NCBI GenBank assembly: GCA_009829735.1
Contig: CM020619.1
Location: 21,880,671-21,944,670, forward strand
Direction: 5' to 3'
Source: Pyropia yezoensis
Taxonomy: Eukaryota; Rhodophyta; Bangiophyceae; Bangiales; Bangiaceae
Length of the DNA: 64,000 bases
The translations under genes and the position numbers were made by a program. A model generated the notes under the pieces. That model did not search any database. It saw nothing but the letters and a program-made list of their open reading frames with translations, and was not told the origin of the DNA. Positions 1-64,000 of this stretch are shown here, in pieces; the first letter of the stretch is position 1; each line of letters starts with the position of its first letter.

Positions 1-3000
1 CAGGCGGTCCAGCACGCCGCCCGCGGCGGCGACCAGCGCCGCCGCCGCCGCGGCCGTCGCCCCCGAGCCGAGCGTATCGTCTACCGCCACCACCCGCGCG
101 CCGGGCGCCACCGACCCCACGACGAGCTCCAGCGTCCCTGCCGCCGCCGCCGCCGCCGCCGCCGCCCCGCGGTTGCCGCCGCCGCTGGGCGGTTGCCCCC
201 GACCGTCGGCGGCGGCGCGGCGCGCCCCCCCCAGCCTGCGGATGTTGGAGCCGCCCGCGTGGACGGTGTGGACGGCGCCGGGCAGCCGCCCGCCGCGGCG
301 GGCGAGCAGCAGCGGCACGCCGAGGCGGGCGGCGAGCGGCGCGCCAAACGCAACGCCCAGCGCCTCGGGCACCAGCACCGCCGCCACGGGGCGGGGGAGG
401 AGGCGCTGCGCCCCCCCCCCCCCCCCCGCTGCTTCCCCCTCCCCCTCCACCCCCCCGAGGCGGCGGAGCGCCCGGGCAAGGAGCCCCACCACCAGCGGCA
501 GCCCCCACGGCTGCACTAGCAGCCCCCCCACCAGGTCCCGGTACGTCACCCCCGGTCGGGGCGTGTCGGGGATGGCCCGGCTCGCCGCCCGCACCAGCGC
601 GGGGCCCAGCGCCGACGCCACCCACCCTTCCACCGCCGCGGCCGTGACGGCGGCGCCATTGGCAAAGGTGAGGTCCCAGGTGCCGCCGGCGGCGGCGGCG
701 TCGGCGGCCGCCTCGGCCGGCGAGCCGTCGACGGCGGCGTCGGGGGGGCAGCCCCAGGCGGCGCGGTCGGCCGGCGGGGCGGTCACGTGGACGGCGACGG
801 TGGGCAGCCGCCGCCGGAGGTCGGCAACCTCACCAAGGCCATCCCGCACGCCCGTCAGCAGCAGGATGCGGCCGCCACCGGCCGCCGCCACGGCGGCGGC
901 GTCGTCCAAGCACCGCCGCGGGGCGGCCGGGTCGGCGGCGACCGCCGCCGCCCAGTAGGCCGTGAGGCCGGCACGGTGGGCCTCCTTGTACGCCCGGTCG
1001 TCGTCGAGGCGGCTGGCGTCCACGCCCGGCGACGCCGCCGCGTAGGCCGCCTTGACGCCCGCGCTCACCGACCGTACCACCACGGCGGGCGGCGTGGGGG
1101 CGGCGAGCGCAGCAAGCGCGTCGCGGGCGGCGGCGGCGAGCCAGTCCTTGCCGACGCCCCGGCGGCCGCAGAGGAGGACGAGCGCGCCCCTGCCGCGGGC
1201 GACGGCCGCCGTCAACGGATCGAGGGGCGGATGGCCGGCGGCGGCGGCGGCGGTGGGGGAGGGGGGGATGGAGCTCCCGGTGCCCACGGTCCCTTCGGCC
1301 TCCCTGTTGGCGGGCAACAGCGACGGCGTGGCGGCCGACGCCGACGCCGGCGGCGGAGGTGGCGGCACCAGCGGCAGCAGCGGACACGCGACGCCGAGCA
1401 CCCCCCCCGGGTCTGCCGCCCGCGCGGCGGTGGCGAGGGCGGGCCCGTTCCCCCCCCACGCGGCCGCCGCGAGCGCCGTGTCGTCGGGCCCCAGGTCCGC
1501 GCCGTACACGCCTGCGCCGAGTGGCGGCGCCAGCGCAGCGGCGGTGGCGGCCAGCCAGCGGCGGCCGGCGGCCTCGGCGTCGGCGTCGACGTCGACCGCG
1601 GCGGGCGGCAGCGGCGGCGCCCCCTCTTCGCTGGGAACACCACCAGCGGGGGGCTCCCTCCCCGCCGCCGCCGCCGCCGCCGCCGCCGTCGCCGCCGCTG
1701 TCCCCGCGGCGCCGGCGGCCGGCCACCGGGCGGTCACGACCGCCGCCCACTCCCAGGCGCGGCAGCCAAAGGCGGTCGCCGCCGGCGGCACCGCCGCGGC
1801 CGCGCCGCCCGCGTGGAGGAGGTGGACGTAGCAGCCGGGCGGGGCGCCGGCGGCGGCCGCCGCCAGCGCCGCCGCCAGGGCGGGGGACAGGGGGGGGACG
1901 AGCACGCACGCCTTGGCCGACCGCCACTTGCGGGGGCGGGCTGCCGGAGCGCCCGCCGGCGCCGGCGGGTCCATCGTGTCGGTCATGTACAGCTCCGCGT
2001 CGGGGAGCGCCGCGGGGCTCACCACCGCCGGCGGCTCATCCCACAGGTGCGCTGCGAGGGCGGGGGTGGCGGTGAGGGCGGCGTGGACGGGGGCCGCCAG
2101 GGGGGGGGGGCCGCCGCGGGCCGCGGCGCCCACCGCCTGGTGCGCGGCGCCCGTCTCAAACGCCGCCACCGACAGCCGCACCCGCCCCGAGGCGGCGTAC
2201 AAAAACGCGTCGGCGGTGGCGTCGCGAGGCAGCGCCGCGGCAGCGCCGGAAAACGAGACGAGGGCGGCGGCGGCGGCGGCGGCGACGGCCGCCGCCGCCA
2301 CTCCTCCCCCGTCTCCCCCCGGGGGCGGGCGACCGAGGGCGTAGTGCCGCTTTTGGGTGGCCACCCCCCCCAGCGGGTGCGCCCGCAGGCGCAGCGACAG
2401 GACCACCCCAAAGTGCGGCCCCGCCCCCCGAAACGGCCACAGCTCCGCTGGCGTGGCCGCCCGGCGGACCTCCCCGCTCGCCGTCACGTACGTGACGGCG
2501 AGCAGGTTGTCGGCGGCCAGCCCCCACCGCCGCGCATAGTGGCCAATGCCGCCAAGGAGGATAAGCCCCGGTCCGACGCCGGGGCGGTCGCCCAGCGGCA
2601 CCACCCGCCCCACCGCCGCGGCGGCGGCGGTGATAGCGCCCGCCGTGGCACCGCCGCCCGCCACCACCGCCGTGCCGTCGGGGGTGGCGGCCGCCGACGG
2701 CCACGCGGCGCGGAGGTCCACCGCCACCGTGCCGGGCCACAGGCAGTGGCCCGAGTGGCCGCCGCCAATGACGGCCAGCCGCCCGCCCCGGCGGCGGGCA
2801 GCGTCCTCGACCGCCACCTGCACCGTCGCCGCCGTAGCGGGGAGGAGGTGCGTGCACGCGTCCGCGTGGGCGGCCGCCGCGCGGGACACCCGCGCGGCGG
2901 TGACCCCCCGGGGGACGGCCGTCCGCGGCGCCACCGCCACGTACGTCACGGGGCGGTCCACCGTCGCCGCGTCGGCCGGGATGGGGGTGCCCGTGTATGC

Positions 3001-3630
3001 CGCCAGCGCCGCCCGCTCCGCCCACGACAGGCCCGCCGTGGAGAGACGGGCGGGCAGGACGCGGACGCGGTGGGGGTGGCCCGCCGCGGCGGCGGCGGCG
3101 GCCAGGCTGTCCCCCCCGCCCCGGTGGCGGTGAAAGGCGAGCACCACCCCGCCGGGCGACACGCAGCCGGCGGCGGCGCGCAGCAGGGCCGTCTTGTCCC
3201 CACACCCGCCGAGGCTGCCCACCAGGAGGACGACGGTAAAGGTGGAGCGCAGGTCCGCCCAGGGGGTGTCGGCGGGGGTGGGGTCAAACGCGGTGCCGGT
3301 CAGGACGCGGTCGGCTGCCGCGTCGCCGCCAGCGCGGCCGGCAACGGCGGCGCGGAGGGCGGGCAGGAGCGCTGCGTTGCGTTCCACACCAACGTAGCGC
3401 CCCGGGTGTGGGGGGGGGGGGGGGGGGGCGCCGTCGACGCCGCCGCCGCCGCCTTTGCTGCCCCCCAAGAGCCCCAACACCCCGCCCGAGCCCGCCCCAA
3501 TGTCGAGCAGCGACCAAGAGCCAGGGGCGAGGCCGGTGAGGGCGTCGCCGAGCACCCGCCCGATCGCCGCGTACTCCTCCCCCGCGCACCGTCGGTAGAG
3601 GCGGAACGCGTCCGCCTCGGTGGCGTCCAT
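1..3630 (-). CDS. Four-domain fusion: SAM methyltransferase, FAD-linked oxidoreductase, phosphomevalonate kinase-like, adenine phosphoribosyltransferase-like (3' end outside window)
   Basis: One open frame reads from ATG at 3630 off the left edge (1210 codons, no stop found). I checked that signature codons of all four domains share the frame. Residues ~38-165: Rossmann SAM methyltransferase (LLDIGAGSGGVLG). Residues ~255-745: FAD-linked oxidase of the berberine-bridge type, with IGGGHSGHCL (His possibly carrying FAD), GLILLGGIGHYARRWG and a BBE-like tail; the second FAD-linking Cys of bicovalent members is not visible. Residues ~813-960: animal-type phosphomevalonate kinase fold with P-loop CGRRGVGKDWL and AYKEAHRAGLTAYW. 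Residues ~1018-1210: APRT-like, IPDTPRPGVTYRDL and the PRPP-binding VVAVDDTLGSGAT. The last two would act in isoprenoid synthesis and adenine salvage if active. Ala/Gly-rich linkers separate the domains. Upstream codons are open, so the start could lie further out. Domain calls are firm as families; substrates are inferred. Confidence 0.8.
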   Translation of the reverse strand, partial: MDATEADAFRLYRRCAGEEYAAIGRVLGDALTGLAPGSWSLLDIGAGSGGVLGLLGGSKGGGGGVDGAPPPPPPHPGRYVGVERNAALLPALRAAVAGRAGGDAAADRVLTGTAFDPTPADTPWADLRSTFTVVLLVGSLGGCGDKTALLRAAAGCVSPGGVVLAFHRHRGGGDSLAAAAAAAGHPHRVRVLPARLSTAGLSWAERAALAAYTGTPIPADAATVDRPVTYVAVAPRTAVPRGVTAARVSRAAAAHADACTHLLPATAATVQVAVEDAARRRGGRLAVIGGGHSGHCLWPGTVAVDLRAAWPSAAATPDGTAVVAGGGATAGAITAAAAAVGRVVPLGDRPGVGPGLILLGGIGHYARRWGLAADNLLAVTYVTASGEVRRAATPAELWPFRGAGPHFGVVLSLRLRAHPLGGVATQKRHYALGRPPPGGDGGGVAAAAVAAAAAAALVSFSGAAAALPRDATADAFLYAASGRVRLSVAAFETGAAHQAVGAAARGGPPPLAAPVHAALTATPALAAHLWDEPPAVVSPAALPDAELYMTDTMDPPAPAGAPAARPRKWRSAKACVLVPPLSPALAAALAAAAAGAPPGCYVHLLHAGGAAAAVPPAATAFGCRAWEWAAVVTARWPAAGAAGTAAATAAAAAAAAGREPPAGGVPSEEGAPPLPPAAVDVDADAEAAGRRWLAATAAALAPPLGAGVYGADLGPDDTALAAAAWGGNGPALATAARAADPGGVLGVACPLLPLVPPPPPPASASAATPSLLPANREAEGTVGTGSSIPPSPTAAAAAGHPPLDPLTAAVARGRGALVLLCGRRGVGKDWLAAAARDALAALAAPTPPAVVVRSVSAGVKAAYAAASPGVDASRLDDDRAYKEAHRAGLTAYWAAAVAADPAAPRRCLDDAAAVAAAGGGRILLLTGVRDGLGEVADLRRRLPTVAVHVTAPPADRAAWGCPPDAAVDGSPAEAAADAAAAGGTWDLTFANGAAVTAAAVEGWVASALGPALVRAASRAIPDTPRPGVTYRDLVGGLLVQPWGLPLVVGLLARALRRLGGVEGEGEAAGGGGGAQRLLPRPVAAVLVPEALGVAFGAPLAARLGVPLLLARRGGRLPGAVHTVHAGGSNIRRLGGARRAAADGRGQPPSGGGNRGAAAAAAAAAGTLELVVGSVAPGARVVAVDDTLGSGATAAAAAALVAAAGGVLDRL

Positions 3631-4244
3631 GGGCAAGTTTACGGCGAGGTTCGGACCGGCGGGGGAGGAGGGGAGGAGTGGGGTGGGGGGGGGGGAGGGG
3701 GGGGAGAGACACGGGCGTCGTCCGTCCCTGCCAAGAAGAAATTTCGCAGCGCTGTCCACGCTGCGCAACCCGCCGCACCAGCGGGGAGCGTCAAGGGGCA
3801 ATGGCGCAGGACGGGCGGGTGGGTGGCAGACGTGCCGCTGGCGGGGGCGATGCGGACGTCGGCGCCGCCGACGGCCGTCGACTTCCCCAGCTCCCCCGTC
3901 CGCTCCTCCCGTATTTGTCCTCCCCACCCGACGCAGCCGCGATGGGCGCGCGGCGGACCGCACCGGCGCGGCCCAGCCGGAAAGCCCGCCGAGTGACCAT
4001 TACTCAGACCCGTTCATGCTCCGAGTGCGCCGCTGCCGCCCGCCAGCCCCGCGGGTGGCCTCGGATGGGGGCACCTCCGCATCTTCCCGCTCCCCCCCGC
4101 CGCCGACCGCGACCACTTTCTGACCTTTTTCGCGGCGCGGGCGGCCGGCCGCCCGCCGGGAGGCGGCGTTCGCCTACGGCCCTGTGGGTACTTAAACGCG
4201 TGGTGCGCGGCGGGCGCCGCCCCCAAACAGGTGTACCGCCTTGC

Positions 4245-4277
<33 letters not shown>

Positions 4278-5125
4278 AGCATCCCTGGCGCCCGCAGCCG
4301 GCCGCCTGTCCCTGCCGGGGGCGTGCCCCACCCCGTGCGGCCCGCCGGCCCAGCACAGAGCGTCCACGGCGTGTCCCCGTCCGGGCGGGAGGGTCGGTGA
4401 GCCGCTGCCGGCGGCGGCGGCCGCGACGCGCGCGCCATGGACCCCGACGCAACAGCCCGCGGCGGGCGCCCCTCCGACGGGCGCCCCTCGTGTCGGTCTA
4501 TCTACCAGCGGCGCCGCCATCCCCCCCCGCCGAGGCCGCGGCCTCGGCGGGGGGAGGATGGCGCGTCAACACGGCGGGAATCACATTGGGGGGGGACCTC
4601 ATTGCGGGGGTGGCACCCGTCGACCCGCCACCAGTACGAGGCGGCTGCCCTATTGCTGCGGTGGCACCCCGTCGACCCGCCACCAGTTCGAGACGGCTGG
4701 TTCAGCGCACCCGTGCGTTCCCCCCGCCCCCCCCCCCCCCCCCCCCACGACCATTTCATGACCAATATCGCAGCCGGGCGCCCAGCGGGCGGAGCGGCGG
4801 GGGGTGCAACCGCACGCGCGCGCGGCCACCGCTGGTGCCGTGCAAGACGCCGTCACGGGCGCCCCGGAGCGGGGGTGTGGGTGCCCATAAGAGGCCCGCG
4901 GCGGCAACGTTGGCGCCGCCGTCCGCCCCTGGGCAGTGCCATCGCCGCCCCCCCCCCCGCTCCCCGCTCCCGCCGGCACCAGTCGACGGTTCCACCCCCC
5001 TCAGAGCCAACGGCTTGAGGCCGTCCCGCTTCCGGTCGCCCCACATCATCCCCCCCCCTCCCCCTTTCCCCTTGCCTTCTTGCCCCGCATCTCCGTCCGT
5101 GCGCGGACCTCACCGGCCATCCATC
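3631..5125. other. GC-rich divergent intergenic region
   Basis: This lies between the divergent fusion gene and GTP cyclohydrolase I and presumably holds both promoters, but no convincing TATA or other motif was seen. It contains G- and C-runs (about 3686-3702, 4726-4744), a GCC run near 4243-4275 and a direct repeat at 4601-4702. The GTP cyclohydrolase frame stays open back to about 4241, but that stretch is low-complexity and unlike coding sequence. Confidence 0.6.
4601..4702. repeat. Two-copy direct repeat, ~51 bp unit
   Basis: Two adjacent imperfect copies (about 4601-4651 and 4652-4702) share GTGGCACCC(C)GTCGACC followed by CGCCACCAGT and CGAG(G/A)CGGCTG. They lie about 0.45 kb upstream of the GTP cyclohydrolase start. 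A regulatory role is possible but unsupported. Confidence 0.75.
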
Positions 5126-6001
5126 ATGGCTGCCAACGGGACCGTTGCCGCCGGGGGGTCCCCACCTCAGCGCGACGACCCGCCCGCGCCGGCGCCGGCG
5201 GGCCCGCCGTCCCTGGTCGGTTGCACAGCGGCCGCCGCCGCCGAGCCGCCGCCCATTGCAACTGGCGGGGCGGCCGCCGCCCCAGAGGACCTCCCCGGCC
5301 CCGCCGTCGGCGGTGGGGCGGCGGCAAAGGCGACGGCAGCAGCGGCAGCGGCGGGGCCGCCCGTCCCCCCCGCCGGCGGCGTCGACCCGCGGCACGCGGT
5401 GATCGCCGGCGCGGTGCGCACCATCCTCGGGTGCCTCGACGCGGAGCCGTCGCGCGCCGGCCTCGCCAAGACCCCCGACCGCGTCGCCGCGGCGCTCCTC
5501 TACTGCACCGCCGGCGGCGGTACCACCCCGCGGGGCATTGCCGGCGACGCCCTCTGGGCCGAGCCGTGCGCGGCGGCGGCGGGCGCCCCGGCGGCCGACG
5601 GCGGCGGCGGCGGCGGCGGCGGTGGGCTGGTGCTCGTCCGCTCCATCCGCCTCTACTCGATGTGCGAGCACCACCTGCTCCCCTTCTTTGGCACCGCCAC
5701 CGTCGCGTACCTGCCCGGCGCGGCGGGCGTCCTCGTCGGCCTGTCCAAGCTCGCCCGCCTCGCCGACGCGGCGGCGCGGTCGCTGCAGGTGCAGGAGCGC
5801 CTGACCGCCCGCGTCGCCGACGACGTGGCGGCCGTGACGGGCGCCGCGGGGGTGGCGGTGCTCGTCGACGCGACGCACCTGTGCATGGCCGCCCGGGGGG
5901 TGGCGCAGGGGGGGGCGACGACGGTCACGACCGCGTGGCGGGGGGCGTTTGTGGGCAACGCGGCGCTGCGGGCCGAGTTCCTGACGCTCGCCCGTCCGTA
6001 A
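5126..6001 (+). CDS. GTP cyclohydrolase I
   Basis: The 291-aa protein should convert GTP to 7,8-dihydroneopterin triphosphate, the first step of folate and tetrahydrobiopterin synthesis. The C-terminal ~210 residues carry the family signatures: SMCEHHLLPFFG (zinc Cys near residue 180 and the His pair), GLSKLAR, LQVQERLT, and DATHLCMAARGV with the second zinc Cys. It ends in the usual EFLTLARP-like tail. The first ~80 residues are an Ala/Pro/Gly-rich extension with no recognised domain; a Gly run (about residues 158-164) interrupts the core just before the zinc motif. I chose the ATG at 5126 because it is the closest Met before the conserved part and the sequence above it looks non-coding. No introns are needed. 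Confidence 0.93.
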   Translation: MAANGTVAAGGSPPQRDDPPAPAPAGPPSLVGCTAAAAAEPPPIATGGAAAAPEDLPGPAVGGGAAAKATAAAAAAGPPVPPAGGVDPRHAVIAGAVRTILGCLDAEPSRAGLAKTPDRVAAALLYCTAGGGTTPRGIAGDALWAEPCAAAAGAPAADGGGGGGGGGLVLVRSIRLYSMCEHHLLPFFGTATVAYLPGAAGVLVGLSKLARLADAAARSLQVQERLTARVADDVAAVTGAAGVAVLVDATHLCMAARGVAQGGATTVTTAWRGAFVGNAALRAEFLTLARP

Positions 6002-6240
6002 CGGGGACAGGGAGTGGGGCGGGGAGGGCGCGGTGCCGTGGGGGGGGATGCCGCGGGGGTGGGTTCCGCGGGGGGGAGGTATCCGTCCCGCACCAGTAAG
6101 TCACAATCGCCCCACCAAGGTTCCTTCTGGCACTCAAGTCGATTCCATTTAGCTAAACGCCTGAGAAAAAGCCCCGCGCAGAAAGCAGACTGCAGCTCAC
6201 ATCTCCAAACTTCGCATGCAGACGCAAGAGTGCCCTGCGG

Positions 6241-6363
6241 TATTGTGCGTCCCGTAAAAAGTGGACGTGCACAGGTCGTGCAGTGAGGGTTTGATTGGTC
6301 CAGTGGCCGATTTTGGTCATGATCACGACACGTTCACGTCCACTTTTTACGGGACGCACTATA
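6241..6363. mobile_element. Short palindromic MITE, copy A
   Basis: A 123-bp near-perfect inverted repeat. The left arm begins TATTGTGCGTCCCGTAAAAA and the right arm is its reverse complement, starting TATAGTGCG; complementarity continues through GTGGACGTG. The ends may include TA target duplications, as in Tc1/mariner-type MITEs. A second copy lies at 31076-31203. There is no coding capacity. Confidence 0.75.
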
Positions 6364-8305
6364 GACCTCTCCGACACAGCTTGTCATGTGGGCCCGGAGG
6401 TGTAGTGCTGGCATCTCGTGCGTCCAAATTTTTCCGGGGAGACTCTCGATCTGGCCTCCTCTGCTACCTCTTCCAGCGGAGCCCCATATCAGAGGGAGCA
6501 TCTGGCGCAAGAACGGGGGTCTACTTTGCTTTCAAGCTATTGACACTGGAAGCAATTTATGCGGAGAAGCGCAACATGCCCAACATCGTACCGCCCTGTA
6601 CGAGCTACCACACTCCTGACGAACGCTACAAAAACGGAGGATGGCATCACATGCATGTGAAGACACAATCGGAGTCCACGCCACTTCGCCAGAAAGCGGT
6701 ACCTGGTTGCTGCAGAGAAAACACGACGAAAAAGTGCAAGAAAAACCACAGCTACGGCGTGAAGCATTTTTGTCTGCTACGTTCGTACAGTGAGCTCGTG
6801 AGACAAAGCAGTCGAATGCCCATGACATGAGCTACAAAATGAGCCCAGGTACGTCGTCTGGGTGTGAGCGAGAAGGAAGATAGGAGCGGTCAAAGTTGGG
6901 GGGTGCCAATCAGTTTAGCTATATAGAATCGACTTTAGGTATTGAGAAAAAAACATAAGAGCAAGGTCGTGGGCATGCTGCGATGTCACCCGTTTTTTCC
7001 TCTTCAGGAACGGACCACTCGTTCCATTTCTAAAAAACGGGTCCCGTTGTGGGGGGGTGCACCATTGAGTCACACTTCTCTTTCGTATGTAACCTGGCTC
7101 CGGAGCCACAGTCCGGGAAGATAGTTGATCTCCACAGGAACAGAAGCGCTTGTATTTGTCGCGCACATCGCGCTCCCATTGGTCGCTGCACCTCGCACAG
7201 AGCCATCAACCTCGCTGAAGTCCTCTTCGCTCATGTCCATGCAGCAAATCTCGTTGCTGCATCGCACCACCTTTGCAGTTAACGCCCCCGCCACCTTCGC
7301 GCCCCCCCCCCCCTCCCCATCATAATCTCCCGCTATTGCTCCTGCCCACCCCTACTATCGCTCCCCTCAATGCTCTACGTGTGCAGCACTCCCGGTCGAC
7401 CGCCGAGCTGTGGCCGGTTCCTCTCCCCCCCTGCCCCCCTCCAACAGTGGACGATTCCCCCCCTGTGCAGCTGCCCCCCACCTTCTGTCTTTCCTTCCCC
7501 TGTCTAGACTCGAATCCGCGTGTTGTCTTTCATTGCCAGACATCCACCCATGCTCGACAGCTCCATGCCCCCCCTCCCCCGCCGCGCACTCCCCCCTCTC
7601 CCACCCACGGTCATTTTAGGGGGCAGCGGAGTCGCGCTGCGCCTCCGTTGGCGGCTGCAGCCGCGCTCCGGGTCTCAGTTATGCGTAGAAGACCCCATGG
7701 ACAGAGAGAGAGCGGTCCGAAGTGCCGGAAAGGGGCATGGGGATGAGGGGAGAGCGTCTAAAAGTTGGCAGGGACACGAGGAGAGCGTCGGAGACGACGT
7801 CTTGTTCGGCTAGTGGTCGGAGACGATCCGGATCATATCAAACCGAGTCGTTCGGGCGGCAGTTGATCGAGATTTGACCACCACTGCGTCCAGGCTCGAA
7901 TCTGCTACGTACGGCGCTTGTACTGCGACAGTTGGGCGTTACCTACTTTCTTGGCACCGAAATAAAGCTGATGAGATGGCGCGTCTAGCCATGCGTCCTG
8001 TGTGTGGCGTTGTCGCTATCTTGGCTTCTGAGAAATAGCTCGAAGTTCGCCAGAGTGGTCGATTCGAGCTGTCGATTGTCAGATCTTGTATAAAAACACT
8101 GCGGGAATCGTCGATTTACAGATGTGTGATCTACTTGTGCACTTGTGACTTTCTGGTGCGGGACGGATATCATGGCATAGGGCAAGCCGATTCCCACAGA
8201 CGAGCGGTCGTGGGGACGCAGCTGGCCCTGCTCCAGCGGGTGAACTTGAAAGGCAGAAGGTTTGCGGCGAATGCACTACTGTCTGGTGTCTATTCTACTT
8301 CGACG

Positions 8306-8346
8306 GAAGATCATATGATCTTCCCAAAAGGATCATATGATCTTCT
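8306..8346. repeat. Paired palindromes GATCATATGATC
   Basis: GAAGATCATATGATCTTC (8306-8323) is a perfect 18-nt palindrome. The same core recurs at 8331-8342 followed by TTCTC, giving a direct repeat of a palindrome with a 10-bp gap. A binding site or cruciform is possible; nothing else supports a role. Confidence 0.7.
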
Positions 8347-8830
8347 CACGGTATCGTCGATTCCAGCATCCGTTGAGACGAGATCGGCCTACGGGAGGCA
8401 TACGAAATTGTTCTCTTGCGCTTCACGGAAGCGGACATGAGGAGGGGTGGGTGGCTGCGGCTCGTCGTGAAGCTGATAACTACTGTACGCACCTGCCAGA
8501 GCCGTTTTAGTGAAGCGTCATCGGGCGCGGCCGCCAGGGCTCGCGAGCCACTGCCCCCTCCCCCCCCCCCGCCCGGTCCCCAATCGTCGCCCCCGGCCCC
8601 CCCCCTCCCCCCCTTGCCGCTGCTTCGCCCCTCGCGCCGCTTCGGCCAGACGATTGAGCAAGTGACTCCCTCTTTTGACACGGGCTGGCGTGCGATCACG
8701 ACAGAAGCGTCGATGGCAGGCGTCAATGCCACCTGCTCCATATTTTTCAAGAGACCAGCCCGCTCGCCACTTGCCGGACGCCTCCATGGCAGAACGCCAA
8801 TCCGGCAGGCCCCCCCCCTCAATGAACACG

Positions 8831-8877
8831 CCCTGTCCCGTGAGGTCTCCATCGCTTCTCGAGTACGTCGCCCTCTC
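8831..8877. repeat. 47-bp segment shared with the 5' side of element 3
   Basis: Starting CCCTGTCCCGTGAGGTCTCC and ending CTCTC, this sequence recurs at 53386-53432 with one difference seen by eye. Here it abuts the 3' LTR of element 1. There it continues for 23 bp before the 5' LTR of element 3. It represents pre-insertion DNA common to both sites. Confidence 0.75.
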
Positions 8878-9346
8878 TGTGGCAAAAACCACTCGAACAC
8901 ACGACACCCAAGTTGGGGCGGTGTACAAGGGCTGCCTCCCGTGTCGGGGGAACCGAAAGAAGTGCAAGTCGCACACACTCTGTCCCTGTTGTGGGGCAAA
9001 CCCCCCACTGACAAACAAGAAGATGGTGTGTGGGCCAACAGTTTCTTGGTCGGGACGGGGACGCAGGGCCAAGCCCCGCTGTCCCTCCCCATATCCCCCT
9101 AGGGTCCCCTCAGAACCTCGCCACTCAGAATCTCCCACCCCAGCACCTGCCCACCGGGCCACACGAAAATTCAAGACGAGAAATGCAGAAAACCCTCAAA
9201 TCCAAGTTGGATTTACTACTAAGCTAACTATCCCAAACTTAGGGAATATGGACCCAAATGCAGGGGGAGGAACGGATCAAGCTAGTGGCCTGCCGCCCCT
9301 TGCATGGCACGTGTTGCCCCCCTACCTGGGGGTCAATACTGCCACA
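8878..9346 (-). repeat. 3' LTR of element 1
   Basis: 469 bp. In element orientation it begins TGTGGCAGTATTGACC and ends TTTTTGCCACA, giving the canonical TG...CA ends as a 7-bp inverted repeat (TGTGGCA/TGCCACA). The element polypurine tract sits immediately inside. The antisense Cys-rich frame is open across the whole LTR. It differs from the same element's 5' LTR at many positions, so the insertion is old or the LTRs have exchanged. Confidence 0.92.
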
Positions 9347-9516
9347 TTCCCCTCTCCTCAGTTCCGACCGACCCGGTCGGCCCTGTGAGGGGGTGCGTAA
9401 ACGCACGTCTCGGCGTTGGGGGCGCGACTTGCTGTCCCCTCCGCTTGAGTACGTAACGCGGATGTGGAGGCGGTCACGTTGACCGCCCCTCTCCTCAAGC
9501 TTGCCCACTCGGCAGC

Positions 9517-11631
9517 TTGCTTTTCTCGGTTCACACTTCACCATCACCACCACCTCCCCTTCACCTTCCACGGGGCCGCCCCACGCTGGGGAGGCCACCC
9601 GTCTACCCACGATCCGAGTCCCCCTCAACTCGAGGCGGGTCTCGGGCCGCTGTAGCCAGGGCGTCTCTCCCCAACTTGGGGAGAGCCATGGCTACCCCGG
9701 GAGTGGAGACAGACTCTCTTGACGAACGTATGGAGGACACCTCCTACGGTGCAGCGCCCGCCGGGACTTCCGGCGGGGGCTCCGCGATCGCTTCGGGGGA
9801 TGGGACTCCCGCGTCACGCGGCTTTGGGTTGACGGCGGGATCTCCCCCGGAGGCGGGACAAGTTGTCCCGCGTGAGGCCTTGGGGCGGTAGTTTTACCCC
9901 GCTTGGCCTCTCTATGAGGAGGGGCTGACTGTTCTTCGCTGTGGCCGACTTGGCGCAGCGATGGGTCGGGTATGGGACCGCCTACGGGAGAAGTATCCCC
10001 GTAGCGTCGGGTTCCCTGCCGGCTTCAGGACGGACCAGTTTGCCTTCCTGGACGACGAGGAGGTCGAAGATGGACAGCGTGCCAAGGCCATGGTGGACCG
10101 CGGGGGAACTATCCCGGGTCCCGGCGACTTGCCGACCTTTACTTGGGACGCGGTGGCAACTCGCCCCCCGTACCTTCACGAGGCCGATCCGCACACTCAT
10201 CACTTTGATGTGCGGATGGAGAAGGACTTCCGGCGAGGTCCCTACTTGGTGACCTCGGCTCAACTTGAATTCCCTCAGCAGTCTCCTGCCAGTAAGGAGC
10301 AATACTATCCGAAGAAGCCCGAGTGGTTGCCTCAAGTTGAGGTCCCCTACGGGTTCCCGGCGTTGCTGCCACGGTTGCTTGACCACTTCGGCGCCGTCAT
10401 GTTGACGGCTGGCCCTGATCATCTGGTGTGGGCCATGTTGGCCACCCAGTGGCTTCTCGAGGTCATGTCGACCTGGGTGTCTTGTGTTCAGCGGCGGGAG
10501 ATGCTCTGGCACCTCCCCCTCCGGCTTATCCAAGGTCTGGAACAGCTCACCCCTCAGCTAGTTGCTGAGGGGTGCTCATCAGGACAACTCACTCTACTTG
10601 AGGAGATGCTCCGCCTTCACAAGTTTATCGAGTGGGAGAGCATTGAGCACAAGTTGCGCCGCCCCACTCGTAGGCCCAAGGACGATGGCGCACTTCGCCA
10701 GTTCGTCTGGGTCGCTCGTGAACTTTACGACGGCCGTGTGGTCCTACGCGAGGGGTTGGGCATCGGGGACTACCCAAATGCCCCGGGAGTGGATCGCCAC
10801 GCTGCGCCACCCCCGGACAAGCCCATAGTTATGGCCGTGCCCTCATATGATGACCATATGTCTCAACCCACTGCGGGGGCCCCAAGTCGGGGTCGCAGTT
10901 ACACCCGGGTACCGCCACCTCGGCGGGCCCCTCCGCTTCCTCCTGTTCCTTTCCAACCTCACGGGAACATCCCGATCAGCGTGGCCGTGGAGTCTTCCAC
11001 CCCGGTGTCCCCCAACTTGGGGGCCACCCTCCTGACGGTATACCCCAAGTTGGTGTTGCCGCCCACGCCTCTAACCTCAGAGATGATGATCACCACGTTG
11101 GTGCGCACCATTTCCTGGTTGGCCGCGTCGACCGCAACCCTTCAAACTTCCGAGACTCCTCAACTTGAGGAGCGCGCTCGTACTGCAGTGGAAACCGCGA
11201 GTTGCGAGTCGGTGGCGGAGTTTATGACGGCCGAGTTGGCTCGCATAGGGGCTATTATGCCCCAGCCAGCCCCACTTGGGCGTTGCAAACGTCGTGCGAG
11301 CCGGGCATACTCGCCTCCTCGCCGTCGTCGCCGACGCTCGCGGCGCTCTTCCTCCGTGTCCGAAGACGAGCTGTCTTACTCCGTCTCGGAGTCCTCGACT
11401 CCGTCAGAGTCGGAGTCGGTCCGGCGTCTGCGTCGCCAACTTGCGCGCAAGACTGAGCAGAAGAGCAGCCGCGGTCATCGCCACTTGCGCGACCGTGAGA
11501 GGCGCGACGGTTCCGACTTGGAGTCGCCGGCCCCGCCGACTGGTGGGGAGCGTTATCGCCGTGGGTCTCGCCGCTCGTCTCCACGTGAGGGCGAGGGCCG
11601 TGGGGTCGGAGAGTCTAGAATGCATGCCTAG
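9517..11631 (+). pseudogene. Opposite-strand ORF of element 1 (aORF), one internal stop
   Basis: This ORF lies between pol and the 3' LTR but points the other way, convergent with pol. About 705 codons if read from 9517; a second conserved Met is at 9688. The only lesion seen is TAG at 9889-9891, where element 3 has TGG, leaving an intact 556-aa frame from 9961. The N-terminal part is acidic (ETDSLDERMEDTSYG). The middle is predicted globular with FRTDQFAFLDDEEVED, DPHTHHFDVRMEKDF and LLEEMLRLHKFIEWESIEHK. The C-terminus is Arg/Ser-rich (RRRRRRSRRSSSVSEDEL, then ESESVRRLRRQLARK), like an SR or nuclear basic region. I do not recognise a family. The same ORF occurs in elements 2 and 3, so it belongs to the element. 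Confidence 0.8.
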
Positions 11632-11742
11632 TTGGCAGCTGCCTTTGTTGTGAGAGTGTGAGGGTTAGGGCTGTAGTTAAAAGCCACTCTGCGTACCACT
11701 TCGAGTTAAAGCACTCTCTTGGCACTGTTGCTCGGCCTTCCC

Positions 11743-14700
11743 TCACGTTGAGGGGGGGCTGTTAGGGTCAATCTCATTCCGGGCACAGTATGCCTGGACC
11801 CTCTCAGCGAGAAGGTCCTCCACATACTCCCACGTATCATCCTTGGCTTTGTAGCCAAACCAACGCACCCTCAACATGAGGCGGTCAGTGTCCTCATCCC
11901 AGCCGTGGTCGATGAACATATCCAACACGTACTCCTGCGGGCCCTGTTTGGCCGCAGGCAGTGAGGGGAGGCGCCACGCTTCCAACGCACGCGCCCAAGC
12001 TGGGTCGCCTGCAGGCGGTGGTGCAACTTTGACCACGTCCTGTCCGTTCACTGTGCGGACCCCATCGTCACTTTCGATGGTGAAGCGCCGCCCATCAGTA
12101 CGAAGGACCTGTTACGGCCCCTTCGTCTGGAATACCAACATACCGCCAGTTGGGGTGTGCGAGTGAACCAGTACCCAGTCACCCTGCTCGGGGACATGCT
12201 TAGCATTGCGCACCTTTTTGTCAAAGGTACGCTTGTAGCGCTTTTGTGCTTTGTCCATCTCAGCCCTGACTTTAGGGATGAGGTGTTCAAGCCTAGCAGC
12301 GAACTCCGCCTTACTCTCAGTAGGAGTAGGCGTACTGCCACCATCCTCCCTAGTTGGGAGCGACCGCCGCACAGCAATAGACCGCACGCGACGGGGGGTC
12401 ACAAAAGCGAGGGGTACTTCCCCGGTAGATGAGTGAACCTGCGAATTGTAGGCAGTAGTAAGAATAGAAATGTATTGGTCCCACGTCTTCACGTGCTCAC
12501 TCACATAGTGGCGCAGCTGCCTAACAATAGTTTTGTTGAAGCGCTCCACCTGCCCATTAGTTTGTGGGTGGTAGAAGGTAGCATAGTTTGCCTTAACCCC
12601 CAACATGTCCAGCACTCCCTGAAACAGTACAGACGCAAATTGCGGTCCATTGTCCGACAGTGTACTATCTGGGATGCCATACGCGGCAGCCCAGTGATCT
12701 AGGAAGGCTGACACGACCGACATGGCCGTGATCTCTGCCAGTGGGATCGCTCGCGTAAGTTTCGTGAAGCGGTCACAGATGACCAGGAGGTACTGGTTGC
12801 CCTCCTCGGTCACTGGCAGTGGCCCAAGAATGTCCATCGCCAACGCGGCGAAGGGCTCCTTGGCCGGGAACAATAGCATAGCCGTACTAGGCCGCCGTTC
12901 CATCAGACGATTCTGTGCACAACTTGTGCAGGCAGCCACCCAACTGTAGATGTCCACCACCATGGACGGCCAGTAGTACCTGGTCCTCAGGGTCTGGTAC
13001 AGTTTACTAGACCCCAGGTGTCCACCTGTGGGAGCGTTATGCTCCCTCTCAAGGATACTGCCCTTGAGGGATGCGGGGACGACAAGTTGTTCGGTCATCT
13101 GGAATACCCCCCTCCTCATGAGGAGGCCATCGTCTCCCAGGAAGAACCGCGTCTCCGCCACTGTATCCAGTGTATCCCTCTGTGACTTGCAGAAGGAGTC
13201 CTCGGCCTGGGCCTTCACCACCTCGTCCAGGGACAGGGGCAAGTACTTCTTGTTCCCTGGCGCCTCGGAGTTCAACGCCTGACCCGAGCGCGTGACTATC
13301 CCCACGATGGGAATGTCATCGTCGACTGGGCTAGTGTCCAGCCCCTCGGTGGGTACCCGAGAGAGGCCGTCGGCAAGGGCATGTTGCCTACCAGGTCGGT
13401 ACTCAATATCAAAGTTGAAGGGTGCCAGTCGCAACCTCCTCCTGTTCAGGCGTGTGTTCGTACAGTCCGTCTTAAAGATGAACTGCAACGCGCGGTGGTA
13501 GTGGCAGTATTGACCCCCAGGTAGGGGGGCAACACGTGCCATGCAAGGGGCGGCAGGCCACTAGCCTGATCCGTTCCTCCCCCTGCATTTGGGTCCATAT
13601 TCCCTAAGTTTGGGATAGTTAGCTTAGTAGTAAATCCAACTTGGATTTGAGGGTTTTCTGCATTTCTCGTCTTGAATTTTCGTGTGGCCCGGTGGGCAGG
13701 TGCTGGGGTGGGAGATTCTGAGTGGCGAGATTCTGAGGGGACCCTGGGGGGATAAGGGGAGGGACAGCGGGGCTTGGCCCTGCGGCCCCGTCCCGACCAA
13801 GAAACTGTTGGACCACACACCATCCTCTTGTTTGTCCGTGGGGGGTTTGCCCCACTACAGGGACAGAGTGTGTGCGACTTGCACTTCTTCCGGTTCCCCC
13901 GACACGGGAGGCAGCCCTGGCACACCGCCCCAACTTGGGTGCCGTGTGTGCTTGTGGTTTTTGCCACAGTGGTCACAGCGGATATGGAACTTTTCACCCT
14001 CCAGGTAGTGACGAAGTAACGTCACCGCCCACACCACTGCGAGTCCTTCCAACTCGGTGACTCCGTAGTTCTTCTCGGCCGAGTTCAGCCCCTTGCTAAA
14101 GTATCCCACCGGCAATTACTCCTTGTCCGGCTGCTGCTGAAGCAACACACAACCAAGTTGGTCGTAGCTAGCGTCCACACCCAGGATGTAGTGGCCTCCC
14201 AACCTGGGAATAGCCAGGATAGGGGGCTTCAGCAGAAGGTCCCGAAGAGTCTCAAAGGATTCCTGCTCCACCCGACTTGGGGGAGGCAGGTTCTTCGGGA
14301 GAGTTGAGCTCACTAACTCATTCAACGGCTTTGCCACCTTGGCGAAGCCCTTGGTGAAACGTCGGTACACGTTACACATCCCGAGGAAGCTCCTCATCTG
14401 GGTCTGGCTCCGGGGGTACTGAGCCTTACGGATGGCCCTCAAGTTCTTCTCGTTGACGCTGAGACGCCCCGGACGGACAACATGTCCCAAGTATTCTACC
14501 TCTTGAGTGAAGAGGTGGCACTTACTCGCTTTCAGTGACACACCGGCGTCAGCAAGTAGCTTGAACACCTGGCCAAGATGGCCAATGTGCTCCTCCGGAC
14601 TTCGGGAGAACACAATGATATCGTGTAGGTACACAAGACAGATCTGCCACCGTACTCCGGCCAGAATCATGTCCATAGCGCGCTGGAAAGTTGCCGGCGC

Positions 14701-16200
14701 GTTACACAGTCCAAACGGTAGTCGTTTGCACTGGTAGGTACCACAGTGACAGGTAAAGGTAGTTTTATGCCTGTCTTCCGGGGCAATGGGAATTTGCCAG
14801 TACCCCGCGTTACAGTCTAGGGTAGAGAACACGTTCGCCTCCCCCAGAGAGTCTAGACAGTCGTCCATCCTAAGGAGGGGATAACTATCCTTCACCTTGC
14901 TCTCGTTGAGCTTACGGTAGTCGATACAGAACCGTGGGGTCCCATCAACTTTGGGGACAATGACCACCGGACTCGCCCACTCGGCGTTGCTGGCCTCGAT
15001 CACATCGAGGGCCTTCATGCGAGCAACTTGCTCCTTAACGAGGGCCCTTGAACGGGGTCCTCCCCTATACGGTTGTTGGCGTATAGGGGGTGCACCGGGC
15101 TTCGACTCCATCCGGTGTTGGGTAGCTCTCATGAGTCCCAATTGACCATCCCACAACGTGTGATATTGGTCCAAGAGGCGTTCAACTTGAACCCTCAACC
15201 TGGGGGGAACACCCTCCATGTTCACATGGGGCCGAGGAGAGGCGGCCGACTTGGCTTGGTGCTTCTCCTTTCCAGACTTCGGGTCGCTACTCGTGCCCTC
15301 GTTGAGGGTGACCGCTACTACCGGTCCCTCGTGTTGGTCGATGTCGCCAAACTTGGCTCCCGACTTGAACTACTTGGGCGACGAGCTCAGGTTCATCACC
15401 TGGATCCTCCACGGGACTCCGGCTTTGGAGTCCATCGTGCCAAGGGCAACATGCACTTGGTGCTTGCGAGCAAGACGGGGGTAAGGGTGCACCAACCAGT
15501 TCCCCGTATAATCAGTTACAACGTCAACGTGCGCCACCGAGTTGGGGGGCAACGTGACTTTACGGGCTCAACGCAGGGTAGCAGTAAACCCTTCCCTCAC
15601 AGAGCAAACAGGCTTCGACTGTGAGACTGTCACAGGAGCCACAGACTTTCTCTTACCAAGGATGGGGATAGTCTCACCATTCATCAACTTGACCTAGTAC
15701 TCAGGGCCACAAATCAAAGGCACATGTGTAACAACATAAGGGGTACCCAGAAGCAGGGGTACCGATACATTCTCAACTACACCATAGGTCACGTCGACCT
15801 CATGGGTCCCCAACCTAGGTGGTAGGGTCACGGCACCAACGATGGGAAGTACCCCACCATTGATGTCAATCATATGGTCAGCTTTGGACCTCCAGCGTTG
15901 GAGCTTCACCTCCTTTGGTAATAGCGACTTGCGTATCAAGGAGGCTCCTGACCCGGTATCAAGTACGATACGGGCACAACAGGCGCGACCGGGGGCAAGT
16001 TGCACACGTCCAGCCACCTGGAAGTTCTCACCCGTCAGCACCGCGATGACCCGACGTGGGTTTACGTTCTTGGGGAGTCCTACCCGAGGTGGGCGGACTC
16101 CCTTAGGTCGCCGCAGTATCCGGCAGGGTTGGTTCGTCCTCTTGGCCCACTTGGCCGAGGATGCCGTTGTGAGCTTAAAACGGCCAGCTCCAACGGTCAT
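11743..16200 (-). pseudogene. pol of element 1 (PR-RT-RNase H-IN-chromodomain), inactivated
   Basis: The start ATG at 16200 overlaps the gag stop (ATGA). Domains in order: aspartic protease with LDTGSGASLIRK; RT with FCIDYRKLNES and LPFGLCNAPATFQRAM; RNase H with DASYDQLGCVLLQQ; integrase with an HHCC-type zinc region (ACTSCAQNR), MDILGPLP and LSDNGPQFAS; and a C-terminal chromodomain (RLMLRVRWFGYKAKDDTWEY). The RT catalytic motif reads YLHD rather than YLDD, predicting loss of polymerase activity. Stops terminate the frame near 15694, 15370, 14116 and 12112, mostly at Tyr or Trp codons, and a solo LTR splits RNase H from integrase. Chromodomains in this position define chromoviruses and guide insertion in known members. 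Confidence 0.92.
13500..13968 (+). mobile_element. Solo LTR inserted in pol of element 1
   Basis: 469 bp, opposite in orientation to the host element. It is flanked by the 5-bp direct repeat GTGGT (13495-13499 and 13969-13973). Compared with element 2, the empty site is one copy of that pentamer in the RNase H coding sequence. The first base is A instead of T. This is the cleanest evidence that the family makes 5-bp target duplications, and it shows that LTR-LTR recombination has removed a full copy here. The antisense Cys-rich frame is open throughout. Confidence 0.93.
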
Positions 16201-18139
16201 TCGTTTCCCGCCGACTTGGCGTCCGAATCTGAGGGCGGGGAGGAAGACGACGAGTCCGAGGACGACGTGTCCGCCTCCTCCGCCGAGGGTGTGGCGACCG
16301 CGACGACCGATCGAGACCCACCCTCGCGGCGTAAACGTACTTCGTTCGTAGCCGACTTCTTACTCGCATTCCTAACAAGTTGTTGGATGCGTTTACTCAA
16401 CTTGGGGCAATCATATGCCCAGTGTCCATCGGAGTTGCAGTTCCATCACCGATTGTCTGTTCCTGGAGGGGTCTTCCCGACTGGGGAAGACGAAAAGGTA
16501 CCCTGGGAAGTTCCCACGGCAGCTACCACCCTCTCCTTGCGGATTCGGCGTGCCTCTCGTAGCTCTCTGGCTCGGCGCGCCTCCTCCCGTTCCTTGGCCA
16601 ACTCGGCTTGACGCTCCTGGCGTTGTTCCTCTCGCAACTTGCGGTAGGCCTCGCCTCTGCGGTAGGCGAACCTAGCCAACTCCGCCAGGGTCGCCCGGGC
16701 AGTGTTATGCTCCCGGCTCTCCATCCGGACTGACCAATGGAGTCCCTCCACAAACCGACTCTTCACCACAGCTTGTGGATGAAGAAACCCACAAAGATTG
16801 TTGAGCTTACGGACTCGCTCCGCAAAGGACAACTCGTCCTCCGCCTCTTCCTGATGGCCTGCGTAAACTCCTCGACTTGAGAAGCCAACGCCGCTTCATC
16901 AACCATGGCCCTGAACAACCAGTTGACGAGCTCCAAATAGGACGTCACCTCCCCAGCGCCTCCACTTGAGGACCTGGGCATGACGGACATAAGTTCTGTC
17001 CGGAGGTCGCCCTTGGTAAGCTCCTGTAGCATATAGAAAGCCATGCCCTCACTTATGGCATTCTCACAGGCTTTTGTGAACCGACGTAGAAACTCAAAGA
17101 CACGGCGGGGGGGAGTTCCATCCCACTCCGCTTTGTGCCCAAAAGAGTGAAGTGCATTCTTCTTGGCACGGCCCATAGCTCGGGCCTGGTCAGGACCATA
17201 CGCCACCGACTTGTTGTGGAGGGCGTAGGTCTCACAGTCAAAGATCCTCTGGTAGACCGGGTTGGCTACCTGGATCTTGGGCGCCACCTCACGTTGAGAG
17301 AAAAGCCGCTGAGGCAATGGGGTGAGCTGACGCGCAGTGCCTATCGTCTGCTGCGGCGAGCTTGGTGTAGCCACCGGCGTTTCCGAGGGGAACTCCCCCG
17401 TGAAGGGCGTGCGCCCCACTGAGAATGGTGTGGCTCCCTCGTTGGGAGTCACAGGTGTCGCCCCTTGTTTGGGGCGACCCGAGATAGGCGTGAGGAGGGA
17501 TTCCCCCTGCGCCTGCGGGCTCGAAAGCCCCGATCCGGTCTGGACATTAAGGCCATCTGGCAAACTCGCCACAGTCTGATTCAGAATAGTATTCGTCATC
17601 GTGACCACCAGGTCCGGCAAAGTCTGCCGCAACACATTGGTCGCCTCCCGACGGACAGTTTCCGCGAGGAGTGGGTTGACGACTCCAGTTGAGTCTCGGT
17701 CCGCCTCCGGGAGTCCACCTGAGGGGTAACCACGTTCCTCAGGGGTCTCAACCGGGGGCATGGGCGCGAGCCAATCGCCGACCAACGGAGGTCCGCCGTC
17801 CTCCAAAAGCCTAGTTGGCGACGGCTCCAAGCCAAAGCTGGCTCCAACACGAGTGGATCCCGCGGGGACAGTCCTCACCCCTTGGGACGTTCCCGTTGAG
17901 TGTACCACACGGTGGCCAGACTTCGGCCCACCCACATCAGAAGTGTCACCCGAATGAACTCCCGACTGAGTCGGGGTGGTCTGTTGCCCGCCCGCACTTC
18001 CAGTCCTGCTGGCTTGAGGGACCTCCAGTCCCTCTGCGACCCCAGGTCAACCCACTTGTGTCTCACCAGTATTCAAAGGCACTGAAGTACGTGCGTCACC
18101 CGTGTACTCCCCGGACGACGGGGGGTCCGAACTAGCCAT
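16197..18139 (-). pseudogene. gag of element 1, inactivated
   Basis: The ATG at 18139 opens MASSDPPSSGEYTGDAR. The long middle is a capsid-like region (IQVANPVYQRIFDCETYALH onward), followed by a charged helical stretch (RKLREEQRQERQAELAKERE), a CCHC zinc knuckle and a Ser/Asp-rich tail ending GNE. Lesions: an early TGA near codon 32, a frameshift near 16860, and TGA replacing the first zinc-knuckle Cys (element 3 keeps CWNCNSDGHWAYDCP). The early TGA and the knuckle TGA are shared with element 2. The gag stop overlaps the pol start as ATGA. Confidence 0.88.
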
Positions 18140-18238
18140 GTTGGCTGAAGATCCGTATGACACGGTCCAAGTCCACCGTTCCTGTGAGACAGAGGGCCCC
18201 CTACACCCGGGTGCACCCGGAGGTAAAGTTTACCTCTG

Positions 18239-18256
18239 TCCCCTACTGCTCCACCA
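18239..18256 (-). other. Primer-binding site of element 1
   Basis: TGGTGGAGCAGTAGGGGA on the minus strand, two bases inside the 5' LTR. It begins with TGG as expected for pairing with a tRNA 3' CCA end; the matching tRNA was not identified. The three elements share this site (TAG/CAG variant in the middle). Confidence 0.7.
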
Positions 18257-18258
18257 AA

Positions 18259-18727
18259 AGTGGCCAAAACCACTCGCACACGCTACACCCAAGCTGGGGC
18301 GGTGTACAAGGGCTGCCTCCCGTGTCGGGGGAACCGGAAGAAGTGCAAGTCGCACACACTCTGTCCCTGTTGTGGGGCAATCCTCCCACTGACAAAAAAG
18401 AAGATGGTGTGTGGGCTAACAGTTTCTTGGTCGGGACGGGGAAGCAAGGCTAAGCCCCGCTGTCCCTCCCCTTATCCCCCTAGGGTCCCCTCAGAATCTC
18501 GCTACTCAGCATCTCCCACCCCAGCACCTGCCCACCGGGCCACACGAAAGTTCAAGACGATAAATGCAGAAAACCCTCAAATCCAAGTTGGATTTACTAC
18601 TAAGCTAACTATCCCAAACATAGTGAATATGAAACCAAATGCAGAGAGAGTAACTGATCAGGCTAGTGGCCTGCCGCCCCTTGCATGGCACGTGTTGCCC
18701 CCCTACCTGGGGGTGAGTACTGCTACA
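18259..18727 (-). repeat. 5' LTR of element 1
   Basis: 469 bp. Its end is slightly mutated (GGCCACT instead of GCCACA). It shares several variants with the facing LTR of element 2, for example CATAGTGAATATGAAACC (the others have a CTTAGGGAATATGGACC-type sequence). It is therefore closer to that LTR than to its own 3' LTR. Confidence 0.9.
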
Positions 18728-18755
18728 CTGTGGCTCTGCCTCTCGTGGTGGAGAG
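18728..18755. other. 28-bp spacer between facing elements 1 and 2
   Basis: Runs from CTGTG to GAGAG. Its reverse complement, with one difference, stands directly upstream of element 3 at 53428-53455. Relative to the left flank of element 1 (8831-8877, which continues at 53386-53455 without inversion), this spacer is inverted. Confidence 0.85.
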
Positions 18756-19224
18756 TGTGGCAGTATTGACCCCCAGGTAGGGGGGCAACACGTGCCATGC
18801 AAGGGGCGGCAGGCCACTAGCCTGATCAGTTACTCTCTCTGCATTTGGTTTCATATTCACTATGTTTGGGATAGTTAGCTTAGTAGTAAATCCAACGTGG
18901 ATTTGAGGGTTTTCTGCATTTATCGTCTTGAATTTTCGTGTGGCCCGGTGGGCAGGTGCTGGGGTGGGAGATGCTGAGTGGCGAGATTCTGAGGGGACCC
19001 TAGGGGGATAAGGGGAGGGACAGCGGGGCTTGGCCCTGCGTCCCCGTCCCAACCAAGAAACTGTTGGACCGCACACCATCCTCTTGTTTGTCAGTGGGAG
19101 GATTGCCCCACAACAGGGACAGAGTGTGTGCGACTTGCACTTCTTCCGGTTCCCCCGACACGGGAGGCAGCCCTTGTACACCGCCCCAGCTTGGGTGTAG
19201 CGTGTGCGAGTGGTTTTGGCCACT
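18756..19224 (+). repeat. 5' LTR of element 2
   Basis: 469 bp, starts TGTGGCAGTATTGACC, ends GGCCACT. It faces the element 1 LTR across 28 bp, forming a nearly 1-kb palindrome. The antisense Cys-rich frame is open (minus strand, 19223 to 18723). Confidence 0.9.
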
Positions 19225-19226
19225 TT

Positions 19227-19244
19227 TGGTGGAGCAGTAGGGGA
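19227..19244 (+). other. Primer-binding site of element 2
   Basis: TGGTGGAGCAGTAGGGGA, two bases after the 5' LTR; identical to that of element 1. Confidence 0.7.
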
Positions 19245-19343
19245 CAGAGGTAAACTTTACCTCCGGGTGCACCCGGGTGTAGGGGGCCCTCTGTCTCACA
19301 GGAACGGTGGACTTGGACCGTGTCATACGGATCTTCAGCCAAC

Positions 19344-19861
19344 ATGGCTAGTTCGGACCCCCCGTCGTCCGGGGAGTACACGGGTGACGCACGTACTTCA
19401 GTGCCTTTGAATACTGGTGAGACACAAGTGGGTTGACCTGGGGTCGCAGAGGGACTGGAGGTCCCTCAAGCCAGCAGGACTGGAAGTGCGGGCGGGCAAC
19501 AGAGGCACACCGAATCCGCAAGGAGAGGGTGGTAGCTGCCGTGGGAACTTCCCAGGGTACCTTTTCGTCTTCCCCAGTCGGGAAGACCCCTCCAGGAACA
19601 GACAATCGGTGATGGAACTGCAACTCCGATGGACACTGGGCATATGAATGCCCCAAGTTGAGTAAACGCATCCAACAACTTGTTAGGAATGCGAGTAAGA
19701 AGTCGGCTACGAACGAAGTACGTTTACGCCGCGAGGGTGGGTCTCGATCGGTCGTCGTGGTCGCCACACCCTCGGCGGAGGAGGCGGACACGTCGTCCTC
19801 GGACTCGTCGTCTTCCTCCCCGCCCTCAGATTCGGACGCCAAGTCGGCGGGAAACGAATGA
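19344..19861 (+). pseudogene. gag of element 2, large internal deletion
   Basis: Starts at the conserved ATG (19344) and has the same early TGA as element 1. At about 19501 it jumps from the ...GSAGGQQ region to the charged region just before the zinc knuckle, losing roughly 1.4 kb that elements 1 and 3 keep. The first Cys codon of the knuckle is TGA, as in element 1. The Ser/Asp-rich tail and the ATGA overlap with pol are intact. Confidence 0.88.
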
Positions 19862-22800
19862 CCGTTGGAGCTGGCCGTTTTAAGCTCACAACGGCATCCT
19901 CGGCCAAGTGGGCCAAGAGGACGAACCAACCCTGCCGGATACTGCGGCGACCTAAGGGAGTCCGCCCACCTCGGGTAGGACTCCCCAAGAACGTAAACCC
20001 ACGTCGGGTCATCGCGGTGCTGACGGGTGAGAGCTTCCAGGTGGCTGGACGGGCGCAACTAGCCCCCGGCCGTGACTGTTGTGCCCGTATAGTACTTGAT
20101 GCCGGTTCAGGGGCCTCTTTGATACGCAAGTCGCTTTTACCAAAGGAGGTGAAGCTCCAACGCTGGAGGTCTAAGGTCGACCATATGATTGACATCAATG
20201 GTGGGGTACTTCCCATTGTTGGTGCCGTGACCCTACCGACAGGTTGGGAACCCATGAGGTCGACGTGACCTATGAAGTAGTTGAGAATGTATCGGTACCC
20301 CTGCTTCTGGGTACCCCTTATGTTGTCACACAAGTGCCTCTGATTTGTGGCCTGGAGTACTGGGTCAAGTTGATGAATGGGGAGACCATCCCCATCCTTG
20401 GTAAGGGAAAGTCTGTGGCTCCTGTGACAGTGTTACAGTCGAAGCCTGTTTGCTCCGTGAGAGATGGCTTTACTGCTACCCTGCGTTTAGCCCATAAAGT
20501 CGCGTTGCCCCCCAACTCGGTGGCGCACGTTGACGTTCTAATTGATTATACGGGGAGCGGGTTGGTGCACCCTAACCCCCGTCTTGCTCGTAAGCACCAA
20601 GTGCATGTTGCCCTTGGCACGATGGACTCCAAAGCCGGAGTCCCGTGGAGGATCCAGGTGATGAACCTGAGCGCTTCGCCGAAGTACTTCAAGTCGGGAG
20701 CCAAGTTTGGCGACATCGACCAACACGAGGGACCGGTAGTAGCGGTCACCCTCAACGAGGGCACGAGTAGCGACCCGAGGTCTGGAAAGGAGAAGCACCA
20801 AGCCAAGTCGGCCGCCTCTCCTCGGCCCCATGTGAACATGGAGAATGTTCCCCCCAGGTTGAGGGTTCAAGTTGAACGCCTCTTGGACCAATATCACACG
20901 TTGTGGGATGGTCAATTGGGACTCATGAGAGCTACCCAACACCGGATGGAGTCGAAGCCCGGTGCACCCCCTATACGCCAACAACCGTATAGGGGAGGAC
21001 CCCGTTCAAGGGCCCTCGTTAAGAAGCAAGTTGCTCGCATGGAGGCCCTCGATGTGATCGAGGCCAGCAACGCCGAGTGGGCGAGTCCGGTGGTCATTGT
21101 CCCCAAAGTTGATGGGACCCCACGGTTCTGTATCGACTACCGTAAGCTCAACGAGAGCAAGGTGAAGGATAGTTATCCCCTCCTTAGGATGGACGACTGT
21201 CTAGACTCTCTGGGGGAGGCGAACGTGTTCTCTACCCTAGACTGTAACGCGGGGTACTGGCAAATTCCCATTGCCCCGGAAGACAGGCATAAAACTACCT
21301 TTACCTGTCACTGTGGTACCTACCAGTGCAAACGACTACCGTTTGGACTGTGTAACGCGCCGGCAACTTTCCAGCGCGCTATGGACATGATTCTGGCCGG
21401 AGTACGGTGGCAGATCTGTCTTGTGTACCTACACGATATCATTGTGTTCTCCCGAAGTCCGGAGGAGCACATTGGCCATCTTGGCCAGGTGTTCAAGCTA
21501 CTTGCTGACGCCGGTGTGTCACTGAAAGCGAGTGAGTGCCACCTCTTCACTCAAGAGGTAGAATACTTGGGACATGTTGTCCGTCCGGGGCGCCTCAGTG
21601 TCAACGAGAAGAACTTGAGAGCCATCCGTAAGGCTCAGTACCCCCGGAGCCAGACACAGATCAGTAGCTTCCTCGGGATGTGTAACGTGTACCGACGTTT
21701 CACCAAGGGCTTCGCCAAGGTGGCGAAGCCGCTGAATGAGCTAGTTAGCTGGACGCTACCAAAGAACCTGCCTCCCCCAAGTCGGGTGGAGCAGGAATCC
21801 TTTGAGACTCTTCGGGATATACTGCTGAAGCCCCCTATCTTGGCTATTCCCATGTTGGGAGGCCACTACATCTTACACGCGGATGCTAGCTACGACCAAC
21901 TTGGTTGTGTGTTGCTTCAGCAGCAGCCGGACAAGGAGTTCTTGCCGGTAGGACACTTCAGCAAGAGGCTGAACTCGGCTGAGAAGATCTATGGAGTCAC
22001 CGAGTTGGAAGGACTCGCAGCGGTGTGGGAGGTGACGCCCCTTCGTCACTAGCCAGAGGGTGAGAAGTTCCTCATGCGCTGTGACCACCGCGCGATGCAA
22101 TTCATCTTTAAGACGGATTGCACGAACACACGCCTGAACAGGTGGAGATTGCGACTGGCACCCTTCAACTTTGATATTGAGTACCGACCTGGTAGGCAAC
22201 ATGCCCTAGCCGACGGCCTTTCTCGGGTACCTACCGAGGGGTTGGACACTAACCCAGTCGATGATGACATTCCCATCGTGGGGGTAGTCACGCGCTCGGG
22301 TCAGGCGTTGAACTCCGAGGCGCCAGGGAACAGGAAGTACTTGCCCCTGTCCCTGGACGAGGTGGTGAAGGCCCAGGCCGAGGACTCCTTCTGCAAGTCA
22401 CAGAGGGATACACTGGATACAGTGGCGGAGACGCGGTTCTTCCTGGGAGACGATGGCCTCCTCATGAGGAGGGGGGTATTCCAGGGGACCGAACAACTTG
22501 TCGTCCCCGCATCCCTCAAGGGCAGTATCCTTGAGAGGGAGCATAACGCTCCCACAGGTGGACACCTGGGGTCTAGTAAACTGTACCAGACCCTGAGGAC
22601 CAGGTACTACTGGCCGTCCACGGTGGGGGTCATCTACAGTTGGGTGGCTGCCTGCACAAGTTGTGCGCAGAACCGTCTGATGGAACGGCGGCCTAGTACG
22701 GCTATGCTATTGTTCCCGGCCAAGGAGCCCGTTGCCGTGTTGGCAATGGACATCCTTGGGCCCCTGCCAGTGACCGAGGAGGGCAACCAGTACCTCCTGG

Positions 22801-24308
22801 TCATCTGCGATCGCTTCACGAAGCTTACGCGAGCGATTCCTCTGGCAGAGATCACGGCCATGTCGGTCGTGTCAGCCTTCCTAGATCACTGGGCTGCCGC
22901 GTATGGCATCCCAGATAGTACACTGTCGGACAATGGACCGCAATTTGCGTCTGTACTGTTTCAGGGAGTGCTGGACATGTTGGGGGTTAAGGCAAACTAT
23001 GCTACCTTCTACCACCCACAAACTAATAGGCAGGTGGAGCGCTTCAACAAAACTATTGTTAGGCAGCTGCGCCACTATGTGAGTGAGCACGTGAAAACGT
23101 GGGACCAATACACCTCTATTTTGACTATTGCAGTTCTCCCAATTTTGTCCCATGTGGACAAGAGCAAGAGCAAACTGTGTTTGACCAATGATATGACTCA
23201 GATGCTGCCTCTCTGGCCAATGATTGCTCTGCATGAGGGTCCGTTGTTGTACGAACAGTGTGATGGGCGGTTCTCTCGGGATTTCTGACCACTTCGAGGG
23301 TAGAACAAGCACCGGCTGAGCGCTTCGGACTGTTCTTGACGGAGATGACCTGAGATAAAGGGCCAACCGGCGAGATCCGATGAAAAAACAAGAGTGTTTT
23401 GACCAACCAGCGTTCGTTGCGAGAGCAGTTGTGGCCATAGCCAATCATCAGGTTCTTCCGACAGACGTGTTGCAGCACGCCATTGGTAAGCCCGCTGCTG
23501 CGAGCATGCGATTGGCCCTTGCTCTTGTACACTTGCTCTTGCTCTTGTCCACATGGGACAAAATTTAGAAAACTGCAATACTGCCTACAATCCGCAGGTT
23601 CGCTCTTCTACGGGGGAACTACCCCTCGCTTTTGTGACCCCCCGTCGCGTGCGGTCTATTGCCGTACGGCGGCCGCTCCCATCTAGGGAGGCCGATGGCA
23701 GTACACCTCCTCCCACTGAGAGTAAGGCGGAGTTCGCTGCTAGGCTCGAAAAACCTATCCCTAAAGTCAGGGCTGAGATGGACAAAGCGCAAAAGCGCTA
23801 CAAGCGTACTTTTGACAGAAAGGTGCGTAACGCCAAGCACATCCCCGAGCAGGGTGGCTGGGTAATGGCTCACTCACACACCCCAACTGGGGGTATGTTG
23901 GTGTTCCAGACGAAGGGGCCATACCAGGTTCTTCGTACAGATGGACGGCGGTTCACCATCGAAAGTGACGATGGGGTCCGCACCGTACATGACCAGGACG
24001 AGGTAAAGGTTGCACCACCTCCTGCAGACGACCCGGCTTGGGCGCGTGCGCTGAAAGCGTGGCGCATGCCTTCGCTACCTGCGGCCAAACAGGGCCGGCA
24101 GGAGTACGTGTTCGATAAGTTCATCGACCACGGGTGGGATGAGGACACTAAGCGCCTCATGTTGAGGGTGCGTTGGTTCGGCTATAAGGCCAAGGATGAT
24201 ACGTGGGGGTACGTGGAAGATCTTCCTGCTGAGAAGGTCCAGGCATACTGCGCCCGGTATGATATCGACCCTCACTGCCCTCCCTCAACGGGAGGGAAGG
24301 CCAAGTGA
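19858..24308 (+). pseudogene. pol of element 2, inactivated
   Basis: Same domain order as element 1. Protease active site reads LDAGSGAS instead of LDTGSGAS. A frameshift near 20240 separates protease from the rest. RT keeps FCIDYRKLNES but has YLHD in place of YLDD. The RNase H frame ends at TAG 22050-22052. Integrase runs 22074-23127, where a MITE interrupts it; the frame resumes at 23579 through the chromodomain (RLMLRVRWFGYKAKDDTWGY) to TGA 24306-24308. The Asn of YHPQTNG-type sequence is followed by Arg. Not functional. Confidence 0.92.
23128..23578. mobile_element. 451-bp MITE inserted in integrase of element 2
   Basis: Terminal inverted repeats of about 45-50 bp start TTGCAGTTCTCCCAATTTTG and end in the complement (...GAAAACTGCAA), with a flanking TA duplication (23126-23127 and 23579-23580). 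TA duplication plus long inverted ends suggests a Tc1/mariner-mobilised non-autonomous element. No transposase is encoded. Similar ends and length occur at 30514-30965. Confidence 0.88.
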
Positions 24309-24403
24309 CAGTGCCAAGAGAGTGCTTTAACTCGAAGTGGTACGCAGAGTGGCTTTTAACTACAGCCCTAACCCACACACTCTCACAACAAGGCAGCTGC
24401 CAA

Positions 24404-26649
24404 CTAGGCACGCATGCTAGACTCCCTAACGCCACGGCCCTCGCCCTCACGTGGAGGCGAGCGGCGAGACCCACGCCGATAACGTTCCCCACCCGTTGGC
24501 GGGGGCGGCGGCTCCAAGTCGGAACCGTCGCGCCCCTCACGGTCGCGCAAGTGGCGACGACTGCGGCTACTCTTCTGCTTGGTCTTGCGCGCAAGTTGGC
24601 GACGCAGACGCCGGACCGACTCCGTCTCCGGCGACGACGGCGAGGAGGCGAGTATGCCCGGCTTGCCCGACGCTTGCCGCGCCCAAGAGGGGCCGGCTGG
24701 GGCACAATCGACCCAATACGAGCCAACTCAGTCGTCATGAACCCCGCTACAGACTCGCAACTCGCGGTCGCCACAACAGTGCGAACGCGCTCCTCAAGTT
24801 GAGGAGTCTCGGAAACTTGAAGGGTTGCGGTCGACGCGGCCAACCAAGAAATGGTGCGCACCAACGTGGTGATCATCATCTCGGAGGTCAAGGGCGTGGC
24901 CGGCAGTACCAACTTGGGATAGACCGTGAGGAGGGTGGCTCCCAAGTTGGGGGACACCGGGGTGGATGTCTCAACATCAACGCTTTACGGGATGTCCCCG
25001 TGCGGCTGGAATGGGACAGGAGGAAGCGGAGGGGCTCGCCGAGTAGGCGGAGCCCGAGAGTAACAGCGACCCCTACTCGGGGCCCCCGCAGTGGGTTGAG
25101 TCACGTTGTCATTGTGGGCGGGCACGGCCAGCACGATTGCCTTGTCCGGGGGAGGCGCAGTGTGGCGTTCCACCCCCGGGGCATACGGGTAGTCCCCGAT
25201 GCCCAGCCCCTCCTTGAGTACCACACGGCCGTCTTGAAGTTCACGACCGACCCAGACGAACTGGCGAGGTGCGCCATCGTGTTTGGGCCCGCGGGAGGAT
25301 CGGCGTAACTTGTGCTCGATGTTCTTTCACTCGATGAGCTTGTGGAGGCGCAGCATCTCCTCAAGTAGAGAGAGCTGTCCTGATGAGCACCCCTCAGCAA
25401 CTGGCTGAGGGGTGAGCTGCTCCAAACCTTGGATAAGCCGGGGGTTGAGATGCCAGAGCATCCCCCGCCGCTGAACACAAGACACCCAGATCGACATGAC
25501 CTCGAGAAGGCACTGGGTTGCCAACATGGCGAACCACGTGGTCCGGGCTGGCCGCCAACATGGCGGAGCCGAAGTCGTCGAGTAACCGTGGTAGTTACGC
25601 CGGAAACCCGTAGGGGACCTCGACTCGAGGCCACCACTCGGGCTTCTCGGGGTAGTACTCGTCTTGGTAGCAGGTGACTGCTGCGGAAACTCGAGTTGAG
25701 CCGAGGTCACCAACTAGGGACCTCGCCGGAAGTCCTTCTCCATCCGCACATCAAAGTGATGAGTGTGCGGATCGACGTCGCGAAGGTACGGGGGGCGAGT
25801 TGCCACCGCGTCCCAAGAGAAGGTTGGCACGTCGCCAGTGCCCGAGATTGTACCTCCGCGGTCCACCATGGACTTGGCCCGCTGCACGTTTTCGACCTCG
25901 TCCTCATCCAGGAAGGCAAACTGGTCCGTCCTGAAGTCGGGAGGAAACCCGACCCTACGGGGGAACTTCTCCCGTAGGCGGTCCCATCCGCGACTCATCG
26001 TTGTGCCAAGTCGGCCACAGCGGAGAACCGTGAACCCCTCCTCATACAGAGGCCAAGCCGGGCAAAACCACCGCCCCATGGCCTTCCGTGGAACAACGCG
26101 GCCCGTCTCCGGGGGAGATCCCGCCGCCAACCCAAAGCCGGGTGACGCGGGCATCCCATCCCCCGGAGCGACCGTGGGGCCCCCTCCGGAAGTCCCGTCG
26201 GGCGCTGCATCGTAGGACGTGTCCTCCATACGTTCATCCAAGGAGTCAGTCTCCACCCCCGGGGGCACCATGGCTCTCCCCAAGTTAGGGAGAGACGACC
26301 TGGTTGCAGTTGCACGAGACCCACCTCGAGTTGAGGGGGGCTCGGGTCGCGGGTAGATGGGTGGCCTCCCCAGCGTGGGGCGGCCCAAGGTAAAGTGAAG
26401 AGGATGTGCTGGTGGTGGTGAGGTGAGTACCGATAAGAGCAAGCTGCCATATGGGCAATCTTGAGGAGAGGGGCGGTCAACGTGACCGCCTCCACGTCCA
26501 CGTGACGTACCGGGGGGACAGCAAGTCGCGCCCCCAACGCCGAGACGTGCGTTTATACGCCCCCTCGCAGGGCCGACCGGGTCGGTCGGAACTGAGGAGA
26601 GGGGACTGTGGCAGCATTGACCCCCAGGTAGGGGGCCAACACGTGCCAT
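24404..26649 (-). pseudogene. Opposite-strand ORF of element 2 (aORF), broken
   Basis: Homologue of the element 1 ORF. Here the frame is open from a Met inside the 3' LTR (26649) through the conserved LGRPTLGRPPIYPR and ETDSLDERMEDTSYD stretches to 25714, where it stops at a position where element 1 continues. Downstream pieces keep LLEEMLRLHKLIE and RRRRRRSRSG but in shifted frames, with a deletion in the Arg/Ser region. It is the most diverged aORF of the three. Confidence 0.75.
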
Positions 26650-27075
26650 GCAAGGGGCGGCAGGCCACTAGCCTGACCCGTTCCTCCCCCTGCACTTGGG
26701 TCCATATTCCCTAAGTTTGGGATAGTTAGCTTAGTAGTAAATCCAACGTGGATTTGAGGGTTTTCTGCATTTATCGTCTTGAATTTTCGTGTGGCCCGGT
26801 GGGCAGGTGCTGGGGTGGGAGATTCTGAGTGGCGAGATTCTGAGGGGACCCTGGGGGGATAAGGGGAGGGACAGCGGGGCTTGGCCCTGCGTCCCCGTCC
26901 CGACCAAGAAACTGTTGGCCCACACACCATCTTCTTGTTTGTCAGTGGGGGGATTGCCCCACAACAGGGATAGAGTGTGTGCGACTTGCGCTTCTTCCGG
27001 TTCCCCCGACACGAGAGGCAGCCCTTGCGCACCGCCCCAACTTGGGTGTAGCGTGTGCGAGTGGTTTTTGACACG
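26607..27075 (+). repeat. 3' LTR of element 2
   Basis: 469 bp, starts TGTGGCAGCATTGACC and ends TTTTTGACACG (mutated TGCCACA). Polypurine tract GAGGAGAGGGGAC immediately precedes it. The antisense Cys-rich frame is open (27134 to 26553 on minus). Confidence 0.92.
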
Positions 27076-28563
27076 CAGAGCAACACAAGGCGACGTTCCA
27101 TTAAATGGCCGGCATCATCAGTAAATGTGGCCACCCAGAACGGGTGCCACTACGGATCTACTAGATCGAGCGAATCTCCGTTTGAGTTTGGTCTGAGGAA
27201 CACTGCCGGTGCCCGTTCGGAACTTGATCGACCCTCTCGCATGGCCGTTGTAAAGAACTTGACGGGGAGACCTGACACGGTTTGGCTGCTTTGAACTGCT
27301 TAGCAAGCAGTGTGACGTGCCGATTCATCGAGTTGAATGAGTTAGGCTTGAGCTATAATACTAGCGAAGTATTACGAGAATATCTGTAGTCTGAAGAAAA
27401 GGTTGACACTGCACAGCAGCATCTTCGTCATAGCTCCTTCCATCCTTCCCGCCTCTCCTCCGACTATTTTGCACCTCCACCCCACCTTCCCCACCACCAC
27501 AGCCTGACCCACCTCCGTCATCGCCATTGCCTTGTCCTGTCGGCGAAGAAGTCAGCTACCAGCGCTTTCCTGCGAACATCCAGCCCCAACCCTCCCGCTA
27601 TCCGCTACACAAAGCTACCGCGACATCCCAATACTCCCGTCTCCCCAGCACCGTAAACACCTTCATGACCGCCGCCACCATGGATGCCGTCTTCTACTCG
27701 CCTTGTCGACGATACGGCGCGCCCCCCCGCCCACCCACTTTCTCACCCCAGGCACAAAGGCGCAACACCCCGCACTCCAACCGCCCAGTGCCCGTGATGC
27801 GTACCGTCGAATCGCCGCCGACTCGCACCAACCATCACTGGCCACTACCGGCTGGTTTCCCTGTCCTCGAATAAGCAAGTCGTCGTGCACCAACGCGCCC
27901 ACGGCCAACAGCCGACACACCCCGCCCTTCGCCGTACACAACAACCCCCGCCCGGTGCCGTACACCACCCCCGCTGCGCCCCATGAAGGCGCTCACCACC
28001 CCGCAATCACAACTACTACCAACGTCGACCCGCAATTACAGCCACAACCACGGTCGCCATCGGATCCACCGAAGTCCTCGCCAACCAGACGAGGCTGATG
28101 AGTTTCCCAAAAGTGCCACCCCCGAACCCACCCACCCCCCCGCCGCAAACAGCCAACATTCGTTCCTTGTCCTCCGTCGTCCACCAACATGACCTCGCCC
28201 CACCAAGTAGCTCCCCCGACACCACCCGCTGCTCCACCATCGCCGCCAATGCTGCCATCGCCTCAGAGTCCCGTTGCCGAAATTTGCCAGCCCCCCGCCG
28301 ACAAATCCACCATAGCACAAAGCCCACGCATGCCCGCACTCCGCCGACCACCACCGCCGTCGTGCAACACCGTCGCCCCCAACACCGCCTCCATAGCCTC
28401 CGTCATCTCATTGCCCCGTCGACAATGCAGCTGCCCCGTCCACCGCCGCTGCCACCGTAAACCTCGCGCCCACCCACTCTCCCGTGACACGCACCAAGCC
28501 CTCACATTCCCACCCTCCGCGAGCCACTACTGTTGCGGTGCCCTGAATCCCCCCCCACCTAAT
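27076..28563. other. Intergenic, CCACC-rich low-complexity
   Basis: No supported gene. The first ~340 bp are lower-GC with a small palindrome (AATACT...AGTATT near 27357-27374). From about 27420 on, the sequence is rich in CCACC/CCGCC and open in several frames only because stops are rare. Confidence 0.55.
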
Positions 28564-29245
28564 TGTGGGGATCCAAGGGATCCTCCAACAATCGCGCCGG
28601 GGCACTGCCCAGGCTATACCGTGGCATGCGGTGCCACCGGTGCCAAGGCACGCACACGTGGAGCCCTCACTGGGCGGCCACGCTGCTATCCGCATGGCCC
28701 CCAGTCGGTGGGTCCCGACGGGATCCTTCGCCTCACCCGGGAGCGGGGTGACCCGAGACCGGCACCGGTCTCTCCCGGGAATACTGGATTGGGGTGGGCG
28801 TAAGCTCAATCCAATTGTATGGGTCTTACCCCCAACATAGGGGGTCCACTTTGTTTTGAATTTCTGCATTATTGAAGGATTTGTTGTTGTATTTGCTTTG
28901 TGGCCAGCGCCCCGCTGGCTGGGATGATCCGTCGGAAAAATGCGGAGAGATTCCTGCTGGCACCGCTGGCCTGGAATATGATTGGCCCGTACGTGGCCCG
29001 GGGTGTAGGGTCGCTGGGTGTGGGGTGAGGGGGGTATATGTGCGCATGGGGGTGCTCGTTGCCTGTCCCCTTCGTAACGGCGGACTTGTGTGTGTGTGAA
29101 TACTGCCGCGCTGGTGCGTGCTCGTCACGTCTTAGAAAGCTAGACGGTTAGGGGCTCCGTATCTCACCGGTCTCCCTGTGTTTCTCCACGGTAAGGTTCT
29201 CTGTTTTATCTGGGTGCTGGACGCCTATACCTTAGAACCACCACA
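28564..29245. mobile_element. Candidate solo LTR (682 bp)
   Basis: Begins TGTGGGGATCC and ends ACCACCACA, so it has TG...CA ends within a 5-bp inverted repeat. It has a different composition (more A/T and G on this strand) from the CCACC-rich DNA on both sides, which looks like one sequence split by an insertion. Flanking pentamers (CTAAT, TTAAA) do not match, so if real it is old. Confidence 0.4.
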
Positions 29246-30513
29246 TTAAACACCACTTCATCGCTTCCATTGCCGCGTTATCTCGACGACGATGTAGCTG
29301 CCCCCGTCATCCGCCTCGTCAAATGCCAGAAACCAGCCTGTTCCGCAACCCCCCCGCCATCACAATTTCAGCTGCGCCCCACGCAAGCGCCCACGACATC
29401 TCACCCGCCGCCACCCGCAATTGCCGCCGTGCCCCACAGCCTACCACACAAAACATCCACCGTCTCCACCACCCCCGTCACTGCCACCATCGCCGATTCG
29501 TCCCATAACAAAAAAACACCAGCCCCCTGTCAACAGTCCCGATCCGCAAACGTTTGAGCCCACCTCACCGAACATACCATCACTTGCGACCACCGCCGGC
29601 ACCGCCGCCACCGCCGCCACCGCCGCCATCGCCGCCACCGCCGCCACCGCCGCCATCACCGCCATTGCCGAATAGTCGGATTGCCAGACAACGCCAGCCA
29701 CCTGCCCTATCACTCCCCCATTTACTCCCCTGCCACGAAGAACCAGCTCACACTACCCCCCCTCCTGCAATCCACGACCTTCATCGTCGACCACCAGCCC
29801 CTATAATCCCATATTGCTCACCGTCCGTCTCCGCCAACCCCTACATGACAAACATCGCCCGATCGAGTCCTTGAGAAGTTGTGTCCGGCTTCCTACCGGC
29901 GCATCCGCTGTGGTGCAGGAACCCCCCCCCGCCTCGAGACGCCCCCCCCCGGATGGTCCACCGAAGGGCACTCGCCCCCCCCACGCGCCGCAGCCCAACG
30001 GTGCTGATTGCCGTCGCGGGCGAGCCGGTGGGGGGGGGGGTGGGAAGGGGAGCGGGGCGCCGTCGGCAGGTGGCCAGTTGTAACGCCTGGGTGGACGAGG
30101 CAATCCGGTCGCCGCCGCCGCCGATACCGCCACCGTCTTCATCGTTGCCTTTGTCATGGACGACGTTGCCTCCACCGCTAAGCCGTCGGTAGTAAGAGGG
30201 GACACGGTGGGGCTCGGATGGGAGGAGTACAGTACAGGGCCGCCCTTGACGGTGGGGCTGCGCTTGTCGGTGGGGGGTACGCCACTTTTAGTGGTGGGTG
30301 TGCCCGTGTCGAGGCCTGTAAGTGCTTCAGCTTCGTGTTCTGACGCCAAACTCAGCCAACCACCACCTATTAAATACAAGATGCTAAGGTAGAAATGAGC
30401 TGTGAAGCGGTGTGCAGAGGGCTGTCCCCCCGGCTGATGCCGCTCCCGCCTTCGGCCTGTGGGGGCGTCAGCGGATGAGGTCACCGAATTACCCTTTACT
30501 TTTGTTACAGGCA
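29246..30513. other. Low-complexity intergenic with CCGCCA tandem array
   Basis: No supported gene. A tandem GCCGCCACC/GCCGCCATC array sits at about 29588-29670. The minus frame 30514-29801 is open for 237 codons but is Pro/Gly/Ser-biased with no domain. Confidence 0.5.
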
Positions 30514-30965
30514 TTGCAGTTCCCCGAATGCTGTCTCAAGGAGACAACTGCAACAGCGTGATAACAAGGCCATGAGTCAACCGCGTGCTGGGGTCTAGCA
30601 GCGGACCAATAGCGTGCTGTGAGGCTTTCCTTTTAAGAAAGCGGTGATTGGCTGCAGACGCGGCGGATCTGGTGCCGAACGCTGCTTGGTCAGACAGCTG
30701 TTGTTTTCTCTCACGATCTTGGCGGATCTTCCTTTATCTCGGCCGGGTCCACCCAAGAGCACTGGGAGATGTCGCAGCTGGTTCATGCGATGCCTATTCC
30801 CTCTTCGATGTCAGCAGAGATCTCGAGAAAGTCTCAGATCCCAGTGTTTCTACACTAACGCGGAGCACTCATTGGCCATTGGTGCGCTATCGGAGGCATG
30901 CCATTGGCCTGTTGTGGGCTCGTTGTTGTTATTGTCGCCATAAGACAAAATTCGGAGTACTTCAA
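30514..30965. mobile_element. MITE related to 23128-23578 (452 bp)
   Basis: Left end TTGCAGTTCCCCGAATGCTG; right end, complemented, TTGAAGTACTCCGAATTTTG. Ends and total length match the TA-flanked MITE in element 2, but the arms have diverged and no clean TA duplication remains. A third left end occurs at 31274. Confidence 0.65.
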
Positions 30966-31075
30966 GATACTGTCACCGAGACCTGCGTTGTGCGGGGAGG
31001 GTCATATGACATCAACAAAAGTGGTTTATTGGTTTGTGGCCCCTTAACATCGCGGATGTACCGGATAAGGACCAA

Positions 31076-31203
31076 TATTGTGCGTCCCGTAAAAAGCGAA
31101 CGTGCACAGGTCGTGCAGTGTGGGATTGATCGGTCCAGTGGCCGATAGTTGACATGATCACGACACGTGCACGTCCATGTTTTTACGGGACGCATTACAA
31201 TAA
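31076..31203. mobile_element. Short palindromic MITE, copy B
   Basis: Same family as 6241-6363: left TATTGTGCGTCCCGTAAAAA, centre with GGTCCAGTGGCCGAT and CATGATCACGACACGT, right TTTTTACGGGACGCA. It has mutations in the arms and a few extra bases at the right end. Confidence 0.72.
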
Positions 31204-31273
31204 GCATGACAGGGACCCCAATGATCCCGTCCACGAAGATCTCGGCGTCGATTGAGCAGAACTGCCAGAGACA

Positions 31274-31345
31274 TTGCAGTTCTCCGAATTTTGTCTGATG
31301 GAGACAAGAGCAGCAGCGTGACAAGAAGGGCATGAGCCAACCGCG
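31274..31345. mobile_element. Left-end fragment of the ~450-bp MITE family
   Basis: TTGCAGTTCTCCGAATTTTG followed by TCTGATGGAGACAAGAGC matches the 30514 left end through the AACCGCGTGCTGGG stretch. No matching right end was found within 500 bp, so the copy is truncated. Confidence 0.55.
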
Positions 31346-32309
31346 TGCTGGGAGCTCGCGGCGGACTGCAGCGCATCAGGGAACCGTCGCACGTCCACTC
31401 CCAGGGAACATTCACCAAGGGGGATCGGCACCAACGTCACCGGGAAGCCAAGGTTGCTGTCCTTGGAGCGCAAGCCACAGGACTAAGATGGGAGCCCAAG
31501 TTGGAGGGGTTTGTTGTTCTACCCTGGCCGGCGGTGGATTCGCCGCCGGCCCCCTCGTTATCAACCCTCGGAGACACCACTAACTACCCTCCACCCCAAG
31601 ATGCAAGTCCCTCTGGTCATACGTAACTTATAGATACCGTGACCAATACGGACTCCCAAATTGAAAGTTAAGGGGTAGAAGTAGTCCCCCTAGATTAGGG
31701 TCACAATACGGTCATCCATATTGCTACATATCCCCCCCTTAGATTCGGCTCGTCCTCGGGTCGGGTTGCATTGGGCTTTCCGAATGTAAGTGGGTCGCGC
31801 GACCGTGTACCAGTCGGGTGGGGCTTTGCGCCCTGTCGCGGCAGACACCCCTTTTCGGGGTGACTGAGGGGGGTGCCCCCCTTTGCGTGGTACACACGAT
31901 CCGTTTTCCGGACCGTTGAACTCCCAATGCGGGTGTTGTGTCACGACCCCCTCTTCTGGGGGGTGGTGCAAGCGGATCCGCAACCAGGCGTCTGGTGGTA
32001 GGGGAGCCCCACTCGTGCGGACGAGTGAGTGGGGGCGGGGACTGCTCGCGTTTCGCGCGGGCGGTTGTGGGGTGAACCCCTTAGTTACCCCGTGTGGGGG
32101 CGTGGCCCTGACCCAGGTGCCTGGGTGGAGCGACCTCGTAGCTCGGTTGGCGCGGGTCGTCCCGCGTTGCCGTATCGCCCGTGCCGGGCTGTGTGGTTAT
32201 AAGCGCGAGTGCCCGCGCTTCCCTGGCTCGTCCCTGTTCTCCCACCATACCGGGTAGAGCCAGCTGGGGCTTGTTGGCACGGGGGGACCCCTGCTGCCCC
32301 GGATTCTCC

Positions 32310-33560
32310 ATGTCGGACCCCCAGGTGCCCGGGGGCACGGACGACCTCCTGCTTGAGGAGGAGGAGGTGATGCAGGACGACGCGACCGTCGCTGCTACCG
32401 CCGCCGAGTGCTTCCTCGCTAGCTCGTCGGAGGACGACGAGAACCGTGTCACCGTCCGCTTGTCGGCGGCGGGTCCACCAGGCGGGCTATCGTCCGTGTG
32501 CAGCGGCACGACGGCGCCGTCTGGGGGTGGTCAACCGCGTGTGTTGGCTCATCTTCCTACTCCTCCGGCTGCCCGGATGGGTCCTGTCGCCGGTGCCGGC
32601 GCGGCTCTTCCCCAAGATGGTGCAGCCGCTGCCGCTGGTGGTCGTGGCGGCGCCCCGGCCAGTGCGGCGGGTCAAGATGGTGCGGGTATCCGCCCGGTCG
32701 GTGCTCCGGCCGCGGGGGCGGTTGAAGGGCCTACCCCATACGTCGCCGTTGTGCCCTCGTCGGGCCAACGTGGAGGTGATACACTTCCCGCGGTGCCGCG
32801 GGCTGTTGTTGGTCAAGACGTGCCTTCCCCGATGGCGGTGGACTCCGGGAGTTACTCCGGGCGGGTGTCCGCCCTTCTTCTTCTTCCTCGGCCCCGTGCG
32901 CCTGCGGCGCCGGCCCATCTGCCCGTGGGGCTTCCCCCGACGCCGGCGATCCTTCCTGGGCCAGCCCGGGTTGCCCCGCTGGTTGGCGGCGTCGCCTTGG
33001 TGGTGGGACACCCCCCTATGTCGGTTTCCGACTTTGTGGCTCGGGTTCGTGGCCGTAATGTGCAAGAGCCCATGGACTCTGCAGGCCGGATGCGGGTGGA
33101 CTTCCACCCGCCGAGACACCGTGGAGGCTCCTCCAGTCGTGCCAAGCTGGACCCGTGTTGGGAGCGGGAGTTGGCGCGGCTGGTCAACCAGCCGAGTGCG
33201 GTCCGTGTTGAGCATCATTGGATACTGAGTCAGCCGGACGACCGGCATGCCCAACTCTGGCGCACCCGGGTCGGGCGGGGTGAGGTCTTCCTCCAACCCG
33301 CGTTTGGGGTACGCGACTTGGTTGCTCCCGCGTTGCCGCGGGACGTTGACTACCCGGCTAGTGCTCGGGGGGTTGCGGCCTTTGTGATTCCCGTTGCGTT
33401 CGGGCACACCCTGCCCGATACAAGCCGGTATCCCGGGTTTGAGTACTTCCCGGGGGTATCCCCGTACTTGACGTTGACGGCGCCGTACCCTCCGTTTCGG
33501 AGTGAAGCGAGCTCACGGGGCTGTGCGGACAGCCTCTCATTTCCGCCCCCGCCAGATTGA
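32310..33560 (+). CDS. Gag-like hypothetical protein, possible retroelement remnant
   Basis: About 416 residues from the ATG at 32310 (MSDPQVPGGTDDLLLEEEE); the frame is open a little further upstream. N-terminus acidic, middle Ala/Pro/Gly-rich, C-terminal ~150 residues less biased with MDSAGRMRVDFHPPRHRGG and RLVNQPSAVRVEHHWILSQ. No domain recognised. The acidic SDP start, the LTR-like upstream DNA (31640-32290) and absence of a following pol suggest an orphan gag 5' part. It could also be a chance frame in GC-rich DNA. Confidence 0.4.
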   Translation: MSDPQVPGGTDDLLLEEEEVMQDDATVAATAAECFLASSSEDDENRVTVRLSAAGPPGGLSSVCSGTTAPSGGGQPRVLAHLPTPPAARMGPVAGAGAALPQDGAAAAAGGRGGAPASAAGQDGAGIRPVGAPAAGAVEGPTPYVAVVPSSGQRGGDTLPAVPRAVVGQDVPSPMAVDSGSYSGRVSALLLLPRPRAPAAPAHLPVGLPPTPAILPGPARVAPLVGGVALVVGHPPMSVSDFVARVRGRNVQEPMDSAGRMRVDFHPPRHRGGSSSRAKLDPCWERELARLVNQPSAVRVEHHWILSQPDDRHAQLWRTRVGRGEVFLQPAFGVRDLVAPALPRDVDYPASARGVAAFVIPVAFGHTLPDTSRYPGFEYFPGVSPYLTLTAPYPPFRSEASSRGCADSLSFPPPPD

Positions 33561-35703
33561 TGCGCCGACTGCTGTGCGTGAAAAAGTTCACGTCGTCCGT
33601 TTCTCCCGTGCACACCCCCCCGCTCTGCGGCCCGTTTTACAGATCCGTTTGACACCTGTTGTTCACAAGTGGCACCAGTTGTTCACACATTGCTGTTTGT
33701 GGTATTTCCACAGTGTTTACATATCTAATGCCGTTTTTGAGGGCGGCAGAAACCAGCTCCAGCCGCAAAGCGACTCAAATATAAAAGTGACCCCGTACGA
33801 GCACCTGCCTGTGAGTCTCATGGTTGCATGCACCAGCTCAGAGGCTCCTCAACGGTGTGAAGAACAGAAAGAGAGGGGCACCAATGACCGAGTTGTAGCC
33901 GATTGCGAAAAATCACCTCGAGCTCCCAGAAGTCGATTCGGTTCAAATTACAGCCCTGTATCGTTTATCTGGCTGATTGTTTGCCAGGTTCTTCCCGCAT
34001 CGCCTGGGCATCCATGCGTCTCGCTCGCCTCAACTCGCCTCCCATCCCCCCACCCCCCCCGTACTCGGCTTCGTTGCGCTATAGCACATTGGAAAGAAAT
34101 GAGCACGAAGCCCACCGCGCCTGCAAGCTGGTGCTATCAGTTGAGGAACCATCAAGGTGCTTGCGCAGGCTAGCAGCGGCTCCAGGATCTTTTTCACCTT
34201 TCCCTCCCAACTTCCCCCCCCCCCCCCCGCCACCGCGCTCGAACCTCTCCTCAAAGAGGTTGCTGGGGCGCCTAATGGGCACCCCCCCTCCTGCTGTACA
34301 GGGGCTTGTTTTCTTATCTTCCCAAGCGCCGATTGCCCTCTCCAGACGGGATTATTAGCGTCAGTGTGGGTCGAGGGAGATGCTCCTCATGCCCATTGAT
34401 TGAGGAGAAAAGCACCTCCTCCAGGGCCTGAAGTGGCGAGAAAAAAAAAACACTACCAGTGGAGCAGGCATGAAGCTTCATGTGAGGCCGGTCCTCCCAG
34501 CGAGCGCTGTCGAAGGTGGGGGGATCGCGGAGGGACGCCCAACAGTGCCAGAGGAGGGAAGGGTGCGCCCGGCTGCCCAGCGAGACGGTGATACGGGATG
34601 CCAAGGGGACAACGCTGGATTAGCTCTCCGCGCTCTCATTGGTCAGACGCACCAGAGAGAGACCACCAGAAAGAAATTAGAATCAAGTTTTTCTGGGCGT
34701 AGCTGTAAGGGGGCCTCCTGGATGCCGTGCGCATATGAAAAGTGAGTTGTGAACAGCTGGTGCCCCCCCCCAAAAGAGGGTGCCTTTTTTTCTAAAGAAC
34801 CAGCCATTGCCTGGAGAAACGGACAACATGGCTGAACTCTGGAGGAGCTCCTCAGTCTGCTCATTTTTTTTTGAGAAGAGAGCAGCATGGCAGCCTTCTC
34901 TCATCCGTCTGACACAAGTTGTTCACAACTCGCATATGTCACAACTCTATAAGTCCAAGGGGTCTGGATGACGAAGATCGGAAAGCATGTTCGGAAAGCT
35001 TCACCCTCCAATGAACGTCTGCCACGTTGGTATCTAAATTAAGCTCTTGGAACGTCGGAACGCCTGATGTCGGCTGCGCTCTGAGAGAAGGAGCACACCC
35101 AGTTAAGACACCATCAGAGCGGACGTACGGGTTTCCACAGGATCCGGGCCGTTCCATTGGCGGCCGGGGAACCTCTGAAAGATCTGAGCCTGGTGATTGG
35201 TGACGTCGCCGGGTGTCGGCTGTCACCCTTGAACGCTCGTAAGATCCTCGGAACTCTGCGACGTGGCGGTCTGCACCCTCGCGGGTGGTGCCCGAGAGGG
35301 GCCCTACCAGTCCATTCATGAGGCCGAACCATAGCTGCCGCGAATCCCATCGTGAGAAAATATCCAAATGTCTCGACCTTGCACACGTCGGCCGCATCTG
35401 ACTGGATGACTTGGTGTGGTTCCGAGCCGCGTCCTGTCCGGTGCGGCAGCCAAGACAACGGACAGAATTCGAGCGGGGCGCGCCGACCAAGCCGCTCGCT
35501 TGCCCACAGCCTGCCCAGCGAGTCACGGGTCCATATCCCTGGGGCCAGTCGGGCGCCCAGATGACAGCCCGCTGGCTGGCAGCCGCGTCGGAAACATGAC
35601 CCGACGGCGCTAGCGCCGCGTGCCGGCCCGCCGTGTCACCAGCGGACGCCGCGCACCGGGGGTGAGTCTTGCCGGAGGGTCAGCACATGAATGTAACAGG
35701 CAC
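33561..35703. other. Intergenic with inverted-repeat remnants
   Basis: No supported gene. The repeats GGCACCAGTTGTTCACA (33671) and its near-complement ending at 34763 face each other 1.1 kb apart. GTGAGTTGTGAACAGCTGG (34743) also pairs with sequence near 34914-34935. These look like decayed terminal inverted repeats. The rest is unremarkable. Confidence 0.45.
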
Positions 35704-38676
35704 TTATTGTCTCTCCTGTCCTAAACTCAACAGGCACGCCGTTTCAGCTTCCAGCAGCTCCTCGTAGTGGTCCTCGCCATCGGCAGGGCAGTCCTCCGTC
35801 CCCGCCTCCGCCTGTTGCCCGCGCACACGACGCCGGTACGAATCAATCTTACGAACTGCCAGTGCCAGATCATCGGCCGCCCACTTGGCAGCTTCGTCTG
35901 TCTGCTTCTGAGCGCAGGAGGCAGACTCCAGGCGGGGCCCTTCAGAGGCTGCCCGCCCTACAGCTGTCCGCTTGTCACCTAGATTCTTGGCGACCCGGGC
36001 GCCTTCTGGCGCTGGAGCCCTTCGCGGTCCGCGGTTAAAGGCCCCGTCGCCTGGCGCCCGACTCACGGCCATACGCCGCACGTAGGCCAGGCAGCTCTCC
36101 AAGAAGGTGTCAGCCGCGTACTGATTGGCGTTCTGGTTATAATGCCCATGCCACGCCTCCAGCCCTTGTTCACTGTAACGGCCCAAGCTGCCGAACAGCG
36201 AGAGGAAGTCTGGGGCGTGGCACGCCAGCACGTGCAGCTTTGGCGTGATAGACGACCACTCAAAGTGCTTTTTAAGACCGTCCACCAGCTGGGCAGCGCC
36301 ACGTCGGAAGCGCGCCACGTCGTCCTTAGGAATGGTCGCGACGGTGGTCAGCACGGGCAGGAGCTCCCGCCACGTTGCGCAGGCGTCCGAGTACGCCATG
36401 CTGACCCACTGGGGCACGCTGCCGTCCAATAGGGAGCACACCATGGACAGCCGTCGCCCAATGCGCTGGCATTGTCGCCCCTCGAAGGCCCCCCCAAAGT
36501 AGGGCTTGGGCTTGACCCCAACTGCGTATCTCAGCACACGCACCAGGTCATTGGCGTACCCGCGCGCTCGCGCCAGCCCATTGCAAAAATAGACGGCCTC
36601 AATCCCCAGACGGAGGAGCCAGACCGTGACGCCCAAAACCAAATGAAGGGGCATTGGAGAGATATGGCTGGGGTCGATGATGAGGAGGGGGCGGCGCTCG
36701 ATGGAGAGGTGCTGCTTCAGCGACAGCGGGGTCCCGCGACTCGCGTTTCCGCCTTCTTGATAGGCCTCGGCCATTTTCTCCATTTGCTGCCGTGTCCGCA
36801 GAGTGCCGCGTGCCCTGCTCCCCGCTTGCATATCCCCGTACTCGTCGACCAATAGGCCGTTGCGATCCGTACGGCCCCGCATTGCTGTGCAGTAAATGCA
36901 TGGCATGCGGCTGCTGGCCCCCATGTGGCCGCACCAGAGGGTAACGAAGCTGTAGTCCCCCGTCAGGATGAGCCGCACGGCGCGGCACTCCCCTGAGACC
37001 TCCACCCAGTCCGTCCGCAGCGCGTCAATATCTGGAACGTACACGTCAGCCATCCTTGACAGGGCGTCATGGTCATCTTTCTTGGACGGGAACACGCCGT
37101 AGAGAATTGTGTTCCCTCGACTGCATGGGTGCTCTTGGTTGAGGACGGAAAGGAAGGCTTTACGTGAGCTTAGCAAGCCACCCTTGTCAAGTCCAAAGCA
37201 CAGCTGGACGTCCCGCACCTTCGGGTCCGGCACGGCCCCCGGGCTGTCTTGCCCCTCAAATGCGGACACAGCCTTAATCTCCTTGCCGTCAGGTCCACGT
37301 GTCGCACGCTCGAGGAAGTCGCCGCCAGCCAGCATGTCGTCAATCAGTCCTTGTACAGCCGCCCGCGGCGTGACGAGGAAGGCCCCCGCCCCGTCAGACA
37401 TCACCTGGTTCCGCTCCTCCGCTCGGGCCTCGGCGAGGTCGCGTCGCAGTACTTCCCGGCTTGCCAGACCACTGGTGGCCCCACCCATAAAAAGGCGGAC
37501 ACGCTGCCATAGCGTCCTGCTAATGTTGTTGTCCAGGACGAATTGCGTTTGAAGCCGAGCTGAAAGGGGCGCCAGAGCCGCCGCAGCGGGGGCCACCACC
37601 ACGCCACCACTTTGGTGGGCCCGCCGGCTTAAGTCCTTCACAGCCGCAATGAGGAAGCCGTGCTCAACCCCGAGCACCCTGCTGGCCGCTGCGGCAACCT
37701 CAGCGGCCCTCCGCCGTTTTTGGCGCGGGCCCACGTCCACCTTGCGGGGGATGGTATAGCTCGTGTAAATCCGTGTGCTACCATTAACAAAGGTGACCTT
37801 GATAGACCCCGGCCGCGTAGCAGCAAAGTACTCATTGACTCGTGCGGCGTCAAGCTCCCCATCCTCCTCCTGCGCCTCTCCCATTGGACCGTCAAGACGG
37901 GATACCTCGGCCGAGGTAGAGGCTCTGCCGCACCCGCACGCTCGCGCGGAACGGCCAGTGGGGAGACGCCAAGGGAGTGGGGCCACGTCCAGGCCAGCCT
38001 TTTGCACTGCCTCCAGCTGAGGGGGCGCCACGTCCACACCAGCCACCCACACTGCCTCGAGCTGAGGGGGCTTCACGTGCGCACCAGCCACCCGCACTGC
38101 CTCGCGCTGGGGGGGCGCCACGTGGAAGCCGGCAGAGCGGACGGTCCGGAGCGCCGGGCGCGGACCCCCAGACCTGTCCAGAGTTCCGCGCGTCGCCTTC
38201 TTGCGTGCTCTCAGATAGCACACCGAGCAGGTGCCTGTCGGCGTCCCACGACTGTCGGTGGGCCCCGACACGGTACACTTGCGCAACGGCGCGGCGGCCA
38301 CGAGCGCAACAGCTGCTCTCTCAGTGTTGACGGCCGACGTGACCGCGTGCCGCCATAGACGGCCGGCTTGGCTGTCTCGCACGAATGGAGACGCGCACAG
38401 GGAGCACACAAACGCCAAGGGAGGACCTGTAAACGCTTTACCAACCAAGAGAGAGGCTTGAGAGCTGAACCAATCAATCATGGTCCGTGGGAAGCGTAGA
38501 TAAACGAAGCCCCGTAGCGAAAAAACAAGCAGGGGTTCCAGGGGTTCCAAGGGCACAGGGAGGGTCAGAAAGCCATCCCGCACCCGTTCAACGAGAGACC
38601 TCTTCATGAATCGCGATGCCCCGGACCGTTTGTGCGTCTCAAAGTACGTACAGGTCTGGTCGATCTCCCGAGTCAT
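35704..38676 (-). CDS. Large transposase-like protein of uncertain family
   Basis: A 990-aa uninterrupted frame. N-terminal ~190 residues hold Cys pairs (FVCSLCAS, GTCSVCYLRA), then a three-to-four-copy 15-residue repeat ending in PPQLEAV. The larger C-terminal part has features I associate with transposon-derived proteins of metazoa and protists: GDYSFVTLWCGHMGAS, PCIYC, IDPSHISPMPLHLVLG, and ITPKLHVLACHAPDFL followed by GRYSEQGLEAWHGHYNQNA. The acidic residues and His there could form a catalytic site, but I cannot assign a DDE family. No terminal inverted repeats were found at the ends, so it may be a domesticated or orphan transposase. The start at 38676 is the first Met; later Mets are possible. 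Confidence 0.6.
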   Translation of the reverse strand: MTREIDQTCTYFETHKRSGASRFMKRSLVERVRDGFLTLPVPLEPLEPLLVFSLRGFVYLRFPRTMIDWFSSQASLLVGKAFTGPPLAFVCSLCASPFVRDSQAGRLWRHAVTSAVNTERAAVALVAAAPLRKCTVSGPTDSRGTPTGTCSVCYLRARKKATRGTLDRSGGPRPALRTVRSAGFHVAPPQREAVRVAGAHVKPPQLEAVWVAGVDVAPPQLEAVQKAGLDVAPLPWRLPTGRSARACGCGRASTSAEVSRLDGPMGEAQEEDGELDAARVNEYFAATRPGSIKVTFVNGSTRIYTSYTIPRKVDVGPRQKRRRAAEVAAAASRVLGVEHGFLIAAVKDLSRRAHQSGGVVVAPAAAALAPLSARLQTQFVLDNNISRTLWQRVRLFMGGATSGLASREVLRRDLAEARAEERNQVMSDGAGAFLVTPRAAVQGLIDDMLAGGDFLERATRGPDGKEIKAVSAFEGQDSPGAVPDPKVRDVQLCFGLDKGGLLSSRKAFLSVLNQEHPCSRGNTILYGVFPSKKDDHDALSRMADVYVPDIDALRTDWVEVSGECRAVRLILTGDYSFVTLWCGHMGASSRMPCIYCTAMRGRTDRNGLLVDEYGDMQAGSRARGTLRTRQQMEKMAEAYQEGGNASRGTPLSLKQHLSIERRPLLIIDPSHISPMPLHLVLGVTVWLLRLGIEAVYFCNGLARARGYANDLVRVLRYAVGVKPKPYFGGAFEGRQCQRIGRRLSMVCSLLDGSVPQWVSMAYSDACATWRELLPVLTTVATIPKDDVARFRRGAAQLVDGLKKHFEWSSITPKLHVLACHAPDFLSLFGSLGRYSEQGLEAWHGHYNQNANQYAADTFLESCLAYVRRMAVSRAPGDGAFNRGPRRAPAPEGARVAKNLGDKRTAVGRAASEGPRLESASCAQKQTDEAAKWAADDLALAVRKIDSYRRRVRGQQAEAGTEDCPADGEDHYEELLEAETACLLSLGQERQ
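37985..38130. repeat. 45-bp tandem repeat inside the transposase-like gene
   Basis: About three copies of a 45-bp unit (CTGCCTCGAGCTGAGGGGGC and following), encoding 15-residue repeats of the AVWVAGVDVAPPQLE type on the minus strand. It keeps the frame. Confidence 0.8.
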
Positions 38677-39037
38677 CCGTCATGGCCTCAGGTGCCATCC
38701 TCGGCACTGCGTGGGACAATAGGGTGCAATGGGTGTTGGGTGGGGGGCGTGCCGGGGTGTTCTGGGTCGACGGTTTGGGCGATGGAAGGGCGCAGGGCGC
38801 CAGCAGACGCGGGCGTGGTGTCGCCGCGATAGTCGCCACCGCGACGACGACCGGGCCTAGACGCCATACGTTTCGGAAAAAGTCGGAACGTGGCACTGTA
38901 ATGAGCAAATGTGGACGAATACGGTAAGACCGCCCTTAACTGGGTGTGGGAGGTCTCACGTCTGGGTGAAGAATTCGCATGTCTGCGTGGGACGGGTTTT
39001 CTGTCTTGAATGCGCTGGCCGCTAATGCTTTTGTCGC
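38677..39037. other. Short divergent intergenic region
   Basis: About 360 bp between the transposase-like gene (-) and the F-box-like gene (+). The second half is less GC-rich. No clear promoter element recognised. Confidence 0.5.
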
Positions 39038-40876
39038 TTGACACCAAACACCTTGAGCCTTCCCGGTGGGGATGCATGTGCCTTTCCGTTGGGCTCGCCC
39101 ACCGGCCCGGTCGAGCCGAAAAGAAGCTCTCGACGGCCCCTGCCCCATCTGCCGACGTTTGTCATCCAGGGGGGTCACCGTGGCTGGCGCTTCATTGCGG
39201 TCGCCCGCGGCTTGTGGTGCGCGCCCGGGGCCCTACAGGGGTCTTGCCTGCTGGCTCGCCTCCTGGCCGCGCTTGCACTGGCCACTGCACGCGTGTTGCA
39301 TAAGGGCGGCTGCAGACCGCCGCCGCTGCGTTCCGTGGTCCCGCATCGCCACGGACGCCGAGCTCCGTGCCGACTGAGCCCACGTCGTGCCCACGACCGT
39401 GTGCCCTTTGCCGCCCCTGCCAGGAAGCCGGTTCCCCCCCTTTTCCCGCCCGACGACATGGCCCCTGTCCGTGCATCTTGCCGGCGCGCAGCAGTGACGC
39501 CTGCAGCCGCCCAAGGGAGCTCTGTCGCCCTGGCGGCAACGCATCCCCCGCCATCGACTGGGGGCCGCTATGGCGGCCTTGCGGGGCGCAAGCGCGCTGC
39601 CGACGGTCCGCCGCTGGCGGAGGAGCCCCCCCTCGGACGGCGGCGGAGCGCGCGCGTCCAGGGTCAGGCCCCCGAATTGACCCCGCTGGCGGTCCCTCCC
39701 CGCCGGCACCGGGCACGCCCGGCGCCGCTCTCCCCGCTGGTCACCTCTGCCCACGTGCCAGGCGTAGGCCCAGGGTTGCTGGACCTCCCCACCGACCTAT
39801 TGCTGGGACTGGGCGCAGAGCTCGCGCCGGCAGACCTCTTTGCCCTGGCGGGCAGCTGCAGGTCGATGCGGGCAATGTTCCGACGGGGCGCCTGGGTGCG
39901 CCTCTTTGAGTGCATCTGCCTGCCCACAGCAAAACCGCCGGCCAAGGGGGCAGAGGTGGCGTCGCCTGCTACTCCGGCTGGGGCAGTGGGGCCACCGCGA
40001 CAGCTGGTGGGGCCCGACCAGGACTCGCGGCGGTGGCACCTGGGCCGCCACGTCTTTTCACCTGCCGCCGCCGAGGCCGAAGCCCGCCGCATCGTGGTGC
40101 TGGTAGCGGCGTTGGCGATGGTACCGGAAAAGGGCGTGATGGAGCAGGTGAACTTGCGCACAGAGTTGCGCATGGCCGTCACTGTCGGGTGGGCAGTGTA
40201 CAACAAGCAGTCGCTGCCGCTGGTCCTGGCTTCGAGCCGAATAGGCCTCTCCTCGGTGGGGCACGGGGCGCAAGTTTACCGTGTGCTGCCAATCAATGCG
40301 GCGCGCCGCTTTTGGCACGTGAGCGACAGCGCCTTCGCAAGTCTGCCCACCACAGACGTCGGGGCGCCGAGCACGGCAGCGCTCTCTGCTGAGCTCCGCA
40401 CCGTTGGCGGCCTTACCCGCGCGGTCGTGCGGAGAAAGGGGAGCGTATCGGCGTTGCTACGGACGGCGTCGCGCATGCGAGCCCTTGCGGACAAGGCAGC
40501 TGTGAGGGCCGCCGCCAACCGGGTGACGCTGGACACGCTAGCCGTTGAGCGAGGGCTACACCGCTTCCCCGGAGCCGCACAAGTGGCATGCGACAGCGTG
40601 CCGCTCCTCAAGGACTATATGGCGGGCCGTTTGGCAAAGTGCACGGGGACCGATGCTCGCGTAACCGCCGCCGTCGACGTCGTCACCGCCGCGTACGAGG
40701 CGATGTCGCCAACATTCTTGTGGGGGAAGCTGATGCGCCAGACTGGGGGGTCGGGGCTGTGGCTCAATGAGCGTCACCAGTGGTCGTGGCCTGCGTGCCT
40801 GCGGAGGTGCGTCAGCGCGCCCTCTGGCGAGGCGACGTCCCTTGCCATCGCTTACGAGAAGAACTACAACTTGTGA
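39038..40876 (+). CDS. F-box-like domain protein
   Basis: 612 residues if started at 39038; the in-frame Met at 39458 (residue 141) is an equally good start because the first 140 residues are Pro/Arg-rich and poorly structured. The segment LLDLPTDLLLGLGAELAPAD followed by LFALAGSCRSMRAMFRRGAW matches the F-box pattern (LP.ell..l...L....l..lasv.r.....W). Such domains dock to Skp1 in SCF ubiquitin ligases. The ~300 residues after it are helical and unrecognised. The gene ends 98 bp from the convergent lipase gene. Confidence 0.6.
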   Translation: MTPNTLSLPGGDACAFPLGSPTGPVEPKRSSRRPLPHLPTFVIQGGHRGWRFIAVARGLWCAPGALQGSCLLARLLAALALATARVLHKGGCRPPPLRSVVPHRHGRRAPCRLSPRRAHDRVPFAAPARKPVPPLFPPDDMAPVRASCRRAAVTPAAAQGSSVALAATHPPPSTGGRYGGLAGRKRAADGPPLAEEPPLGRRRSARVQGQAPELTPLAVPPRRHRARPAPLSPLVTSAHVPGVGPGLLDLPTDLLLGLGAELAPADLFALAGSCRSMRAMFRRGAWVRLFECICLPTAKPPAKGAEVASPATPAGAVGPPRQLVGPDQDSRRWHLGRHVFSPAAAEAEARRIVVLVAALAMVPEKGVMEQVNLRTELRMAVTVGWAVYNKQSLPLVLASSRIGLSSVGHGAQVYRVLPINAARRFWHVSDSAFASLPTTDVGAPSTAALSAELRTVGGLTRAVVRRKGSVSALLRTASRMRALADKAAVRAAANRVTLDTLAVERGLHRFPGAAQVACDSVPLLKDYMAGRLAKCTGTDARVTAAVDVVTAAYEAMSPTFLWGKLMRQTGGSGLWLNERHQWSWPACLRRCVSAPSGEATSLAIAYEKNYNL

Positions 40877-40974
40877 TGATGATGTTTTGTGTTTGATTGG
40901 TAGGTTTCAAGGGGGGCGAACGCGCTGCGGCAAAGAACCTCTGCATGAACGTCACGCTCTTTTTTGTCACTCGG

Positions 40975-43900
40975 CTAGGCGCCGTCGACAGGCGGGGCGG
41001 CATCGAAAAAGCCCCCTCCTGAATCGGGTGTGCTGGCCTCGGACACCAGCGCGTCGACGGGCGGGGAGGGAAGCGGCCTGCCCGCAGGGCCATCCCCGCC
41101 GCCGTTGGGGAGTGAGCCCCGGGAGGATAGAGCGCCCGACGAGGCTGACAGGGTAGCGTGGCGGGGGGGGAGCTCCTCCTCCGCCTCAGATACGACGCCC
41201 CGACGGCGCGCCGGTGCACCGGCCCCCCTCCCCTTGGCACCCTCCCCTGCTCCTCCTCCCCCACCACCACCAATGCGGGGCAGCCGAGATGCCTGCCGGC
41301 CGCGGCCGAGGCTCCCCTCCCCGCCCCCCCAGTGGCGGCTGTTGCGGACGCTCTCGCTGCCGCCGCCGCCCCCGCTGATATCGTCAGGGCGGCCTCCACC
41401 CCCATACCCTCCCCCGCCCACCTCCTCCCAGTCACCCGTCGCCCCGTCGGCGGGCGAGATGACAGACGAGCGCCGTGAGGCGATAGACCGCCGCTGCTCC
41501 CGCACACTCTCCGACACCACCTCCAGTGGCTGCCGCACCGCGTCAGTGGCAAGCGCGTTGAGGCGGCTCAGTACGCTCCCAATGTTGGCCCCAATCGTCC
41601 GGTCATTGTCAAACGGGAGAAAGGACGTGATGTCCCGGAGTGCCTCCGCGTCCTGCCGCATCGCCGCCGTCGCAGACTCCTCCGACCCCGCATAACGATC
41701 AAAATCGATCCATTTTGGCTCATACCGTGAGTCAATGGCCGTGTCAATAAACGCGTTGAGGCTGTCGCGGTAGCCCTCCATCAGGTGGGGCGTGAAGGCG
41801 GTGCCGTGGAAGAGCTTGAGGTCCACGAACATCGGGTCAATAATCAGGTTGCCATAGCCGTCAACCAGCACCCCACGCGGGACGTGCTCAAAGTTAGAGA
41901 AGAAGCTGCTCGGCACGTTGGTCACCCCGTCCGAGTGGTTCATGATGCGGAAGCAGACGGGGACGGCCGCGAGGAAGCGGCGCGTAAACGCCCGGTTGCC
42001 CACGCGCGGGCTCCCAAACGTAATGACCGTCACGTCCAGCTCAGACAGCCCCAGCTGCACCCGACAGTCAAAGGCGCAAAGGGTGGCCAGAGCGCCCCCC
42101 AGGCTGTGGCCCGTCACCATCACCCTCCGGTTGGGGACCTCAGTGAGGCAGCGGCGAACATCGTCCAGCAGCTCTGACCGCACACTCTCGTACGCCATCC
42201 AAAACCCCGAGTGCACCCGTGGGCGCTTGGCCCCCCACGCGGGGGACCGCCACAGAGGCCGCAACCAGGGGGGGTCTTCCAGCGGCACGTGCGGCTCCTG
42301 GGATATCCGCACGTTGGTGTACCAGTTGGCCACACTGACGGTGCCCCGGAACGCCACCAGCACCACGTCCGCCCGCTCCAGCACCAGCACCACGAGGTCC
42401 CGCTGGGCCTCCCGCCACACGTGGCGGAGGCGAAAGCCTGCGGCGCCTTCGTCCTCTAGCGCCGCCTCAATCACCGGGTCGGTGAGGTAGACGAGCCAGC
42501 TCATGTTGAACAGCAGTACAACCTCCTCAATGACCAGCTTGTGGGTTTGCGGCACTTCCCGCCCGTCGGTGTCCCGCTCGTTTTCCCAGAGGAAGGGAAG
42601 CTCAGCCGCTGCCACCGCCTCCTCATCCCCAAAGCCTGCAGTTGGGGTGGTGGCGGCAGCACCAGCCAGAGACGCAGCGGCGGCGGCGCCCAGACCCAGC
42701 TCCCCCCCCCCCGCACCCCCCCCAGGCACGGAATCACCGCCGCTGAGGCGCTCCAGCAACTGCTTCTCCAGCCAAGTCGGCTTGTACGTGCTGGGCAGGG
42801 ACACGCGCGTCTCAATAAGGGCGTACACACAGTAGACGAGCACAATCCCAGCGCGTGCATAGTACGGCACATCCAGTGATAAGGTCTCTGCCCAGGAAAA
42901 GGGGCCGGGTGCGGGTGGGGCGCCGGCCTCTGCTCCCGCCGCCGCTGCCTCCTCCCCAACCACCAGGTCCAGCGGGAACAAGACGGCACACACGCTGGTG
43001 AGGATGAGAGTAGTGCCAAGCGGGAGGAGGGTGTGGCTGAAAAAAAAGTGGAGGTTGAGGTGCTTGAGCCGCGTCTCCACGTACCCCCGCTGCGCAATCC
43101 GCCGGCTGGCACGACGGTACTGGAGGAGGAAACAGACAAATAGCAAAAGCTGCAGGGCGCCAACGCCCACCGCCGCCGAGATGGTAGCGATAGTCGCGGC
43201 GCCGCGACGGGAGAGGGCGGCCAAGGACACCAGCGGCTGGGGAGACATCTCCAGTCGCAACGACCCGCACACGGCGAGCATAGCAAAGAAGACCGCCCCC
43301 ACCCCCGCCAGCCGGATGGCGTAGAAGCGTGGGGGGTAGGGGTCCTCCAGGCCCGCCGACCGGGCAAACGACCCAAACTTGAGTAGCACGTACAGCGTAA
43401 ACGCCGACACGGCATACGCGTTGCTCACATACCGCACACCCGCAAGCACCGACGCGCCCACCCGGGACGGTCCCCCCCCCAGCACCGTCACTCGGTCCAG
43501 ATAAAAAGCCGGGTTGTTGACGGCGAGCACGACGGGCAGGAGGATGCAAGCCCACAGCACCTCGGGCCGTCGTTGGCGGGCGCGATAAAAGAGGACATAC
43601 GCAAACCACAGGCTGTACGCGGCCATGAGGATGAGCACGACGCTCGAAAAAACCAGGTTGAACCACTCGACCGCCGCAAAATGCCGCGCCTCGCACCGCG
43701 CGGCGGTACACCCCGCGGCGCGCCACGGTCCACGCGCGAGAAAGGTGACGGTGGGGGTGTAGACGAGCGCAAACACCACCGCCACCCCCTGGATGAGGTT
43801 GAGCAGCCACATCTCCCGCGCCGAGATGGCCTCCAGCTTGATCAGCGTGTGCTCCTGCGTCGTCGTCACCGTGCTAAACGCCGTCACCGTTGCGACCCGC

Positions 43901-44694
43901 TTGACTCGCTTCATCAGCCCCGCCAGCGGGCGCTCGCTGCCGCCCACGCTGGGGGAGGCGCCGGTGGGTTCCCCCAAGCCTCCCGCAACCCCCCTCCCGC
44001 CCCCCTCCCCGCCCCCTCCATCCGTGCCACCCCCACCGCCGTCGTCACCACCAGACGGGGTGGACCCGTCCCTGCCCCACACCCCCTCCCGGTGAGACAG
44101 CGACGTCACCCGCTGCGCCGCCCGGCGGGCCGCGTCAGGCGCCTCCACCCCCAGCACCACGTGCTGCAGCGGCAGCGGCCGGCGCGGCCGCGACGGGAGC
44201 ACCACCCCGCCGACGCCCGCGTCGGCCGACCCGGCCGACCCCCCGGCGGCGCGCACCAAGCGGGAGCCCCCACCGGCGGCCACACCAGGCCCCGACCCGC
44301 CGCCGCGTGGGGAGTCTGCGCCGCCGCCGCCAGCCGCCGCGGCTGCCGCCGCCGCCGCCACCGCCGGCGGCGGTGTCCCCCACAGCGTCGCCCCGCGCGT
44401 CCGTGCCGACCCGTCATACGGCCGGTCACCGGGGGGCGCCTTCGTCGCCGCCGGCGCTACCGCATCTGCTGCCGCTGACGGCGGCGCCACCGCCGGTAGC
44501 GCCGCTACCATACGGGACCCGTCCCCGCCCACGTCTGTCGGACCGGCACCCCCCCCCTCGGCGACACCCTCCCCACCGCCCCCGCCGCCCTCCTCACCTC
44601 CCCCGTCGCTGCCGCCATTGTCCCGGTCAGTGCCCCGGGCATTGCAGCCCGGCGGCGGCGCGGTGGTCTCCCCCGGGACCTCACGAGCGCCCAT
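40975..44694 (-). CDS. Multi-pass membrane class-3 lipase (sn1-DAG lipase-like)
   Basis: 1239 residues. About 280 N-terminal residues are Gly/Ala-rich and disordered. Roughly eight hydrophobic segments follow (about residues 294-318, 345-370, 377-398, 423-441, 457-477, 500-525, 550-578, 612-626). Then comes a lipase class-3 domain: VVLVAFRGTVSVANWYTN, nucleophile GHSLGGALATL (Ser near 864), FGSPRVGN, the Asp in NHSDGVTNVP (near 922) and the His in LFHGTAFTPHLMEGY (near 970), a complete Ser-Asp-His triad. The tail is Gly/Ser-rich. Membrane segments before a lipase-3 domain recall diacylglycerol lipases, but those have four; this has about twice as many. It likely hydrolyses acylglycerols or galactolipids at a membrane; the substrate is inferred. 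Confidence 0.88.
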   Translation of the reverse strand: MGAREVPGETTAPPPGCNARGTDRDNGGSDGGGEEGGGGGGEGVAEGGGAGPTDVGGDGSRMVAALPAVAPPSAAADAVAPAATKAPPGDRPYDGSARTRGATLWGTPPPAVAAAAAAAAAGGGGADSPRGGGSGPGVAAGGGSRLVRAAGGSAGSADAGVGGVVLPSRPRRPLPLQHVVLGVEAPDAARRAAQRVTSLSHREGVWGRDGSTPSGGDDGGGGGTDGGGGEGGGRGVAGGLGEPTGASPSVGGSERPLAGLMKRVKRVATVTAFSTVTTTQEHTLIKLEAISAREMWLLNLIQGVAVVFALVYTPTVTFLARGPWRAAGCTAARCEARHFAAVEWFNLVFSSVVLILMAAYSLWFAYVLFYRARQRRPEVLWACILLPVVLAVNNPAFYLDRVTVLGGGPSRVGASVLAGVRYVSNAYAVSAFTLYVLLKFGSFARSAGLEDPYPPRFYAIRLAGVGAVFFAMLAVCGSLRLEMSPQPLVSLAALSRRGAATIATISAAVGVGALQLLLFVCFLLQYRRASRRIAQRGYVETRLKHLNLHFFFSHTLLPLGTTLILTSVCAVLFPLDLVVGEEAAAAGAEAGAPPAPGPFSWAETLSLDVPYYARAGIVLVYCVYALIETRVSLPSTYKPTWLEKQLLERLSGGDSVPGGGAGGGELGLGAAAAASLAGAAATTPTAGFGDEEAVAAAELPFLWENERDTDGREVPQTHKLVIEEVVLLFNMSWLVYLTDPVIEAALEDEGAAGFRLRHVWREAQRDLVVLVLERADVVLVAFRGTVSVANWYTNVRISQEPHVPLEDPPWLRPLWRSPAWGAKRPRVHSGFWMAYESVRSELLDDVRRCLTEVPNRRVMVTGHSLGGALATLCAFDCRVQLGLSELDVTVITFGSPRVGNRAFTRRFLAAVPVCFRIMNHSDGVTNVPSSFFSNFEHVPRGVLVDGYGNLIIDPMFVDLKLFHGTAFTPHLMEGYRDSLNAFIDTAIDSRYEPKWIDFDRYAGSEESATAAMRQDAEALRDITSFLPFDNDRTIGANIGSVLSRLNALATDAVRQPLEVVSESVREQRRSIASRRSSVISPADGATGDWEEVGGGGYGGGGRPDDISGGGGGSESVRNSRHWGGGEGSLGRGRQASRLPRIGGGGGGGAGEGAKGRGAGAPARRRGVVSEAEEELPPRHATLSASSGALSSRGSLPNGGGDGPAGRPLPSPPVDALVSEASTPDSGGGFFDAAPPVDGA

Positions 44695-47399
44695 CCCCCT
44701 CCCCCCCCCCCCCCCCCGGCTGCTCCCCCCGCTCCCCCCCGTGCACCACCCCGCCAGACGGCGGGGCGGCGGGGGAGGAGAAGGGGGGGGGGTGGGGGGG
44801 GGACGAGGTTAGTGGTATGCCTCCACCACTCGAGCGGTGGGGAGGAGCGGGCGGGGGGGCGGGGGGGATGAAGGTGGACGGGGGGTGAGTGGTGTACGTA
44901 GAGGGAGGGAGGGGGGCAGCCTCTGCGACAGCCACCCCTCGTTGGGCCCCGCCCATCAGCTGGCGGAGCGGGGCCGCCGCAGCGAAGCGAGGCGCGGCGC
45001 GGCAGGGCCGGCGCGGGTGGCTGAGCAGCCACAAGCCGTATGTACTTAATGGATGGCGCTGCATACAGCGGCAGGAAGCTGGGGCTGGCGAGTTGAACCC
45101 GGATTGTGGGTCACGAATGATTTTTTGTTCTCATTGATTGACAGACTGAGAGCGCGTGACGCGTCCACGGCGCTTCAGTACGGGAAAAGGTGTCTCTCTG
45201 TTTGTTTGTTTTTTTGTCACATGGCGCCCTCGTGACGTCGGGCGCAAGACTCGGCCTTCCTCTCTAGCCCGCCCCGCCACCAACGCGCGTGCCGGCTACA
45301 GCGCCGGCCCACACGCCCGCTAGATACTGCCGACACTGGTCCCTGCCTCCCCTACTAGACGAACCCACCTCTCCTCCCAGAACCGCCAACCGGATGCCCA
45401 CCTGCAGCTGAACGCTGCCCCTCCCCGCCGCTGACCTATCGCCACCAGCCTGCCGCCCAGGCCTATCCGTGCCTACGTAGAGTCGACCCGCCGCTGCCAA
45501 CCCGCCGCCTACCTCTACGCCTCACCGCCGCCCCCTCACCGCCGCCCCCTCACCGCCGCCCCCTCACCGCCGCTGATACCAGCCCGCCGCCGACCCCCCC
45601 GGTCGGAGCACCAACCCTCCCTGACGCCCACCTCTTACCCATCCCCGCCGTCGCCAACCCCTCCGCCGCCTACTTCAACCACCCCCCGCCGACCCCGCCG
45701 ACTCCTCCCCGCCACCAAACACACTTACCGCCAGCTCGCCGCCCGCCTCTGCATACCCCTCCTCACCGCCAGCGCGCCACCCCCCTTCCGCCCCTCTGGG
45801 GCCGCCATCTTCCACCCTCCCCCCCACCCCGTGCACCCTCCCCGTACCCGTCGATCACCCCCCGCCCCCTGTCCCCGGTCTTCCCTTCCCGACCGACAGA
45901 TGCGCCCCCCGCCCAGCGGGGGCGAGCAGCCACCGCAGATCTGCCTCCAAAGGGTGCTTTGGGTGCCACGCCCGCGGCGGCCACCGGGTCGGCAATCGCC
46001 CACACGGTGCTCTGTCGGCGGTCGCCCACGCGGTGCTCTGTGCGGCGGCCCGGCGGGCGGCGGCCGTCCATACGCCGGGGATGCAACGCTTGGACGTCTC
46101 CCCGGCGGGCGTCTTGGTCAAGGCGTAGCTGCCGCCGCAGCGGTTGCGGTCAGTCGCCGCCGCCAACACGCGCGCCGTCGGGCACCGCCACCACCACCAC
46201 GGTGGCGGCCTACACGACCGCCGCCCCCCCCGCGGGGCCTTGGTAGTGTTGCGCCGCCGCCACCTCCGCCGCCACCAGCACCACCCCCAGTCGGTGGGTG
46301 TCGCCACCCACGCGCTGAGGGCGGCCGCGCAGTCCACGGTGGCCGCCCCCGCCCCCGCCCCCCCGCCCGCCCGCCCGCCCGCCCGCACGTCGGGCAGCGC
46401 CGCCCCCGCGACGGCGACGGCGAGGGAGTGCCCGCGGCGGGCGGGCGCGGGCGGCCGCCGCCGTGCGGACCAGCCCCCCCCGCGGCCCTGCCCGCATCGA
46501 CGACGGACCGGTTGGGGGGGGGAAGGGGCCGCCGACAATGGCGCGAACGCGGGGGAGGGAGGTGGTGCGGGTGGGCGGCGGGTTGGCGGCAGCAGACCGT
46601 GGGCGCGCAACAGGGGTGGTGGCCGGCGGCGGCTGGGCAGAGGTGGGGAGGCGTCCCTTGTGTACCTGCTGTGCATACGCGGTTTTGCCGTTGGCGAGCC
46701 CAACAAAGATTGGCCGCCCACGTGCCCTGCCCTCCCCCCAAGTATCCACATTCCGTTCGCGAAGCGGGAAAGTGGGGTACTGTCCCGTCACGCGGTCGCA
46801 GGGATGCTGGCAGAGCAGGGGGGCCCAGCCAGCGCAGCTGGCGCGCCGCACAGCGGTCGCGTGGCCGACCGGCTGAATCCGTCGCGGGTGCTGTGGAGAA
46901 AGAAATGGACAGACACGCGCGTGACCGTGCGCGACGGCGGGTCTCGAGCAGGGCTCGGACCACGGGATCCGTGGCCCGCACAGCGTGCACAGCTGTGGCA
47001 GCGAGCGAAGCGTAAGAAAAAACACCAAATCCTGTAACCGAACGCACCGCGCGGTGCGCTGTCTCATTCACATTGACATTGGGGGCTGACACGCGCGACG
47101 CCCACGCGGGCGCAGCCGCGCCCCGCCCCGCCGACGGTGGCGTCCCGTCCCCTCTTGCCCCCGCGTCTCCCGTCGCAGGGGCGCGCCACGCAGCGCGCCT
47201 TGCCCCACCCGCGCTGTTGCGCTTCCCTTCCAGACAAATGCATCGCGCTGGGCCGCTCCCCTCTTCCTCCGCCTCCGCGCCCCCCCCCCTCCCCCCTTCC
47301 ATCTCCGCTCATCTCGCATCGTGCCGGCCCGTTACTGGGCGCGGTCGTAAAACTCTCCTCCCCCCCCTTCTCCCCCCTCTTCCCCCCCCTCGTCCCTCC
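44695..47399. other. GC-rich intergenic region, no supported gene
   Basis: 2.7 kb. It contains G/C homopolymers (44700-44718, 44786-44799), a 14-bp CTCACCGCCGCCCC tandem repeat (45521-45573) and a CCCG run at 46358-46384. Frames of 250-400 codons overlap on both strands at 45.8-47.3 kb, none with a recognisable domain. A stretch near 46660-46780 on the minus strand (ARGRPIFVGLANGKTAYAQQ) looks mildly protein-like, so a small unrecognised gene cannot be excluded. Confidence 0.45.
45521..45573. repeat. 14-bp tandem repeat
   Basis: Nearly four copies of CTCACCGCCGCCCC in non-coding DNA. Confidence 0.85.
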
Positions 47400-48344
47400 T
47401 CAGGCCGCCGACGGCGCCGGCGGGGCCGACGGCGCGGCGGGGGCGGCGGGGGCGGCGGGGGCGGCGGGGGCGGCGGGGGGCGGTGGCGGCACCGTCGTTG
47501 GCACCGACGGGAAGACCGGGGTGGCGCCGTCGCCCCCCCCCGGCAGCAGCTCCCTCACCGCCGCGGCGGCCTCGTCGGTGGAGAGGAGGGCGCCCTGGGC
47601 GGCCTGCGGCTCGACGCCCGCCCAGTCCGACAGCTCTGGGTCCAACTGGCTAAACACCTCCCGGTTCGAGTCGACAAACGCAAAGGTGCTCTGCAGGGTG
47701 GACAGGCAGGAGGTCATGGCGGTGGCCTGCGCCTGGAAGTAGCCGACGAAGAGGGCGGTGAAGGCCACCCGCCGCTTATCCCAAATCCCCTTGCACCGGT
47801 CCGCCGCGACGACGACGGCGGCGTCATAGGCGGCGCGGGCGGCCTCAAACTTTTCCAAATTCCGCCCAATCTTCCCCTCATCCCGCGCGGTACCCGTCTT
47901 GGCCTGCAGGACTCCCAGCTTCTTGCCGTACATGTCGAGTTCCACCTTGGCCCCGTGCACCGTCGTGCGGATCTGCTTCTCCACCGCCGCGATTTCAGTC
48001 AGGTACCCCCGCACGAGGGCTTCCATCAGCTTGTGCTGGCTCGTCGTGCTCTCCACCCGCGTGGTGAACGTCTTGAGGAGCGTCAGGGAGGTGGAGGCGG
48101 TGTCCTTGGCCGCGTCCCGCATCGGGTCGTCGTCGGGGTAGTAGGAGGCAAAGCGGTCGGAAAAGTTGACAAAGTTGGTCCCGACCAGCGCCGTCCAGTT
48201 GCGCTCCGTCGCGATAATGTCCTCCAGCCCGGCCTTGAGCGCCTTGGACGCCCCGTCCAGCCGCTGGCGGTAGTCGGCAAGCTCCGCGTGCTCAATGGTG
48301 TGCACGCTCATGGCCGCCACGTTCTTCTTCACCTTGTGAAACAT
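47400..48344 (-). CDS. BAR-domain-like protein
   Basis: 314 residues from the ATG at 48344 (MFHKVKKNVAAMSVHTIEHA); the frame is open 45 codons further up but that part is Pro-rich and non-conserved in character. Residues ~12-240 are charged amphipathic helix throughout (RQRLDGASKALKAGLEDIIA; EALVRGYLTEIAAVEKQIRT; YDAAVVVAADRCKGIWDKRR), with the length and pattern of a BAR or arfaptin-type dimer that senses or bends membranes. The tail (residues ~270-314) is Pro/Ala-rich, encoded by a 9-bp GGGGGCGGC repeat. It would act at endosomal, Golgi or plasma-membrane surfaces; the specific subfamily cannot be told. Confidence 0.75.
   Translation of the reverse strand: MFHKVKKNVAAMSVHTIEHAELADYRQRLDGASKALKAGLEDIIATERNWTALVGTNFVNFSDRFASYYPDDDPMRDAAKDTASTSLTLLKTFTTRVESTTSQHKLMEALVRGYLTEIAAVEKQIRTTVHGAKVELDMYGKKLGVLQAKTGTARDEGKIGRNLEKFEAARAAYDAAVVVAADRCKGIWDKRRVAFTALFVGYFQAQATAMTSCLSTLQSTFAFVDSNREVFSQLDPELSDWAGVEPQAAQGALLSTDEAAAAVRELLPGGGDGATPVFPSVPTTVPPPPPAAPAAPAAPAAPAAPSAPPAPSAA
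47425..47478. repeat. 9-bp tandem repeat encoding Ala-Ala-Pro
   Basis: About five copies of GGGGGCGGC at the 3' end of the BAR-like gene; the copy number is expected to vary between strains. Confidence 0.8.
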
Positions 48345-49958
48345 CGTGGCTGATAGCGGGGGGGTGCGGTGGGGTGGGGTGGGGCGGGGGGGGCGGTGGG
48401 GGGGGGGGCGGTCGAGGTGGGGAGCGGGGCGGCGAGAGGAGCGGAGGAGCGGGGAGGGGAGGGGAGGCGGGATGACCACAATCCCTGGTGGGGGCGGCAG
48501 GGGGCGGGACGGCGGCGGCGGGGTGGGGGCCAGGGCGCGACGCTCTCACCTCAGTCCAAGGGCGCGACGCGACGGCGGACGAGGCGCGGTGGGCGGGGCG
48601 GCGGGGTGGTGTGGCCGGCGTGGGTGCCGAGCCGCCGCCCACCCCGCTGGGTGGGGCCCCCTTTGGAGACGAGCGCAGCACCCCCCCCGGCGGGAGCCGC
48701 GGCCGCCCGCCGGCCCCGCGGCGTCGGCCTGCAGGCCGACGCCGCCCTGCCAGGCATGCGCCGTACATCGCTGTTCGCCTCTCCCGCACCCCCCCCCCAC
48801 CCCCCCTGCCCCCCTACCCTGCCCGCCTCCCCTGCCCCCCCAGCCTGCCCCCCCCCCCGTCCCTAGGGCGGTTCCTCGCAGATGAAAGCGGCCGTCGGCG
48901 GTCTTCCGAAGAAGAGAGCGGCAGGGGGCACCCCATGGCAACCCCCGCCCCCTCCCCCCCGGGCGCCCGACGTGTCCCCCCCCCGTTTGCCCTGCCAAGG
49001 CCGCCGCCGGGCGTCGACGCCACCGCCACCGCGGGGCAGGAGCAGCAGCCACTCGCGGCGGGGAGGGGAAAACAGTCATCCCGCCCCCCCCCCCCCCCCC
49101 CCCCCCCCCCTCCCGGGAAAAGACCCCCGCGGGGCGCGGGAGAACAGCTATTATCTCCCTACCAGCCCCCTCCCCCCCGCCCTCCCCCCCTCCCCCACGT
49201 CCCCCTCTCTCTCAGACGGCCGCTTGGGGGAGAGGACCACCGCCCGCGGAGAGGGGTGGGGGGGGGGGAGGGGAAGGCGGGCGGCGGACACGACCGCCCG
49301 CCGCCGCCCGCTGGCAGCCCCGGCCCGCCGCGCCCCCCGCGCGGCGGCTGCGGCCGCGGGGTAGGTAGCACCGCTGGCCGCGCGGCGGGGCGGCCCCGTC
49401 TTCCACCCGGGCGGCGGTCCAAGCGACTGCCTGCACCCCCCCCCCCCCCCCCCCCCCCCCCAGCGCCGCGCCTCCCACGCGCGCCCGCGCGCGGCGCGGC
49501 CGCCGCGCGTCGCGTCACGGTGGCCGCGACCGCAGCCGCCGCGACATCGACAGCGACAGCGGGCAGCCGACCCGACGCGCCGCGCGCGGGCCGACCAGCA
49601 TGGGTCGACCCGCCCTGCTCTGCCACCGCTACCACTCGCCCCCCCCCTCCCCGTGCCTTTCCGCGCTGCCACACCCCCCTGCCGCGCGTCCCGGCGGGCG
49701 CCCCCCCCGCACCGCGCGTCTCGGCGAGCCGGCCGCGCGGGGGCGGGGGGGGCCGCCCCAGCGCTGGGCGCGCCGGCCGGCCGCGCGGCTCGCAGCCCGG
49801 CTCGTGGCACGGCGCAGACACCACGGCGGGGCGCGGCGGGGGTAACGCGGCCCGCAATGATCCACCAGCGTGGCGGCGCGCACGGGCGAGATCCGGTCTG
49901 CTCCCGGGTAACAAATGTGAGAGTGTTTCTCGATGTGACAAGCCCATTGGATGTACTG
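48345..49958. other. GC-rich intergenic region with long C tracts
   Basis: No supported gene despite long open frames on both strands. It holds two unusually long C runs (about 49083-49110 and 49436-49460) and several G runs next to the BAR gene start. Confidence 0.5.
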
Positions 49959-49960
49959 TA

Positions 49961-50918
49961 CAGTCAGTGAGCAAAATTATCCGTACGTTTTTGCAACACG
50001 TTTTCCATCCCGGATCAAGTCTCCCCACCCGCCTCCTTGCTACAGCGCGCGCCACTTTTCTCGACTTTGCCTCCACACGCACCAGCAGCGCGCGTCTTCG
50101 CCCACGGACAGCTGACTCGCCTGGAGCGTGGGGCGCCCACCAAACACCATGGGGATACGCTCACGTCGTCCCCTGTCCTCCGGCGAGCGAGAGACGATCG
50201 CGACGCTGCTCCGTCAGGGAAAGTCACTTCGCGCTATTGGTACGGCTCCTGGGCGACCAGAAAGCACCATCGCCTACGTCGCGGCGGTGGAGCGGGCGTC
50301 TGAGAACGCCTCCAGGGTGGACAAGCGGGGCCGGCCAAAGGCCTTGACTGGGCAAGAGCTGCGCTCCCTGCGCCGCGAGTTGGACGATAACGGCTTCACT
50401 TCCGTCCGTTCTCTGACAAAGGAGGTCAACCAGACGCGCACCCAGGGCGGTGGGAGCTCTTCGACGGGTCCCATGTCAATCTATACGGTCTGGCAGGCCG
50501 TCAAGGCCATGGGGTTTGAGTCATGGGTGGCCGCCAAGAAACCGTACCTTTCAGGCCGAAACAAGGCCAAGCGCCTTGTATGGTGCTGCGAGCGGCGGGG
50601 ATGGACGGTGGAGTGGGCGTCGGTTATATTTAGCGACGTGGGGGGAGCTCGAGCGCCGGGTGCGGCTGCGATCGGCGATGCCAAAGACAACGGACGAGCT
50701 GTTCGCTGCACTGTCCGAGGAGTGGTCCGCCATCCCATCCTCATTCTTCAAGGCGTTGGTGGAGTCGATGCCTAAACGGGTGCAGAACGTGATCAAAGTG
50801 GGGGGTGCCAGCACCAAGCATTGACCAGCCCAGGGCGTAGAATAGACGATAGGATAGTTGCGAAAAGATTCGCACGAATCTCGATTCTTGCCGTACGGAT
50901 AATTTTGCTCACTGACTG
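49961..50918 (+). mobile_element. Tc1/mariner-type DNA transposon, internally deleted
   Basis: 958 bp, with 27-bp perfect terminal inverted repeats starting CAGTCAGTGAGCAAAATTAT and flanking TA on both sides (49959-49960, 50919-50920). It encodes the two ends of a transposase only, so it is non-autonomous. Confidence 0.93.
50149..50824 (+). pseudogene. Tc1/mariner transposase, catalytic centre deleted
   Basis: The N-terminal ~165 residues have a paired-type HTH (LSSGERETIATLLRQGKSLR, GRPESTIAYV), a second HTH (MSIYTVWQAVKAMGFESWVA) and the first catalytic Asp in WASVIFSD (codon at 50635). Right after it the sequence jumps, in another frame, to the typical C-terminal region (WGELERRVRLRSAM; LSEEWSAIPSSFFKALVESM) ending at TGA 50822-50824. 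The central part with the second and third DDE/D acids is gone. An in-frame Met also exists at 50128. Confidence 0.9.
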
Positions 50919-52242
50919 TACATGCAGTACAGTTCATCCCCTAACCTCTACGCATCCAAAGGGTACCTTGGAGGCTACTTTATACGCCACTATGCTCGCA
51001 GTTCGCTGTTCCAACTGTACTGTACGTCGAGTGATAAATGTGAGGATCAACGGCAGTATTATTTCTACAAAAAAACCTGCAACACCTTATACCGGTCCGC
51101 GTCGCGAAAGAGGCGCTCCCCCGCCGCCGCGGAGCAGCCGAGGGCCATCCATGAGGCCGCCAGCACAGCACCGCCCGTATGTATAGCTTCTTCCCTCATC
51201 CTCTTTTCTTTTACTGACAGATCACCCCTGCAAACGTAGTGCCGCGCGCCCGTCTCGGCATCCTCGTTGACGACGACAGACGAGAAGCCTCGGGTGGAAG
51301 CGTGACGGGATGGGCCGCGCCCATCGGAGGCCCTCCCCCCACTGAGTGAACTTGGCGGCGGCCAATGTGGCCCTCACCACGCGACTCGAGGCTTGGATGG
51401 CAAAAATGTAACGATTTTCTCGTGGGCTATATATTTGATGCATAGATCAATCCATTGCATTGTGCGAGTTTGCAATTGTGAAATATTCCATTTCGTTCTA
51501 ATACAGTATGAATGTACCGACACAAATCCTCACAGCACGGCAAATATCGTGCCATGTACCGCAGTGGCTTTCAAACCCTGCTTAACTCTTCTCGACTTTC
51601 TTTGCATCTTTCCCTTACGGTACTTGTGCGCTATCGGTCTCTTGCTAATAATTAGCTTTACATGAAGTTTACCACTCACTTAGGGCACGCTTGGGCAACC
51701 CGACTCATCCTGATGTCCCCGTAACGCATCGCACACCATGTTGCAGACGAGATTGTCATCCTCGATGACACCCCATTCCAAACGGCTTTTATACCCGGCG
51801 CGACGCAGGCGACACCGCTTTTTTGTACAACCCGAATATAAGCGCGAACTCTTTCGATTTTCATTCTGTGCTCTTTCCGCTTCGCTCGCGGCTACTGAGG
51901 GATCCTCGTTCGTTTCTTTTCTTCCACTAAATTATATGATCCAATTTGGCGGGTGGTCCTACCTGATTTGAGATGAGGTTATGGAAGGATCACACTCGTC
52001 GAAGGCAGGCAGTCGCCCAGGACAAACGAGAAATAAAGGATCACCCACCGAGAAGTACGACCCGTCTCTTCGACGTGGCATACTCTTTTTTTTGCTGCAC
52101 CTTCCAGAGGGCAACGCCCAAGAGACGGCACCTGCCCCTACCTCAGAACCTCGTCGAGATGAGCGCAACTTGCGTTCAAAGACTCAACGATTCATGATGT
52201 CTTGCGATTCACATTAGTTATCGCAGTTGGCTGCGTTCTTCA
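50919..52242. other. AT-richer intergenic region
   Basis: No supported gene. GC falls markedly from about 50840 to 51960. The region 51980-52210 contains a basic open stretch ([18 protein letters not shown]) that could be the end of element 4's gag, but too little remains to say. Confidence 0.45.
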
Positions 52243-53327
52243 TTGTTGCGAGTACCAAGATGTTCACAGCTCGTCTTGCGTAAGGACAACCTCAATATTA
52301 ATGCTCGCACGCGTGTGGGGGATAGCCTCCCCAAAGCTGTTACTCCGGTGGTTGATACGGGAGCCGGACTAAGCGTCATCAGTGAGAACCTGCTACCTCC
52401 GGGCTGGCGTCGACATGCCTGGAGAGCCCCTACTAAGACCCGGATTGTACACGCTTCGGGCCGAACCTTACGACCGCTTGGCCGCCTTCCTGTCGCCCTG
52501 TTTGTCAACAATGAACCAATGCTTTTTCCATTTCTGGTGGTCAAGACCCTCTCAGTCCCCATCATCCTAGGCTGGGATTTCCAGAAGCAGTATATCAAGG
52601 GTATCCTGCCAGGAGAAGGAAAGGTGCAGGTCAACCGTGGGTTTGTGTCGCCGGTGCTGGAGCATCTGGACGTCAAGGTTCGCGTAGTTAACAGCAAGAA
52701 GGACCGTGTCCCACCCTCTACCTTGACACTCTTCAAACAAGTGCTCCTTCCTCCCCGTTCGGAGACTCAGGTTCAAGCGACCACCCGGACCACGGGTCAA
52801 TGCGTGCTCTACGGACGCAAGGAATTTCTGGCGAAACACCGGCTATAATTGGCCCATGGGCATCACAAGAAAGTGGAAAGGCACACCCCATTCTCGATGC
52901 TAATCGTCAACGTGAGCCGGAAGCCAATAACTCTCGCCAAGGGTACTCAAGTTGGAACGGCAGAGCCTTACCGGGGGTCTGTCCGAGCCATGAGCAAGGA
53001 GGACCTCTTGAACCTGCAACAAGAACTGGCATCCAACCTAACCACCCTAGGCGTACCTCCGGAACAAGCACAAGCTGGCGGCGTTACCCCGAGACCCGAT
53101 CAAGCATCACCCAGGATGCCGAATGTGAACCAAAAAAATGTCCCTCCCGACCTGAAGGAGACTCTGGAAATGCTTCTCCACGAATATTGGCACCTGTGGT
53201 ATGGAGAGCTGGGCAAAATGGACGCCACCCTACACCGGACTCAACTTAAGCCGGATGCCAAGCCAGTACACCTGCAACCGTATCGGGCTGGGCCACATCG
53301 CCGGGATGAGATTGAGAAGAGGGTTAG
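52243..53327 (+). pseudogene. Element 4 pol, protease and RT lead-in
   Basis: The frame 52243-52848 encodes a retropepsin: catalytic [11 protein letters not shown] and the second conserved loop ILGWDF. A stop at 52846-52848 is followed by a frame (52849 on) with the region before RT (VPPDLKETLEMLLHEYWHLW, then LKPDAKPVHLQPYRAGPHRR), broken by the LTR fragment at 53328. Confidence 0.85.
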
Positions 53328-53387
53328 TGTGGCAGTATTGACCCACAGGTAGGGGGCCAACACGTGCCATGCAAGGGGCGGCAGGCC
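53328..53387 (+). repeat. LTR fragment at the left end of the nested insertion
   Basis: The first ~60 bp of the 469-bp LTR (TGTGGCAGTATTGACCCACA...), joined at GGCAGGCC to the 70-bp segment 53386-53455, after which the complete 5' LTR of element 3 begins. Either the left LTR of the insertion carries a partial duplication, or two copies recombined here. Confidence 0.75.
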
Positions 53388-53455
53388 CTGTCCCGTGAGG
53401 TCTCCATCGATTCTCGAGTACGTCGCCCTCTCCTCCACGAGAGGCAGAGCCACAG

Positions 53456-53924
53456 TGGAGCAGTACTGACCCCCAGGTAGGCGGGCAACACGTGCCATGC
53501 AAGGGGCGGCACGCCACTAGCCTGACCCGTTCCTCCCCCTGCATTCGGGTCCATATTCCCTAAGTTTGGGATAGTTAGCTTAGTAGTAAATCCAACTTGG
53601 ATTTGAGGGTTTTCTGCATTTATCGTCTTGAATTTTCGTGTGGCCCGGTGGGCAGGTGCTGGGGTGGGAGATTCTGAGTCGCGAGATTCTGAGGGGACCC
53701 TGGGGGGATAAGGGGAGGGACAGCGGGGCTTGGCCCTGCGTCCCCGTCCCGACCAAGAAACTGTTGGACCACACACCATCTTCTTGTTTGTCCGTGGGGG
53801 GATTGCCCCACAACAGGGATAGAGTGTGTGCGACTTGCACTTCTTCCGGTCCCCCCGACACGGGAGGCAGCCCTAGCACACCGCCCCAACTTGGGTGCCG
53901 TGTGTGTGAGAGGTTTTTGCCACA
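53456..53924 (+). repeat. 5' LTR of element 3
   Basis: 469 bp, starts TGGAGCAGTACTGACC (variant of TGTGGCAG) and ends TTTTTGCCACA. Left flank is CACAG. This is the one LTR copy in which the antisense Cys-rich frame is interrupted, by a TAG just before its Cys motif (near 53872). Confidence 0.9.
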
Positions 53925-53926
53925 TT

Positions 53927-53944
53927 TGGTGGAGCAGCAGGGGA
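53927..53944 (+). other. Primer-binding site of element 3
   Basis: TGGTGGAGCAGCAGGGGA, two bases after the LTR, complementary to a tRNA 3' end of the form ...CTCCACCA. Confidence 0.7.
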
Positions 53945-54043
53945 TAGAGGTAAACTTTACCTCCGGGTGCACCCGGGTGTAGGGGGCCCTCTGTCTCAGA
54001 GGAACGGTGGACTTGGACCGTGTCATACGGATCGTTAGCCAAC

Positions 54044-55990
54044 ATGGCTAGTTCGGACCCCCCGTCGTCTGGGGAGTACACGGGTGACGCACGTACTTCA
54101 GTGCCTTCGAATACTGGTGAGACACAGGTGGGTTTACTTGGGGTCGCAGAGGGACTAGAGGTCCCTCAAGCCAGCAGGACTGGAAGTGCGGGCGGGCAAC
54201 AGGCCACCCCGACTCAGTCGGGAGTTCATTCGGGTGACACTTCTGATGTGGGTGGGCCGAAGTCTGGCCACCGTGTGGTACACTCAACGGGAACGTCCGA
54301 AGGTGAGAGGACTGTCCCCGCGGGATCCACTCGGGTTGGAGCCAACTTTGGCTTGGAGCCGTCGCCAACTAGGCTTTCGGAGGACGGCGGACCTCCGTTG
54401 GTCGGCGATGGCCTCGCGCCCATGCCCCCGGTTGAGACCCCTGAGGATCGTGGTTTCCCCTCAGGTAGACTCCCGGAGGCGGACCGAGATTCAACTGGAG
54501 TCGTCAATCCACTCCTCGCGGAAACTGTCCGTCGGGAGGCGACCAATGTGTTGCGGCAGACTTTGCCGGACCTGGTGGTCACGATGACGAATACTATTCT
54601 GAATCAGATTGTGGCGAGTTTGCCAGATGGCCTTAATGTCCAGACCGGATTGGGGCTTTCGAGCCCGCAGGCGCAGGGGGAATCCCTCCTCACGCCAATC
54701 TCGGGTCGCCCCGAACAGGGGGGGACCCCTGTGACTCCCAACGAGGGAGCCACACCATTCTCGGTGGGGCGTACGCCCTTCACGGGGGAGTTTCCCTCGG
54801 AAACGCCGGCGGCTACACCAAGCTTGCCGCGCCAGACTACAGGCACTGAGGGTCAACTTACCCCAGTGCCTCAGCGGCTTTTCCCTCGACGTGAGGTGCC
54901 GCCCAAGATCCAGGTAGCCAACCCGGTCTACCAGAGGATCTTTGACTGTGAGACCTACGCCCTCCACAACAAGTCGGTGGCGTATGGTCCTGACCAGGCC
55001 CGAGCCATGGGCCGTGCCAAGAAGAATGCACTTCACTCTTTTGGGCACAAAGCGGAGTGGGATGGAACTCCCCCCCTCCGTGTCTTTAAGTTCCTACGTC
55101 GTTTCACAAAAGCCTGTGACGACAATGCCATAAGTGAAGGCATGGCTTTTTACATGCTACAGGAGTTTACAAAGGGCGACCTGCGGACAGAACTTATGTC
55201 CGTCATGCCCAGTTCCTCAAGTGGAGGCGCTGGTGAGGTGACGTCCTATTTGGAGCTCGTCAACTGGTTGTTGAGAGCCATGGTGGATGAAGCAGCGTTG
55301 GCTTCTCAAGTCGAAGAGTTTACGCAAGCCCATCAGGAAGAGGCTGAGGACGAGTTGTCCTTTGCGGAGCGAGTTCGTAAGCTCAACAATCTTTGTGGGT
55401 TTCTTCATCCACAAGCTGTGGTGAAGAGTCGGTTTGTGGAGGGACTCCATTGGTCAGTCCGGATGGAGACCCGGGAGCATAACACTGCCCGGGCGACCCT
55501 GGCGGAGTTGGCTAGGTTCGCCTACCGCAGAGGTGAGGCCTACCGCAAGTTGCGGGAGGATCAACGCCAGGAGCGTCAGGCCGAGTTGGCCAAGGAACGC
55601 GAGGAGGCGCGCCAGGCAAGAGAGCTGAGAGAGGCACGCTGAATCCGCAAGGAAAGGGTGGTAGCTGCCGTGGGAGCTTCCCAGGGTACCTCTTCGTCTT
55701 CCCCAGTCGGGAAGACCCCTCCGGGAACTGACAATCGGTGTTGGAACTGCAACTCCGATGGACACTGGGCATATGATTGCCCCAAGTTGAGTAAACGCAT
55801 TCAACAACTTCTTGAGAATGCGAGTAGGAAGTCGGCTACGAACGAAGTACGTTCACGCCGCGAGGGTGGGCCTCGACCGGTAGTGGCGGTCGCCACACCC
55901 TCGGCGGAGGGGGCGGACACGTCGTCCTCAGACTCGTCGTCTTCCCCTTCGCACTCAGATTCTGACGCCTTGTCGGAGGGAAACGAATGA
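54044..55990 (+). pseudogene. gag of element 3, one internal stop
   Basis: 649 codons from MASSDPPSSGEYTGDAR. N-terminal half Pro/Ser/Thr/Gly-rich; capsid-like core at about residues 290-480 (ANPVYQRIFDCETYALHNKS; KGDLRTELMSVMP; HPQAVVKSRFVEGLHWSVRM); a charged helix; a CCHC zinc knuckle CWNCNSDGHWAYDCP; a Ser/Asp tail ending GNE. TGA at 55640-55642 (CGA in elements 1 and 2) is the only stop seen. The terminal TGA (55988-55990) overlaps the pol ATG (55987). Confidence 0.9.
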
Positions 55991-58900
55991 CCGTTGGAGC
56001 TGGCCGTCCGAGGCTCACAACGGCAGCCTCGGCCAAGTGGGTTAAGAGGACGAACCAACCCTGCCGGATACTGCGGCGACCTAAGGGAGTCCGCCCACCT
56101 CGGGTAGGACTCCCCAAGAACGTAAACCCACGTCGGGTCATCGCGGTGCTGACGGGTGAGAACTTCCAGGTGGCTGGACGGGTGCAACTAGCCCCCGGCC
56201 GCGCCTGTTGTGTCCGTATCGTACTTGATACCGGGTCAGGAGCCTCCTTGATACGCAAGTTGCTATTACCAAAGGAGATGAAGCTCCAACGCTGGAGGTC
56301 TAAAGCTGACCATCTGATCGATATCAATGGTGGGGTACTTCCCATCGTTGGTGCCGTGACCCTACCAACTAGGTTGGGAACCCATGAGGTCGACGTGACC
56401 TATGGAGTAGTTGAGAATATATCGGTACCCCTGCTTCTGGGTACCCCTTATGTTGTAAATCAAGTGCCTTTTACTTGTGGCCCTGAGTATTGGGTCAAGT
56501 TGATGAATGGGGAGACCATCCCCATCCTTGGTAAGGGAAAGTCTGTGGCTCCTGTGACAGTCTCACAGTCGAAGCCTGTTTGCTCTGTGAGAGAACGGTT
56601 TACTGCTACCCTGCGTTAAGCCCGTAAATCACGTTGCCCCCCAACTCGGTGGCGCACGTTGACGTTGTAACCGATTATACGGGGAACGGGTTGGTGCACC
56701 CTCACCCCCGGCTTGCTCGCAAGCACCAAGTGCATGTTGCCCTTCGCACGATGGACTCCAAAGCCGGAGTCCCGTGGAGGATGCAGGTTATGAACCTGAG
56801 CTCGTCGCCCGAGTACTTCAAGTCGGGAGCCAAGTTCGGCTATATCGACCAACATGAGCGACCGGTAGTAGCGGTCACCCTCAACGCGGGCGCGAGTAGC
56901 GACCCGAAGTCCGGGAAGGAGAAGCATCAAGCCAAGTCGGCCGCCTCTCCTCGACCCCATGTGAACATGGAGAGTGTTCCACCCAGGTTGAGGGTTCAAG
57001 TTGAACGCCTCTTGGACCAATATCACAAGTTGTGGGATGGTCAATTGGGACTCATGAGAGCTACCCAACACCGGATCGAGTTGAAACCCGGTGCACCCCC
57101 TATACGCCAACAACCGTATAGGGGAGGACCCCGATCAAGGGCCCTCGTGAAGGAGCAAGTCGCTCGCATGGAGGCCCTCGATGTGATCGAGGCCAGCAAC
57201 GCCGAGTGGGCGAGTCCGGTGGTTATCGTCCCCGAAGTTGATGGGACCCCACGGTTCTGTATCGACTACCGTAAGCTCAACGAAAGCACGGTGAAGGACA
57301 GTTATCCCCTACCTAGGATGGACGACTGTCTGGACTCTCTGGGGGAGGCAAACGTGTTCCCTACCCTGGACTGTAACGCGGGGTACTGGCAAATTCGCAT
57401 TGCCCCGGAAGACAGGCATAAAACTACCTTTACCTGTCACTGTGGTACCTACCAGTGCAAGCGTCTACCGTTTGGTCTGTGTAACGCGCCGGCAACTTTC
57501 CAGCGCGCTATGGACATGATTCTGGCCGGAGTACGGTGGCAGATCTGTCTTGTGTACCTAGACGATATCATTGTGTTCTCCCGACGTCCGGAGGAACACG
57601 TTGGCCATCTTGGCCAGGTGTTCAAGCTACTTGCTGACGCCGGTGTGTCACTGAAGGCGAGTGAGTGCCACCTCTTCACCCAAGAGGTGGAATACGTAGG
57701 ACATGTTGTCCGTCCGGGGCGCCTCAGTGTCAACGAGAAGAACTTGAGGGCCATTCGCAAGGCTCAGTACCCCCGGACCCAGACCCAGATGAGGAGCTTT
57801 CTCGGGATGTGTAACGTGTACCGACGTTTCACCAAGCGCTTCGCCAAGGTGGCGAAGCCGTTGAATGAGCTAGTTAGCTCAACGCTACCGAAGAACCTGC
57901 CTCCCCCAAGTCGGGTGGAGCAGGAATCCTTTTGAGACTCTTCGGGACCTTCTGCTGAAGCCCCCTATCTTGGCTATACCCAGGTTGGGAGGCCACTACA
58001 TCCTGGATGTGGACGCTAGCTACGACCAACTTGGTTGTGTGTTGCTTCAGCAGCAGCCGGACAAGGAGTACTTGCCGGTGAGATACTTCAGCAAGGGGCT
58101 GAGCTCCACTGAGAAGAACTACGGAGTGACCGAGTTGGAAGGACTCGCAGTGGTGTGGGCGGTGACGTCACTTCGTCACTACCTAGAGGGTGAGAAGTTC
58201 CTCATCCGCTGTGACCACCGCGCGTTGCAGTTCATCTTCAAGACGGATTGTACGAACACTCGTCTCAACCGGTGGAGGGTGCGACTGGCACCCTTCAACT
58301 TTGATATTGAGTACCGACCTGGCAGGCAACATGCCCTAGCCGACGGCCTTTCTCGGGTACCTACCGAGGGGCTGGACACTAACTCAGTCGATGAGGACAT
58401 CCCCATCGTGGGGGTAGTCACGCGCTCGGGTCAGGCGTTGAACCCCGAGGCGCCAGGGAACAAGAAGTACTTGCCCCTGTCCCTGGACGAGGTGGTGAAG
58501 GCCCAGGCCGAGGACCCCTTCTGCAAGTCGTAGAGGGATACGCTGGATACGGTGGCGGAGACGCGGTTCTTTATCGGAGACGATGGCCTCCTCATGAGGA
58601 GGGGGGTATTCCAGGGGACCGAACAACTTGTCGTCCCCGCATCCCTCAAGGACAGTATTCTTGAGAGGGAGCATAACGCTCCCACAGGTGGACACCAGGG
58701 ATCTGGTAAACTGTACCAGACCCTGGGGACCAGGTACTACTGGCCGTCCATGGTGGTGGACATCTACAGTTGGGTGGCTGCCTGCACAAGTTGTGCGCAG
58801 AACCGTCTGATGGAACGGCGGCCTACTACGGCTATGTTACTGTTCCCGGCCAAGGAGCCCTTTGCCGCGTTGGCAATGGACATCCTTGGGCCACTGCCAG

Positions 58901-59970
58901 TGACCGAGGAGGGCAACCAGTACCTCCTGGTCATCTGCGATCGCTTCACGAAACTTACGCGAGCGATCCCTCTGGCAGAGATCACGGCCATGTCGGTCGT
59001 GTCAGCCTTCCTAGATCACTGGGTTGCCGCGTATAGCATCCCGGATAGTACACTATCGGACAACGGACCGCAATTTGCGTCTGTACTGTTTCAGGGAGTG
59101 CTGGATATGTTGGGGGTTTTGGCAAACTATGCCACCCCTTACCACCCACAAACTAATGGGCAGGTGGAGCGCTTCAACAAAATTATTGTTAGGCAGCTAC
59201 GCCACTATGTGAGTGAGCACGTAAAAACGTGGGACCAATACATTTCTATTCTTACCACTGCCTACAATTCGCAGGTTCACTCATCTACCGGGGAAGTATC
59301 CCTCACTTTTGTGACCCCCCGTCGCGTGCGGTCTATTGCCGTGCGGCGGTCGCTCCCAACTAGGGAGGATGGTGGCAGTACGCCTACTCCTACTGAGAGT
59401 AAGGCGGAGTTCGCCGCTAGGCTTGAAAACCTCATCCCTGAAGTCAGGGCTGAGGTGGACAAAGCACAAAAGCGCTACAAGCGTACCTTTGACAAAAAGG
59501 TGCGCAATGCTAAGCATGTCCCCGAGCAGGGTGACTGGGTACTGGTACACTCACACACCCCAACTGGGGGTAAGTTGGTATTCCAGACGAAGGGGCCGTA
59601 CCAGGTCCTTCGTACTGATGGGCGGCGCTTCACCATCGAAAGTGACGATGGGGTCCGCACAGTAAACGGACAGGATGTGGTCAAAGTTGCACCACCGCCT
59701 GCAGGCGACCCAGCTTGGGCGCGGGCGCTGGAAGCGTGGCGCCTGCCCTCGCCGCCCGCGGCCAAACATGGCCCGCAGGAGTACGTGTTCGTTAAGTTCA
59801 TCGACCACGGCTGGGATGAGGACACTAACCGCCTCATGTTGAGGGTGCGTTGGTTTGGCTGTGAGGCCAAGGATGATACGTGGGAGTACGTGGAGGACCT
59901 TCCGGCTGAGAAGGTCCGGGCATACTGTGCCCGGAATGAGATAGACCCTAACAGCCCCCCCTCAACGTGA
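55987..59970 (+). pseudogene. pol of element 3 (PR-RT-RNase H-IN-chromodomain), four pieces
   Basis: Protease LDTGSGASLIRK; RT FCIDYRKLNEST, YLDDIIVFS (catalytic Asp pair kept) and LPFGLCNAPATF; RNase H DASYDQLGCVLLQQ with TELEGLAVVWAV; integrase zinc region and catalytic MDILGPLP, LSDNGPQFAS, HPQTNGQVERFNK; chromodomain RLMLRVRWFGCEAKDDTWEY. Lesions: frameshift ending the first piece at 56617-56619, a one-base insertion ending the second at 57933-57935, and TAG at 58531-58533. Ends 112 nt from the end of the convergent aORF. Confidence 0.93.
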
Positions 59971-60081
59971 GGGAGGGCCGGGTACCAGTGCCAAGAGAGT
60001 GCTTCAAGTCGAAGTGGTACGCAGAGTGGCTTTTAACTACAGCCCTAACCCTCACACTCTCACAACAAAGGCAGCTACCAA

Positions 60082-62194
60082 CTAGGCACGCATGCTAGAC
60101 TCTCCAACCCCACGGACCTCGCCCTCACGTGAAGGCGAGCGGCGAGACCCACGCCGAGAAGGTTCCCCACCAGTCGGCGGGGCCGGCGGCTGCAAGTCGG
60201 AACCGTCGCGCCCTCACGGTCGCGCAAGTGGCGACGACCGCGGCTACCCTTCTGCTTGGTCTTGCGCGCAAGTTGGCGACGCAGACGGCGGACCGACTCC
60301 GACTCTGAAGGAGTAGAGGACTCCGAGACAAAATAAGGCAACTCGTCTTCCGATACGGAGGGAGAGCGCCGTGAGCGTCGGCGACGACGGCGAGGAGACG
60401 AGTATGCCCGGCTCGCCCGACGTTTGCCGCGCCCAAGTTGGGCTGGCTGGGGCACAATAGCCCCAATGCGAGCCAACTCGGCCGTCATAAACTCCGCCAT
60501 CGACTCGCAACTCGCGGTCGCCACCGCAGTACGAACGCGCTCCTCAAGTTGAGGAGTCTCGGAAGCCTGAAGGGTCGCGTTCGACGCGGCCAACCAGGAA
60601 ATGGTGCGCACCAACGTGGTGATCATCATTTCCGAGGGCAGCGGCGTGGCCAGTAACACCAACTTGGGGTATACCGTCAGAAGGGTGGCCCCCAAGTTGG
60701 GGGACACCGGGGTGGACGACTCAACGGCCACGCTAATCGGGATGTCCCCGTGCGGCTGGTAGGGGACAGGAGGAAGTGGTGGGGCACGCCGAGGTGACGG
60801 TGCCAAGTGTAACTGCGACCCCTACTCGGGGCCCCCGCAGTGGGTTGAGTCATATGGTCATCGTGAGAGTGCACGGCCATCACTATGGCCTGGTCCGTGG
60901 GAGGCGCAGTGTGGCGATCCACCCCCGGGGCATACGGGTAGTCTCCGATGCCCAGCCCCTCTCGTAGTACCACACGGCCGTCGTGAAGTTCACGAGCGAC
61001 CCATACGAACTGGCGAAGTGCGCCATCGTCCTTGGGCCCCCGAGTGGGGCGGCGCAACTTGTGTTCGATGCTCTCTCACTCGATAAACTTGTGGAGGCGG
61101 AGCATCTCCTCAAGTAGAGTGAGTTGTCCTGATGAGCACCCCTCAGCAACTAGCTGAGGGGTGAGCTGTTCCAAACCTTGGATAAGCCGAAGGGGCAGAT
61201 GCCAGAGCATTCCCCGCCGCTGAACACCAAACACCCAGGTCGATATGACCTCGAGGAGCCACTGGGTGGCCAACATGGCCCACACCAGGTGATCAGGGCC
61301 AGCCGTCAACATGACGGAGCCGAAGTGGTCGAGTAACCGCGGTAGCAACGCATGGAACCCGTAGGGGACCTCAACTTGAGGCCACCACTCGGGCTTCTTC
61401 GGGTATTACTGCTCCATACTGGCAGCGGACTGCTGCGGAAACTCAAGTTGAGCCGATGTCACCAAGTAGGGACCTCGCCGGAGGTCCTTCTCCATCCGCA
61501 CATCAAAGTGATGAGTGTGCGGGTCAGCCTCGTGAAGGTACGTGGGGAGGGTTGCCACCGCGTCCCTGGTAAAGGTCGGCAAGTCGCCGGGACCCGGGAT
61601 AGTTCCCCCGCGGTCCACCATGGTCTTGGCCCGCTGTACGTCTTCGACTTCCTCATCGTCCAAGAAGGCAAACTGGTCCGTCCTGAAGCCGGCAGGGAAC
61701 CCGACCCTACGGGGATACTTCTCCCGTAGGCGGTCCCATACCCGGCCCATCGCTGCGCCAAGTCGGCCAGAGCGAAGAACAGTCAGCCCCTCCTCATACA
61801 GAGGCCAAGCGGGGTAAAACCACCGCCCCAAGGCCTCACGCGGGACAACTTGTCCCGCCTCCGGGGGAGACCCCGCCGTCAACCCAAAGCCGGGCGACGC
61901 GGGAGTCCCGTCCCCCGGAGCGATCGCGGAGCCCCCGCCGGAAGTCCCGGCGGGTGCTGCCCCGTATGAGGTGTCCTCCATGCGCTCGTCAAGAGAGTCC
62001 GTCTCCACTCCCGGGGTCGCCATGGCTCTCCCCAAGTTAGGAAGAGACGCCCTGGTTGCAGCGGCACGAGACCCGCCTCGAGTTGAGGGGGGCGCGGATC
62101 GTGGGTAAATGGGTGGCCTCCCCAGCGTGGGGCGGCCAAGAGGAAGGTGAAGGGGATGTGTTGGTGATGGTGAAGTGAGAACCGGGGAGAGCAA
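60082..62194 (-). pseudogene. Opposite-strand ORF of element 3 (aORF), broken
   Basis: Conserved from LGRPTLGRPPIYPRS through ETDSLDERMEDTSYG, FRTDQFAFLDDEEVED, DPHTHHFDVRMEKD and LLEEMLRLHKFIE to the Arg/Ser tail (RRRRRRSRRSPSVSEDEL). It reads through the position where element 1 has TAG. Stops at 61406 and 61076 and a frameshift near 60800 break it. Orientation and position between pol and the polypurine tract match elements 1 and 2. Confidence 0.8.
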
Positions 62195-62348
62195 GCTGCC
62201 GAGTGGGCAAGCTTGAGGAGAGGGGCGGTCAACGTGACCGCCTCCACGTCCACGTTACGTACTCGAGGGGGGACAGCAAGTCGCGCCCCCAACGCCGAGA
62301 CGTGCGTTTACGCACCCCCTCACAGGGCCGACCGGGTCGGTCGGAACT

Positions 62349-62361
62349 GAGGAGAGGGGAG
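62349..62361 (+). other. Polypurine tract of element 3
   Basis: GAGGAGAGGGGAG immediately before the 3' LTR, the expected plus-strand primer. Equivalent tracts are at 26594-26606 (element 2) and 9347-9359, minus strand (element 1). All three are preceded by inverted repeats (GGCGGTCA...TGACCGCC and CCGACC...GGTCGG). Confidence 0.75.
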
Positions 62362-62830
62362 TGTGGCAGTATTGACCCCCAGGTAGGGGGCCAACACGTG
62401 CCATGCAAGGGGCAGCACGCCACTAGCCTGACCCGTTCCTCCCCCTGCATTCGGGTCCATATTCCCTAAGTTTGGGATAGTTAGCTTAGTAGTAAATCCA
62501 ACTTGGATTTGAGGGTTTTCTGCATTTATCGTCTTGAATTTTCGTGTGGCCCGGTGGGCAGGTGCTGGGGTGGGAGATTCTGAGTGGCGAGGTTCTGAGG
62601 GGACCCTGGGGGGATAAGGGGAGGGACAGCGGGGCTTGGCCCTGCGTCCCCGTCCCGACCAAGAAACTGTTGGACCACACACCATCTTCTTGTTTGTCCG
62701 TGGGGGGATTGCCCCACAACAGGGATAGAGTGTGTGCGACTTGCACTTCTTCCGGTCCCCCCGACACGGGAGGCAGCCCTTGCACACCGCCCCAACTTGG
62801 GTGTCGCGTTTGTGAGAGGTTTTTGCCACA
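62362..62830 (+). repeat. 3' LTR of element 3, with open antisense Cys-rich frame
   Basis: 469 bp, TGTGGCAGTATTGACC to TTTTTGCCACA. On the opposite strand a frame is open from 62847 to 62320 across the whole LTR and encodes GCLPCRGDRKKCKSHTLYPC, with Cys spacing resembling a small zinc site. It reads toward the aORF. Confidence 0.92.
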
Positions 62831-63896
62831 GTTGACAGAATGCTCAAGATGGATGTTATCGAGCCCTCCGATGGCCAGTGCGCCTTCCCGGTGGTAGTCG
62901 TTCCGAAACGTGGCGGTCACGCCAGTTTCTGCGTCGACTACAGGCGCCTGAACGAGATGACGGTCAAGGATGTATACCCGATACCCCGGATGGATGATTG
63001 CATCGACTTCCTCGGTGATGCCACCCTCTTCTCAACGCTGGATTGTAATGCCGAATACTGGCAGACCTTTCTGGCTGACGTGGACAAGGACAAGACTACT
63101 TTCACGTGGCATATGGGGCTATTCCGGTGCAAGCGTCTTTCTTTTGGCCTCACGAATGCTCCGGCCACCTTCAAGAGAGCCATTGAAATCATCCTGTCGG
63201 GACTAAGATGAAGGACATGTCTGGTTTACTTGGACGACATTATCGTCTTCTCTAAGACCCCGGCGGAACACCTAGAGCACCTCCGAGAGGTTCTGGCTCT
63301 CCTGTCCAAGGCTGGAGTTACCCTGAAGACAGAGAAGTGCCACCTGTTCGAGACTGAAGTGGAGTACCTGGGGCACGTGCTGAGTCCGGGGGAGCTTCGG
63401 GTCAACGAGAAGAATATTAAGGCCCTTCGGCAAGCCCGGCAACCTAAGACCCAGACGGAACTCAAGAGCTTTTTTGGTATGTGCAACCTCTACCGCCGGA
63501 TTGTACGGGACTACGCCCTGATTGCCAGGCCGTTGACCAAGCTCACCAGCAAAAAGCTCCGCACAACTCCCGGTGTTCGACGAGAAGCAAACAGCTGCCT
63601 TCCAGGAGCTCAAGAAGCGCATGACCACGGCTCCAGTAATGGCGCTACTCAAGCGGGAGGGCCAGTTCGTTCGAGAGACTGACGCCTGTGGCGTCCAGGT
63701 GGGGTGCTCTCTACTCCAGAAACAACCTGATAGGCACTTCCTCCCGGTGAGCTACTACAGTCGCGTCTTGAATCCAGCCGAGAAGAACTATTTCAAGACG
63801 GAACGCGAGAGCTTGGCGGTCGTCGGGCCTGTTTCTTGTTACGACCCTATCCAGAAGGACAAGAGTTTCTCAGCCGGACGGGCGACGCCAGCCTAA
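62831..63896 (+). pseudogene. Element 4 pol, RT and RNase H
   Basis: RT resumes with MLKMDVIEPSDGQCAFPVVV, FCVDYRRLNEMTVKD and FGLTNAPATFKRAI; TGA at 63209-63211 precedes YLDDIIVFSKTPAEHLEHL. A frameshift near 63570 leads into RNase H (ALLKREGQFVRETDACGVQV; NPAEKNYFKTERESLAVV), which ends at 63894-63896. The usual RNase H Asp is present in TDACG. The rest of pol would lie right of the window. Confidence 0.85.
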
Positions 63897-64000
63897 GGTG
63901 GCTGCTATGCGTAGACAGCTGCCAAGAAAGGGTCACCCGGTGGCGTTTACGTCTGTCGGACCTCAAGTACAAGGTGTGCACCAGAGCAGGGAGGGAGTAC

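What the first reader, a model, noticed from the sequence alone, without database searches (positions are those of the whole stretch)
8878..62830. Dispersed quasi-palindromic CAA(G/C)TTG motif throughout one retrotransposon family
In element 3 I counted 22 occurrences of CAAGTTG or CAACTTG in 9.4 kb (two per LTR; internal at 55546, 55793, 56256, 56496, 56997, 57026, 58027, 58624, 58787, 60269, 60434, 60545, 60660, 60693, 61055, 61372, 61444, 61846). About one is expected by chance, and only three were found in the ~26 kb between the element groups. Most have complementary flanks around a one-base centre: GGGACAACTTGTCCC, CCTCAACTTGAGG, GCCCAAGTTGGGC, GCACAAGTTGTGC, ACCAACTTGG, GTTCAAGTTGAAC, CCGCAAGTTGCGG. 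They fall in all three reading frames (Lys-Leu, Gln-Val, Thr-Ser-Cys), so protein sequence does not explain them. One-base variants at palindromic sites (CCCAAGTCGGG, GCCAAGTCGGCC) look like decayed sites. This could be a dispersed binding site for an element-encoded or host factor, comparable in concept to motifs bound by VANC anti-silencing proteins of VANDAL transposons.
Basis: partly seen in the sequence, partly recalled or inferred. Interest (0 to 1): 0.85.

Follow-up and report, generated by a model that had tools for sequence, protein, structure and literature searches.

The report
Retrotransposons packed with family-specific hairpins
Jumping genes in a red seaweed are filled, even inside their protein-coding parts, with short perfectly self-pairing sequences whose centre differs from family to family and which tend to be preserved, pointing to an unrecognised signal carried along the whole element.

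Summary
The motif is real: 22 CAASTTG sites in element 3 against 1.55 in dinucleotide shuffles. But it is only the self-complementary part of something larger. The window's Ty3/gypsy copies (genome matches Pyropia yezoensis) are full of short perfect inverted repeats with variable arms around a 5-nt centre, AASTN. Arms covary beyond base composition (z up to 8.9); motif hairpins exceed every synonymous-codon shuffle in 4 of 4 ORFs; stems diverge less than control sites in 11 of 12 copies, p<0.05 in 6. Three diverged Ty3 families of the same genome carry dense arrays with other centres (RASTC; G-NYRN-C; 2-5 nt, no consensus). Two Copia elements, ordinary DNA and one more Ty3 family do not. G.T mismatches are favoured no more than A.C, and centres are nearly strand-symmetric: a poor fit to plain RNA stem-loops and to a fixed-sequence dsDNA site. 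Best guess, inferred: both strands are selected to fold into hairpins bound by an element-encoded protein (Gag zinc knuckle or the conserved antisense-ORF protein), packing or shielding genomic RNA and cDNA. Structure and conservation are shown; reader and function are not.

The parts
53458..62830 (+). Element 3 (E3), Ty3/gypsy LTR element; carries 70 hairpins of the AASTN-like class (arms >=4), mean spacing 132.5 nt, in LTRs, gag, pol and 3' region
8878..18729 (-). Element 1 (E1), same family, with a nested solo LTR
13501..13969 (+). Solo LTR nested in E1; 5-bp target duplication GTGGT read by eye; the target is not a hairpin
18754..27080 (+). Element 2 (E2), same family
53588..53604 (+). LTR hairpin AAATCC aactt GGATTT
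53947..53963 (+). Hairpin GAGGTA aactt TACCTC in the leader
53954..55639 (+). Open frame holding the gag region (562 aa, no Pfam hit)
55739..55780 (+). CCHC zinc knuckle CWNCNSDGHWAYDC of Gag; a CAAGTTG site follows at 55783
57234..57707 (+). Reverse transcriptase (RVT_1)
58633..59148 (+). Integrase (H2C2 and rve)
59800..59925 (+). Chromodomain-like end (below Pfam's cut-off)
58703..58719 (+). Hairpin CTGGTA aactg TACCAG in pol
60540..60556 (+). Hairpin CTCCTC aagtt GAGGAG in the antisense-ORF region
61137..61163 (+). Longest hairpin of E3, 11-bp arms CACCCCTCAGC aacta GCTGAGGGGTG
61841..61857 (+). Hairpin CGGGAC aactt GTCCCG
62494..62510 (+). 3' LTR copy of the LTR hairpin
9892..11628 (+). 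Antisense ORF (aORF) of E1, 579 aa open, between pol and the 3' LTR and opposite to pol; no Pfam match at the cut-off
61409..62254 (-). Open antisense frame (282 aa) in the aORF region of E3

Best explanation
Shown: this Ty3/gypsy family and three diverged Ty3 families of the same genome carry dense arrays of short perfect inverted repeats (mostly 4-8 bp arms, variable sequence) around a short centre. The centre has a family-specific length and, in three of four families, a consensus. The arrays run through gag, pol, the antisense ORF and (in E) the LTRs, are not explained by protein sequence, codon use or base composition, and are preserved between copies. Pairs are held to Watson-Crick rules on both strands. 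Inferred: each strand is selected to fold into these hairpins as a single strand (genomic RNA, and minus-strand cDNA after RNase H), and an element-encoded nucleic-acid-binding protein, most likely the Gag zinc knuckle, less likely the antisense-ORF protein, binds them all along the molecule to package, condense or protect it. Redundancy would explain why density is kept while positions turn over.
For: Spacer-specific excess against 40 far spacers (20-59 nt) of the same DNA, arms >=5: E3 50 vs mean 12.8 (max 22); L022 24-45 per spacer for spacers 5-9 vs 12.3 (max 22); III 107 vs 13.9 (max 21); IV 17-30 per spacer for spacers 2-5 vs 4.2 (max 8). Arm covariation beyond column composition: E3 AASTN z 6.9, 8.4, 8.9, 5.4 at the first four pairs; L022 RASTY z 3.5, 5.1, 6.1, 3.8, 5.3; GASTC is a site in L022 but not in E3. 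Synonymous shuffles: motif hairpins E pol 17 vs 1.25 (max 7 of 500), L022 pol 8 vs 0.32 (max 3), aORFs 8 vs 0.45 and 6 vs 0.30; centre starts in frames 6/5/6; III pol 43 vs 5.4, III aORF 29 vs 5.3, IV pol 93 vs 21.4, IV aORF 34 vs 16.8 (max 33 of 200). Conservation: III L028-L021 stems 8/673 differ vs control stems 16/237 and rest 331/4562; E3 stems less diverged than control stems in 11 of 12 copies, p<0.05 in 6. Turnover: E pol (L008) and L022 pol share 572/847 residues, have 16 and 12 motif hairpins, and one at a common position, with changed pairs and changed centre. Both strands: one-mismatch stems G.T 102, A.C 126 in the four families, control 50.7 and 63.6. Each family has one CCHC Gag knuckle of different sequence.
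Against: No binding or expression data. Copia Gags also have knuckles but no arrays. A Ty3 relative (family V, L019:3200-7585, Pol 54% identical to L022 over 414 aa and with a Gag-type knuckle) has no excess, so the trait is dispensable or gained repeatedly. Family IV has no clear centre consensus, which speaks against one loop-reading protein. A weak lean to the sense strand exists. Some G.T signals lean towards wobble: E3 pairs 2-3, 13 vs 6 distinct events in young copies. Stem conservation is not significant in 6 of 12 E copies and absent in L028-L019 (18/170 vs 9/75 control) and L028-L025 (19/60 vs 8/24).
Confidence: 0.33

Rival explanations
1. Shield against annealing or targeting: the element is transcribed both ways (antisense ORF), and dense hairpins on both transcripts keep sense and antisense RNA from forming long dsRNA, or hide both strands from small RNAs.
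For: Strict Watson-Crick pairing and near-symmetric centres; an antisense ORF in 4 of 4 hairpin families read; a centre consensus is not needed (family IV).
Against: Arrays cover gag and pol as much as the antisense-ORF region in E3 (8.7, 6.8, 8.8 per kb) and are thinner in the aORF part of III and IV. Family-specific centre consensus is unexplained. No transcript data.
Confidence: 0.17
2. Anti-silencing sites read in chromosomal DNA by the antisense-ORF protein, in the manner of VANC.
For: Element-specific, dispersed, family-specific and near strand-symmetric; conserved antisense ORF between pol and 3' LTR, and plant Retand antisense proteins are predicted to bind DNA (PMC11963269, passages).
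Against: A dsDNA reader cannot sense that two variable arms match; such short arms are unlikely to extrude as cruciforms (general knowledge). The aORF structure model is unusable (mean pLDDT 44.8).
Confidence: 0.14
3. Ordinary RNA packaging signals: sense-strand stem-loops bound by Gag, as proposed for several RNA viruses.
For: Centre consensus with variable stems, dispersed in coding RNA; sense lean of centres: E3 AAST[ACG] mean 2.34 of 4 pairs (n=71) vs 1.67 (n=46) for the reverse complement, p=0.009; L022 [ACT]ASTC 1.87 (69) vs 1.34 (82), p=0.016; three other asymmetry tests p 0.055-0.11; flip test p 0.032 in E3 and 0.012 in L028, 0.22 in L022, 0.32 in L025.
Against: No tolerance of G.U: G.T excess equals A.C excess. 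Sense RNA is not more stable than antisense at the sites beyond background.
Confidence: 0.14
4. Mutational product: intrastrand template switching by the element's own reverse transcriptase writes perfect hairpins, with a spacer length set by each enzyme.
For: Perfect Watson-Crick arms, strand symmetry and family-specific spacers; template switching can create and mend hairpins (PMC8794818, abstract and opening text); residues at E-pol stems are less conserved (48/88 vs 524/765, p=0.012).
Against: No sign that one arm was rewritten from the other: one arm unchanged and the other with 3 or more changes in 0 of 14 E and about 4% of 48 L022 hairpins, null 5%. Reduced stem divergence with few paired changes is not expected of a neutral process. 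A consensus centre and the hairpin-free family V are unexplained.
Confidence: 0.12

Closest known systems
Dispersed RNA packaging signals (MS2, picornaviruses, hepatitis B virus; PMC6281560, passages)
   Same: Many short stem-loops with variable stems and a shared loop feature, spread along a genome that also codes for protein
   Different: Here pairing ignores G.U, centres are nearly reverse-complement symmetric, one family lacks a centre consensus, and the carriers are LTR retrotransposons; capsid binding is untested
Genome-scale ordered RNA structure (GORS) of persistent RNA viruses (search listing and abstracts)
   Same: Structure along the whole coding genome, unknown purpose
   Different: Here it consists of discrete perfect hairpins of fixed spacer per family, Watson-Crick only
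VANC/VANDAL anti-silencing motifs (PMC5735166, passages)
   Same: Dense, family-specific motifs inside a mobile element; change between families
   Different: VANC21 motif is a fixed 9-mer, mainly non-coding, in tandem repeats and one orientation; here arms vary and sites lie in coding DNA
Plant Retand Ty3 elements with antisense TRP28 ORF (PMC11963269, passages)
   Same: Antisense ORF between pol and 3' LTR
   Different: No TRP28 (PF04195) match in the three aORFs scanned; the words hairpin and stem-loop do not occur in that paper's main text
Retroviral and Ty1 dimerisation or packaging loops (listing only)
   Same: Self-complementary loops in retroelement RNA
   Different: Known ones are few and near the 5' end (recalled); here about 70 in E3 over its whole length

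Membership tests
Ty3/gypsy LTR retrotransposon (host element) | RT before integrase, flanking LTRs | tested here: met
   RVT_1, then H2C2 and rve; LTR copies of about 467 nt; integrase carries a weak chromodomain match (20.4 bits, cut-off 25.1)
Dispersed RNA packaging signals | multiple dispersed stem-loops with shared recognition feature | tested here: met
   for E and L022, for III; no shared feature in IV
Dispersed RNA packaging signals | functional fold in the sense RNA (wobble pairs tolerated, asymmetric loop) | tested here: inconclusive
   G.T no better than A.C; weak sense asymmetry
Dispersed RNA packaging signals | bound by the coat or Gag protein | not testable with these tools
   no binding assay
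VANC-type motif | fixed short sequence recognised in duplex DNA | tested here: not met
   variable arms covary; family-specific centres
VANC-type motif | concentrated in non-coding tandem repeats | tested here: not met
   hairpins in all three frames of pol and in aORFs
Template-switch hairpins | one arm rewritten as a cluster from the other | tested here: not met
Retand-type antisense TRP28 protein | PF04195 domain | tested here: not met
   (E, L022 and III aORFs, E up to 1); IV aORF not scanned

The most novel reading that the evidence does not exclude
A new kind of cis-acting code in retrotransposons: both strands of a whole 9-10 kb element, coding parts included, are under selection to carry tens to over a hundred short perfect hairpins whose centre is set by the family and changes between families together with its cognate element-encoded reader, while individual sites come and go.
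Probability: 0.42. Interest if true: 0.93.

Novelty: categorically new. Interest (0 to 1): 0.85.

Why it matters
No listing from ten full-text searches (open-licence PMC papers only) showed LTR retrotransposons with element-wide hairpin arrays. If selection on both strands is right, it adds a dense second code on top of protein coding and makes a testable system for how retroelements mark their own nucleic acid: four families with different centres, and a fifth without, in one genome. It also warns that motif searches can mistake one member of a structural class for a fixed binding site.

Tried and rejected
Chance, base composition, dinucleotide content: rejected. Protein or codon constraint: rejected for motif hairpins in 4 of 4 ORFs and for hairpins in III and IV ORFs (IV aORF only just: 34 vs max 33); with a motif-free count (5-nt centre, arms >=5) the L022 aORF shows no excess, 3 vs 2.84. 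K-mer over-representation by Markov expectation did not single out CAASTTG, because its sub-words are enriched too. Insertion of tiny mobile hairpins: not supported, hairpins in E pol align without gaps to L022 pol except where listed. Integration targets: the one nested insertion read by eye is not at a hairpin; n=1. Sense-RNA stability: no excess over background. Kissing loops: considered because AAGTT and AACTT are complementary, but III centres are not mutually complementary in the same way; not tested further. Structure of the aORF core: mean pLDDT 44.8, no fold search made. Relatives in IMG/VR: one pattern match, none confirmed. L036, a partial relative at 84% RT identity, shows only a weak excess (spacers 6 and 8); L016 and L027 pieces too short or without excess. 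Label for the seven pooled host loci is wrong: the code used L017, L023, L024, L027, L030, L031, L032.
Full report
1. The observation. CAASTTG occurs 64 times in the window against 6.75 in dinucleotide shuffles. Element 3 has 22 of 22 sites claimed (one coordinate mistyped), against 1.55 in shuffles. Sites are in all frames. The DNA between the element groups has 5 (not 3), and eleven sampled loci (109.5 kb) have 9 against 10.0 in shuffles.

2. The elements. The window lies in a 107.5-Mb genome whose two largest contigs are 43.59 and 34.33 Mb. This matches the three scaffolds of 43.6, 34.3 and 29.4 Mbp of the nori alga Pyropia yezoensis, a genome of 65% GC with many LTR retrotransposons (PMC7423979, passages). 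The three copies are Ty3/gypsy elements with RT, integrase, a weak chromodomain match, a Gag zinc knuckle and a conserved antisense ORF between pol and the 3' LTR. Copies are numerous: 40 of 40 scored DNA matches are 93% or more identical (1545 candidates), and 100 of 100 scored RT matches are 94% or more (4935 candidates).

3. The wider pattern. In element 3 perfect inverted repeats with a 5-nt spacer are in strong excess: 124, 50, 21, 12 with arms of at least 4, 5, 6, 7 against 41.7, 10.8, 2.8, 0.7 expected from composition. The same DNA with spacers of 20-59 nt gives 12.8, 4.0 and 1.2 for arms of at least 5, 6, 7. The 5-nt centres follow R-A-S-T-N with a preferred C-G closing pair. CAASTTG is the case where the centre itself is self-complementary. 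Beside RASTN the first four pairs are Watson-Crick in 55, 47, 54 and 42% of 207 places (26% expected); the rest of the window shows no such rise.

4. It is arm covariation. Shuffling right-hand bases among sites keeps column composition; observed pairing still exceeds it by z 6.9, 8.4, 8.9 and 5.4 at 115 AASTN places. Shuffling synonymous codons leaves 1.25 motif hairpins in E pol (max 7 of 500) against 17 observed. L022 pol has 8 vs 0.32, and the two antisense ORFs 8 vs 0.45 and 6 vs 0.30; a motif-free count shows no excess in the L022 antisense ORF (3 vs 2.84).

5. It is preserved. Between element 3 and 12 copies, hairpin stems differ less than stems of chance hairpins with even spacers in 11 of 12, p<0.05 in 6 of 12; L033 5/422 vs 50/991, L004 2/270 vs 32/583, but L013 11/240 vs 31/695. 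The copies are not independent. Compensatory double changes are few. In family III, L028-L021 stems differ at 8/673, control stems at 16/237, the rest at 331/4562, and centres at 30/266. L028-L029 gives 43/774 vs 40/304 and L029-L019 4/208 vs 15/134, but L028-L019 (18/170 vs 9/75) and L028-L025 (19/60 vs 8/24) show no clear difference.

6. Other families. Twenty stretches of 10 kb along contig 1 were fetched. L022 holds a family with Pol 67% identical (572/847) and centres RASTC in spacers of 5-9 nt, sometimes off-centre. L028, L021, L029 and part of L019 hold family III (Pol 41-45% to E in the long matches), with 107 repeats of arms 5 or more around a 4-nt G-NYRN-C centre against 13.9 in control. 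L025 with L039 holds family IV, spacers 2-5, no clear consensus, 17-30 per spacer against 4.2 in 4 kb. Synonymous shuffles leave 5.4 of 43 in III pol, 5.3 of 29 in its antisense ORF, 21.4 of 93 in IV pol and 16.8 of 34 in its antisense ORF. Negative: two Copia elements and host DNA, and a Ty3 family V in L019:3200-7585, with Pol 54% identical to L022 over 414 aa. L036 is weak, L016 and L027 pieces uninformative.

7. Turnover. E and L022 pol have 16 and 12 motif hairpins and share one position, TGCAC-aagtt-GTGCA against TGCGC-aactt-GCGCA. Density is kept, sites are not. Residues touched by E-pol stems are less conserved than others (48/88 vs 524/765, p=0.012), so the arrays may cost protein sequence, or sit where it is free to change.

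8. RNA or DNA? Stems with one internal mismatch number 102 with G.T and 126 with A.C in the four families; control 50.7 and 63.6 (for E, L022 and III; for IV). RNA function alone should favour G.U. Against this, E3 pairs 2-3 show 11% G.T vs 5-6% A.C, and young copies show 13 G.T vs 6 A.C events. Centres are nearly reverse-complement symmetric, with a weak sense lean; host hairpin loops are symmetric too, so symmetry alone proves little. Sense RNA is not more stable than antisense at the sites beyond background.

9. Mechanism. I commit, at one in three, to hairpins that fold on both strands in turn (genomic RNA, then minus-strand cDNA) and are bound along the molecule by an element protein. Gag has a different CCHC knuckle in each family. 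The antisense-ORF protein is the other candidate: it is present in 4 of 4 hairpin families, E to L022 34% over 287 aa, E to III 24% over 247 aa with E=8e-8 in a one-on-one comparison, III to IV only E=0.006. Rivals are a shield against sense-antisense annealing, anti-silencing sites, RNA packaging signals and template switching; the last lacks its one-arm signature.

10. Novelty. The nearest ideas are dispersed packaging signals and genome-scale RNA structure in RNA viruses; the two features that depart are Watson-Crick-only pairing and near symmetry. Ten searches of open-licence full texts listed no paper on such arrays in LTR retrotransposons; most hits were seen as listings only. The label 'categorically new' rests on the pattern, not on a proven mechanism.

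Noticed in passing
window 9892-11628 +; L022:364-1980 +; L028:1118-3478 +; L025/L039: A conserved antisense ORF lies between pol and the 3' LTR in four diverged Ty3 families; no Pfam match in the three scanned. E's version ends in an Arg/Ser-rich tail.
   Followed up: partly
L019:3200-7585: A Ty3 relative with two long open frames (644 and 762 aa) and no hairpin excess, next to a hairpin-dense family III piece: a natural control.
   Followed up: partly
L019:1928-2620: 78% identical remnant of the E antisense ORF without intact hairpins; several sites look like decayed versions of E hairpins.
   Followed up: partly
L022:8297-9975: Tandem repeats of about 638 nt beside the L022 element.
   Followed up: no
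G000 C1:23419940, 23424950, 23429960: Three RVT_2 (Copia) matches with identical scores spaced exactly 5010 bases apart, suggesting a tandem array of Copia elements.
   Followed up: no
window 13501-13969: Solo LTR nested in E1 with 5-bp target duplication GTGGT; LTR ends TGTGGCA...TGCCACA.
   Followed up: partly
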